A program made the position numbers and the translations under genes. This document shows positions 1 through 64,000 of a stretch of 64,000 nt of DNA, in pieces. Source of the stretch: Nymphaea colorata (Eukaryota; Streptophyta; Magnoliopsida; Nymphaeales; Nymphaeaceae); contig NC_045138.2 in assembly GCF_008831285.2 (NCBI RefSeq), positions 16,835,934-16,899,933 on the forward strand, given 5' to 3'. Numbering within the stretch: the first letter of the stretch is position 1; each line of letters begins with the position of its first letter. The notes beneath the pieces were generated by a model, which worked only from the letters and a program-made list of their open reading frames with translations, was not told where the DNA came from and searched no databases.

Positions 1-1882
1 AGACTTTAAGTCCAGGAATTGTTATTTCATTGGTTATGGAAATAATGAGTTTGAGTATCGTTTTTTGGATGATAAAGTGAAGAAAATTATTAGACATAAT
101 GACGTAGTGTCCAATGAAATGGCTCTGTACAAAGACATGGATAGTTTTATGTATGATAAGAATGAACATCATGACACAAGTGAAGACATTGTAGAACTTC
201 AAGATGTCTGTGAAGATGATGTTACAATTAAGATTCACGATGGAAACAGTCAGATGAACCAAGAACTAAGCACATCCCAACTTTCATTGAGGAGATCAAG
301 TAGAAGACCAAAACGAAAACGAATGTATTCTTCTTATTTACATTACTTACTGTTAACTGATGCCGGAGAACCCGAGTGTTTTGATGAAGCAATGCAGGTT
401 ACAGATTCAATTAAGTGGGAGTCAGCTATGAAAGAAGATATTGACTCTCTACATGCTAACAGAGCATGAAAACTAATTGAGCTTCATTGTAGGAAGAAGA
501 CATTGCAAAACAAATGAGCATACATGATTAAAGAAGAAGCAGATGGAAGAAAAATGTATAAAGCAAGGTTAATAGTGAAAGGTTTTCAACAGAAAGAAGG
601 TATAGATTATACAAAAAATTTCTCTCATGTTGTAAAACTAACTATTATAAGATTGGTATTAAGTTTAGTTGCAACTGAAAATTTATATTTGAAGCAACTA
701 GATATAAAAACTGCATTCCTTCATGGGGATTTGAAGGAAGATATTTATATGGTGTAACATGAAGGTTTTCAAGTACGAGAAAATGAAAGCCTTGTATGCA
801 AGTTAGAGAAGAGTCTATATGGTTTAAAACAAGTATCGAGATAGTGGTACAAAAAGTTTGATAACTTCATGGGGAGAAATGCCTTTAAGAAGTGTGATAT
901 GGATCACTGTTGCTATTTTAAGAACTTTTATAGTTGTTATATCATTTTACTATTATATGTGGATGATATGCTTATTGTAAGCTCAAATTTGTAAAAGATC
1001 AATTTTTTGAAAGAACAACTATCAAAAGATTTTGAAATGAAAAATCTAGGTACAGCGAAACAAATCCTCAAGATAAGAATTAGTAGGGATAGTAAGACAT
1101 GTATTTTAAATTTGACTCAACAAAATTATATTGAGAAGATCTTGTGCAGGTTTAAGATGCAAGATGCTAAACCTGTTAGTACGCATTTTGCTAGTCATTT
1201 CAAATTGTCCAAGGATTTATCACCCAAGACAGATGAAGAGCGTGAAGAAATGTCAAGGATTCTATATGCTTCAACAGTGGGTAGCTTGATGTATGTTATG
1301 GTATGCACCAGACTAAGTATAGCACAAGCAGTGGGAGCAGTAAGCAGATACATAGATGAGCGTGGAAAGAAACATTGGGAGGCTGTGAAGTGGATATTAC
1401 GATATTTGAAAGGAACTTCAGGTATGTGCCTTTCTTTTAAGAAAAATGAATTACTTTTGCATGGCAGGAGAAGCACCAGTAGGTACATTTACACCATAGG
1501 AGGAACCCGTGTTAGTTGGGTTTCACGGTTTCAAAAGGTTGTTGCGTTGTCTACTACTGAAACTGAATGTATTGCAGTTATAGAAGCCATTAAAGAGATG
1601 ATTTGGCTAAAGACTATTCTAAAAAAATTGCATGTAAAGGAAGAGAAGAGTGTTCTCTCTTGTGACAGTCAACGTGCAATTCATTTAGCCAAGAACCCAG
1701 TGTTCCATGCTAGAACAAAACATATTGAATTGAAGTATCATTTCATTATAGATTTGTTGAAAGAGAAGATACTATCTCTTGAAAAGATTCGTGGAACAGA
1801 GAATCCAGCAGACATGTTGACAAAGCCAATGACTGCTGAGAAACTGAAATTATGTTTAACCTCAGTTGGTCTCCAAGGTTGA
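1..1882 (+). pseudogene. copia pol remnant (reverse transcriptase and RNase H)
   Basis: The translation is recognisably copia pol but is split by stops and frame changes. Visible parts are the RT segment with the LDIKTAFLHGDL motif (near 700-745), the YVDD catalytic motif (956-967), the stretch KQILKIRISRDSKTC, and an RNase H region with ALSTTETECIA, SCDSQRAIHLA and ARTKHIELKYHF, ending in PADMLTKPMT. Damage includes a stop in place of a glutamine after MV (about 754), a stop in the SR*WY stretch (about 842), and a deletion that removes the first RNase H aspartate segment (VDAD in element 2). The pattern is an old, non-functional copy of the polyprotein. Confidence 0.92.
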
Positions 1883-1980
1883 TTGATGAGGAGGCGTCGC
1901 ACAATCTTTGTCTTCTTCCTTGTTGCTTCTATCCCCCTCCTGAAAGGACGAGATGAGAGTTTTGTGTGTTCTTCCTAACA
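1..1980 (+). mobile_element. Ty1/copia retrotransposon, 3' part (element 1)
   Basis: This is the 3' half of an LTR retrotransposon that enters the window already inside pol. It is collinear with the complete element at 16,357-20,919; position 1 corresponds to about 18,652. It runs through reverse transcriptase and RNase H, then a deletion has removed the polypurine tract and most of the 3' LTR. Only the last 80 or so bases of the LTR remain (about 1,901-1,980, ending in CTAACA). The following bases, gcccgatcgatcaaaag, match the right flank of element 2, so both copies sit at the same insertion site in duplicated DNA. The element is dead. Confidence 0.93.
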
Positions 1981-4635
1981 GCCCGATCGATCAAAAGTTA
2001 TACATTAAGTCATCGTACAATATATTCTTGTTGAGATATTCATTTCGAGGTCTGGTTCATCTTTCCTGTTCCAATTTCAGGCATTTGAGGCCAATAGAAT
2101 TGGCAATTTGGATTCCTGTCAAACGTTGTTTATTATTGGGGAGAAGATTTCCATGATCTAACATAAAATTGGCAGCAGATGATTGAACTAAGTCCTCCAC
2201 TTCCAGCTTCAGCTTGGATAGGAATTGTGTGCGCAAAACCAAAGTACTTCGTTTACTGAGTTTTTATAAATCTTACCTTGCAGATTATTAAGGTTGTTCA
2301 GGGAGCAGCTTATGCATCAATAGACACGTGCGTGGTTCAAAGCACTCTTATAGAATACAACTAATGCAATCTCTAGTTACATTGTCACCCGTCTGAGTAA
2401 ATTTCATGTATGTCAAAAACAATTACATGGAAAAACTAAACTATGTTATTAATGAGTTCTCCGACTTACTCCGGGAGAGAAAATAGCTATGTTGCTTTTG
2501 ATCTTGGGTAATTTAAATGGGGGATCACAACTTACCAATTTTGTTTTAACACCGGAAAGTTTTGAATTATAAAATCCCATCCTTGTAATCCAATTCTACC
2601 AGGTAAGTCTGTTGAGACCTCAATCACAAGTATCAAAGCACCATATTCTACGATTGAGAGAGTAGGCTTTTCTGATTTTGACGTGGAATAATCAGAAGAA
2701 GAGAGAAAATGTGAAGCTTAAGAGACATTCAATTGAAAAGTTTTGGAGGACAGCTTCAATGAAGAATCAAGAGCCAGTGGATTCATGAGGAAGGAGAACC
2801 TCTTTCTCGTCAGCCTAACTTTTTCTTGGCTGCAGTTCATAACATGCTCCGTGTATATGAATTGATAAGTGGGAGGTGTAGCCTAACGCTCACATATTTG
2901 AAAAATGGTGGAGATTCAGCGTTCTCTGTTAAGTGACCTTGAGGAAGTGCCCTTTATTAGAAACCGTCTATGGGACAGAGCTGAGAAATATGTTATGTAC
3001 AAATCAAATGTAAGATAGAACAGACAGAATAGGCAAACATGTTCTCTGCGAACTAAACGGAACAAACATTCCTAATTTCATCAAACAATTAACAGATAGA
3101 GAACTGGTCTGTCCAACGGACAAGATGGTGGTGTAAAGAACAGGACGTCCTACCGTCCTGTCCTCTCGAACATGATTCAAACGACCTCATAAGAAAACTG
3201 ACTTACACTACACAACTGGTTATTGATGGTTTTTGTTTGGGGGGCAGCACTCAAAGAGAATTTAGAGGCGCTTTCTGCAAAACGTCATTGAACATCTAAC
3301 TTTTATTGATGTCCCTTTATTTGACGTCAGTAAATTTACATCTTCGGCACTCCATTATTATTTCCATCATCCAATTATCTGTTGGCATCCTTAGAGGGAG
3401 CGGGGAAGGAGATGCTTGTAATGGTGCATATCACTGTTGTTGGATTTTTTTTAATTGAAACCAATAAATAAAATTGATTTTTTTTTGAAAGCACAATTAC
3501 CGCTAAATTTGGATTTTGCCTTTCGCATCATATTCAAATCCAAGTTGGTCTTAATGTCGAATTAAGATATATCTGAATAATACTAACTGATCATAAACGT
3601 ACCCAATGTGAATTCAAGAAGTTGGCATCCTCATTATTGGATTCTTTTTCAGTCAAACCAATGAATATTTCGATTCCTTCAAAGGTACAATTACACTTGA
3701 AATTGGATTTTTCCTTTTTTGTGTTCAAATTCAAGTTCGCTTTCAAGTTAAATTAAGACATAGTTGAATAGTCCTGGATGTCAATTGATCAGATGTCAAT
3801 CAGATATACCTTTAATTATATAAATTATATATACTTTTGTGGATATTCACATATGTAGATTTGAATGCGAAGAAAGAAAAACTTTATCCAAATCCAAATC
3901 AGTTTGCAATTTTTGAATTAAATTTAGCCGATTCTAAATGTAAGAGTATTGAATATATGATAGTTATTTAAAACTAAACCACAAACAAATCCAAATTCGA
4001 ATCCGATTGAATGTCATTTCTTAATTCAAATATGAACTGATTTGTTGACTAGATATTAATTTTTTTTCCAGATCTGATTTTTTCTAAACTGTTTGGTAAA
4101 ATATTCTGTCCATATTTGAGATATTGACATCCCTACATTACTTAATTTTAAGAAACACCTAAAACTAATGCCCTGTTCTTGAAAAAATGTTGGCATTCCT
4201 AGGGGACACCTAAAACGGTAGCAGGAGTCTAAAGAAAGAACGCCAAATCCACTAACGAAGAAACCTTGGAATGTCGCATGCACGAAAAGATTGTCGAAGA
4301 AGACACGATATTTTATAGACGAACTTCAACTTCAAAGCACCTTTTCCCATCACAAGAAGACAGACCAAGCAACCTTCACAATCTCCAATCCCCAGGACAA
4401 ACCAGAGACAGAATTTACCCCAATACCAAAAACTCACGACTCTAACTTCTATCATAAGGATTCATGACGGCCACTACACCCGTGCATGTTAAAAAGCAAG
4501 ACAACAACACAAACACGGGACTACAAATGACTGACCCGGTTACCCATGCACAACGGGTAGCCATCACACAACATTGACCCCAAAATACATCTTGCCACAA
4601 TTTTCAACCATGAACATGCATAAGGACCGTTTGCA
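1981..4635. other. Non-coding left part of X1
   Basis: I see no gene here. The sequence is AT-rich and matches 20,920-23,241 in X2 at a few percent divergence. It holds the first copy of a direct repeat of about 220 bp (2,010-2,232). Short open frames on both strands are not conserved as frames between the units. Confidence 0.7.
2010..2232. repeat. About 220-bp dispersed direct repeat, copy 1 (others at 7,412; 20,950; 26,046; 37,271)
   Basis: Starts near TCGTACA and continues through a conserved core TTCGAGGTCTGGTTCA to GGATAGGAATTGTGTG. The same block recurs, diverged, at 7,412-7,637, 20,950-21,160, 26,046-26,265 and 37,271-37,489, always in the same orientation. X3 begins in this repeat and continues as the second X2 copy, so recombination between two copies explains why X3 lacks the type a gene. 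A minus-strand frame of 61 codons in this copy is broken in the others. Confidence 0.75.
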
Positions 4636-5483
4636 TCACGCTTTATAAAGCAGCCTCCTGACGGCGTCAGCTTTGTCCTTCTCCACGGTAGCCAACAGCT
4701 GCTCGACCCTCCCCTTCACGACCCTCTCCTTCAGATCATCAACCTCCTTCTCCAAGCTCCTTAAGCGGCTGCAAGTCTCCTCCAGCACCACCGTTTGCGG
4801 CACCTGCACCACCAGCCATATGCTCAAAATGCTTCACATTGATGTTAATATTATAGGTAAGATCTACTGCATCCCAAAGGCGTTTGGTCCAACAGTCAGG
4901 GTGAGAGCCAATAAGCGGTTGGTTTTAAGGGTGGGCATCGAGTTGGGCCGCCGTCGAGTACTCGGAACCCAGCCTAAATCCGGGCCAAGAAAACCGGCCT
5001 CAATCCGGGCCAAGAAAGCCGGGTCGGACCTGACAGGCCGACCCGATGCCCACCCTTGGTTGGTTTTCGTTTCAAATCTGTTGAACCAGGCACGAAAAAC
5101 AGGTAATGTATTTTAAGGGAATAAAGGAATAAATGCAGACTTCAGCCTTACGACAGGTAGTGGGGAACCCACTCACCGGAAGGATAAAGATCTAATACCA
5201 ATCAACCAGTCTGCTATAGGCTCAGTAGTCCACAGAACAAAATAGATACTTCAGGGTTTTTATTTTTTATTTACATATGAGTGCCCTTTAAAATTTGATA
5301 TTTAAAACAATAGTGCCCCTAAGCCAGAAAATTCTGTGACTCCACAGTAAATCAACCAACCTGAGGTGTGTTGCGAAGCTCCGGAAGCAAGTTCTTCAGC
5401 TGCTTTATCAGTTGTTCGACCTTCTGGTCGGTCGAACCTGAGGAACATGCACTAACGGGTGAGTTTGATCCCGAGCTAGACAT
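4636..5483 (-). CDS. PRE-like atypical HLH protein, type a, copy 1
   Basis: Two exons on the minus strand: 5,361-5,483 (ATG at 5,483) and 4,636-4,803 (TGA). They join at CAG|GTTGGT and TGCAG|GTGCCG across a 557-bp intron, giving 96 residues. The Ser-rich N-terminus has no basic region. Helix 1 contains LKNLLPELRN (about residues 30-39), a short loop follows, and helix 2 reads LEETCSRLRSLEKEVDDL. These are the marks of the PRE/ILI/BNQ family (about 90-105 aa), nuclear HLH proteins that bind inhibitory bHLH partners and promote elongation. Family assignment rests on length, the intron inside the loop and these motifs. The partner and hormone response are inferred from the family. The predicted protein is identical to the copy at 23,242. 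A MITE lies in the intron. The start is the first ATG downstream of the TATA box. Confidence 0.85.
4927..5057. mobile_element. 131-bp Mutator-type (MULE) MITE in the type a intron
   Basis: GC-rich element with perfect 14-bp terminal inverted repeats, AAGGGTGGGCATCG at the left and its complement CGATGCCCACCCTT at the right. It is flanked by a perfect 10-bp direct repeat GGTTGGTTTT (4,917-4,926 and 5,058-5,067). TIRs plus a 9-11-bp target duplication fit Mutator-like elements. It has no coding capacity. The same element is at 23,533-23,663. Confidence 0.8.
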
Positions 5484-5617
5484 CTTCACTGGAGAGGGAT
5501 AGCGAGGGAGAGAGTGTCAAGTTCTTGGTTTGCTATCAAGTCGCAGACTGAGTGAAGGAGAAGAGAGAGGAGCAAGGAAGGGCGTGTTCGTGGGGAGGAG
5601 GAATGGCCTGAGGTTGG

Positions 5618-5627
5618 TATTAAATAA
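5618..5627 (-). promoter_or_regulatory. TATA box of type a gene, copy 1
   Basis: On the minus strand the site reads TTATTTAATA, 135 bp upstream of the ATG, leaving room for a 5' UTR of about 100 nt. The same block (plus strand GGTTGGTATTAAATAAGG) precedes all type a and type c genes, and a close variant precedes type b. It is therefore a shared core promoter. Confidence 0.65.
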
Positions 5628-7411
5628 GGTTGCGCAGAGAGAATCATATTCAAGAGATGCACCATAAAAAATCCTGACTCCACCTTCCATGCCAAAGCAG
5701 AAAGATTGAAATATTATTGTCATTGATTTTACAATCAACAAGTATGCACAAGGCTTCTGATAAATCTCAAGTTTACAGGCTGTTAATTAAATTAAAGGCA
5801 AAATTTAAGATTTTTCTTCCTTATGTGTACCTAAGATTTTGTCGAGCTCGGTTTGGATGAATGAAAATGAATGGAAAGGGAAGGATGAAAATAAATGAAA
5901 AGAAAAGGAAGGAGAAGGGAATGAGGTGCTAAATAAGAAGAAAGAAAGTAAAAGGAAATAGATGATTATAAAACTTGTTTGAACAGAAAGGAAACAAGCA
6001 AAGCTTTTCATTTTATTTACATTGAGTTATAATTTCATTTTCTTTGCAACCAAACATGTTTTTTTTTTTTTCTTTCCTTCACTTCCTTCTTAATCAACCA
6101 TTAAACATCAAATTCACTATATTTTCCTTTTATTTCCCTCCATCCTAACAAGCCATCCTGCAGATTTGAAATCCATGGGCCATATGTGGATCATATGACA
6201 AAAGATCTATGGTAAAGCCCATGCTACATCAAACAAATGATCTTAGGTCAGACTTAAGATTCACAATTAAGGCCCTTATTTTATTTCTTTGAATAAAAAA
6301 AATGCTGCATTTGAAATCAGAGTGGGGGACCGAACTTCAATCCCTGGTCTACAAATCCTAAGGATCTCAATTCCAAAGCCATCAAATGCCCCCTAAGTGA
6401 AAGGGCAGGAAGTACTGCAACATTTTCCTATTACATACGGTCAATCAAAGAAGTTTTTTGTTATTCAGATGCTTTTTGTTCGATTGAATGACAAACTTGG
6501 ATTTAAATTTGCAAAGGGCAAATTAATCCGACAACCAAGTAGCACAATTCAGATATTTCTTGATTCGACTTGAAGCCAAACTTGGATCTTAATATGAAAA
6601 AAAGGCCAATTTTAACTGTAAATATACGTTTGAAAAAAGAAATCAAAGATTTCAGGTCCATTTATATCTATGTAAAACTATTCAAATGTTTTTTTATTGG
6701 TCTATTTATATCCATGTAAGACTATTCAAATGTTTTTTTTATTGGTCTTGAAGCCAAACTTGGATTTCAATATGAAAAAGGCAAAATCATTTAACTGTAA
6801 TTATGCTTCATTTAACAATCTGCACCAAAATATTTGGGCATCCTTAAACGCAAATGATTAAAATGACAGTTCTCTTTTGCTTGGTAGCCGAGATATACAT
6901 GGATTAATAAAATACTTTTCCTTATAATTTTCAATATAAGATTTTTTTTCTTTCTGCACAAGAGAACGCATACTCCATGAGAAATTTTTTTATTAAATAC
7001 CAGCTTTTCGCATCTACTTTTAAGTACTTAGATGTTAGTATGAAGAAAATGAAAAAAACGAAAGCAGTAATGACCCTGTGTTAGTGTGCATAGATAGCTG
7101 AGACGATGATGAACCAATTAATAAATGAAGAAAAAAAGGAAAATGAAGACTGTATAAGGTGAAGAATTAGCAAAAGAAAACATTGTGGCCTAAATGATCA
7201 AACGTACTATATTAAGTCATGGTTAACCTACTAAAGCAACATATCTTGAAAAACATCTAAAAGAAACAAAAAAGCACAGCAAATTATAGCATCACACAAG
7301 CACACACATGCACACCGATGGCGAAAGTGTACACGTGTCTTAGATATTAAAGACTGTTACAAAAAAGAAAAGGGAAGAAAGTCCAAGTTTATCTAGGATG
7401 TTCATTGCTGG
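5628..7411. other. Upstream and spacer region of type a gene, no gene seen
   Basis: AT-rich spacer almost identical to about 24,262-26,045. Between about 5,850 and 6,058 the ends look like a short inverted-repeat element (GTTTGGATG... at the left, ...CAACCAAAC at the right), possibly a MITE. At 7,030-7,240 lies a diverged copy of the unit boundary, including gaagaattagca and acattgtggcc. Confidence 0.55.
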
Positions 7412-7637
7412 TATCGTACAGTAGATTCTTGTTGAGCTCTTCATTTCGAGGTCTGGTTCATCTTTGCTGTTCGAATTTCTAGCATTTGAGGCTAATAGAT
7501 TTGGCATTTGGGATTCATGCTAAATTATGTTTATTAACATGGAGAAGGTTTCTATGATCTGACATAAACTTTACAACAGATGATTGAACTTGATCCTCCA
7601 CTTCCAGCTTCAGCTGTGGATAGGAATTGTGTGTGCA
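7412..7637. repeat. About 220-bp dispersed direct repeat, copy 2
   Basis: Second copy in X1 of the repeat described at 2,010-2,232. It shares TTCGAGGTCTGGTTCATCTTTG and the downstream block to TAGGAATTGTGTG. The distance to copy 1 is about 5.4 kb, the size of a one-gene module. Confidence 0.72.
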
Positions 7638-10600
7638 CAAACAGAGCACTTTGCTTCGATCAACGGTCTTTCAGTCGGGTACCCATCGGTTTCTTTCAGT
7701 CCGTAAAAACTGATTAATTTGGGGAAATCTCCAGCCATAGTCGATCGCTAGCTTGTTCAACCAGCAGCTAAAGGAGCTACCCCAAAACCCTCACATGCCA
7801 CCCATCTCACCATTTTCATCGTCTCTTTTCCTCCTTGTGTGCTGCAAATTTCTTATGTCACAGTCTTTCTTCCACTACAGATGAACGAGCAACTTGTATA
7901 GCATCTAGCGCAACTGATATTTATTGTGGAAACTGATTGTAGTTTAAGAATAACTAAGTTATGGGAAGTTGTTAACTGCCTTTCCAATTTCGTTACTTGC
8001 ATGTCTTTGAACTTGGGTTGGTCAGATTTGTCTCTTACCATCACCTCTTGTAAGTTATCTGTGTCAAAGTACGGGAAATCATCTGTTTTAGTAGACAAAT
8101 TAAATTTTGTTTTAGTATTTACTAGAAAAACATGATGGATATATGCCATGTGCTAGAAGAGTTATTTCTGGATCTACTTGTCTTAAACACACTTCCTGTC
8201 TTCGTCAAGTACTTTAATAAGGCATTGACGCTATTGTATCATGTTCATGACGATTGAACATGATTTTTAAGAAACTTCAATCTAAGCTGTGGTATTTATA
8301 ATCTTAGCTACAGTTTTGAAATTCTGATGTTGCAGAAACCTACAGAAAACGGTGTGCTAGAACATCTAAATGTCAGAATTGAATTCTTGTGTGGAAATTT
8401 TCATCATTTTCCCTACCTTTGACATCATAAATATATTGCCAAGAGAACTGATTTAGCATTGTCTTGTGATCCCTATGCTTGATATGGTTTTTGAAGCAAC
8501 AGCATAATATTTCGCCTCACCACATTCTCCTTTGAACCATCCATCTATTGAATTAGAAATAATCTGGGCATGAGCTAAACTGAGATATTATGTTGTTACT
8601 GGGAACATGGTCCATTTCAGCAAACTCCTGATCAGGTGGGTCATAATTTTAGTCGAATTATATGATGGGCTTGAGAAGGTAAGAGGCAATAATTGGTGCT
8701 CATATGACCGTTGTTTTGGTGGGGATTATAATGGCCAATATTTGGTCAATATTTTTGCCGCTATAATTTTTATCCATGCTATATCAAACAGGGTGAAACG
8801 TTACCATATCTATGCAAATCACACACCCACGGATTTTTGTTTATGGATTTATTTTCAAGAATGGAAATCCAGGGATTTCTATCCACAGATATTTGTCTGT
8901 GGCATTCAAACACCCCTTAGTGAAAGGCTACAACCATGTATGTCTTATATTGAAGTAATGCGATCAATGAAGGCTTATAAAATCTTCAAATCCGTGATAC
9001 TAACTTTCTGGGAAATGATGTCTTCCGTTAGAATGTACATGTGTGCTATACCGTTTTGTATATTTTCTGTAAAAATACATTTGAAGAGGTAGGAACCTGT
9101 TGGAGTGCGGAGCTTGATTCATATTTGATAGCCTTCCCTAGTTTCTGTAAAGGCATTTATGTCATTTTTTTTTTTGTTTTTATGGGTTTTGCCCTAGTCT
9201 TATGTTTATGAGTTATTTGTTTGGCTTGTACTTAGTATTCTTCTGTGATAGTGAAAATTGCTCTATGTGGTAACCGTAAACATAGGAGAATGTTATCTTT
9301 TAACCTAGTAAATCTTTGTCTTTCTAATTTTTATTCTATTGCTATGTTAAAAGAGTATGAGAGAGTCTCGTTCCAAATATAACTGACCTTCATGGAGTTA
9401 TGGTTAGAGGGCGATAACTTGGATGGTTGGCAAGAACAAACATTTAATTTAATAAAATGGTACTGCTATACTTGGCTTCAATGTTCCTAAAACTTAGTTT
9501 GATCTTTTGCAAGGTGAAAGAAGGGGATTTCCTGTTTTGGAAGTTCTAGGAATGGTAAAAATAGAACGCCCTGTTCTGCCTCTTTACCTGACAACGAATC
9601 AAACACAGTTTTAAAGTTGAACCATGAGGGAACCAGTAAACTGATTTGGGCAGTCTAAGCTTCTGTTTATATTAAAAATTAATTAACTAGGTTAATTTAA
9701 TAAAAAATGAAAAGCAGCTAACTACGATGCAAATAAGCAATTGATACACAATTGACGGCATTGCAACTAAATAGGATGTGCATCTATAACAAATTGTTCC
9801 TTTGGAAATAAGGAAGTAGGGTTGGCGAGAGGTCACCAATTAAGCTGCTAGTAATATAGTCGTGGATTATTAATCACCTTACAAGACTTTAAGTTCAACC
9901 TTCCAACCGGTAGATGGTGCATTATTGGGCACGATCAAATCGAAATTTTTAGTGGTAATATCGTAACACTCCATAAATTTAGTCATGTATCAAAAATTAT
10001 ATGGGATCTTCAAAGGCTTATAAAGGGAGACCATTAATGAGATTATTGTCTTAGTTTATAGTCTTTTTCAGGTCAAAGCCAAAACTGCTAGAGAGTAGGT
10101 TGAGATCCGTTGAACCAGGGGCTCGAACCCAAGAGTAGGTCGAGTTGTTATAGATATAATCATATTCAACAGTCGTTATAGCTGATCTTATGACCATTAA
10201 ACTACTTGGTTATCTTCACAAAAGAGGCCTTGAGGCAGAATTAAAGTTCAATTGTTCATAATGGTTTCCATGGTAGTAGGTAGATGGCTGTCAGCACTAG
10301 GGATCCGTTTTATAGTTTGGTAAAGTGATCATTTTTTTTGGTTAGTTCTTCGTAATCTGTCCAATTCAAGCGAAAACCCGTAAACTGGAGGCATTTAATT
10401 AAGAAGGTGCATAATGGATATCAAGGCCACTATAAGTGACAAGATAAATTCCTAGTTCGACGTTGTTTCTTGACCTCATGACCCATCAAGGTCTAACGGC
10501 GTGTTTGGATGACGGACACCCTTATAGAAAGCTGTATTGAAAAAATTGGGTTTTAGATCATTTTTCTAAAAATTGGTTTCTAGATCATTTTCTCTTCATT

Positions 10601-10769
10601 AGAACTCAAATATTTCATTAGTCAAGCAAGAAGAGACGGATGAATCGCGCTATCATACTAATGAAAACCAACTTTACCTTTCAAACAACAATTATGACCA
10701 GTGGCAGATTGCCTACACCAGCCTTTTAAAATTCCTTTAGTTTTAAATGGACATCTTTAAATCTTTCTA
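7638..10769. other. Spacer with no recognisable gene
   Basis: Up to about 9,410 this matches 26,266-27,823 in X2, except for about 260 bp (8,665-8,915) present only here. Beyond that point X1 and X2 differ. A block at 10,290-10,480 is homologous to about 33,430-33,600 in X2 but lies on the other side of an HLH gene there. Open frames (69 codons at 7,926, 161 codons at 8,607) show no conserved protein pattern between units. Confidence 0.6.
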
Positions 10770-10890
10770 TATATATATATATAAGTAAGTACTGCACCAA
10801 ATATGAGTATTTTTATTTTTAAACAAGTGTCATTCACCGATGATATATATATATAAGTACTGCACCAAATATGAGTATTTTCACCGACGA
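10770..10890. repeat. Two-copy tandem repeat, 68-bp period, with TA runs
   Basis: Each unit is a short TA run followed by agtactgcaccaaatatgag. The two shared cores start at 10,789 and 10,857. It lies just before the exon-like fragment at 10,936. Confidence 0.75.
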
Positions 10891-10935
10891 TGACATTTCC
10901 TTTTCTCATTTCTAATACAAAAAAACGGCTCTCAG

Positions 10936-11201
10936 GACATAATCGAGTTCCAGCACTGAAATTAGAAGTCCTAGATAATGTCCTCATTTCTGTGAGCGCT
11001 ATGCTTTCTTGGGCTTATGCAGAAGCTGGTGCTCATCTTGTTCGAATGATAATGGAACAACTCTCTTTTGGACAGGACGAGAGAAATATTTCAGATAAAT
11101 CTGAACTTCTACATAGTTTCAAAAAATTCATTGAATTTATTTTTGCCCGTTGCTTGCAAATGCCAACTGCTCGCAGGCATTTTAACAAGTCATCAGGCTG
11201 A
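10936..11201 (+). pseudogene. Terminal-exon-like fragment of an unknown gene
   Basis: An open frame of 88 codons runs from an acceptor-like site (GGCTCTCAG|GACATAAT) to a TGA at 11,199-11,201. Its composition is protein-like, unlike the chance frames nearby. It has predicted helical stretches such as LSWAYAEAGAHLVRMIMEQL and KKFIEFIFARCLQM. There is no start codon within the exon and I see no upstream exon, so it looks like the last exon of a gene carried here as a fragment. I do not recognise the family. It has no counterpart that I could find in X2 or X3. Confidence 0.4.
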
Positions 11202-11807
11202 GAATGGCATGTTTTGAGTTGAAGTCGCTCTCTTTGGCTCTTATAATAAGGAAAAAACTATCTTTGAATAAGAAAATTTAGAAATGCAAACATCTATATG
11301 CCTATGAATGGTTTATCATAGGCTCTCATCCCACAATGTGGGAAAATGAGAAAAATAGATAACACGTACCTTCGCATGCATGAAAAATGTCAAAGATCAA
11401 ACTTAAAGACACTTTTTTTCATTACAAGAAGAAAACACACAATACAACTCACAATCCCCAAGACATACCACACAACTTCCAACCCGAAACATGTATTTAT
11501 TTTCCCAAGACTAGAAACGCTCGACTCTTAACTTCCATCATGGTGATCCATGACGGCCACTACACGCACACATGACACAAACACGAGACGACAGACAACT
11601 GACCGAGTTACATAAAGCAATACATCAACACAAACACGAGACGACAGACAACTGACCGAGTTACATAGACATCAACACAAACACGAGACCACCAACAACA
11701 GACCCGGCGACTCATGCACGCTGAGTAGCCATGACACAGCACCGCCCTTAACATTTTTGCCACAAGTTTCCGCCACTGACGTTCATAAGGACGGTCTGCA
11801 ACACAGT
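11202..11807. other. Downstream flank of type b gene
   Basis: No gene seen. The stretch cacaaacacgagacgacagacaactgaccgagttaca is partly repeated near 11,577-11,690. It resembles the 3' flanks of the other HLH genes (for example 4,500-4,620), which supports common descent of gene plus flank. Confidence 0.55.
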
Positions 11808-12245
11808 CTAAGAAGAGTCTCCTCCACTAAGCTGCCTCAGCAGCCTCCGGATGGCGGCAGCTTGGGCACTGTCCATGTTGGCCAACTGACCGGCGATCCT
11901 CTGGCTGAGGTCACCCACCTGATTCTGCAAGTCCCTGATGTAGTTGCAGATCTCGTCCAAGGCCCTCTCTGGCGTTACCTGCACCACCACCCACCACCAA
12001 TATACTCAGAATACTTCGATTAAAACTAAAGATAAAGGGAGGAAAAGTGAAAGAAGCGAAACAGAAGGAAAGAATGCCGATCAACCAACCTCGTTCGCGG
12101 GCCTGTTGCGAAGCTCTGGTATCAACGACCGCAGGTTGTTTATGAGCTCTCTTTGCTGCTCATCGGACATCCTTGGAGTTGAAGAAGTGCTAGATCGTCC
12201 GCGTGAACTTGATCGCCCGCGTGATCTTGATCTCCTGCCAGACAT
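11808..12245 (-). CDS. PRE-like atypical HLH protein, type b (most canonical)
   Basis: Minus-strand exons 12,090-12,245 (ATG at 12,245) and 11,808-11,978 (TAG), joined at GAG|GTTGGT and TGCAG|GTAACG across a 111-bp intron. The product is 108 residues. The N-terminus is Arg/Ser-rich (MSGRRSRSRGRSSSRGR), as in many PRE proteins. Helix 1 carries LINNLRSLIPELRN (residues about 34-47), and helix 2 carries ALDEICNYIRDLQNQVGDLS. The tail DSAQAAAIRRLLRQ is close to the family consensus. No basic DNA-contact region is present, so a dominant-negative HLH partner role in brassinosteroid, gibberellin or light growth control is expected from the family. The frame stays open upstream of this ATG, but that part overlaps the presumed 5' UTR and promoter. 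X2 and X3 carry no equivalent type b gene. Confidence 0.9.
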
Positions 12246-12360
12246 CTCGCCGGATAGTGGGTGTCTAGTTCTTGGCTTACTATCAAAAGCAGCAGCCTGA
12301 GTCAAGAGAGAGGAGCGAGGAAGGCAGTGTTCATGGGGAGGAGCCATGGCCTGAGGTTGG

Positions 12361-12370
12361 TATTTAATAA
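12361..12370 (-). promoter_or_regulatory. TATA box of type b gene
   Basis: The minus strand reads TTATTAAATA about 116 bp upstream of the ATG, in a block related to the promoters of the type a and c genes (GGCCTGAGGTTGGTATTTAA on the plus strand). Confidence 0.6.
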
Positions 12371-13739
12371 GGTTGTCGACAGGAAATCATATTCGAGAGA
12401 TCAACCAGGAACACCCCTGATGACAAAGCAGAAAGATCGAAATATGATTGTCATGGATGGCAGAAACAAGAAATATCTACAAGGCTTCGCTGTTCATTAA
12501 ATTAAAGAGAACTTCAAAGATTTTTTCCTGATTTATACTAAGATTTTGCTAAGCACCAAAGTCATTTCTTACTGTCACTCGAACCTGCATTTTGGTATTC
12601 AGATACGTTTTTTGTTCGACTTGAAGACAAAATTTGGAATTCAATTTGAAAGATGCAAATTAATCCAATCATCATGTAGGAGTATTCAGATCTTTCTTGA
12701 TTCACTTGAAGCCAAACTAGTATCTGAGTATGGAAATTGAGATCCGATTTTAATTGCAATTGTGCATTTGGAAAAAAAGAATCAAGGATTTATTAGTTTC
12801 AGTGAGAAATGATCCAATAAAAGAGTCTGCAATTGGCAAGCATCTGCTACCCCTGCTCCCTCAAAGCACGACAGCCGATTGGATTCAAATCAAGCCTTTT
12901 ATATCCATGCAGGACTATTCAAGTATTTCCTAATTCAACTTAAACAAAAAGCCTTTCATTTGAATAGAAAAAAGCAAAATCCAGGTTCAACTGCAACTCT
13001 ACATTTGGAAAAATCAAATATTTTTTGTTTCCAGATATCTCTTAATTCAATTGGAAACCACATTTGGATTTGAATATTGTGAAAAAATAAAAAACCAATT
13101 TTTATCTGAAATTGTTCCTTTGAAAAATCAAATATTTATTAGTTTGTGAGAAGGAGGAGTATTTCAATCTACCAAACAGAAGAAAGCCAAAGCTTATGCT
13201 CAATCTCTATTCCCCTATGATACAAGTATTAATAATGCCATATTACTAGTAATCCATTACAAGCATTTCCTGTCCCCACTCCCTCAAAGGATGCCAACCG
13301 ATAGGTACTGAAAGGGAATATTCTAAAATATATCATATACCGGCTTTCAAGTAAATATTCAAGGGAAAATAATTTGAGGAGCCTTGATCGAAATATTATA
13401 TTTCTAAGGAAGCGACCCCTCGCTTATTCTAGAATGTAATTGTAAAATGGGACGTGATGAGATATTTTCCGGGGTAGGGAACTCTGTTTCTGAAACTTCT
13501 AAATCTGATTGCAAAACAAGTGAGATCCAAATCAATTGTCACATCCAAGAACCAACATGTTTGCAATAACTAAATTATGCAATAACTAAATTATGTAAAT
13601 TCTAAATGAGTGAAATCCAATATATTGACATCTGGGTTTGCTCCTCACAACTTGTAGTCATATACATTGCATTGGGTAGTGGGTTTATACATGCATGGAC
13701 ACAACAAACATTTTTAACATGCATTTTATAGTGTCTAAC
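12371..13739. other. Upstream spacer of type b gene, no gene seen
   Basis: AT-rich, and related to the upstream spacers of the other HLH genes (for example 6,470-6,600) through repeated stretches such as gacttgaagccaaact. No coding pattern is visible. Confidence 0.55.
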
Positions 13740-14200
13740 TAATAAAACAGGCTTAACTAAATAGCACGTCCTATAACGTCCGAGATAATGAAAGAAGCAG
13801 AGACCGAACAAGTGTCATATAGCATTTGAGATGAATAACTGGCAAGATGCCCTATAGCGTTTGAAATAACTAAAGTGGTATGAAATAATAAAAGGAGATG
13901 ACCAAACAACAACTGTATGAGATAAGGAACTAGGTTGTATAGCATAAGAGATAACGACATGGGTATGAGATAACTAAACAAGACTTATAACATCTGAAAT
14001 AACGACAAAAGTATGAGATAAGGAAACATGTCTTATAGTACCTGAGATAACGACATGAGTATGAGATAAGAAAACATGTCTTATAATGTATAATGTATGA
14101 GATAACGAACCAAACATGTTACATAGTGTCAGAAATAAGAAAAGGGGTCTAAGATAATGACAAAGGTCTGAGATAAAGAAAAGGTGGAGACAAAAATAAA
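13740..14200. repeat. 48-bp-period minisatellite (GAGATAACG family), X1 copy
   Basis: Degenerate tandem copies of a unit built from two half-repeats centred on gtatgagataacg and ctgagataacgac. Because 48 is a multiple of three, frames stay open on the minus strand and give repeated VISDVI/SHT peptides; these are a by-product. Related blocks lie at 35,280-35,700 and 46,565-46,950, once per unit. Confidence 0.8.
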
Positions 14201-14287
14201 CAGAGACGTATATTGGTCATAACGACGTGTATATACAAACTTACACAATCATTCCCACCTTCGCATCAGGGCATGCTTGATTAAAGT

Positions 14288-14425
14288 AAATTCATTGGTA
14301 GCCAATCTCGATTCTGTTGTCAAATCTCAAAACCTTAGATTACTATGTGGCACTTTAAATTCATTGGTAGCCAATCTCGATTCTGTTGTCAAATATCAAA
14401 ACCTTAGATTACTATGTGGCAGCAT
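14288..14425. repeat. 69-bp tandem duplication unique to X1
   Basis: The block beginning ttcattggtagccaatctcg occurs twice, starting at 14,291 and 14,360, with one or two differences. X2 has a single copy (about 35,778-35,846), so the duplication arose after X1 and X2 separated. Confidence 0.85.
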
Positions 14426-15324
14426 CACAAGCCTATGTACAAAATTTTCGCGCACCATGAAAGTTTATATAACCCGCTTCGCATGTACATAAGATGGCAC
14501 AAGTTGATTAACCCAAAAATCAAACACATGAACATAATGAACACGATACATATCCACTTACATCATGTCATCATGTGAGCATGACAGATTAACATGCATA
14601 CTAACCATTTCAGTATACATCACGCATAAGTGAGCATTGGTGATCATGTGCATGGATGCCAACAAAACTGAGGAACGGATGTTAGGAACTAAGATAATCA
14701 TACTGATATTAATCGTGCGTCCTGATAACAATCAATCACACTAATTAGGCACATACATATAACTTGCTTGATTACAATGAAAGCGGGATTAGAGAGAGAC
14801 AACGTACTCTCCTGACCAGAAAAGTTCCACCGAATATTGGAAATGAAAGAGAGTGGAGAAACAAACATTGATGCGGAAGAGATAGAAGAAACAAGAAGAT
14901 TGAGAAAGAGCGCACCAAGCAAAGAGAGAACACACTCAAAAATCTTAAGGTGGGTTTTCCTACCCATTAAGAAAACATATGATTTGGTTAATAGTTTATA
15001 ATAGTACAGTAATTAATGTCTTTCTATATATATCAATAATTAATGTCCCGTTTTCATTATATAGCACATTGTTGCTGGTTTGCTGCTTTACTTCTTTGGT
15101 CTGCGAGCGTTGTTTTGGGTCTTATGGACCAATTTTTCATCTTCTCTCTCAGTGGCAGGGGTCATGGCCCCACCTCTGGTCATTTAAAAAATTAAAAAAA
15201 TTACATATAAATTTTAAAATATTTAATTTAACCTATTTAAAAACATTTAAAAATTATATTTTAGCCCTTATTTTAATGAAAAATTAATTTCCATCTCCAC
15301 TCCTGTCTACAAGTTAAGGAAAAC
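14426..15324. other. Spacer near the right end of X1, no gene seen
   Basis: Closely matches 35,847-36,736. Open frames on both strands are short. No motif recognised. Confidence 0.6.
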
Positions 15325-15896
15325 CACAGTCACCTGGGTGCGTTTCATTTGAGCTCGCACCCGCACCGACGCGTTGCGGGTGTGGGTGCGCACCCAATCA
15401 GCACCCGATGATGAGCTCGCACCCAAACCGCACCCGGGGGTTGAATCTAGTTTCGAGTCAAAACCAAATCCAAACCAAGTTCCTCCGCATGTATGGTTTG
15501 GACCTAAATCTGATTTCAGGAAAAAACCAGATCCAAAATCCACAAAATCAAATCCACCATTCTCACCCGTCGGCCGTTGCATCTAAGTTAATACATCTAT
15601 AGATATATTATATGTTCTCTTTTTCCTTTAAAAAAAAAACGATACAGGACTAAAGAATGGTGGCTTTCATAAAACGATTTGTTTGCCTTTTTTTTCAAAC
15701 ATTTCTTTTTTGATTTTTTCCCATTATCATAAAATGTATAATTTTAATTGTGTTATTTAATTTCTACAAAAAATTAATAATAATAATAATATTATTATTA
15801 ATATTAATAAAATATCTTCACCGCACCGTCGCACCTAATTTTTTTGAGATGTGCCGCACCGGCACCGGCACCCGCACCCCACACACAGGTGACGTA
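15325..15896. mobile_element. 572-bp TIR element, present in X1 and absent from X2
   Basis: The left end reads CACAGTCACCTGGGTG and the right end is its near complement (CACACAGGTGACGTA). Flanks are aaggaaaac (15,316-15,324) and gaggaaaac (15,897-15,905), a 9-bp target duplication with one mismatch. X2 carries one uninterrupted gaggaaaac at 36,737-36,745, the empty site. Subterminal regions are rich in GCACCC/GGTGCG hexamers and the middle is AT-rich. Size, TIRs and 9-bp duplication fit a non-autonomous Mutator-like element. Frames at 15,307-15,602 are by-products of the hexamer repeats. Confidence 0.75.
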
Positions 15897-16356
15897 GAGG
15901 AAAACATGCCGTCGTTAACGACTTTGCACTCTCTTCAATCCACTATAGCTCAAGGTAAAACTAAATTTGTAGAGGAACAAAATGGCAAACCTTCATGGAC
16001 ATTGGTGATTAAATTTGGCACTCTAAGATCAGGTATGTATGTCTTCTTGTGCATAACATTGGTGATTAAATTTTCATTCCCTTCAAAATAAGGACATATG
16101 CATTTGGTTTGGGTTTAATATATTTTATTTTGTTTGTCAGCAATATCCTTTCTTCCTTATAAGGATTCGTTTTATGGATTTATCATATGTTTTGTGTACT
16201 TAGATATTTGTATGAAAAAAAATGAAAGCAGCTATGACACTGTGTTAGTATGATTAGATAGCTGAGACGATGAATGAACCAACTAATGGATGATTAAGAA
16301 AAAAAATGAAGAATGTAAGAGGTGAAGAATTAGCACAAGACAAACATTGTGGCCCG
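15897..16356. other. Right end of X1 up to the LTR
   Basis: Matches 36,737-37,238. It ends with the unit boundary gaagaattagcacaagacaaacattgtgg, then cccg directly before the 5' LTR. No gene seen. Confidence 0.65.
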
Positions 16357-16667
16357 TGTTGGTGTATGGAACTTGTTTCATATTGGACACTCATATGCAA
16401 TACCGCAGACAAATGTAAGGGCATTTATGTTATTTTGTACAAATGCGGGTTCCCTAATCCTTATGTTGTGAGGGGGGCCGCAGTTTCTTTTTTGGTCTTC
16501 TCTCTGAGAACGTCTGTGTTCATCTGAGAGTGAATAGTGAAAGATCTGTGCGACTGTAGATATAGGAGATTATTGCTTCGAACCACGTAAATCTTTGTCT
16601 TCTTCCTTGTTGCTTCTATCGCCCTCTTGAAAGGACGAGAGGAGAGTTTTGTGTGTTGTTCCTAACA
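16357..16667 (+). repeat. 5' LTR of copia element 2
   Basis: 311 bp, from TGTTGGTGTATGGAAC to TTCCTAACA, matching 20,607-20,919 with mostly transition differences. Confidence 0.93.
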
Positions 16668-16669
16668 AC

Positions 16670-16681
16670 TGGTATCAGAGC
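16670..16681 (+). other. Primer-binding site for initiator-Met tRNA
   Basis: TGGTATCAGAGC, two bases after the 5' LTR, is the usual complement of the 3' end of plant initiator-Met tRNA used by copia elements. Confidence 0.93.
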
Positions 16682-16704
16682 TAGGTTCGTTCACGATAGG
16701 AACA

Positions 16705-17527
16705 ATGGCGTTGGAAGAAGGAAAAGTCAGAATCAAGAAGTTCGACGGTAAAGACTTCGGATTTTGGAAGATGCAGATCGAGGACTACTTGTATCAAAAG
16801 AAACTGCATGAACCACTCATGGGAGCGAAGCCCACAATAATGGCTCATGCAGATTGGCAGTTGCTGGATAGACAAACCCTTGGAGTCATCCGGTTGACGC
16901 TGGTCAGAAACGTCGCCTTCAACATTGTTAACGAGAAGACAACAACAAGTCTGATGAAGACACTAACATATATGTACGAAAAACCCTCTGCTTCAAATAA
17001 GGTATATCTGATGCGTCGATTATTAAATTTGAAAATGGCTGAACGTGTCTCTGTTACGGATCACATAAATGAGTTCAATGTTATTACTTCTTAATTATGT
17101 TCTGTGGATATTAAATTTGATGATGAGGTTTAAGCTATAATTTTACTGTCATCTCTATCAGAGAGTTGGTGTGCTACTGTGAACGTCGTGAGTAGTTCAT
17201 CGGGATCAAGTAAATTGAAGTTTATTGGTGTTCGAGATTTAATACTTAGTGAGAACATTCGCAAAAGAGAGGCAGGAGAACCTCTCGGTTCTGCCCTAAA
17301 TGTTCAAAATAGGGGTAGAACTAATCAATGCTACCAAGAGCGTGGAAGGTCCAGATCTAAGGGAAGGAGCCAATCCAAACCTCGAAGTGATGGCTGTTGG
17401 AACTGTGGTAAGCCAGGACATCGAAAAAGAGACTGCAGATTGTTGAAAAAGAATAACCCAAATCGTGAGGATGATTCAGTAAATGCAGCAATAGAAGATA
17501 TAGCTGATGCACTTGAGTGTACACAGC
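16705..17527 (+). pseudogene. copia gag remnant with zinc knuckle
   Basis: The frame opens with MALEEGKVRIKKFDG and has the copia capsid-like pattern (FGFWKMQIEDYL near the start, then LMKTLTYMYEKPSASNK). A stop at 17,092 and another at about 17,131 interrupt it. It resumes to a basic Arg/Ser region and a CCHC knuckle, CWNCGKPGHRKRDC, at 17,395-17,436. The last stretch changes frame near 17,520 before the protease. Confidence 0.9.
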
Positions 17528-20500
17528 TCTATAGAGTCTTGGATTTTAGACTCTGCATCTTTTCATTCAACATATTCTAATGAAAGTATGCACAAGTATG
17601 TTGCAGGAAAATTTGGCAGAGTATACTTTGCATATGATGAACCTCTGGATATTGTAAGGAAATGTGAGGTTCACATTAAAATGCAAAATGGACATGTATG
17701 GAAGTTAAAAGATGTCAGACATTTCCCAGGGTTGAAGAGGAATCTCATTTCGGTCGGGCAGTTAGATGACGAAGGCTATGTTACTACCTTTGTTGGTAGA
17801 TCTTGGAAGATAACCAAAGGTGCCATGGTTATAGCACGAGGTCATAAACTTAGCACATTGTACATGACTGCAGATGTGAAAGACACAATAGCTGTGGCGA
17901 AATGTGAGAATAAATCCATGTTGTGACATTGTAGGTTTGGGCATATGAGTGAGAAGAGAATGAAGATCATGGCCACAAATAACAAGTTGCATGACTTGAA
18001 ATCTGTAGACATTGGGTTATGTGAAGACTGTGTCTTCAGGAAACAGAACATGGTCACTTTCTCCAAAGTTGGACGGCCTCCTAAGAAGGAAAAGTTAGAG
18101 TTGGTGCATTCTGATGTTTGGGGACCAGTTCCAGTTCGTTCTCTAAGAGGATCCTCATACTATGTCACATTCATTGATGATTGTATCAGAAAGGTATGAG
18201 TCTATTTTCTCAAGCATAAATCTGACGTGTTTAATGTTTTTAAAAGATGAAAGCAGAAGTAGAAAATCAGACATGAAAGAAGATTAAGTGTCTACGGTCA
18301 GACAATGAATGTGAGTATGACATCAAAGAGTTTAAAGACTTTCGTGCAGATCATGAGATTCGAACACAAAGGACGATCCCTAAAATACCACGACAAAATG
18401 GAGTTACTGAAAGAATGAACAGAACCCTTTGTGAAAGAGCAAGCAACATAAGACTGCATTCAGGCTTGCAAAGAATTTTTGGGCTGATGCAATCAATACA
18501 ACTGCATACTTGAAAAATCGTGGGTCTTCCGTTCCTTTAGACTATGGGATACCTAAAGAAGTCTGGATCGACAAGGATGTAAATCTTGCACACTTAAGAG
18601 TCTTTGGTTGTGTCTCTTACATACATATAGACTCGGATAAAAGGGATAAATTAGACCCTAAGTTCAGGAATTGTTATTTCATTGGTTATGAAAATGATGA
18701 GTTTGAGTATCGTTTTTGGGATGATAAAGCGAAGAAAATTATTAGACATAATGACGTAGTGTTCAATGAAATGGCTCTGTACAAAGACAATGATAGTCTT
18801 ATGTCATGAGACAAGTGAAGACATTGTAGAACTTCAAGATGTCTGTGAAGATGATGTTGCAATTATGACTCAAGATGGAAACAGTCAGATGAAACATGAA
18901 CCCAGCACATCCCAACCTTCATTGAGGGGATCAAGTAGAAGACCAAAACCAAATCGAAGGTATTCTCCTTATTTACATTATTTACTATTAACTGATGCCG
19001 AAGAACCAGAGTGTTTTGATGAAGCAATGCATGTCACAGATTCAGTGAGAGTTAGCTATGGAAGAAGAGATGGACTCTCTACATGCTAACAGAACATGAA
19101 AACTAACTGAGCTTCCTTGTAGAAAGAAGACATTGCAAAACAAATGGGTATACAAGATTAAAGAAGATGCAGATGAAAGAAAAATGTATAAAGCAAGGTT
19201 AGTAGTGAAAGTTTTTCAACAAAAAGAAGGTATAGATTATACAGAAATTTTCTTTCCTGTTGTAAAACTAACTACTATAAGATTGATATTAAGTTTAGTT
19301 GCAACTGAAAATTTATATTTGGAGCAACTAAATGTAAAAACTGCATTCCTTCATGGGGATTTGGAAGAAGATATTTATATGGTGCAACCTGAAGGTTTTC
19401 AGGTACGAGGAAATGAAAGCCTTGTATGCAAGTTAGAGAAGAGTATCTATGGTTTAAAACAGGTACCGAGACAGTGGTACAAAAAGTTTGATAACTTCAT
19501 GGGGAGAAATGCCTTTAAGAAGTGTGATATGGATCACTGTTGCTATTTTAAGAACTTTGATAGTTGTTATATCATTTTATTATTATATGTGGACGATATG
19601 CTTATTGTAGTTTCAAATTTGCAAGAGATCAATACTTTGAAAGAACAACTATCAAAGGAGTTTGAAATGAAAGATTTAGGTGTTGCGAAACAAATCCTCA
19701 GGATGAGAATTAGTAGGGATAGTAAGACATGTACTTTAAATTTGTCTCAACAAAATTATATTGAGAAGATCTTGTACAGGTTTAAGATGCAAGATGCTAA
19801 ACTTATTAGTACGCCTCTTGCTAGTCATTTCAAATTGTCCAAGGATTTGTCACCCAAGACAGATGAAGAGCATGAAGAAATGTCAAGGATTCCATATGCT
19901 TCAACAGTGTGTCGCTTGATGTATGCTATGGTATGCATCAGACCAGACATAGCGAGCAGTGAGCAGATTCATAGTTGAGCCTGGAAAGAAACATTGGGAG
20001 GCTGTGAAGTGGATATTACGATATTTAAAAGGAGGTATGAGTCTTTCTTTTAAGAAAAATGAAATACAATTGCATGGTTTTGTGGATGCAGATTTGGGTG
20101 GTGATTTTGACAGCAGGAGAAGCACCACTGGGTACATTTACACCATAAGAGGAACCTATGTCAGTTGGGTTTTTCAACTTCAAAAGGCTGTTGCGTTGTC
20201 TACTACTGAAGCTGAATGTATTGCAGTTACAAAAGCCAGTAAAGAGATGATTTGACTAAAGACTATTATAAAAGAATTGCATGTAAAGGAAGAGAAGAGT
20301 GTTCTCTCTTGTGACAGTCAAAGTGCAATTCATTTAGTCAAGAATCTAGTGTTCCATGCTAGAACAAAACATATTGAATTGAAGTATCATTTCATTAGAG
20401 ATTTGTTGAAAGAGAAGATACCATCTTTTGAAAAGATTCGTGGAACAGAAAGTCCAGCAGATATGTTGATAAAGCCAGTGACTGCTGAGAAACTGAAGTT

Positions 20501-20531
20501 ATGTTTAACCTCAGTTGGTCTCCAAGGTTGA
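17528..20531 (+). pseudogene. copia pol remnant (protease, integrase, RT, RNase H)
   Basis: The protease region has WILDSASFHST, where a residue of the usual D-S/T-G-A-S core is missing (about 17,540-17,575). The stop at 17,924 falls where the pre-integrase zinc region begins (HCRFGHMSEKRM... LCEDC). The integrase core follows with HSDVWGP and RSDNECEY and is broken by stops and a frameshift between 18,197 and 18,510. Reverse transcriptase is a long open stretch, 19,133-19,978, with LNVKTAFLHGDL and YVDD at 19,586-19,597. RNase H (19,959-20,531) keeps its acidic residues in VDADLGG, TTEAECIA, CDSQSAI and TKHIELKYHF but has a stop at 20,253. It ends in PADMLIKPVTAEKLK. Confidence 0.92.
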
Positions 20532-20593
20532 TTGATGAGGAGGCGTCGCATAGGTTGAGTATGTGATGTATAAACACTTGGATGAATCAAATT

Positions 20594-20606
20594 TCAAGTG
20601 GGAGAT
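20594..20606 (+). other. Polypurine tract of copia element 2
   Basis: The stretch CAAGTGGGAGAT directly precedes TGTTGG of the 3' LTR, as is typical of copia plus-strand priming sites. It is deleted from element 1. Confidence 0.8.
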
Positions 20607-20919
20607 TGTTGGTGTATGGAACTTGATCCATACTGGACACTTATATACAATACCGTGGACAAATGTAAGGGCATTTATGTCATTTTGTACAAATGCAGGT
20701 TTGCCCTAATCCTTATGTTGTGAGGGGGGCCGCAGTTTCTTTTTTGGTTTTCTCTCTGAGAGTGTCTGTGTTCATATGAGAGTGAATAGTGAAAGATCTG
20801 TGCGACCGTGGACATAGGAGATTATTGCTCCGAACCACGTAAATCTTTGTCTTCTTCCTTGTTGCTTCTATCCCCTTCTTGAAAGGACGAGAGGAGAGTT
20901 TTGTGTGTTGTTCCTAACA
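20607..20919 (+). repeat. 3' LTR of copia element 2
   Basis: 313 bp, TGTTGG to CCTAACA, followed by acccgatcgatcaaaag, the beginning of X2. Confidence 0.93.
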
Positions 20920-23241
20920 ACCCGATCGATCAAAAGTTCTATATTAAGTCATCGTACAGTATATTCTTGTTGAGATATTCATTTCGAGGTCTGGTTCAAT
21001 TTCAGGCATTTGAGGCCAATAGAATTGGCAATTTGGATTCCTGTTAAACGTTGTTTATTATTGGGGGGGAAATTTCCATGATCTAACATAAAATTGGCAG
21101 CGGACGATTGAACTAAGTCCTCCACTTCCAGCTTCAGCTTGGATAGGAATTGTGTGTGCGAAACCAGAGTACTTCGTTTACTGAGTTCTTATAAATCTTA
21201 CATTGCAGATTATTAAGGTTGTTCAGGGAGCAGCTTATGCATCAGTAAACACGTGCATGGTTCAAAGTACTCTTATAGAATACAACCAATGCAATCTCTA
21301 GTTACATTGTCACCCGTCTGAGTAAGAATTCACTACTTAAATTTCATGTTTGTCAAAAACAATTACATGGAAAAACTAAACTATGTTATTAATGAGTTCT
21401 CCGACTTACTCTGGGAAAGAAAATAACTATGTTGCTTTTGATCTTGGGTAATTTAAATGGGGGATCACAACTTACCAATTTTGTTTTACCACCGAAAAGT
21501 TTTGAATTATAAAATGGTGGAGATTCAGCGTTCTCTGTTAAGTGACCTTGAGGAAGTGCCCTTTATTAGAAGCCGTCTGATGGGACAGAGCTGAGAAATA
21601 CGTTATGTACAAATCAAATGTAAGATAGAACAGACAGAACTGGCAAGCATGTTCTCTGTGAACTAAACGGAGCAAACATTCCTAATTTCATCAAACAATT
21701 AACGGATAGAGAACTGGTCTGTCCAACGGACAAGATGGTGGTGTAAAGAACAGGACGTCCTACCATCCTATCCTCTGGGACATGATTCAAACGACCTCAT
21801 AAGAAAACCGACTTACACTACACAACTAGTTATTGGTTTTTGTTTGGGGGGCAGCACTCAAAGAGACTTTAGTGGCGCTTTCTGCAAAACGTCATTGAAC
21901 ATCTAACTTTTATTGATGTCCCTTTATTTGGCGTCAGTAAATTTACATCTTGGGCACTATGCTTTCCATTATTATTTTCATCATCCATTTATCTGTTGGC
22001 ATCCTTAGAGGGAGCGGGGAAGGAGATGCTTGTAATGGTGTATATCACTGTTGTTGGATTTTTTCTAATTGAAACCAATAAATAAAATTGATTTTTTTTT
22101 TTGAAAGCACAATTACCGCTAAATTTGGATTTTGCCTTTCGCATCATATTCAAATCCAAGTTGGTCTTAATGTCGAATTAAGATATATCTGAATAATACT
22201 AACTGATCATAAACGTACCCAATGTGAATTCAAGAAGTTGGCATCCTCATTATTGGATTCTTTTTCACTCAAACCAACGAATATTTCGATTCCTTCAAAG
22301 GTACAATTACACTTGAAATTGGATTTTTCCTTTTTTGTGTTCAAATTCAAGTGGCTTTCAAGTTAAATTAAGACATAGTTGAATAGTCCTGGATGTCAAT
22401 TGATCAGATGTCAATCAGATATACCTTTAATTATATATACTTTTGTGGATATTCACATATGTAGATTTGAATGCGAAGAAAGAAAAACTTTATCCAAATC
22501 CAAATCAGTTCGCAATTTTTGAATTAAATTTAGCCGATTCTAAATGTAAGAGTATTGAATATATGATATTTATTTAAAACTAAACCACAAACAAATCCAA
22601 ATTCGAATCCGATTGAATGTCATTTCTTAATTCAAATATGAACTGATTTGTTGACTAGATATTAATTTTTTTTTCAGATCTGATTTTTTCTAAACTGTTT
22701 GGTAAAATATTCTGTCCATATTTGAGATATTGACATCCCTACATTACTTAATTTTAAGAAACACCTAAAACTAATGCGCTGTTCTTAAAAAAATGTTGGC
22801 ATTTTTAGGGGACACCAAAAACGGTAGCAGGAGTCTAAAGAAAGAACGCCAAATCCACTAACGAAGAAACCTTGGAATGTCGCATGCACGAAAAGATTGT
22901 CGAAGAAGACACGATATTTTATAGACGAACTTCAACTTCAAAGCACCTTTTCCCATCACAAGAAGACAGACCAAGCAACCTTCACAATCTCCAATCCCCA
23001 GGACAAACCAGAGACAGAATTTACCCCAATACCAAAAACTCACGACTCTAACTTCTATCATAAGGATTCATGACGGCCACTACACCCGTGCATGTTAAAA
23101 AGCAAGACAACAACACAAACACGGGACTACAAATGACTTACCCGGTTACCCATGCACAACGGGTAGCCATCACACAACATTGACCCCAAAATACATCTTG
23201 CCACAATTTTCAACCATGAACATGCATAAGGACCGTTTGCA
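20920..23241. other. Non-coding left part of X2
   Basis: Counterpart of 1,981-4,635. It contains the direct repeat at about 20,950-21,160. No gene seen. Confidence 0.65.
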
Positions 23242-24117
23242 TCACGCTTTATAAAGCAGCCTCCTGACGGCGTCAGCTTTGTCCTTCTCCACGGTAGCCA
23301 ACAGCTGCTCGACCCTCCCCTTCACGACCCTCTCCTTCAGATCATCAACCTCCTTCTCCAAGCTCCTTAAGCGGCTGCAAGTCTCCTCCAGCACCACCGT
23401 TTGCGGCACCTGCACCACCAGCCATATGCTCAAAATGCTTCACATTGATGTTAATATTATAGGTAAGATCTACTGCATCCCAAAGGCGTTTGGTCCAACA
23501 GTCAAGGTGAAAGTCAATAAGCGGTTGGTTTCAAGGGTGGGCATGGGGTTGGGCCGCCGTCGGGTACTCGAAACCCAGCCTAAATCTGGGCCAAGAAAAC
23601 CGGCCTCAATCCGGGCCAAGAAAGCCTGGTCGGACCTCACAGGCCGACCAGATGCCCACCCTTGGTTGGTTTCCGTTTCAAATCTCTTGAACCTGAAGCA
23701 CAGTAGAGGGTGACACCCTGAGGCAAGAAAAACAGGTAATGTATTTTAAGAGAATAAAGGAATAAATGCAGACTTCAGCCTTACCACAGGTAGTGGGGAA
23801 CCCACTCACCGGAAAGATAAAAGATCTAATACCAATCAACCAGTCTGCTATAGGCTCAGTAGTCCACAGAACAAAATAGATACTTCAGGTTTTTTATTTT
23901 TTATTTACATATGATTGCCCTTTAAAATTTGATATTTAAAACAATAGTGCCCCTAAGCCAGAAAATTCTGTGACTCCACAGTAAATCAACCAACCTGAGG
24001 TGTGTTGCGAAGCTCCGGAAGCAAGTTCTTCAGCTGCTTTATCAGTTGTTCGACCTTCTGGTCGGTCGAACCTGAGGAACATGCACTAACGGGTGAGTTT
24101 GATCCCGAGCTAGACAT
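23242..24117 (-). CDS. PRE-like atypical HLH protein, type a, copy 2
   Basis: Exons 23,995-24,117 (ATG at 24,117) and 23,242-23,409 (TGA) join across a 585-bp intron with the same splice sites as the copy at 4,636. The 96-residue product is identical to that copy, and by eye the coding bases are unchanged, while the introns differ in substitutions and small insertions. Helix 1 LKNLLPELRN and helix 2 LRSLEKEVDDL are intact, and there is no basic region. The intron keeps the 131-bp MITE. Both copies look intact, so a doubled dose of one protein is likely if both are transcribed. Confidence 0.85.
23533..23663. mobile_element. 131-bp MULE-type MITE in the type a intron, copy 2
   Basis: Same position and length as the element at 4,927, with ends AAGGGTGGGCAT and ATGCCCACCCTT. 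The flanking 10-bp direct repeat here is GGTTGGTTTC on both sides (23,523-23,532 and 23,664-23,673), whereas at the first copy it is GGTTGGTTTT on both sides. Confidence 0.78.
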
Positions 24118-24251
24118 CTTCACTGGAGAGGGATAGCGAGGGAGAGAGTGTCAAGTTCTTGGTTTGCTATCAAGTCGCAGACTGAGTGAAGGAGAAGAGA
24201 GAGGAGCAAGGAAGGGCGTGTTCGTGGGGAGGAGGAATGGCCTGAGGTTGG

Positions 24252-24261
24252 TATTAAATAA
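24252..24261 (-). promoter_or_regulatory. TATA box of type a gene, copy 2
   Basis: TTATTTAATA on the minus strand, 135 bp from the ATG, in the same promoter block as copy 1. Confidence 0.65.
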
Positions 24262-26045
24262 GGTTGCGCAGAGAGAATCATATTCAAGAGATGCACCATA
24301 AAAAATCCTGACTCCACCTTTCATGCCAAAGCAGAAAGATTGAAATATTATTGTCATTGATTTTACAATCAACAAGTATGCACAAGGCTTCTGATAAATC
24401 TCAAGTTTACAGGCTGTTAATTAAATTAAAGGCAAAATTTAAGATTTTTCTTCCTTATGTGTACCTAAGATTTTGTCGAGCTCGGTTTGGATGAATGAAA
24501 ATGAATGGAAAGGGAAGGATGAAAATAAATGAAAAGAAAAGGAAGGAGAAGGGAATGAGGTGCTAAATAAGAAGAAAGAAAGTAAAAGGAAATAGATGAT
24601 TATAAAACTTGTTTGAACAGAAAGGAAACAAGCAAAGCTTTTCATTTTATTTACATTGAGTTATAATTTCATTTTCTTTGCAACCAAACATGTTTTTTTT
24701 TTTTTCTTTCCTTCACTTCCTTCTTAATCAACCATTAAACATCAAATTCACTATATTTTCCTTTTATTTCCCTCCATCCTAACAAGCCATCCTGCAGATT
24801 TGAAATCCATGGGCCATATGTGGATCATATGACAAAAGATCTATGGTAAAGCCCATGCTACATCAAACAAATGATCTTAGGTCAGACTTAAGATTCACAA
24901 TTAAGGCCCTTATTTTATTTCTTTGAATAAAAAAAATGCTGCATTTGAAATCAGAGTGGGGGACCGAACTTCAATCCCTGGTCTACAAATCCTAAGGATC
25001 TCAATTCCAAAGCCATCAAATGCCCCCTAAGTGAAAGGGCAGGAAGTACTGCAACATTTTCCTATTACATACGGTCAATCAAAGAAGTTTTTTGTTATTC
25101 AGATGCTTTTTGTTCGATTGAATGACAAACTTGGATTTAAATTTGCAAAGGGCAAATTAATCCGACAACCAAGTAGCACAATTCAGATATTTCTTGATTC
25201 GACTTGAAGCCAAACTTGGATCTTAATATGAAAAAAAGGCCAATTTTAACTGTAAATATACGTTTGAAAAAAGAAATCAAAGATTTCAGGTCCATTTATA
25301 TCTATGTAAAACTATTCAAATGTTTTTTTATTGGTCTATTTATATCCATGTAAGACTATTCAAATGTTTTTTTTATTGGACTTGAAGCCAAACTTGGATT
25401 TCAATATGAAAAAGGCAAAATCATTTAACAGTAATTATGCCTCATTTAACAATCTGCACCAAAATATTTGGGCATCCTTAAACGCAAATGATTAAAATAA
25501 CAGTTCTCTTTTGCTTGGTAGCCGAGATATACATGGATTAATAAAATACTTTTCCTTATAATTTTCAATATAAGATTTTTTTTCTTTCTGCACAAGAGAA
25601 CGCATACTCCATGAGAAATTTTTTTATTAAATACCAGCTTTTCGCATCTACTTTTAAGTACTTAGATGTTAGTATGAAGAAAATGAAAAAAACGAAAGCA
25701 GTAATGACCCGGTGTTATTGTGCATAGATAGCTGAGACGATGCTGAACCAATTAATAAATGAAAAAAAAGGAAAATGAACACTGTATAAGGTGAAGAATT
25801 AGCAAAAGAAAACATTGTGGCCTAAATGATCAAAGTACTATATTAAGTCATGGTTAACCTACTAAAGCAACATATCTTGAAAAACATCTAAAAGAAACAA
25901 AAAAGCACAGCAAATTATAGCATCACACAAACACACACATGCACACCGATGGCGAAAGTGTACACGTGTCTTAGATATTAAAGACTGTTACAAAAAAGAA
26001 AAGGGAAGAAAGTCCAAGTTTATCTAGGATGTTCATTGCTGGTAT
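24262..26045. other. Upstream spacer of type a gene in X2
   Basis: Almost identical to 5,628-7,411 in the first 1.3 kb. A diverged unit boundary lies at about 25,790-25,860 (gaagaattagcaaaagaaaacattgtgg in two pieces). No gene seen. Confidence 0.6.
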
Positions 26046-26265
26046 CGTACAGTATATGCTTGTTGAGCTATTTATTTCGAGGTCTGGTTCATCTTTGCTG
26101 TTTGAATTTCTTGCATTTGAGGCTAATAGATTTGGCATTTAGGATTCATGCTAAATGTTGTTTATTAACACGGAGTAGGTTTCCATGATCTGACATAAAA
26201 TTTACAACAGATGATTGAACTTGATCCTCCACTTCCAGCTTCAGCTGTGGATAGGAATTGTGTGT
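26046..26265. repeat. About 220-bp dispersed direct repeat, second X2 copy
   Basis: Marks the left edge of the block shared with X3 (37,271 onwards). Confidence 0.72.
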
Positions 26266-29200
26266 GCAGAAACAGAGCACTTTGCTTCGATCAACGGTCT
26301 TTCAGTCGGGTACCCATCGGTTTCTCTCAGTCGGTAAAAACTGATTAATTTGGGGAAATCTCCAAACATAGTCGATCGCTAGCTTTTTCAACCAGCCGCT
26401 AAAGGAGCTACCCCAAAACCCTCACATGCCACCCACCTCACCCTTTTTGTCGTCTCTTTTCCTTCTTGTGTGCTGCTAATTTCTTATTTCACAGTCTTTC
26501 TTCCACTATATATGAACGGACAACTTGTATAGCTTCTAGAGAAACTGATATTTATTGTGGAAACTTATTGTAGTTTAAGAATAACCAAGTTATGGAAATT
26601 GTTAAACTGCCTTTCCAATTTCGTTACTTGCATGTCTTTGAACTTGGGTTGGTCAGATTTGTCTCTTACCATCACCTCTTGTAAGTTATCTGTGTCAAAG
26701 TCCGGGAAAACATCTGTTTTAGTAGACAAATTAAATTTTGTTTTAGTATTTACTAGAAAAACATGATGGATATATGCTATGTGCTGGAAGAGTTATTTCT
26801 GGATCTACTTGTCTTAAACACACTTTCTGTCTTCGTCAAGTACTTTAACAAGGCATTGACGAGTTCTATTGTATCATGTTCATGACGACTGAACATAATT
26901 TTTAAGAAACTTCAATCTAAGCTGTGGTATTTATACTCTTAGCCACAGTTTTGACATTTTGATGTTGCAGAAACCTACCGAAAACGGTGTGCTAGAACAT
27001 CTAAATGTCAGAATTGAATTCTTTTGTGGAAATTTTCTTCATTTTCCCAACCTCTGACATCATAAGAATATTGCCAAGAGAACTGTTTTAGCATTGTCTT
27101 GTGATCCCTATGCTTGGTATGGTTTTTGAAGCAACAGCATAATATTTCGCCTCACCACATTCTCCTTTGAGCCATCCATCTATTGAATTAGCAACAATCT
27201 GGGCATGAGCTAAACTGAGAAATTATGTTGTTACTGGGAACATGGTCCATTTCAGCAACTCCTGATCAGGTGGGTCATAATTTTAGTCGAATTATAAGAT
27301 GGACCTAAAAAACACCCCTTAGTGAAAGGCTACAACCATGTATGTCTTATTTTGAAGTAATGCGATCAATGAAGGCTTATAAAACCTTCAAATCCGTGAT
27401 ACTAACTTGCTGGGAAATGATGTCTTCCGTTAGATTGTGCATGTGTGCTATACCGTTTTGTATATTTTCTGCAAAAATACATTTGAAGAGGTAGGAACCT
27501 GTTGGAGTGCGGAGCTTGATCCATACTTGATAGCCTTCCCTAGTTTCTGTAAAGGCATTTATGTCATTTTTTTATGGGTTTTGCCCTAGTCTCATGTTTA
27601 TGAGGCCGCTGTTTGGCTTGTACTCAGTATTCTTCTATGATAATGAAAATTGCTCTATGTGGTAACCGTAGACATAGGAGAATGTTGTCTTCCAACCTAA
27701 TAAATCTTTGTGTTTTCTTTCTTTCTCTTTCTAATTTTTATTCTATTGGTATATTAAAAGAGTCTGAGAAAGTCTCGTTCCAAATATAACTGACCTTCAT
27801 TGAGTTATGGTTAGAGGTCGATAATAGAAAATTCACCTTTAGGGCACCTTGTTTTTTCCCTTGTGTGTGTGTGTGTAGGGTTTGATCTAACCATGGGATT
27901 CACTGCAACAGGCGGTTTGTTATTTAGGTGCTTATAGTTAGTTTTCACTTTGCTTGTTCTCAAACTAACTTGCATCTAAAGATGGTGATCTCCAAAGCCG
28001 AAAGCTGGTTATATGCACATAGCCGGTATTAAAAGCGGTAAGAATCTTGAAAAGTGTAATGGGCACATACAAATAATTGTTATATATATATATATATATA
28101 TATTATACACACACACATAATATTTCACCACTCAATTTCAGTATTTCACGTCTGTCAAACCAATTACATGGAAAACTTCGTTATTAATTAGTTGTCCAAC
28201 GTACCCCAGGAGAGAAAATAATTATGTAGCTTTTGATCTTGGTTAATTTATGTGGGGGATCACAACTTACCAATTTTGTTTTAACACTAGTAAGTTTCTA
28301 ATTATAAACTCCCACCCTTTTCATAAATTAATCTGCTTATACAGATCATGCCTAGATTGGTTTTATGTACTTTTTCCAACTCTACCAGATAGCTTTGTTG
28401 AGACTTCAATGTATCCGAAGCACCATATACAATTGAAAAGTTTTGAAGGATAGCTTACCATATACAATTGAAAAGTTTTGAAGGATAGCTTCAACGACCA
28501 AAATTGATTTGCTTATTAGAGGCAGTTTGATCAAACAGAACTGAAAATATGTTCTTTAGAAATCAAATGTATGATAGAACAGACAGAACAGGCAAACATG
28601 TTCTATGTGAACTAAAGTTAAATAGAGCAAACATTATGTTTTGGTATTAATTTCATCAAACAATGAATGGAGAATTGGTGAGTCGATGAGACATGACGGT
28701 GGTGTAAACTGTAAAGAACAGGACGTCCTATTGTCCTGTCTCTATGGAACATGAATCAAACGACCTCTTAAGAAAACCGACCTACATAACTGGTTATTGA
28801 TTGTTTTTTGTTTGGAGGCAGTATTATAAGAGACTTTTAGTGACGGCTTCTGCAAAAGGTCATTGAACGTCTAACTTTTGTTGATGTCATTCTATTTAAC
28901 GTCAGTAAATTTACATGTTCGGCACTTTAAAGTTGAGCAAGCAAACGAGAGCAATGCTTTCCATTCATATGTCAATCATCCCATGATCGGATATAGGGTT
29001 ATAGAGATGTTAATGGATCAGATTTAAATCAATTATACATTTAACCATATCTACTTTTTTTAATCAGCTATTAAATTCTTTTCCATATCCGGCTTTTTTT
29101 AATGGTTTAGTCGGATATCCAATCGAAATTTGGTATATTGATATCCCTAAATTACATATTTTGATATAATGAGTCGGCATGCTTTGAGGGAGCAGGGGCA

Positions 29201-30108
29201 GGAGATTACTAGTATTGGATCCTCTCACACAGAAACTAATAAATCTTTTGATCTTTTGCAAATGTGAGATCACAGTTAAATTTTTTGATCTTATTTTTCA
29301 TGGCCGAATCCAAGTTTGGCTCCAAGTCAAATCAAGAAATATCTGAATATATAGAAGGACATGATTGTCGGATTAATTTGCACTTTTCAAATTTAGAAAT
29401 AAATTTTGTCTTCAAGTCGAACAAAAAGGTATTCGAATACTAAAATGCTTCCTCGATCGACAGCAATGGGTGCTTCTCCTCCAGCGAACCAAAGTTAACG
29501 ACTTTTACTGACATTTTGATTTCTTGGCATCAGTAAATGCCTTGTTCTTTGCTCCAGGCAAGAAAAACTGTTGGCGTTTAGGAGACACCTAAAACAAAGG
29601 GGGGCTGGGGGGCCTCAAAAAAAAAATTAAAAATGTAATTTTTTTAAAAAAATTCATTTATTATGAAAAAAGTTTTGAAAAATTATATTAATACTATAAT
29701 TCGACTTCCTGGTGAAAAATTCTGAAGTCCAACGCTGGCAAGAGTTTAAAGAAAGAACGTCAAATCCACTCACGTTAGAATGTCACATGCACGAAAAAAT
29801 TGGCAAAGGAGGCACGGTATTGTTTTGAACTCAAACAAACTTCAACCCTCAATCACCAAGACATACAACAAGAGACACAAGTTAGCCCAAGACCATAAAA
29901 CTCACAACTCTTTAACTTCCATCATAGCAAATACAAGATGGCCACTGCATCCATGCATTATTATTAAAGCAAGACAACAACACAAACAGGAGACCACAAA
30001 AGACAGACCCGGTTACCCATGCACAACGGGTAGCCATTACACAACATTGACCGGAACATACATCTTGCCACAAGTTTCAACCATTGATGTTGAGATGGAG
30101 CGTTTGCA
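26266..30108. other. Spacer between type a and type c genes in X2
   Basis: No gene seen. It includes a TG run near 27,868, a TA run at 28,080-28,102, and a perfect 35-bp tandem duplication at 28,422-28,491 (unit begins accatatacaattgaaaag). The same features recur in X3, for example the 35-bp duplication at about 39,647-39,716. Confidence 0.65.
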
Positions 30109-30665
30109 TCACGGTTTACGAATTAGCTTCCTGATGGCGTCAGCTTTTTTCTTGTCAAAACTGTCCACCAGCTGCTCGATCCTCGCCCTGAGGTTATCCG
30201 ACTCCCTCTCCAAGCTCCTTAAGCGGTTGCGAGTCTCCTGCAACACTGCCGGGGAAGCCTGCACCCATATGCTTCACATTAATATTAATATTGGAGATAA
30301 GCCCACAAAATTTACTTTGTTTATGCATAGATAATAACTACATAAAAAGAGGTCCTAACGTCACTAGTGATGTTACTGACGATAAAGTTTCGTCGAGGAC
30401 GTCAGTAAAATTAGTGTCGTTGATACTTTCCTGATGTCTTCATGGTTTTTAATTATTTTTTTGACATATGATTACGTTTGAACTTTAAAGCATTAGTGCC
30501 ACTTTGATAAAAATTTCAGGCTCAGCGAAATCAACCAACCTCATTATCAGGAAGCACGATGTTGTGCAGCTGGTTTTGCAAGTTCTGCAGCTCGGCTAGG
30601 AGTTCTTGGACCCTCTGGTCGGTCGAGCCTGCAGAACTTCCACTTTTTGATCCCGAGCTAGACAT
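30109..30665 (-). CDS. PRE-like atypical HLH protein, type c, copy 1 (altered helix 1)
   Basis: Exons 30,540-30,665 (ATG at 30,665) and 30,109-30,258 (TGA) join at GAG|GTTGGT and GTGCAG|GCTTCC across a 281-bp intron, for 91 residues. The Ser-rich start (MSSSGSKSGSSAGSTDQRV) matches type a. Helix 2 is recognisable (LQETRNRLRSLERESDNLRARIEQL). Helix 1 reads LQNLQNQLHN where types a and b have LKNLLPELRN and LRSLIPELRN, so the conserved Leu-Pro-Glu-Leu core is lost and the loop is rewritten (IVLPDNEASPAV). The frame and splice sites are intact. It may still dimerise with changed partners, or be decaying; the sequence does not decide. Its promoter block matches the type a genes. Confidence 0.8.
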
Positions 30666-30794
30666 CTTCACTGGAGAGGGAGAAGAGCGAGTGTCTAGTT
30701 CTTGGCTTGCTATCAAGTCGCAGCCTGAGTCAAGGAGAAGAGAGAGGAGCAAGGAAGGGCGTGTTCGTGGGGAGGAGGAATGGCCTGAGGTTGG

Positions 30795-30804
30795 TATTAA
30801 ATAA
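30795..30804 (-). promoter_or_regulatory. TATA box of type c gene, copy 1
   Basis: TTATTTAATA on the minus strand, 130 bp upstream of the ATG. Confidence 0.63.
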
Positions 30805-33800
30805 GGTTGCGAAGAGAGAATCATATTCAAGAGATGCACCATAAAAAATCCTGACTCCACCTTTTCATGCCAAAGCAGAAAGATTGAAATATTACTGCCA
30901 TTGATTTTACAATCAACAAGTATCCAAAGGCTTCTGATAAATCTCAAGTCACAGGCTGTTAATTAAATTAAAGAAAAAAATTTAAGATTTTTCTTCCTTA
31001 TTTATACTTAAGATTTTGCCAAAGCTGTGTTTGGATGGATGAAAATGAAAGGAACGGGAGGGATGGAAAGAACAGGAAAAGGAAGGGAATGAGGAGCCAA
31101 ATGAGAGGAAAGGAAAAAGACATAAAATATATGATTATAAAGCTTGTTTGAACGAAATGGAAATGCACATCCCTTTTCATTTTAAGAAGGGCAAATTAAT
31201 CCAATAACCATGTAGAGTCATTCATATATTTCTTGATTGGACTTGAAGCCAAACTTGGATCTGAGTGTGAAAAAAATCCAATTTTAACCATGTAAGACCA
31301 TTCAAATCTTTCTTAATTTGTCTTGAAGCCAAACTTTGATTTCTATATGAAAGAGGCAAAATCATTTTTACCGTAATTATGCCTTAGTTGTTATAGTGAA
31401 AAAGAAACTAACATTACTATACAATCTACACCAAAATATTGGGACATCCTCAAGCCCAAACGATTAAAATGACAGTTCTCTGAGATATACATGAATTAGT
31501 AAAATACTTTTGCTTAAAATTGTCAATATTAAAATTTTTTCTATCTGCACAGGATACTGCATACTCCATGAGAACATTTTTAAATACCAGCTTTGCCCAT
31601 CTACTTTTCTGTACTGAGAAAAAGGATGCTTCTTAGTAGGGCAAGGTTTGAACTAGTAGCAGAGCCACATGGAGGCTGGTGTGGGCAGTTCACAAACTTT
31701 GATTAGGTTTTACATTAAATGCTTTGATATGTTTGATTGTTTATATGTATAGGTTTCCCTAAAAGTATTAAAGTTATTGAATTTAGCGTCCCTTCAGCCA
31801 AAATTTTTAGCTCTGCTAGTGCCTTGAACATTTAATCTCGTGCATATTTGATCTTCTCTAGCTCAGAAATGACTTTCACCAAAAATTATCATGTGCATAA
31901 TATACTTCCAATTAACTTAACGTAAACACCAAAAGTTTAAAAGTTTTAAAATTTCTCATATCAAGAAAGTCCTGCGCCTAGGCATAAAAAATCTTGATCC
32001 GCAATTTTTTTCTTTCTATCCTGGGAAACTCATTTGCATGGTAAGTACCCACATATACCAAATGAAAAACGAGTACTACCGTCAGATATGAAGACTAACA
32101 TGCATCTACATATTAGACCAAGAACGGATCAAAAGAAACTTTTCAATTTCAAAATGTCAATAGTACCATACAATTTTTAAGAAAATTACGTACAAATTGT
32201 TTAAATATGTAATATGAGTATTATTTGGAATCTAGGCAGGTTGTAATTTTTGTACTAATTGATCCAATTATGTCAAAGAAGAACTATTATAAAAAATCAT
32301 TATAAAGGCATCTCTGGCGCTAAGGATTTCGGCAGAAACAGTCATTTCTGGCGCTCGACAAATGCAACAAATTTTCTTATCGGTGGCGCCATAACTGTGC
32401 CAGAATGAACCACAACTCTGGGCACTATACCTATGCCAACGAAAAGCAGAGCTTCGGCTCTATGGCGGTTCGACCACTGGCGCTGCTTTGGGTGTTAGTT
32501 TAGCGTCAGAGCCGCAGCTTTTTGTTTTCATTGAGAATATAATTGAATGGAGACTCTTAACTTTTTCAGAATTACTTAACCATTTAACTAGAGCCATCTA
32601 ATTCAACCCGATGAACGGTTAAAAGAAAAACAAGGAGAAAAAGTTGATGGGTTTTTCTCACCTTGTTTTTTTCTCAATCATCCATTTCCTTCAAATGAAC
32701 AACCTTTGTTAGATGGCTGGGTGACTTTGGATGTACATATATATATATATTCATTGTGTATCTTTTTATCTAATAGCTAGATTGGTAAGTTAACAATAAC
32801 AGGCATCTTTTTTATTTCCAGCCTTACCCATGACATATAGCACCAAATACAAATTTCTTATGTATTACCCGCTCCTTATTTATTTTATTTCACAGCAAGC
32901 TTATGGTGAAGCAAACCATAATAGTTTATACGAACAAAATGCAATATCCCGACAATTGAAGAACTCTTAGGTTTCTTTAACTTCGAAAGTCTTGAATTGC
33001 AATCCCTTAGCTAGCCATGGGGAAACCTTTTATTCTCCTAGAGCTAGTTTATTTAATATTAAGTTCACTTAACTGATTTTGCTTATAATTGGCTTGAACC
33101 GAGTCGGTATACCCGATCCTATCAAATCCAGCTGTGGTCATTTTGGATCACTCACGCGAGTTCAGAACGTCAGTGAAAGCTCCCAGAGTACAACAAGGAG
33201 GACTTTGATGCCAGATGTGGGCATCAGTGACAGTGAACACTTATTTCTTACGTTTGCTGCATATTTAGTAAAGTTCATGATATTTCACAATTCAAAAAAT
33301 GACAAACTGAGGATCCCAGCTGTCTCGCCAAACCCAGACTCGTAACCTAAGAAACATACAATCTTAGCTGACACATGCAACTTGCGACTCGGATTGGCGA
33401 GTTTGCCAACTATGCTTATATGGCTGCAATATTAGGAATGCCTTTTAAAATTTTGACAAGAGGGACCACCCTTTCACTTCATTCTTCCTAATCTCTCCAA
33501 TTCAAGGAAATTAAACACTTAAGCTGGAGGCATTTAAGAAGGTGTATAATGCATATTAAGTGCCACTAAAAGCGACAGGATGAAGATTTCAACATTGTTT
33601 GACCGAAGCCAGTCGAGGCCTAAGTCTCTGCGAGATTCATGAACTGACTTGAGCCGCTTTCGATGTTAGTGGTCCTCGTAGGTCAGGTGAAGGTGAGCAA
33701 AGTCTGTTTGTGGTCATTGTGTCTGCCTCATTTAAGACTTGTGAGTTCCTCTCATACAGCTGTGATGGGCATATAAGCCATTTTATTAACAAAAGATCTT

Positions 33801-34544
33801 CACTGCCTTGACTTGGAGAAATGCCTCAATTTTAGGCCTCATTTGTTTCATCACTTGGGAAAGAAACCACCTCTAGTGGTTCGATTTGGACCAATGGCTG
33901 CGATCCCTAGTTTGATTCTCATAGGTGTCAACTCCTTACATAAGTCTAAATAGGCTTAGGCCTTAGATTCAGGGGTACTAGCTTTGAGGTTTTATATTGC
34001 ATTCAAGTCTTTTGGCCTGGATGCAGTTTCTTTTGGACCTAAATTAAAGGTGAGCAGGAGGCTAATCCCACTGCCTGAGTGAAAGCCTCTTTCAGACATT
34101 AATTACTCTCTAAACATATTTAAGCAAATTAAACAGTTATACTGCAGGCATTTTAAGGTCTTCTTAGCCTGAATGCAGTTTTCCTTGGACCTAAATCAAG
34201 GGCGATGAAGTACAGTTGTTGTGTTGTTGTAATGTTCTAAAACTGTCTTTTGTATTTTCAGCCTTACCCACTTGACATAGGCCCAAATACAAGCTTCCAA
34301 TGTATGACATGTTCCTTATTTATTTTATTTCATAGCGCTGGGAAGAAGCATACAGTATAGTTTATACGAACAAAGATGCATCCAGAGAATTAAACCCTCA
34401 GCTTCCTTTTAACTGTAAAAGTGTTCAAGTCAGCCCTTACCTTGGGAGCAAACATCTTATTCTCCTACAGCTATTTTTTTTATAAATACGTCACCACGGG
34501 TTTTACTGCCTTCAGAAAAAGGTCAATAATAGTGTACAAACCAC
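30805..34544. other. Spacer in X2 with transposon-derived sequence, no gene
   Basis: At 32,310-32,520 repeated tctggcgct/ggcgcc motifs look like subterminal sequence of a CACTA-type element. At 33,430-33,600 lies the block homologous to 10,290-10,480 in X1. A solo end similar to the hAT-like element (gactcgg...gtttgccaactatg) is at 33,385-33,418. No conserved coding frame was found. Confidence 0.55.
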
Positions 34545-34739
34545 CATAGTTAGCAAACTTGTCGAGCTGACTCGGGAATCGCCGGAGGAGTCAGCTCAGA
34601 TCGAGCCCTGACTCGACTTGACTGCAGTGATTTACATTATGGTTATTTGAATATTCAATCGAGTCGATGAATCAACTTGCTGACCCTGTGATCCGGTCAT
34701 CTACTGATCCAGGTCCGAGTCATGGGTTTGCCAACTATG
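34545..34739. mobile_element. hAT-like MITE, X2 copy
   Basis: The ends CATAGTTAGCAAAC and GTTTGCCAACTATG are 14-bp inverted repeats with one mismatch. They are flanked by caaaccac (left) and caaaccat (right), an 8-bp target duplication with one change. TIRs starting with CA plus 8-bp duplication fit hAT. The interior is 195 bp in total with several gactcg motifs and no coding capacity. Confidence 0.72.
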
Positions 34740-34993
34740 CAAACCATCACTTTAAGAATAACTTATTGATGTTTTCAAGGAAATGTCGATGAAGACCTTT
34801 AGCGATGTTTTTAGAAAAATGCCATTGAACACCTACAAAACGTAAGATCTTCACTTATGTTTTTATGTAAAAATGTCACTAAAAACCAGCAATAAGAGAA
34901 GGTAGTGATGTTCCGTTGGATACGATGACTGAACCTTCATTACGTTTTGAGTTGCACATTAGTAAAAGAAATCTCAGTCATTGAATGACTCAC

Positions 34994-35231
34994 CACTATA
35001 GGTCTACAAAGGTGATTGTTTTCAGCGCTGTACCATTTTTCATGTATACAGACAAGTGGGAGGAACTTTGGAACGTTCCGCGATGTCAAGCTAGGCCCCA
35101 CCGTTAGCAACGTCAATGAAACATCAGTTATAATTGAACTTTATCGACATTGAAAATGGAACATCTATAAAGATATATATTTACTGACATGATATTTTCA
35201 CACGTTAGTAAATACTTGTGGCCTTATAGTG
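34994..35231. mobile_element. Possible CACTA-type MITE, X2 copy
   Basis: The left end is CACTATAGGTCTACAA. The right end, read on the minus strand, is CACTATAAGGCCACAAG. The interior carries repeated tttactgacatgat/acgttagtaaat motifs like CACTA subterminal repeats. The expected 3-bp target duplication is not evident, so this is tentative. Confidence 0.45.
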
Positions 35232-35279
35232 TGTTAAGTTCTAAACCTCATTTTACAGATAATAGGACGACTTATAATT

Positions 35280-35700
35280 GGGTTGAATTTGAGATGAAGA
35301 ACTGGCGATATGCCTTATAGCGTTTGAAATAACGAAAGTGGTATGAAATAATAAAAGGAGATGACGAAACAACAACGGCGTGAGATAACGAAGTAGGTTG
35401 TATAGCATGAGAGATAACAACATAGGTATGAGATAACGAAATGAGACTTATAACATCTTAAATAACGACAAAAGTATGAGATAATGAAACATGTCTTATA
35501 GTACCTGAGATAACGACGTGAGTATGAGATAAGAAAACATATCTTATAATGTATGAGATAACGATAAAAGTATGTGATAACAAAACATGTTATATAGTGT
35601 CGGAAAACATGTTATATAGTGTCGGAGATAACAAAAGGGGTCTAAGGTAATGACAAAGGTCTGAGATAAAGAAAAGGTGGAGACAAAAACAAACAGAGAA
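35280..35700. repeat. 48-bp-period minisatellite, X2 copy
   Basis: Degenerate tandem gtatgagataacg/ctgagataacgac units, counterpart of 13,740-14,200. Confidence 0.8.
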
Positions 35701-37238
35701 GTATATTGGTCATAATGACATGTATATATAAACTTACACAAGCATTCCCGCCTTCGCATCAGGGCATGCTTGATTAAGTAATTCATCGGTAGCCAATCTT
35801 GATTCTATTGTCAAATCTCAAAACCTTCTATTACTATGTGGCAGCATCACAAGCCTGTGTACAAAATTTTCGCGCACCATGAAAGCGTATATAACCTGCT
35901 TCGCGTGTACATAAGATGGCACAAGTTGATTAACCCAAAAATCAAACACATGAACATAATTAACAAGATACATATCCACTTACATCATGTCATCATGTGA
36001 GCATGACAGATTAACATGCATACTATCCATTTCAGTATACATCACGCATAAGTGAGCATTGGTGATCATGTGCATGGATATCAACAAAACTGAGGAACCG
36101 AAGTTACGAACTAAAACAATCATACTGATATTAATCGTGCGTCCAGATAACAATCAATCACACTAATTAGGCACATACATATAACATGTTTGATTACAAT
36201 GAAAGCGGGATTAGAGGGAGACAACTTACTCTCCTGACCAGAAAAGTTCCACCGAATATTGGAAATGAAAGAGACTGGAGAAACAAACATTGATGCGGAA
36301 GAGATAGAAGAAACCAGAAGATTGAGAAAGAGCGCGCCAAGCAAAGAGAGAACACACTCAAAAATCTTAAGGTGGTTTTCCTACCCATTAAGAAAACATA
36401 TAACTTGTTTAATAGTTTATAATAGTGCAGTAATTAATGTCTTTCTATATATATCAATAATTAATGTCCCGTTTTCATTATATAGCACATTGTTGCTGGC
36501 TCGCAGCTTTACTTCTTTGGTCTGCGAGCGTTGTTTTGGGTCTTATGGACCAACTTTTCATCTTCCCTCTCAGTGGCAGGGGTCATGGCCCCACCTCTGG
36601 TCATTTAAAAAATTAAAAAAAATTACATATAAATTTTAAAAATTTTAAATTAACCTATATAAAAAAATTTAAAAATTATATTTTGGCCTTAATATAATGA
36701 AAAATTAATTTCCATCTCCAATCCTGTCTACAAGTTGAGGAAAACAGGCCGTCGTTAACGACTTTGTACTCTCTTCAATCCACTATAGCTCAAGGTAAAG
36801 CTAAATTTGTAGAGGAACAAAATGGCAAGCCTTCATGGACATTGGTGATTAAATTTGGCCCTCTAAGATCAGGTATGTATGTCTTCTTGTGCATAACATT
36901 GGTGATTAAATTTTCATTCCCTTCAAAATAAGGACATATGCATTTGGTTAAAATATTTTATTTAGTTTGTCAGCAATATCCTTTCTTCCTCATAAGGATT
37001 CGCTTTACGGATTTATTAGTTATGGCTTGTGACTCTTACCACTTTGTGTTTGGTAGCTGGGCATATGTTTTGTGTACTTAAATATTAGTACGAAGAAAAT
37101 GAAAAAAATGAAAGCAGTTGTGACACTGTGTTAGTAAGATTAGATAGCTGAGACGATGAATGAACCAACTAATGGATGAACAAGAAGAAAAATGAAGAAT
37201 GTAAAAGGTGAAGAATTAGCACAAGACAAACATTGTGG
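35701..37238. other. Right end of X2 with two empty sites
   Basis: Matches X1 14,200-16,356 but lacks the 572-bp element (single gaggaaaac at 36,737-36,745). It ends in cattgtggaccgatcgatcaaaag (37,231 onwards), the unoccupied version of the copia site. No gene seen. Confidence 0.7.
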
Positions 37239-37270
37239 ACCGATCGATCAAAAGTTCTATATTAAGTCAT

Positions 37271-37489
37271 CGTACAGTATATGCCTGTTGAGCTATTCAT
37301 TTCTAGGTCTGGTTCATCTTTGCTGTTCGAATTTCTTGCATTTGAGGCTAATAGATTTGGCATTTAGGATTCATGCTAAATGTTGTTTATTAACACGGAG
37401 TAGGTTTCCATGATCTGACATAAAATTTACAACAGATGATTGAACTTGATCCTCCACTTCCAGCTTCAGCTGTGGATAGGAATTGTGTG
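37271..37489. repeat. About 220-bp dispersed direct repeat, X3 copy and recombination point
   Basis: The first bases resemble both X2 copies and the rest matches 26,046-26,265, consistent with an exchange inside the repeat. Confidence 0.7.
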
Positions 37490-40400
37490 TGCAGAAACAG
37501 AGCACTTTGCTTCGATCAACGGTCTTTCAGTCGGGTACCCATCGGTTTCTCTCAGTCGGTAAAAACTGATTAATTTGGGGAAATCTCCAAACATAGTCGA
37601 TCGCTAGCTTTTTCAACCAGCCGCTAAAGGAGCTACCCCAAAACCCTCACATGCCACCCACCTCACCCTTTTTGTCGTCTCTTTTCCTTCTTGTGTGCTG
37701 CTAATTTCTTATTTCACAGTCTTTCTTCCACTATATATGAACGGACAACTTGTATAGCTTCTAGAGAAACTGATATTTATTGTGGAAACTTATTGTAGTT
37801 TAAGAATAACCAAGTTATGGAAATTGTTAAACTGCCTTTCCAATTTCGTTACTTGCATGTCTTTGAACTTGGGTTGGTCAGATTTGTCTCTTACCATCAC
37901 CTCTTGTAAGTTATCTGTGTCAAAGTCCGGGAAAACATCTGTTTTAGTAGACAAATTAAATTTTGTTTTAGTATTTACTAGAAAAACATGATGGATATAT
38001 GCTATGTGCTGGAAGAGTTATTTCTGGATCTACTTGTCTTAAACACACTTTCTGTCTTCGTCAAGTACTTTAACAAGGCATTGACGAGTTCTATTGTATC
38101 ATGTTCATGACGACTGAACATAATTTTTAAGAAACTTCAATCTAAGCTGTGGTATTTATACTCTTAGCCACAGTTTTGACATTTTGATGTTGCAGAAACC
38201 TACCGAAAACGGTGTGCTAGAACATCTAAATGTCAGAATTGAATTCTTTTGTGGAAATTTTCTTCATTTTCCCAACCTCTGACATCATAAGAATATTGCC
38301 AAGAGAACTGTTTTAGCATTGTCTTGTGATCCCTATGCTTGGTATGGTTTTTGAAGCAACAGCATAATATTTCGCCTCACCACATTCTCCTTTGAGCCAT
38401 CCATCTATTGAATTAGCAACAATCTGGGCATGAGCTAAACTGAGAAATTATGTTGTTACTGGGAACATGGTCCATTTCAGCAACTCCTGATCAGGTGGGT
38501 CATAATTTTAGTCGAATTATAAGATGGACCTAAAAAACACCCCTTAGTGAAAGGCTACAACCATGTATGTCTTATTTTGAAGTAATGCGATCAATGAAGG
38601 CTTATAAAACCTTCAAATCCGTGATACTAACTTGCTGGGAAATGATGTCTTCCGTTAGATTGTGCATGTGTGCTATACCGTTTTGTATATTTTCTGCAAA
38701 AATACATTTGAAGAGGTAGGAACCTGTTGGAGTGCGGAGCTTGATCCATACTTGATAGCCTTCCCTAGTTTCTGTAAAGGCATTTATGTCATTTTTTTAT
38801 GGGTTTTGCCCTAGTCTCATGTTTATGAGGCCGCTGTTTGGCTTGTACTCAGTATTCTTCTATGATAATGAAAATTGCTCTATGTGGTAACCGTAGACAT
38901 AGGAGAATGTTGTCTTCCAACCTAATAAATCTTTGTGTTTTCTTTCTTTCTCTTTCTAATTTTTATTCTATTGGTATATTAAAAGAGTCTGAGAAAGTCT
39001 CGTTCCAAATATAACTGACCTTCATTGAGTTATGGTTAGAGGTCGATAATAGAAAATTCACCTTTAGGGCACCTTGTTTTTTCCCTTGTGTGTGTGTGTG
39101 TAGGGTTTGATCTAACCATGGGATTCACTGCAACAGGCGGTTTGTTATTTAGGTGCTTATAGTTAGTTTTCACTTTGCTTGTTCTCAAACTAACTTGCAT
39201 CTAAAGATGGTGATCTCCAAAGCCGAAAGCTGGTTATATGCACATAGCCGGTATTAAAAGCGGTAAGAATCTTGAAAAGTGTAATGGGCACATACAAATA
39301 ATTGTTATATATATATATATATATATATTATACACACACACATAATATTTCACCACTCAATTTCAGTATTTCACGTCTGTCAAACCAATTACATGGAAAA
39401 CTTCGTTATTAATTAGTTGTCCAACGTACCCCAGGAGAGAAAATAATTATGTAGCTTTTGATCTTGGTTAATTTATGTGGGGGATCACAACTTACCAATT
39501 TTGTTTTAACACTAGTAAGTTTCTAATTATAAACTCCCACCCTTTTCATAAATTAATCTGCTTATACAGATCATGCCTAGATTGGTTTTATGTACTTTTT
39601 CCAACTCTACCAGATAGCTTTGTTGAGACTTCAATGTATCCGAAGCACCATATACAATTGAAAAGTTTTGAAGGATAGCTTACCATATACAATTGAAAAG
39701 TTTTGAAGGATAGCTTCAACGACCAAAATTGATTTGCTTATTAGAGGCAGTTTGATCAAACAGAACTGAAAATATGTTCTTTAGAAATCAAATGTATGAT
39801 AGAACAGACAGAACAGGCAAACATGTTCTATGTGAACTAAAGTTAAATAGAGCAAACATTATGTTTTGGTATTAATTTCATCAAACAATGAATGGAGAAT
39901 TGGTGAGTCGATGAGACATGACGGTGGTGTAAACTGTAAAGAACAGGACGTCCTATTGTCCTGTCTCTATGGAACATGAATCAAACGACCTCTTAAGAAA
40001 ACCGACCTACATAACTGGTTATTGATTGTTTTTTGTTTGGAGGCAGTATTATAAGAGACTTTTAGTGACGGCTTCTGCAAAAGGTCATTGAACGTCTAAC
40101 TTTTGTTGATGTCATTCTATTTAACGTCAGTAAATTTACATGTTCGGCACTTTAAAGTTGAGCAAGCAAACGAGAGCAATGCTTTCCATTCATATGTCAA
40201 TCATCCCATGATCGGATATAGGGTTATAGAGATGTTAATGGATCAGATTTAAATCAATTATACATTTAACCATATCTACTTTTTTTAATCAGCTATTAAA
40301 TTCTTTTCCATATCCGGCTTTTTTTAATGGTTTAGTCGGATATCCAATCGAAATTTGGTATATTGATATCCCTAAATTACATATTTTGATATAATGAGTC

Positions 40401-41334
40401 GGCATGCTTTGAGGGAGCAGGGGCAGGAGATTACTAGTATTGGATCCTCTCACACAGAAACTAATAAATCTTTTGATCTTTTGCAAATGTGAGATCACAG
40501 TTAAATTTTTTGATCTTATTTTTCATGGCCGAATCCAAGTTTGGCTCCAAGTCAAATCAAGAAATATCTGAATATATAGAAGGACATGATTGTCGGATTA
40601 ATTTGCACTTTTCAAATTTAGAAATAAATTTTGTCTTCAAGTCGAACAAAAAGGTATTCGAATACTAAAATGCTTCCTCGATCGACAGCAATGGGTGCTT
40701 CTCCTCCAGCGAACCAAAGTTAACGACTTTTACTGACATTTTGATTTCTTGGCATCAGTAAATGCCTTGTTCTTTGCTCCAGGCAAGAAAAACTGTTGGC
40801 GTTTAGGAGACACCTAAAACAAAGGGGGGCTGGGGGGCCTCAAAAAAAAAATTAAAAATGTAATTTTTTTAAAAAAATTCATTTATTATGAAAAAAAGTT
40901 TTGAAAAATTATATTAATACTATAATTCGACTTCCTGGTGAAAAATTCTGAAGTCCAACGCTGGCAAGAGTTTAAAGAAAGAACGTCAAATCCACTCACG
41001 TTAGAATGTCACATGCACGAAAAAATTGGCAAAGGAGGCACGGTATTGTTTTGAACTCAAACAAACTTCAACCCTCAATCACCAAGACATACAACAAGAG
41101 ACACAAGTTAGCCCAAGACCATAAAACTCACAACTCTTTAACTTCCATCATAGCAAATACAAGATGGCCACTGCATCCATGCATTATTATTAAAGCAAGA
41201 CAACAACACAAACAGGAGACCACAAAAGACAGACCCGGTTACCCATGCACAACGGGTAGCCATTACACAACATTGACCGGAACATACATCTTGCCACAAG
41301 TTTCAACCATTGATGTTGAGATGGAGCGTTTGCA
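37490..41334. other. Spacer of X3, copy of 26,266-30,108
   Basis: Base-identical to its X2 counterpart apart from one homopolymer base. No gene seen. It contains the same TA run (about 39,304-39,329). Confidence 0.7.
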
Positions 41335-41891
41335 TCACGGTTTACGAATTAGCTTCCTGATGGCGTCAGCTTTTTTCTTGTCAAAACTGTCCACCAGCTG
41401 CTCGATCCTCGCCCTGAGGTTATCCGACTCCCTCTCCAAGCTCCTTAAGCGGTTGCGAGTCTCCTGCAACACTGCCGGGGAAGCCTGCACCCATATGCTT
41501 CACATTAATATTAATATTGGAGATAAGCCCACAAAATTTACTTTGTTTATGCATAGATAATAACTACATAAAAAGAGGTCCTAACGTCACTAGTGATGTT
41601 ACTGACGATAAAGTTTCGTCGAGGACGTCAGTAAAATTAGTGTCGTTGATACTTTCCTGATGTCTTCATGGTTTTTAATTATTTTTTTGACATATGATTA
41701 CGTTTGAACTTTAAAGCATTAGTGCCACTTTGATAAAAATTTCAGGCTCAGCGAAATCAACCAACCTCATTATCAGGAAGCACGATGTTGTGCAGCTGGT
41801 TTTGCAAGTTCTGCAGCTCGGCTAGGAGTTCTTGGACCCTCTGGTCGGTCGAGCCTGCAGAACTTCCACTTTTTGATCCCGAGCTAGACAT
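41335..41891 (-). CDS. PRE-like atypical HLH protein, type c, copy 2
   Basis: Exons 41,766-41,891 (ATG at 41,891) and 41,335-41,484 (TGA), 281-bp intron, 91 residues. Coding sequence, intron and promoter are identical to the copy at 30,109, so the same comments apply: Ser-rich N-terminus, altered helix 1 (LQNLQNQLHN), intact helix 2 (LRSLERESDNL), no basic region. Reads or transcripts would not separate the two copies. Downstream the surrounding unit lacks a type a partner. Confidence 0.8.
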
Positions 41892-42020
41892 CTTCACTGG
41901 AGAGGGAGAAGAGCGAGTGTCTAGTTCTTGGCTTGCTATCAAGTCGCAGCCTGAGTCAAGGAGAAGAGAGAGGAGCAAGGAAGGGCGTGTTCGTGGGGAG
42001 GAGGAATGGCCTGAGGTTGG

Positions 42021-42030
42021 TATTAAATAA
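42021..42030 (-). promoter_or_regulatory. TATA box of type c gene, copy 2
   Basis: TTATTTAATA on the minus strand, 130 bp upstream of the ATG, same block as 30,795. Confidence 0.63.
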
Positions 42031-45000
42031 GGTTGCGAAGAGAGAATCATATTCAAGAGATGCACCATAAAAAATCCTGACTCCACCTTTTCATGCCAAA
42101 GCAGAAAGATTGAAATATTACTGCCATTGATTTTACAATCAACAAGTATCCAAAGGCTTCTGATAAATCTCAAGTCACAGGCTGTTAATTAAATTAAAGA
42201 AAAAAATTTAAGATTTTTCTTCCTTATTTATACTTAAGATTTTGCCAAAGCTGTGTTTGGATGGATGAAAATGAAAGGAACGGGAGGGATGGAAAGAACA
42301 GGAAAAGGAAGGGAATGAGGAGCCAAATGAGAGGAAAGGAAAAAGACATAAAATATATGATTATAAAGCTTGTTTGAACGAAATGGAAATGCACATCCCT
42401 TTTCATTTTAAGAAGGGCAAATTAATCCAATAACCATGTAGAGTCATTCATATATTTCTTGATTGGACTTGAAGCCAAACTTGGATCTGAGTGTGAAAAA
42501 AATCCAATTTTAACCATGTAAGACCATTCAAATCTTTCTTAATTTGTCTTGAAGCCAAACTTTGATTTCTATATGAAAGAGGCAAAATCATTTTTACCGT
42601 AATTATGCCTTAGTTGTTATAGTGAAAAAGAAACTAACATTACTATACAATCTACACCAAAATATTGGGACATCCTCAAGCCCAAACGATTAAAATGACA
42701 GTTCTCTGAGATATACATGAATTAGTAAAATACTTTTGCTTAAAATTGTCAATATTAAAATTTTTTCTATCTGCACAGGATACTGCATACTCCATGAGAA
42801 CATTTTTAAATACCAGCTTTGCCCATCTACTTTTCTGTACTGAGAAAAAGGATGCTTCTTAGTAGGGCAAGGTTTGAACTAGTAGCAGAGCCACATGGAG
42901 GCTGGTGTGGGCAGTTCACAAAGTTTGATTAGGTTTTACATTAAATGCTTTGATATGTTTGATTGTTTATATGTATAGTTTCCCTAAAAGTATTAAAGTT
43001 ATTGAATTTAACGTCCCTTCAGCCAAAATTTTTAGCTCTGCTAGTGCCTTGAACATTTAATCTCGTGCATATTTGATCTTCTCTAGCTCAGAAATGACTT
43101 TCACCAAAAATTATCATGTGCATAATATACTTCCAATTAACTTAACGTAAACACCAAAAGTTTAAAAGTTTTAAAATTTCTCATATCAAGAAAGTCCTGC
43201 GCCTAGGCATAAAAAATCTTGATCCGCAATTTTTTTCTTTCTATCCTGGGAAACTCATTTGCATGGTAAGTACCCACATATACCAAATGAAAAACGAGTA
43301 CTACCGTCAGATATGAAGACTAACATGCATCTACATATTAGACCAAGAACGGATCAAAAGAAACTTTTCAATTTCAAAATGTCAATAGTACCATACAATT
43401 TTTAAGAAAATTACGTACAAATTGTTTAAATATGTAATATGAGTATTATTTGGAATCTAGGCAGGTTGTAATTTTTGTACTAATTGATCCAATTATGTCA
43501 AAGAAGAACTATTATAAAAAATCATTATAAAGGCATCTCTGGCGCTAAGGATTTCGGCAGAAACAGTCATTTCTGGCGCTCGACAAATGCAACAAATTTT
43601 CTTATCGGTGGCGCCATAACTGTGCCAGAATGAACCACAACTCTGGGCACTATACCTATGCCAACGAAAAGCACAGCTTCGGCTCTATGGCGGTTCGACC
43701 ACTGGCGCTGCTTTGGGTGTTAGTTTAGCGTCAGAGCCGCAGCTTTTTGTTTTCATTGAGAATATAATTGAATGGAGACTCTTAACTTTTTCAGAATTAC
43801 TTAACCATTTAACTAGAGCCGTCTAATTCAACCCGATGAACGGTTAAAAGAAAAACAAGGAGAAAAAGTTGATGGGTTTTTCTCACCTTGTTTTTTTCTC
43901 AATCATCCATTTCCTTCAAATGAACAACATTTGTTAGATGGCTGGGTGACTTTGGATGTACATATATATATATATATATTCATTGTGTATCTTTTTATCT
44001 AATAGCTAGATTGGTAAGTTAACAGGTATCTTTTGTATTTTCAGCCTTACCCATGACATATAGCACCAAATACAAATTTCTTATGTATTACCTGCTCCTT
44101 ATTTATTTTATTTCACAGCAAGCTTATGGTGAAGCAAACCATAATAGTTTATACGAACAAAATGCAATATCCCGACAATTGAAGAACTCTTAGGTTTCTT
44201 TAACTTCGAAAGTTCTTGAATTGCAATCCCTTAGCTAGCCATGGGGAAACCTTTTATTCTCCTAGAGCAAGTTTATTTAATATTAAGTTCACTTAACTGA
44301 TTTTGCTTATAATTGGCTTGAACCGAGTCGGTATACCCGATCCTATCAAATCCAGCTGTGGTCATTTTGGATCACTCACGCGAGTTCAGAACGTCAGTGA
44401 AAGCTTCCAGAGTACAACAAGGAGGACTTTGATGCCAGATGTGGGCATCAGTGACAGTGAACACTTATTTCTTACGTTTGCTGCATATTTAGTAAAGTTC
44501 ATGATATTTCACAATTCAAAAAATGACAAACTGAGGATCCCAGATGTCTCGGCAAACCCTGACTCGTAACCTAAGAAACATACAATCTTAGCTGACACAT
44601 GCAACTTGCGACTCGGATTGGCGAGTTTGCCAACTATGCTTGTATGGCTGCAATATTAGGAATGCATTTTAAAATTTTGACAAGAGGGACCACCCTTTCA
44701 CTTCATTCTTCCTAATCTCTCCAATTCAAGGAAATTAAACACTTAAGCTGGAGGCATTTAAGAAGGTGTATAATGCATATTAAGTGCCACTAGAAGCGAC
44801 AGGATGAAGACTTCAACATTGTTTGACCGAAGCCAGTCGAGGCCTAAGTCTTTGCCTGATTCATGAGCTGACTTGAGCCGCTTTCGATGTTAGTGGTCCT
44901 TGTGGGTCAGGTGAAAGTGAGCCAAGTCTGTTTGTGGTCATTGGGTCTGCCTCATTTAAGACTTGTGAGTTCCCCTCATACAGCTGTGATGGGCATATAA

Positions 45001-45777
45001 GCCATTTTATTAACAAAAGATCTTCACTGCCTTGACTTGGAGAAATGCCTCAATTTTAGGCCTCATTTGTTTCATCACTTGGGAAAGGAACCACCTCTAG
45101 TGGTTCGATTTGAACCAGTGGCTGCGATCCCTAGTTTGATTCTCATAGGTGTCAACTCTTTACTTAAGTCTAAATAGGCTTAGGCCTTAGATTCAGGGGT
45201 ACTAGCTTTGAGGTTTTATATTGCATTAAAGTCTTTTGGCCGGGATGCAGTTTCTTTTGGACCTAAATTAAAGGTGAGCAGGAGGCTAATCCCACTGCCT
45301 GAGTGAAAGCCTCTTTCAGACATTAATTACTCGCTAAACATATTTAAGCAAATTAAACAGTTATACTGCAGGCATTTTAAGGTCTTCTTAGCCTGAATGC
45401 AGTTTTCCTTGGACCTAAATCAAGGGCGATGAAGTACAGTTGTTGTGTTGTTGTAATGTTCTAAAACTGTCTTTTGTATTTTCAGCCTTACCCACTTGAC
45501 ATAGGCCCAAATACAAGCTTCTTATGTATGACATGTTCGTTATTTATTTTATTTCATAGCGCTGGGAAGAAGCATACAGTATAGTTTATACGAACAAAGA
45601 TGCATCCAGAGAATTGAACCCTTAGCTTCCTTTTAACTGTAAAAGTGTTCAAGTCAGCCCTTACCTTGGGGGCAAACATCTTATTCTCCTACAGCTATTT
45701 TTTTTATAAATACGTCACCACAGAAAAAAGGGGTTTTACTGCCTTGAGAAAAATGTCAATAATAGTGTGCAAACCAC
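42031..45777. other. Spacer of X3, diverged from 30,805-34,544 after 42,922
   Basis: Identical to X2 up to about 42,922, then scattered substitutions and indels at roughly 1-2 percent by eye. It carries the same CACTA-like ggcgct stretch (about 43,540-43,740) and TA run (about 43,961-43,978, longer than in X2). No gene seen. Confidence 0.6.
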
Positions 45778-46023
45778 CATAGTTAGCAAACTTGTCGAGC
45801 TGACTCGGGAATCGCCCGAGGAGTCAGCTCAGATGGCCAACAAATTCAGCCATGAGTCAAGGTTGGCTCAGCTCGTCCCTGACTCGGCTTGACTGTCTGA
45901 TTCAGTTGCAGTGATTTACATTATGGTTATTTGAATATTCAATCGAGTCGATGAATCAACTTGCTGACCCTGTGATCCGGTCATCTACTGATCTGGGTCC
46001 GAGTCATGGGTTTGCCAACTATG
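45778..46023. mobile_element. hAT-like MITE, X3 copy (longer form)
   Basis: Same ends as 34,545-34,739 but 246 bp long. The flanking 8-bp repeat is a perfect caaaccac on both sides. About 50 bp more interior, including ggttggctcagctcgtccctgactcgg, is present here. The X2 copy is therefore probably an internally deleted form. Confidence 0.75.
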
Positions 46024-46277
46024 CAAACCACCACTTTAAGAATAACTTATTGATGTTTTCAAGGAAATGTCGATGAAGACCTTTAGCGATGTTTTTAGAA
46101 AAATGCCATTGAACACCTACAAAACGTAAGATCTTCACTTATGTTTTTATGTAAAAATCTCACTAAAAACCAGCAATAAGAGAAGGTAGTGATGTTCCGT
46201 TGGATACGATGACTGAACCTTCATTACGTTTTGAGTTGCACATTAGTAAAAGAAATCTCAGTCATTGAATGACTCAC

Positions 46278-46515
46278 CACTATAGGTCTACAAAGGTGAT
46301 TGTTTTCAGCGCTGTACCATTTTTCATGTATACAGACAAGTGGGAGGAACTTTGGAACGTTCCACGATATCAAGCTAGGCCCCACCGTTAGCAACGTCAA
46401 TGAAACATCAGTAATAATTGAACTTTATCGACATTGAAAATGGAACTTCTATAAAGATATATATTTACTGACATGATATTTTCACACGTTAGTAAATACT
46501 TGTGGCCTTATAGTG
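46278..46515. mobile_element. Possible CACTA-type MITE, X3 copy
   Basis: Counterpart of 34,994-35,231 with the same CACTATA ends. Confidence 0.45.
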
Positions 46516-46564
46516 TGTTAAGTTCTAAACCTCATTTTACAGATAATAGGACGACTTATAATTG

Positions 46565-46950
46565 GCTTGAATTTGAGATGAAGAACTGGCGAGATGCGTT
46601 ATAGCGTTTGAAATAACGAAAGTGGTATGAAATAATAAAAGGAGATGACCAAACAACAACGGTATGAGATAACGAACTAGGTTGTATAGCATCAGAGATA
46701 ACGACATAGGTATGAGATAACGAAATGAGACTTATAACATCTGAAATAACGACAAAAGTATGAGATAATGAAACATGTCTTATAGTACCTGAGATAACGA
46801 CGTGAGTAGGAGATAAGAAAACATATGTTATAATGTATGAGATAACGATAAGAGTATGTAATAACAAAACATGTTATATAGTGTCGGAGATAACAAAAGG
46901 GGTGTAAGGTAATGACAAAGGTCTGCGATAAATAAAAGGTGGAGACAAAA
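46565..46950. repeat. 48-bp-period minisatellite, X3 copy
   Basis: Counterpart of 13,740-14,200 and 35,280-35,700. Minus-strand frames of about 103 codons here come only from the tandem unit. Confidence 0.8.
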
Positions 46951-47040
46951 ACAAACAGAGAAGTATATTGGTCATAATGACATGTATATACAAACTTACA
47001 CAATTATTCCCGCCTTACACAATTATTCCCGCCTTCGCAT

Positions 47041-47184
47041 CAGGTTCAACAGATCTTCAAACAAATGGGAGATAGAATCTCCCTTGCCAACAAAGAAAGA
47101 TTCAAGAAGATCCTTCAAATGGCTTTTACTGCAGTTGATAGTGAACTTCATGCAATGTCTGAGCTAACAAAGAAGAACATGTGA
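47041..47184 (+). pseudogene. Terminal-exon-like fragment at the array edge
   Basis: Directly at the point where X3 stops matching X1 and X2, an open stretch of 47 codons begins after an acceptor-like ATCAG. It ends with TGA at 47,182-47,184. The peptide (QQIFKQMGDRISLANKERF, then KILQMAFTAVDSELHAM) is protein-like and helical. No upstream exon is seen and I do not recognise the family. It could be the last exon of a gene cut by the duplication break. Confidence 0.35.
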
Positions 47185-49404
47185 TTCAGTTAACAATCCC
47201 AGTTGACTCTACAAACCCTGACTTGTGACCCAGCAAATACACTATCTTAGCTGACTTGGGCGACTTGGGACTCGGATTGGCGAGTTTGTTAACTATGCTT
47301 AGATGACTGCAACATTAGGGATCCCTTTTATAATTTGATAAAGGGACCATTTTTTTTCTTAATTCTTTGTAATCTCTCCAATTCAAGCAAATTAAACACT
47401 TAAACACTTAAACTTACTTCAATCAAACATTTCTGGCTCCACGACAGATTGTTGTATTGTGTTCCAACGTGATCAAACATCATAGCTAGAAATTTCTCGC
47501 TAATGAAAACTAATATTTTAAATTTTAAATTTGAAGGGCAATCATATATATATTATTAAAAAATAATCGAACATTTATATGGAAATAAGAGAATTTGTAT
47601 CGACTTGTGTGGGTTGCCCACATCAAGCCACACGTGCCTCCCCCATTGATTCCAGCAAATAAAAAAGACATGGTTGCCTTCTTGGAAGGCAGGCTATCAT
47701 GGATGCTTACCAACCACAGCTAATGTATTCAATTCCACTTGCCCCATCTTTAGGGTAAATTTCAATGCAAATGGCCCACATGGATTGTGTTGCGACCACT
47801 TAGGGTTAATGGGTTAGACCTTTTTAATATGAAAATGACGGTAACAGTCAACAAGAGAGCTTTTTGGAGAACAAATTAAAACAACCATCTATCTTCAATC
47901 AAGAATTCATTTTGACTCAAAATTCTCATGAATGCCAAAATAAGCGGAGACCACTCACATGCAAGTTGAAGCATGGCAGAGGCCGCACCTCAAAGCATCG
48001 AAAGTCGGTCATTTACTTTAAAAAAAAAAAGGGTTGAGAGAAAGTTTTGGCTTCTGATATACATCTATGTGCGGCTTGCCGATGGCAGACATCACTTTTT
48101 GCAGTGAGAGATATCAGCATAAGCCTGCATGTGTACCACATTAATAAGATCACCCAGTGGCCAGAAAACCTTTTCTGACGTAACACTTTATAAGTCATCG
48201 GCGAATTTTCGTGTGGACTAGTCATAAGCAAGTCACATAATCATTAAGTTCACTATAATGAATATTATATTAATGGCATACATATGTGTAAAAACTTAAG
48301 TTTATTTCTCCAAGATAAATTAAACTGGAGGATGAAAAAGATGTGATGATAAATGGAAAGCAGGAAGAGGCATGCCAAAGTCTCTCCACGAAACCAAAAC
48401 ATTTTGAGCGAAGGAGATGGACGAACTCCCATGATAAGAAACACAAGCTGGGCCTTATCATTTTTTCTATCAGTACGTTGGAATGCTTTCACAAATCGAC
48501 AAACTTGAAATGTAATCGATTTTCAAGAGAGTTGGCACAATAAACTTGGTGACTTATGGTAGACACGGTTGATCTCCTATAATGTCAATTCTCTAGATTT
48601 TTAAGAGGATACTGATATGCAAGTTCAAGCATAACAAAACTATTTTCTAAGCATTGCACTCAAAGAAAGCAGACTTGATAAATCTTTTTTTCACAAATAA
48701 CTAAATAACAATTTCATACTTTTTAAGAAAGTCTGATTTTCACATTGAATTTTATAAACTCTTTTGACCGGCAATTTCTACTATGTAGGCAGTCATCTAT
48801 TATTAGTTTATATTTTTTTTCTTAGTTTTCCTTTCTACTATTGGTCTAATTGTTAAACATTTAGATGTTAAATGAATTAAGAACAATTTCAGCATTGATA
48901 TTTTCTAAATAAACCATTAAGAGAAAAACAAGAAAAAAAAAGTATAATGAAATATTGTTGTCATCTAATATTAGTTCATATTTTTATATATATTGAATAT
49001 TCTAACCACATTGGTACTGTCAGTTTTAGAAACACCAAGTGGAAACCACCACAGATTCTCTTTCTTGTGCGAGACGTACTTCATTCAATCACTACCAAAA
49101 ATTAACAGCCGAAATGGACTTTCAAGCTTTCCTTCCGAATCATTCGCTTGTCATCCTTTGTATCCTCCCAACTTTGTTGACTTGTTTTCTGGAAGTCATT
49201 TTCATCTTCGTCAATCATAAACAGCATTATCTTGGACAGAAAACACACAAAAAAATCACATCAACAGAACTCTGTCATCTTCTTCATGCGCCTGAGGCGC
49301 CATGCACTTTCCTTCAACAATTAGAGAAAAACGAGAGCTCTTTCACTAATTTTGAGCAAAATTTTGCCTTCTGTTACAAAATTTTTGAGCTTACAGTCTG
49401 AGAA
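47185..49404. other. Spacer between the array and the peptide gene
   Basis: 47,190-47,410 is related to 33,310-33,500 and 10,290-10,380, so array-type sequence extends a little past X3. The rest appears low-copy within the window. Frames at 48,265-48,543 and 48,993-49,401 have no recognised motif. Confidence 0.55.
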
Positions 49405-49410
49405 TTTATT
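49405..49410 (-). terminator. Poly(A) signal of the peptide gene
   Basis: AATAAA on the minus strand, about 107 bp past the stop of the gene at 49,517. Confidence 0.5.
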
Positions 49411-49516
49411 TCTTTGCACTTGGTATCAATTTGATAATTCTTTACAAAAGAATAAATATTGGAAAAAATGGCAACAAATAAAGTTAACCTGAAAAAAAAA
49501 AAAAAAGATCTGCTCT

Positions 49517-49882
49517 CTATGATCTTGGGTGTTCACGATCTTCATGTGAACCAGTATCATTGTCAGCACTTGCGGTCCCGAACTTGATCATCTCCGACGG
49601 GTAGGCCGGCTGGGCAGCAGGGCGGTGGCGCAGGCCGCCGGCGAAGTGCCTCTCTTGGAGCGCGCAAGGGCGGCTGCCGCCACCGGGAACGGTGGTGGTG
49701 CAAGAAGGACCGGAACCAGTGTCGGAGCCCTTGGGGAGGGATTCTAAGAGCAACCCACTTCTTTTCTCCATCATTTCATCGAGTGGCCTGCTTCCTTCGA
49801 GAGGCTGAATGCAGAATGTGCAGAAGAGAACACCCACCACGGCCATGGCTGCTGCTAATCTTCTTCTTTGTGAAGGCCCCAT
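49517..49882 (-). CDS. Secreted peptide precursor, candidate CTNIP/SCREW-like phytocytokine
   Basis: A single exon of 121 codons reads from ATG at 49,882. The frame is open further upstream, but those ATGs lie beyond the TATA box, so this start is preferred. Residues 1-30 form a signal peptide: basic MGPSQRRR, then the hydrophobic AAAMAVVGVLFCTFC, with likely cleavage after LEG. The rest is hydrophilic. Residues 57-73 read GSGPSCTTTVPGGGSRP and then Cys, giving two cysteines at 61 and 73, followed by ALQERHFAGGLRH. A secreted precursor with one C-T-x-x-x-P...C pair resembles CTNIP/SCREW peptides, immune and water-loss signals perceived by the receptor kinase HSL3/NUT. That assignment rests on remembered motif likeness only. 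The gene is GC-rich next to its AT-rich surroundings. It could instead be another cysteine-pair peptide. Confidence 0.6.
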   Translation of the reverse strand: MGPSQRRRLAAAMAVVGVLFCTFCIQPLEGSRPLDEMMEKRSGLLLESLPKGSDTGSGPSCTTTVPGGGSRPCALQERHFAGGLRHRPAAQPAYPSEMIKFGTASADNDTGSHEDREHPRS

Positions 49883-50033
49883 TGCAACTCTAACAAAGTG
49901 AAGATAAGCGCCCCGGATTTTCTGAAATTGGTGGCGCCTGAAGAGGATCTGCGGTAGAGGAAGGATTGGATTCTGTCTTGGTAGAAAGATAAAACAGAAA
50001 ACGAACGGTGCTTTTGCCGGCGATCTCTCCCGG

Positions 50034-50041
50034 TATATATA
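50034..50041 (-). promoter_or_regulatory. TATA box of the peptide gene
   Basis: TATATATA followed by CCGGGAG on the minus strand, about 152 bp upstream of the ATG. This implies a 5' UTR near 120 nt. Confidence 0.7.
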
Positions 50042-51848
50042 GGCGAGCCGACGACAGAGGACGGGCAAAAACTTTCAATTCGATGCGAAACTTTTTCTAT
50101 AATTACAAATGAGGATTACGCTTTTTAGACTTTTCTAGTATGGGGCAGTTTGGGGTTTTGCAATTTTTATTATATGGACCCAAGTCCTTGTATGGATTTG
50201 GACTTTCTGGCTTTGATCGATTTGCATTGAAGGGCCGCAGGACCTTGGCTGCATTTTCAATTTCAAGTGGGTTTGGGCACATCGAGTCCACCCATGACTC
50301 ACTTGATCCAACTCAAGACCCCGAAAACAAAGAGAATGAATCGTGCCTCCTTTTCACTTGAAAGCAGTTCATTCCCTTTTAAGTGTGTTTTATAAGGTCC
50401 ATAAAGGCATGGGGGAATTTGTAAGGATGCTCTCATAAGAGTCCAAGATCTGAATTCTATTTCCCAATAAAAGAAGACTCTATAGGTTTTGGATCAGACC
50501 CGATGTTTACCTAATCTTGAGCAAAATTTGAGATTTAAGGAAATCAAGAGCACGATATGGAATTATCGGGTAATAGATGAGTGAATTCAGGAAGTTCTTT
50601 TGCCTTGATTTAAAAAATCGGCGTGCGAGGTTTGACTGTGGACTTTTGTTTTGAATGGGACAGTGAAGAAACCGGGTCAAGAGGAGGCTTGACAGGAGCA
50701 CGCGGCGTGCTTAGACCGGACCCGTCCCCGACCTTTGAAAATTCCACTGATGGAATGGTTGCTCCAACTAACATGAAATTAATTCTTTAATGGATCACCA
50801 CTTTTGGATCCATAAAACTCTTATTCCACGTGCTTGAATGCATTGCTACTCAAGCCTCTGTATCGGATCCGGTATCTCCAATCAGGACAAAATCAAATTC
50901 GTGTTCAGCTATTTCGATAGATACTCTGTGTTTGGATCTAATAGATGATGACAATATATTCATATTCAGTCAAACTGTTCTGAAAAAAAAACGAACGAAA
51001 AGAAGATTTCTCGTCCAACTAAGAAATCGGATCAGATTTGGATTTTTAAAACGACATCTTATCTGATCGAATTCAGATTTGGTTTCAGATAGGCATAAAT
51101 ATCCTATTGGACTTGGATTCAGATTCAGATTCATATCTAATACCCTTACATTTTGAAAATCGGTCGGTTTTTATTTAAAATTCAGGTTTGGATTCGGATG
51201 TGAATTTAAAAATTGTACTAGGATTGCAAAATCAAATTTTTATATTTGAATTTGGATATTACTTTACCACGGATTTTAATCCGGTTCCATCACACAGTGG
51301 ACAATAATTCAGACATTTTAATCCATGCCCATCATAAGTTAGACAAGAATCTTGTCTGCGGACAATTTTCTCTTGGTATTAAATCTATGGATTAAAATCT
51401 ATGGAATTTTTATCCATGGACTTTTGTTTGTGGTAATTATATATACTTTCTCTTTCTATAAGGCAAGCACGCTTTTGGTGTTCAAATTATTTTACTGGAT
51501 CCAACTAAACAGATTCAAAATTGAATAAGTAATCTGACATATCCGATAAGTTTACTTTCTTAGTCAAGAGTCAAGAAAAAAGAAGGAAGGAAATATCTGC
51601 TGCTACACAGAAGCTGGTTTTTTTCAATGATGATCAACTGCTCATAGATGGACCGTCGGCCGGAAAAATTGAAGGCCCTCTGCCCGCAAGAGATACGGTA
51701 GTCCCCAACTTCCACAAGCGTTAATGGAGATACCGCAAGTTTCAAAGGAAGGACCTCCAAAATAGTCTTCTATTCAAAATGTCAAAAACTTGGACTATGA
51801 AGAAGTCAATTGGGCAGCCATGGCTGCTCCTCAAGAAACAATTGCTTA

Positions 51849-51852
<4 letters not shown>
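50042..51852. other. Intergenic, no gene seen
   Basis: AT-rich, with several diverged gattcagattcag and ttggatttggat stretches near 51,100-51,250 that resemble old repeat decay. Short frames on both strands have no recognisable motif. Confidence 0.55.

Positions 51853-51932
<80 letters not shown>
51853..51932. repeat. Compound (CT)n(TA)n microsatellite
   Basis: About 27 bp of CT followed from 51,884 by about 49 bp of uninterrupted TA. Overlapping frames of SLSL/YIYI peptides on both strands are by-products. Confidence 0.95.
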
Positions 51933-51935
<3 letters not shown>

Positions 51936-52744
51936 TCCATCAAACATGTCTGCAGTGTATGCTTTTTCTTAAAGTTGCACTGTTTTTATGAAACCTGTGT
52001 TCACTTTCTATCGAGGAATCGTTTGAGTATTCCTAATCTTGGATTCATGCGTACGATGTAGAATTTTTTTGGGGTTGATGTGACTAAAAATACATAAAAA
52101 AATTAACGGTTGTCGAACTAAATTCCACAATTGAGATTTTTGATTTGTCTCGAGGGGTCTAGCATGAATTGTCGAACGAAAAATGAGTAGATGGTACATC
52201 ACCTATTCAAATCCCGTAGGTGTTACTCTTCTTACCCGCAAAGGGTTGATTGGGGAGAGAGGGGTGCACTATTGAGTTGAAAGCGGCGGTTGCGAACATA
52301 TCTCAAATCTCAAGACCCAGAAGAGAACTGGAGGAAGTGGCTTCAAGTTTCTTCCTAACAATCCTTTGTTAACCTCCTACCCACGTTAAGATCTTCTATT
52401 TAGTTTCTTACACTTGCATTGACAAAAAGAATTGATTTAAGATGGGAGGGAGATAAATTGCACAAACCCTTGTCAGACATTGAGGTTGTTTCGGCGAGGT
52501 ATCCGGGTGGATTGCCTCCTCTTTCAAGAGGGGATGGCTGAGCCGGTGCTGACGATTAACCTTTCGAGTAGCCATATGAAAAATTTAGGCATGGAGAAAC
52601 TCAATAGTCTTTGAAGATTGTCCCATTTGCCGACAACAAAATATTGACATAATTAATCTTTCGATTGGCCATCAGATCAAAAAGAAAGGAGATTTTTTTT
52701 GGGTGAAAACAAACTTCCTTTTTTTGTTTAAATCTCTTTAAACT
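51933..52744. other. Intergenic, no gene seen
   Basis: No coding pattern, repeat or motif recognised. Confidence 0.5.
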
Positions 52745-52749
52745 AAGTC

Positions 52750-52920
52750 TGGGCATTGGGCCGGGCTGCCGCCGGGTACCCGATACCGAGCCCAACTCGG
52801 CCCGGGAGCCTTGCAAATTTGATTTCGGGCCGTTAATTATCGGGCTCGGCCCGGCCGGGTAATTAATGGGTCGGGCTCCGGCCAGCAGCTTTGATCGTCG
52901 GTGGTCCGAGAAGTCCGACA
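52750..52920. repeat. GC-rich GGGCCGGGC-family repeat, copy A
   Basis: Begins GGGCATTGGGCCGGGC and contains several inverted GGGCTCGGCCCGG stretches. Related in sequence to 54,774-54,992 and more distantly to the intronic MITE ends (GGGCATCG). It is a dispersed GC-rich element in AT-rich DNA; termini are not clear. Confidence 0.6.
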
Positions 52921-53004
52921 TTATTATTTTTTTTTTTGAAAAATGAACTTAGGGTTTAATGACGTTGATAATGAATTAATGATACTTCCTATTTCTCCCT
53001 GTTT

Positions 53005-53225
53005 CTGCCCGTCGAGACTGCCTCTTCGTCGACTCGCCCATCGGCTGCCTCTTCGTCGCCCATCGGTAGTGCCTCTTCGTTGTCGGCCTCTTCGTCGACT
53101 CGCCCATCGGTAGTGCCTCTTTGTTGCCAGCCTCTTCGTCGACTCGCCCATCGGCAGTGCCTCTTCGTTGCCGGCCTCTTCGTCGACTCGCCTATCGGCA
53201 GCCTCTTCATCGCCCATCGGCTGCC
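53005..53225. repeat. 44-bp minisatellite, about five copies
   Basis: Units beginning gcctcttcgtcgactcgccc start at 53,086, 53,130 and 53,174, with shorter copies on either side. A 44-bp period is not a multiple of three, so the same motif appears in all frames. This explains overlapping open frames of 82-138 codons on both strands. Confidence 0.85.
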
Positions 53226-54773
53226 TCCTCCTGTCATCCCAGTCGGCCATCGCCCATCTGCTGTCTCCCCATCCGTCCTCTTGCATGTGCGCCACTTTTT
53301 CCCTTTCTTCCTGTCCTCTCATTCCCCTGTTTCGCATCATTTTTTTCTTCCTTATACTTCGAGCATACTGTGATTGTTGGGGGTCTTACACCGTTTCCAA
53401 GATGCTTCTCACATCCATTTGCATGTGCTTCACAATTATCTGCTGCTTCTCCCTTCCCTTACATGTTTCTGTGGAACGGACATGTGTTCATTATTTAAGC
53501 AAATGTCGACCCTCTCAAGGCTGCACCGTGTTCTTTCAACTTTTAGGATGCTAAGAAACAAGGTGTCCAACTCAATTATACTATCAAACACCCACTTAAA
53601 ATGGCTGAGGGAGCAGCCTGATTCTCACAACACGTCCCTTGGTTTAAGCTTTTATATTGCATGCTTCTCTTATTATCTGATGCTTAATCTATTATTTGCA
53701 TATGGGCATTGTTTGCCTCCGTAGGTTATGTCTCAACCTAGTCCCATTAAACTGAACCATTTCCATTACTCGAATTAAGCAAACAATTCATCTAGGCTCA
53801 TAAATGTCCAAGAAATCATATACCCAAGATTGCCCTAGGCTGCTCCAAGTGAACTCCTCTCCTTGCAGAGCCCACCATCTTCCTCATCTAGGCAAGGCTT
53901 CGTTCAAAGAAAGAAAATTTATTAGCTAAGGCAATAAAAACTGTAATTTCGTGATGGAGCTAACAATGGAAAAGCATCGCAGCTATCATGCATTCACTTC
54001 AAACGTTTATTTGAAGTTATCAAATTGAAAGTGCCACAATTATTAAAAAATGCTGTTATCTATCTAAATATGAGGTTTTGTTATAACTTTTTTTTTTTTG
54101 CAATCATTTTTTTAAACATAGTTTATATGTTTTGATGACAACTTAAAACAACATTTTCTGTGAAAATTTTGAGGGGAAATTAGGGTATTCACTGGCTTTT
54201 GACAAAACCATTTTAGCAAAATTAGATTTTTCACAAACTTAATTTTGACTATCACGTAAACAGACCTCAAACAAGGTTTGAGAGGTAAATGGATGTTTTT
54301 GCCTCCACAACGCCATTTAAGGGTTTCAGCTAAACACAACGAAAACCTTTTTAAAAGACGTATATCACTTTCTGCTGTTCAAAAGATATTGGCATATTGC
54401 TGAGTGAACTCAGTGACAATTACTTTGCAATTATAGTGCAAAATGAGTATGACTGTTTGATGGCCAGCACACGTAAAAGTGAAATTGTGTCAGTGCTAGC
54501 AGAAGCCACCAAGGACAGATCTATTTTAGAAATTGATATTTGCTTTTTCAACAGGTAAAGAATACTTTGCAAGTTTGCAAGAATTATCAGGCGTAAGTGT
54601 TACTGCTTTTGCGCTACTGATGTTCTTTGCAGTTCTCCAGACATAAAAGTTATTTCTTTTGCACTACTAATATTCTGCACTACAAGTTCTCCAGACATAA
54701 GAATTATTGATTGATCCCAGCAGAATTGCAAGATGAATATTGATTGACATGTATCATGGGAGTAAGTAGGCAG
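53226..54773. other. Intergenic, no gene seen
   Basis: Frames of up to 128 codons begin inside or beside the minisatellite and lack motifs. The rest is AT-rich with no recognisable feature. Confidence 0.5.
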
Positions 54774-54992
54774 ACCCGCCCCAAGGCCCAGCCCAGCCCG
54801 CCTCAAAGCCTGTCCCAACCCGCCCGGCCCGTTAACAATTGGGCCGGGCCAGGCCTCGGGTATAAACTGAAACCCGAGGCCTGATATTACATAAGCCCGG
54901 CCCGGCCCATTTAGAAACAGGCCGGGCCTCGGGCCGGCCCGTTTCTAATGCCGGGCTTTGATGGTCGGCCCGGCCCGATGCCCAGCCTTACT
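54774..54992. repeat. GC-rich GGGCCGGGC-family repeat, copy B, with hairpin
   Basis: Ends in cggcccgatgcccagcctta, related to the start of copy A in reverse. A perfect 11-bp inverted repeat AGGCCTCGGGT (54,851-54,861) and ACCCGAGGCCT (54,872-54,882) is separated by 10 bases. A second pair of GGCCGGGCCT/AGGC-type stretches lies to its right. Confidence 0.65.
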
Positions 54993-55955
54993 TTAAACTA
55001 GATTATGAGCTTCTAACCCAAATAGGTACATTAAAATTGAATGACTCTGTTAAAGTTGGGGCATTGATCTCTACGAGAAGACAGATTTGACACAAAGAAG
55101 CACTTTGAGGCTTCCTTTTCACGTTCACTTCCCATCCTCTATTCCATGAAACTACTAGTTTGGAACAGCTACTATCCATGTTGCAGATTGAGGGGCAGCG
55201 TGTGTGCAGGTTCTTTCTAACAACATGCAATTGATTAAAGTATGTGGCAAGTGATTTGTGGTCAAACTCAACTTCAACCAGACAACATATGCAGGTTGAA
55301 GTCGCATCTCAATTTTTGTTATCGTAACCCTTCTAAGGAGCTGAGTATCATTTTGTTTTACTCCTTGCAATCTAATGTTATTTTTTATTGGGACCCCTCT
55401 TCTTGTGGATGAAATTTGAACTCGTTGCTTAGCTCTTTACCATAAGTGATACTTGTGTGTTCTTTCTGTGTACATTCCTTCCACTCTTTTGTATCTTTTG
55501 TTCATAGCTCTTCAATAATATAATATGGTAATATCCACAGCAGAATTTCCCCAGCAGGATTGCATTGGATTGGAGGGAGTGCATTGGATTGGAGGGAGAG
55601 GTGTAATCTTAACTTGATTTATCTCAATTTTTAAAGATCTAAGATAAAGCCAAACGGCCTTAAGTTCTAAGATCCACGCCCATTAAGAGGTTCGAGCACC
55701 AATCTGAACATATTCGCGTGCCGTACCTCCAAAGTATCCAGTTACCATGAATTGTTGAATAGATTGAACGTTTTTACAGTGGTTTTGCGAAAAAACAGGG
55801 CAAAAACGAACGATACGCCGAAATGCCGCCCATAAGATTTGTATTACAATAGACGGATATTAGAAATATACGATCTTTTAAAATATGTGAGATTAGCCTC
55901 TAACTCCAGTCGACCCGCCGCAAGAGCGTGCCAGGAAGGGAGGGAGAGAGGGACC
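54993..55955. other. Intergenic and upstream region of the helicase gene
   Basis: No gene seen. A 20-bp tandem duplication (tgcattggattggagggag) lies at 55,561-55,600. The last 60 bases before the ATG are purine-rich (aggaagggagggagagaggg), probably the 5' UTR. Confidence 0.55.
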
Positions 55956-56388
55956 ATGGCCGCCACTGCTGCTGCAGCAGTCCAGGGGCTAACGAGGGTT
56001 AGGTTCTCTGAGCTTCGGCCCCAACTTTCTGATCAGGTTCTTGGAGTTCTGGAAGAGGAGGGGTTCGAATTTTGTACCCCCGTTCAGGTCGCTACTATCC
56101 CCTTGCTCTGCTCGTTCAAGGACGTTTGCGTCGATGCCGCTACCGGTTCCGGGAAGACCCTCGCTTTCGTCGTCCCACTCGTCGAGATCGTCCGCCGAGC
56201 CACTGCCCAGCAACCCCTGAAGCCCCACCAGGTTGGTGGTCCACCACCCGCTTGATTTCATCTTTGCTAGTTCTGTGAACAATGTTCTATGGGCATTCAA
56301 TCTTTTCTCTGTAGTGGAGGTTTTAGTTAACGGCTCAATTTCTGTTATTATTGTTGGCTTTCTGCATTTGTGATTGAGTTCGGTGATT

Positions 56389-56430
<42 letters not shown>

Positions 56431-59400
56431 GGAGCCGTCGATAAGCACCTATGATTCAGAAAAATTGGGAAACACTGTGATACGCTGTAGAGTTCAGTTC
56501 TCAAGTTTATTAGTAGTTCTGCTTTAGTGAGTGCATCCTGATGCAGAGTTTGGTTGTCTCAGAGGACCATGGCGAAGTGATAAACTCTAGAGACTGATTA
56601 CATATCATTCAGGACATTATTGAACTGCATTTCAATGTTATTCTCAGTAGTCAGTATTCATAGTTCTTATTTCATCACTGTGCTACTAAGATAGTTTCTG
56701 TTTCTTTCTACGCAATTCTATTGTTTTCGTTTAAAATGGAATTAGGTACTAATGATAACACACTCAGGTTTCAGGAATCATTATTTCACCAACAAGAGAA
56801 TTGTCCACTCAGATATACCATGTCGCGCAGCCATTTACTTCGACTGTCCCTAATTTTAAAACCATGCTTCTTGTTGGAGGGTTGGATATAAAAGTTGATT
56901 TAAAGAAAATAGAGGAGGAAGGTGCGAATCTTCTCATAGGCACTCCTGGAAGGCTATACGACATAATGGAACGCGTGGAAAGCTTGGACTTTAGAAGCTT
57001 GGAGGTATGTTCATCTCCCCACGTTTCCTGCAGAACTTAATCATCTGAGCCATGAATCTTTACAGTTAAGTCTAGGATTCCTTCATCTGCACTGCATTGT
57101 ACTTGATAAACATTACATAAATAAGTCATATGAGAATTTGCTAGCAAGTGATGGGTTTGTTCTTTGGGCACTATGTTGAGCTTTCAAGACGTTTCTATAA
57201 ATAGAGTTATTCTACGACTTTCTGGTTCTTGTACATGAATACTTTTTCTGACTTTTATTCTATGCGAGAAAAAGAAAGGAAGTCTACCAGAACAGTTTGT
57301 ATTGTCGGAATGAGAGACTTTCTTACAGTATTATGAAGAAAAGGTATTGAGCAGTTTGTATTGCACAATATGTCTCTTAATTTCCTTACACCATCGTGGG
57401 AAGCAGGTTTTGATTCTTGATGAGGCAGATAGACTTCTAGATATGGGTTTCCAAAAGCAAATCTCTTCCATAATAACTCGTTTACCAAAGCAACGAAGAA
57501 CTGGTCTTTTCTCTGCCACTCAAACGGAGGCTGTTGAAGAGCTATCCAGAGCAGGATTGAGAAACCCTACGAAGGTTGAAGTTAGAACTGATGCCCAGTT
57601 ACCAGCTGACTCTATGGCAGAAAGATCCTCTTCCAAGACACCATTGGGGCTCCATATTGAGGTACTAAAAATTGCATGTAATTAATCTAATCTGATAGAT
57701 TTAGTACTTTGTTGTGGGTCTTCGTCCTCCAGAAAATGCATCTGGAGAAGAAAAGGGGTCATCACATTTTACTTGTACAGAAGAAAAAATCTCGTTTCAG
57801 TAAAATAAAGAATGACATACAAAGAAAAAAAGCTAGAAATGGATAAGCATGCGTTGACTTGTATATCCATTAAAAGCAGTGAGAGCGGTCTGGTGCCTTC
57901 TGTTCTGATAGGTGATTAGGTACCAGCTATAAGGTATTGAAAGTGTGCTTCTTAGAATAGAGTGATGATGACTATTTCTATGTATAGGCTTCCCCTATTT
58001 TTGCTTCTTGCTCCTGTTATATTATATTATATACTGTGTCATCTTGCAGCCAGAATGTGGAGATAGATTATGTTAGGTCTTGGATAAAAAAGGACATCTG
58101 AGTTCCTTTTCCATTTTACATATATCAAAGCAAACATATTCTTAAAAAACTGTTCCTCAATTTCTAATTTCCTTATTACCTCGATATGTAGTATCTCGAA
58201 TGTGGAGCAGAGGTGAAGCCATCACATCTTGTTGATTTTCTGTACAATAATAAACAAAAGAAAGTCATAGTGTAAGTCTCTTTTTCAATATTTTTATTAT
58301 ATCAGGCATTTCATGGTTAGTACCTTAAAAGGTGACAAGCATTATTTCTTGATTTTCTTTTGGGCGCATTGGCCTGAATTTCCACTTATCCCATTTCTTG
58401 CTCTGTTGTTGGCAGCTATTTCATGACCTGTGCTTGTGTTGATTACTGGGGAGTTGTCTTACCTCAGCTTGGACTTCTTAAAGGTTGTTATATTGTTCCA
58501 CTCCATGGAAAAATGAAGCAGGTAAAAATAAATAAATAAATGAATAGATAAGTATGCAGGACAAATGTGCATTGTGGGGTACACTGATCCTGGGATCATC
58601 ATATTCCATCATTTTATTTGTCATAGACTCATACAGTTAATTTGAGTTGGTACCATCAGAGCCATTACTGGATGTTGCAACCTTAATTTACTAGTGGATG
58701 TCTTTTAGGTGCTAAAATAAAGTTGAAATTTCATGCAGACTGCTAGAGAGAAAGCTTTAGCTTCTTTCATGGAATTGTCAAGTGGTATCCTGTTATGTAC
58801 TGATGTTGCAGCACGAGGGCTTGACATTCCAGGGGTTGATTGGATAATCCAGGTATGCTGCATTTAAACTTTTATCTTTCCTTTTGCTGTGTTGCATCAT
58901 GTTTGCTTTCAGAAACTAATGTTCAGAAAGAACATACACATTTTATGAAATTCTCAAAGAGGTATAACCTGTTCAGACATATCATGTCATTTTTACCGTC
59001 ATATAGTTATGTATGTGTATATATGAGATATGTAAATTGACTACAAACAACAAATTTATAATTAGCAAGCTATGACTCTATCAATGATTCAATGAAAAAG
59101 AAAGCAAATTGTTGTTGCCGCATCTGAGCTGCATCTATACCCACATCTGCACCCAGGTCCTGTCCACTTGGGTGTGCAGCTGTTTTCTGGAGTCCATGTA
59201 GCTTAGCATTTTACTTGCCCCATCAGAGACATTGCTGGTGTGCTTCATGAAGATAAAGGACCTTTTATTTGGCTACAGTGTGTAAAAGTAGCTAATTTAG
59301 GGGGGGAAAAATGCTTTGCGGATGTGCTTTAGCTTTTCCAATACTTCAAACCATGATAGTTGTATGCATATATGGGGCACATAGATCACAAACAGCTATT

Positions 59401-62251
59401 ATTTAATCAAGTTTTCAAATGAACATGTGAAAGGAGGAGTGTTGAAGATTAGCTTCTGGGTAGAATGATCTTTCATACATTTTATGGAGTTCTGGTGCAG
59501 AAGTTATTTCTTGTTTTCTAATTGCTAGTTACATGTGATAAAAATCACCTGGAATTTGAGGTCGTTTGTTTTTACTAATTTTTTGTAATGCTAAACGCAA
59601 TGGACTTGCTTGTGGCTGTTTTGTCTTTTTTTTTGGTGTGATGTGTACAAAGTTGGTTAGGAGTTAGTCCTTTGGATGACAATATGCATGAACTCTATTT
59701 AAAGTTGTCTTTTGGAGTTCTGGTGTACATGTAGTTTTGGTGTCTATGCCTGGTTTCATGATTATCTAATGATTCTAATCTGTTTATTATTGGCTTGCTG
59801 CTTGTCTCTGTACTTTGCAGTATGACCCGCCTCAAGATCCAAATATGTTTGTGCACCGTGTTGGTCGGACTGCACGCATGGGTAGACCAGGAAGTGCTAT
59901 CGTATTCCTACTGCCCAAGGTAGTTTATTGGTAGAAAATTCAATAATTCGTATCAAGCAATGATTGTTGTCCAAAAAATTCTCTTGCAAACTCTACAGCT
60001 CCTGTGGCAATAGGATACAGAGATTATTACCAGGAGAAGATGTGCTCAATGGATGTATACTGTCTTTCTACTATTTATCCATCTAATTATCTTATTTCTG
60101 CATTTAAAGGAGGAAGCGTATGTTGATTTTCTACGTATAAGAAGAGTTCCTCTTGAAGAAAGGAAGTGTTCTGCTGCTGCTTTAGATGTAGTTCCTCAGG
60201 TAATTTATTAGTTACTTATTGAAAATTTTCTACGTGTCCAACAATTAGTTTGATTCTTGAAGCATTTATATGGTGAATATCTTCAAATCATTACGAGATG
60301 AGGTCTAATTCCAACTTTTCAAATCCATTCTTTGTCCGAGTTCGAGGAAGATTAAACCCTTTTCCATTTATTAGAAAAGATAAACTTCCTCATGCAACAG
60401 CCTTTCCATTTTTTTGGCTTCTGTTGCATATGCTGATTATGTTGTGAGATTTTATGTTATTTCCGATTGTCTTGGAAAGTAAAGATTTATTATGAGTATT
60501 CATTATTATTTGGAAGTCTGGAACATTAGGTGACATCCTGGAAGAATGTCCAATTACTAATGAATATTGTTTAGCTTCACAATAATCATTCTTAATTGCT
60601 AGTTTCCATTGGAATTTCTGCATTTTTTGCTGAGCTGCAAATTTATTCCACTGGTTCCTTCAGGGGGTTAGGATGTCTTTCAAAGGATATAAGAGAGTCA
60701 ATTTGAATAGAATGCTAATTTCCCAAAGATATTTCTTTTTGCTGAAAAAATTACGTTTTAATCCTGATATGGTGCGGCATTCTTGGGATCTAGTGAAACT
60801 TTCTATACATAACAAGTAGTCCTAACTTGAGCTTGGCTCAGGTTCATTTGCTTATCAAGTAAGAACAGACGTGCAAGCTTATTTTATGCATAAACTGAGC
60901 TTGAATATCCCTATTAGGTTGATGATGCTTACATAGATTCCGAAGTGTCCTTATGTAGAATATTCATTACATTAGTAAAGCAAAGTTTCCTGGTGGTGAA
61001 GTATGTGCCTTTGGGAGAGGCGCACAATCTGAATCCAGCTCCTTTTTAATGGTGATTTTCTTCATTAAGTAATAACTGCCTAAAATCAAAACATGTTTTT
61101 TCATTACTGGACAACCTGAAAATGGCAATTGTAAGCAACATATTAAAGAAGTCGGAAGTAGGTTTTCAATTCATATGCTGTTGACATCAAATGGATTCAA
61201 ATTCTGGTTGTTGGAAGAAGCGTCTTTTTGGTAAGGAACTGAGTTGGAAGATGTACATTTTTTGTGCAAAACAAGTGATGGATTTGACTTTGAGAAACTC
61301 CAACGCTATCTGATTCGCTTGAGCAAACTAATAGCCTTATTCATGCAGATACGTGAAGCTGCAAGAAAAGACCGTGATGTTATGGAAAAGGGACTGAAGG
61401 CATTTGTATCATATATTCGTGCGTATAAAGAACATCAGTGTTCATATATTTTCAGGTTAGTCATTTTACCCCCTTTCTGTTGTATTGGTTTGATTCTTTC
61501 TACTTATATTTCAAATAATTTAGGTGGAAAGAGCTGGAGATAGGGAAGCTAGGAATGGGTTATGGCTTATTGCAGCTTCCTTCAATGGCAGAGTTGAAGC
61601 ATCATAACTTGTCAACCGATGGTTTTATCCCTGTGGAGAACATCAACTTGTCAGAGATAAAGTACAAGTAAGTTTCATATTTTCAACCATAACCCAAAAG
61701 GAACCCTACCAGGGTGTTCATTTTGTCTTCACAAATCTTATTCATGTATCTAATTCAGAGACAAAGCTCGTGAGAAGCAACGCAAGAAGAAAATGTTACG
61801 GAAACAAGAACTGGAACATTTGGAGCCAAAACCTGACAAACCAAAGACAAATGTTGACACAAGCAAGACAGTTACAAGGAAGAAAACAGGTAGGCAGCGG
61901 CGGGCTGTGCAGAGTATGCAAGACGAAGATGAATTGGAAAGAGAATATCGTTTACTAAAGAAGCTGAAGAAGGGAAAAATCAGTGAAAGTGAGTTTTCAA
62001 AACTGATGGGACTTGGTGATTGCTTAAGTGGGGAATCAGAGTTAGAGGAGTCTCAAATTAGCAACCCGGAGATGAGTGAGTCCACAAAAGCAGTGAGAAG
62101 GACGGGAAAAAATAGCAAGCAGCACAAAGGAGCTACTAAAATCTCAAGTATGGCATCTAGCAGAAAGGAAAGCCAAGATCTAAGGCGGAGCAAGTTGGGT
62201 GGTAGCCATAGGCATGGCAAAAAGGGCAAGGCTCAGAGGCAGAAAAAGTGA
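55956..62251 (+). CDS. RH18: DEAD-box ATP-dependent RNA helicase, RH18/Spb4/DDX55 type
   Basis: Eleven exons, all GT-AG: 55,956-56,231; 56,768-57,004; 57,407-57,661; 58,192-58,271; 58,416-58,521; 58,739-58,852; 59,821-59,919; 60,110-60,199; 61,349-61,455; 61,524-61,667; 61,759-62,251. They join in frame to 666 residues. Motifs in order are a Q-motif region (about 17-49), Walker A AATGSGKT (61-68), PTREL (100-104), TPGR (151-154), DEAD (176-179), SAT (207-209), TDVAARGLD (339-347) and HRVGRTAR (368-375). A DUF4217-like segment ([20 protein letters not shown]) and a Lys-rich tail follow. Yeast Spb4 and human DDX55 act in nucleolar 60S pre-rRNA maturation; the same role is inferred here. All catalytic residues are intact. 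The symbol follows the Arabidopsis RH18 family name. ATG context is GACCATGGC. Confidence 0.95.
56393..56430 (+). repeat. (CT)n microsatellite in helicase intron 1
   Basis: About 38 bp of uninterrupted TC/CT repeats inside intron 1 (56,232-56,767). Confidence 0.95.
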
Positions 62252-62663
62252 ACACGACAGCAAGTCGGTAGACACAGTTGTGCACAAGTTCAGTACTGCT
62301 ATCAAATGACACAACAGGAAATTATCTTCTCATGTTGTTCCAACAGCAACAAAGAAGTCTGGCGGAGCACTGAAATGAATTGGCAGTCCTGAAACGAATG
62401 TTCTGGTGCTGTTGTAACCATAGAACATTTAGTTTGGGCCTTGCTTGGTGGGCTACAATTTTGACTCTACTTCGAGAGCTTTATTTGTGGGAAAACCTAT
62501 TGCCCGATCCCAACTATGCTCTTTTATTCAGTTACTGAGCCGTGTTTATTTGAGATGCTAACGGGCATATTTTCCAGGAAACCCACGTCCGTTTGTATAA
62601 CTCGTTGCCCGCAACCATGCGTTTCAATATATGAAAAGATCGGGTTTTCTGCATCTGTCCCAA

Positions 62664-62707
<44 letters not shown>

Positions 62708-63179
62708 TAGAGAATGATCAACAACCCCATCTCAATGTCACTGAAATAACACTCCTCAGCCTCGCTCTCAATGCCATCAGGAAAAGAGCACAAGACTCAA
62801 GATGATGGTGCCCACGAAAATCAAATCGAACGTCTCGATACGTGCCTCCTTCCCAACCACCTACGCTATTCATTCTCATCTCCCCTATTGAGCATTAGAA
62901 GAATAGAAAAACGAGTTCAACTCTTGTCCATATCTTGGCAGAGATGACGTGGATTCTTTGACCTGTGTGAACAAATGGGAAAGGAACTGAAGGGTTCAAC
63001 TCTCTCTATCCGTCTCTCCAAGATTCAAGCATGGAGGCGTACGCACGGTCAATATTCCAGCAAGGTGGGGTTACCTACCACCGCCTCAGCCCTCGATTCA
63101 TAAATCTCCCAGCCCACCTCTCCATTGCATGCATACTGTATAGCTTCATATAGTTGAGTCCCCAACTCCATATTGCCCA
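62252..63179. other. Helicase 3' flank and intergenic region
   Basis: No further gene seen. A TA microsatellite of about 35 bp lies at 62,668-62,702. A frame of 89 codons on the minus strand runs through it and is not supported. Confidence 0.6.
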
Positions 63180-63185
63180 TATATA
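63180..63185 (+). promoter_or_regulatory. TATA box of the secreted-protein gene
   Basis: CATATATAG, about 55 bp before the ATG at 63,235, which fits transcription starting inside or just before the GA tract. Confidence 0.6.
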
Positions 63186-63198
63186 GTTGAATCAGCCC

Positions 63199-63233
63199 AG
63201 AGAGAGAGAGAGAGAGAGATAGAGCGAGAGAGA
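63199..63233 (+). repeat. (GA)n tract in the presumed 5' UTR
   Basis: Nearly perfect GA repeat of about 35 bp ending next to the ATG. GAGA tracts in plant leaders can be bound by BBR/BPC factors; that role is only a possibility here. Confidence 0.9.
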
Positions 63234-63234
63234 C

Positions 63235-63343
63235 ATGGCGACAACAATCCAAGGGAAGGTTAGAACATCATGTACCCAGGTCATGGTGGTTGCCCTACTC
63301 GTCTTCCTCCTTTCTGCCTCCTCCATGGCCGAAGGCTGCAAAG
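63235..63343 (+). CDS. First exon of a small secreted protein, gene continues past the window
   Basis: ATG at 63,235 after a TATA box and a GA-rich leader. The 36 full codons encode a basic start (MATTIQGKVRTSCTQ), a hydrophobic core (VMVVALLVFLLSASS) and a likely cleavage after SMA, then EGCK. The donor AAAG|GTAGAT follows, leading into a CT-repeat intron. A signal peptide followed at once by a cysteine suggests a cysteine-rich secreted peptide. GASA/snakin is one family with this layout, but exon 2 is not in the window and I cannot assign a family. Without splicing the frame runs into an SLSLSL repeat, which argues that the donor is used. Confidence 0.6.
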
Positions 63344-63347
63344 GTAG

Positions 63348-63391
<44 letters not shown>

Positions 63392-64000
63392 CCTTCCGTT
63401 TGTGGCTACTCAAGAGAGAAAGGAAAATAACATTAACAATAACATTAACATAAGTCCAACAAAAAGTTGAACTTGAAAAAGATTACATCTACAAATCAGC
63501 TCTCAATTCGTGTATGAGGTTGAAGGTACCAGTAGTTCCCCATAGGTTACGGGAAATTAACCAAACGTCATACAAAATGGAGGAAGCCATCCGTTCAACT
63601 GAAACCGCCTCATTTCTATAAATAATGTCATTTCTAGAGTTCCAGATGACCCACCAAAACGTAAAGAGCCAAATTCTCCAAATGGTGCATCATTTCTTTT
63701 TGTTTCTCACTCTAGTTGGTCCATGGAGCAGGTCCCAAACCAACAGTTTGAGGCTTTTTAGCTCTAAATTTTAGCATGTCCTTAGGAAACCATATTGAGT
63801 TCTTTGCTCTTAAATCTGTCAGCACGTAACATATCACATCGCCACAGAGCCACAAAACAGCCAGTATATCAGACTGCAAGCCTTCTACGTTTATGAACTG
63901 AATATTAGAGTTGCATATTGCTACGTTGATCAGATTCTGTATCATGCGTGATCAAGATCCGGGTTTGTTTCTAAAGTTGCACTAAAGCGGAGACTATTGG
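63344..64000 (+). other. Presumed intron 1 of the secreted-protein gene
   Basis: Starts with a CT microsatellite (about 63,350-63,387). The remainder shows no exon-like open stretch that I can support up to the window end. A minus-strand frame at 63,712-63,945 has no recognised motif. Confidence 0.45.

Follow-up and report, generated by a model that had tools for sequence, protein, structure and literature searches.

PRE/ILI proteins (Arabidopsis PRE1-6, rice ILI1) are HLH proteins that lack a basic region and can be encoded by two exons with an intron in the loop, as are those of 91-108 aa described below. Animal Id proteins are also HLH proteins without a basic region, and they titrate bHLH partners. 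In Arabidopsis, IBH1 holds activator bHLH proteins and PRE1 takes IBH1 away (PMC9531339, PMC7729563), and PRE proteins have been described as a hub that links hormonal and environmental signals to growth (PMC7729563). According to the accessible part of the latter paper, the S67E change, a mimic of phosphorylation at this inhibitory site, weakens the binding of PRE1 to IBH1, whereas S67A does not and leaves function in place; changes of Ser-46 have no significant effect, and Ser-67 is reported to be conserved in rice and Arabidopsis PREs (PMC7729563).

The published gene surveys, cited here from the accessible portions of each paper, describe PRE genes of several structures. Apple PREs have two exons and one intron, as do the genes studied here (PMC8987198), and the same two-exon organization is given for cotton PRE1, whose exons encode 40 and 51 residues (PMC6079642). 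Introns were found in only three cotton PRE genes of one survey (PMC12479684), and exon numbers of one, five or six are given for three of the seven PREs of sorghum (PMC11241634). The two-exon structure is not universal among published PREs. Nine PRE genes are distributed over seven chromosomes in apple (PMC8987198) and seven over four chromosomes in sorghum (PMC11241634), tandem PRE duplicates are given as absent in the portion available on four cottons (PMC12479684), and Mimulus has seven PRE genes (PMC9531339). Among the literature matches listed, none was a study of water-lily PREs.

The window analyzed here is a stretch of 64,000 nucleotides from Nymphaea colorata (C1:16835934-16899933; genome of 407.8 Mb in 783 contigs). 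The species is borne out by the published microsatellite primer pair Ny-12.1 of chromosome 12 (PMC9601493), which fits this genome with no mismatch: its forward primer has a single site in the genome, on C12, and its reverse primer lies in the same locus of 3 kb. A sequence-only reading had proposed that it carries, between positions 4636 and 41891, five intact two-exon genes on one strand encoding PRE-type proteins of three types (a twice, b once, c twice). All five are present on the minus strand with exactly these ends, 4636 being the end of the stop codon of a1 and 41891 the ATG of c2. Type a is encoded by a1 (4636..5483; exon 1 5483-5361, intron of 557 nt, exon 2 4803-4636; 96 aa) and a2 (23242..24117; exon 1 24117-23995, intron of 585 nt, exon 2 23409-23242), with no difference over the 291 nt of coding sequence. 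Type c is encoded by c1 (30109..30665; exon 1 30665-30540, intron of 281 nt, exon 2 30258-30109; 91 aa) and c2 (41335..41891; exon 1 41891-41766, intron of 281 nt, exon 2 41484-41335), likewise identical over 276 nt. The single type b gene of the window is b1 (11808..12245; exon 1 12245-12090, intron of 111 nt, exon 2 11978-11808; 108 aa). A second type b copy, b0 (C1:16829673-16830107, or window positions -5826..-5981 and -6093..-6260; 107 aa), lies 5.8 kb beyond the window and differs from b1 by one amino acid and two silent sites, its stop being one codon earlier. The count of five stands inside the window, but the whole array comprises six genes; the observation of a PRE-type array is confirmed, with one gene more than was stated. 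In all six genes, start, splice sites and stop are intact without any internal stop, and the common intron position in the loop that had been claimed was recovered, as one phase-0 GT-AG intron of 111-585 nt. A tblastn search with the three proteins over 123.8 kb (the window plus about 30 kb on each side) gave other hits only at E >=0.23, and therefore no seventh copy is counted in these 123.8 kb. Searches of the window against Rfam (gathering scores) and for tRNAs returned nothing.

The PRE-type identity was borne out by Pfam: the spliced proteins of all three types exceed the cut-off (27 bits) of PF23174 (bHLH_ILI), with 61.2 bits for b (E-value 1.3e-16), 52.1 for a (8.7e-14) and 33.6 for c (5.3e-8). 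Exon 2 of type c alone reaches 26.3 bits, under the cut-off. Type a matches the HLH family PF00010 at 13.5 bits, below its cut-off of 20.7; this family was not listed for type b and was absent for type c among the best 25 of 54 families. A PDB sequence search with type b gave nothing better than E 0.13. By direct reading, a DNA-binding basic region before helix 1 is lacking in all three types: in the 15-26 residues read there, type a has no Lys or Arg and type c a single Lys. Type b has an expanded Arg/Ser-rich N-terminus, with 8 Arg before helix 1 in an Arg/Ser repeat resembling the RRSRSRQ arm of the family. Membership in the PRE/ILI family is thus indicated by the PF23174 match, the two exons with a loop intron and the absence of a basic region; Ser-67 was not treated as a requirement, since S67A keeps PRE1 function.

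Over the whole genome, an exon-by-exon search with PF23174 (best 10 candidates scored) gave nine matches at E <=10. These are exon 2 of the a and b genes (b0, b1, a1 and a2), which exceeds the cut-off, and that of c1 and c2, which falls slightly short of it, both exons of an unlinked gene on contig C2, and a weak match at 17.6 bits (E 1.8) on C281. The protein of the C2 gene retrieved the same seven loci and a chance match (E 7.35) among its best 10 candidates, and type a retrieved the array genes, the C2 gene and weak matches on C289 (E 1.4) and C4 (E 6.9). At E <0.01, the genome has at least seven PRE loci among these best 10 candidates, six in the array and one ordinary locus on C2; seven is a lower bound because ten candidates were scored in each search (profile and C2 protein). 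The view that such a dense array is unusual for PREs agrees with the accessible parts of the apple, sorghum and cotton surveys, which show scattered loci or no tandem copies.

The C2 gene (C2:29771210-29770552; exon 1 29771210-29771085, intron of 383 nt, exon 2 from 29770701) encodes 91 aa, with 5 Arg in the arm before helix 1. It was compared with what we take to be the sequences of Arabidopsis PRE1, PRE3 and PRE6, which underlie all Arabidopsis comparisons made here. An agreement check covering PRE1 and PRE3 found that the former is 92 residues long with Ser at positions 46 and 67, and that the latter has Ser at 39 and 42, as in the accessible parts of the published descriptions. The C2 protein has 64/89, 68/91 and 70/91 aligned residues in common with PRE1, PRE3 and PRE6, respectively, and, judged by sequence, is an ordinary PRE. 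It has its intron site, core promoter and collinear upstream DNA in common with the array, but the array proteins are far from it (50-51/91 aligned residues in common for b, 39/89 for a and 35/89 for c), whereas C2 stays near the Arabidopsis PREs. Type b differs from C2 at 41 positions, type a at 50 and type c at 54. Among these positions, the presumed Arabidopsis PREs agree with C2 at 28, 40 and 45, respectively, and with the array at 1, 0 and 0. Of the remainder, 7, 6 and 5 have both states represented among the Arabidopsis PREs, and 5, 4 and 4 have neither. With the polarity taken from these Arabidopsis proteins, the protein change appears to fall on the array side. Trees were compared for a sample made up only of the array, C2 and the three Arabidopsis PREs, under a codon model in which the Arabidopsis proteins were amino-acid-only tips with omega fixed at 0.1. 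A single array clade beside C2 was the best of the three trees tried (lnL -1335.58, against -1339.46 with b joined to C2 and -1339.47 with a and c joined to C2).

The stretch upstream of c1 (31434..33054), which is repeated above c2, contains three blocks (31434-31540, 31824-32189 and 32749-33054) collinear with DNA located 1.6-2.8 kb upstream of the C2 PRE gene. There, 29772810-29772949, 29773064-29773429 and 29773670-29773971 match these blocks at 68, 70 and 76%, and the first of them is found above a1 and a2 too. Since the six genes have the intron and the C2 and c loci have upstream DNA in common, the founder would be a DNA copy, and a retroposed origin is rejected. The dS between array genes and C2 is 0.29-0.50, a rough value for such short genes, and the whole-genome duplication of water lilies has a dS peak of about 0.9 in the accessible part of the published analysis (PMC7015852). 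The lower dS roughly suggests that the array arose after this duplication. Furthermore, besides the PRE genes, no coding stretch is common to the surroundings of C2 (49 kb) and those of the array (124 kb), a short stretch to compare (57 hits; ORFs >=40 aa, E 1e-4); the other matches are the PRE upstream DNA and one repeat-like match between C2 29751.1-29751.3 kb and 83.0-83.3 kb in window coordinates, beyond the window itself. An origin by whole-genome duplication is disfavored, and a later local duplication is preferred because there is no other coding match in these stretches and the rough dS lies under the peak.

Within the array, each type lies in a duplicated block. The a block (2902..8668, carrying a1) is 96.8% identical to its partner (21511-27302, carrying a2), the c block (26044..35754, carrying c1) is 98.2% identical overall to its partner (37269-47016, carrying c2), and the b pair is surrounded by blocks at -7317..-3719 and 10768-14352 that are 96.0% identical. 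Part of the copy number could be an assembly artefact, a1/a2 and c1/c2 being two haplotypes joined end to end, as the identical coding sequences of the a pair and the 5.6 kb at 26104-31696 that equal their c partner except for one indel might suggest. However, the 123.8 kb that span the array contain no N, the mismatches are uneven along the blocks (per 250 bases, the a block has 0 to 20 and the c block 0 to 12), and the three types cannot be haplotypes, so that we consider such an artefact very improbable. This uneven identity is what repeated unequal exchange or conversion would leave. The array would have been founded by a DNA-level copy of a PRE locus like C2, which carried along the intron and upstream DNA; the three types would then have diverged, each would have been doubled through tandem duplication, and unequal exchange or gene conversion may have homogenized the copies within a type.

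The core promoters of these genes have changed far less than their proteins. The 400 bases upstream of a1 (5484..5883, minus strand), which comprise the core promoter and 5' UTR, are 92-94% identical to those of type c; a2 differs from a1 at one of these bases and c2 from c1 at none. The block contains an element that we label TATA-like, TTATTTAATA, inside CAACCTTATTTAATACCAACCT. The identity between a1 and c1 is 92% at -400 to -161 and 94% at -160 to -1. Elsewhere it is lower: both exons are at 75% and the intron at 58%, positions -600 to -401 at 64% and the 300 downstream bases at 78%. It peaks at -150 to -100 (50/50), a peak that covers CAACCTTATTTAATACCAACCT, and drops on both sides; b and C2 have retained CAACCTTATTTAATACCAACCT with few changes. 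Over an 84-base core aligned for b0, b1, a1, c1 and C2, a1 and c1 agree at 83/84 positions, b1 and a1 at 69/84, and the array genes and C2 at 70 (b0), 69 (b1), 68 (a1) and 68 (c1) of 84, in line with the related promoter blocks noticed at the outset. According to the accessible part of the cotton study, high activity of the PRE1 promoter requires its TATA box (PMC6079642). These comparisons suggest that the regulatory core persisted as the protein evolved. Gene conversion may account for part of this persistence, but the presence of the same core in C2 would fit selection at least as well as conversion as the source of the a-c likeness, and selection is the reason that we tentatively infer. 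Among consensus words in the 1.5 kb upstream of the seven genes, those of gibberellin type occur in a1, a2 and C2. C2 also has auxin-type words, c1 and c2 have CACATG-type words, and E-boxes occur in all seven, with no G-box or brassinosteroid-element word; the scan has no chance level, and therefore no inference is drawn from these words.

The rapid change of the proteins could mean that the array consists of surplus PRE duplicates that decay toward pseudogenes under relaxed constraint. This would fit a dN/dS of 0.88-1.15 in nine of the ten pairs formed by a1, c1, b1, b0 and C2 (the tenth, b1-b0, is at 0.15), an array-branch omega that is not distinguishable from 1 (fixing it at 1 costs about 0.25 lnL) and the weak match of type c to the family model. 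However, start, splice sites and stop are kept in all six genes and, when neutral change was simulated from the C2 coding sequence, the b, a and c frames all stayed open in only 1 of 4000 runs (singly, an ATG with an open frame remained in 9.1% of runs for b, 4.1% for a and 2.0% for c). Moreover, the three coding indels between a and c (9, 9 and 15 nt) are all multiples of three, which holds for 1 of the 13 indels in the adjoining DNA (400 bases upstream, 300 downstream; Fisher p 0.007); this count covers neither the introns nor the next 300 downstream bases, whose alignment at 148/357 was too uncertain and had indels of 7, 25, 23, 2 and 8. The strongly kept core promoter also argues against decay, which we hold to be unlikely. 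Despite their fast change, the array genes do not appear to drift freely.

Conversely, types a and c may have been driven by positive selection toward new partners, no longer acting as ordinary PREs. Consistent with this, the change falls on the array side and affects the end of helix 1, the N-terminus and Ser-67; in a free-ratio fit, the internal branch that connects a and c with the other genes had an omega of 2.6, and another fit placed the omega of the array stem at the allowed bound. Nevertheless, two ratios (C2 and array) were not significantly better than one (2dlnL about 1.4), the free-ratio gain was about 5.5 for four extra parameters, and these 83-87 codons give little power, the short stems making the omegas unstable. 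No branch test on the array and C2 was significant and, since branch models are no better than one ratio, positive selection is not demonstrated; we consider it improbable, to about the same degree as decay. The reading that we prefer, between free decay and driven change, is one of fast change in genes that keep their frames.

In this reading, the array is a Nymphaea-lineage tandem expansion of PRE/ILI-type HLH growth decoys with a kept promoter and an off-switch lost in types a and c, to which we give a probability of roughly 60%. Since the core promoter is kept, the copies probably share the expression sites of ordinary PRE genes. Their proteins would probably pair through the HLH with IBH1-like inhibitors and thereby free growth-promoting bHLH activators. 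In the alignment, the Ser-67 position is Ser in b and C2, Lys in a and Arg in c, and at the position of Ser-46, C2 has Ser, b has Glu, a has Thr and c has Pro. Neither a nor c has the Arg-rich N-terminus or the Ser-67 of the family. Because Lys or Arg occupies this position, the Ser-67 brake should be without action on a and c; type b keeps Ser-67, so the loss is not array-wide. In type a, LLPEL is retained at the end of helix 1, and five residues are inserted close to the end of helix 2. In type c, the end of helix 1 reads LQNQL, with LQNQ at the place of LLPE or LIPE in the others. From these differences at Ser-67, at Ser-46, in the arm and in helices 1 and 2, b is expected to behave like an ordinary PRE, a like one that has lost the Ser-67 brake, and c to be the most altered of the three. 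With its LQNQ, type c would be the likeliest to have changed or lost partners and, since it scores 33.6 bits as a whole and falls under the cut-off with exon 2, it may no longer pair with PRE partners.

The suggestion that the array provides a dosage gain fits the near-identical pairs within each type, but the types have diverged too strongly from an ordinary PRE for the added dosage of one function to explain everything. Functional splitting, as also suggested, is plausible in view of the fast, frame-keeping change and the loss of Ser-67 in a and c. More tentatively, and with considerable doubt, types a and c might form a new PRE branch, that is, unbraked decoys without the basic arm that kept the old promoter, diversified toward new partners and act as a second growth-release switch beside the single ordinary PRE. 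A link with the elongation of submerged petioles or the growth of flower organs would be speculation.

An early-diverging flowering plant in which six of at least seven PREs lie in one fast-changing array, with a core promoter nearly unchanged, can be viewed as a natural experiment: here, constraint on the promoter can be told apart from constraint on the protein, and the brake role of Ser-67 becomes directly testable. Six PREs in three diverging types are found together here, and the PREs of apple and sorghum differ by their spread-out loci, those of four cottons by the absence of tandem duplicates, as far as the accessible parts of these surveys show. Animal Id proteins have a similar working mode, a likeness that we do not take as membership. 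We regard the array as a lineage-specific novelty within a known family (lineage-specific in the sense of the tree and dS obtained inside one genome), and not as a new kind of system.

The two blocks carrying the c genes of the HLH array (c units; 26044-35754 with c1 and 37269-47016 with c2) are nearly identical over part of their length. When both units were compared, 5.6 kb (26104-31696, with its partner starting from about 37329) showed no difference except for one indel, and past this stretch their divergence reaches about 5% per 250 bases. The identical stretch would reflect either a very recent exchange or a question of assembly.

Pieces of a copia-type retrotransposon are found between the array genes (1-2575 and 16357-21515), with ORFs for gag, a zinc knuckle, an SH3-like domain and reverse transcriptase. 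These pieces are included in the duplicated units of the array, identity from unit to unit being 88-91%. The two genes of the b pair have their stop codons at unlike positions, b0 (C1:16829673), located outside the window, being one residue shorter than b1 (11808).

Beyond the right end of the window, at window coordinates 66039-81209, there are more direct repeats, each about 1.2-1.4 kb long and 82-91% alike. Within the window, an open plus-strand segment (57314-57682) aligns with the last part of PF00270, the profile for DEAD-box helicases, scoring 45 bits.

Sequence matches also identified an element of about 250-300 bases that is present twice in each c unit (32749-33054 and 34248-34481; 43978-44278 and 45472-45705) and once (C2:29773670-29773973) upstream of the unlinked, ordinary PRE gene of the same genome (C2:29771210-29770552). 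This element can be viewed either as a candidate repeat or as a candidate conserved upstream element.
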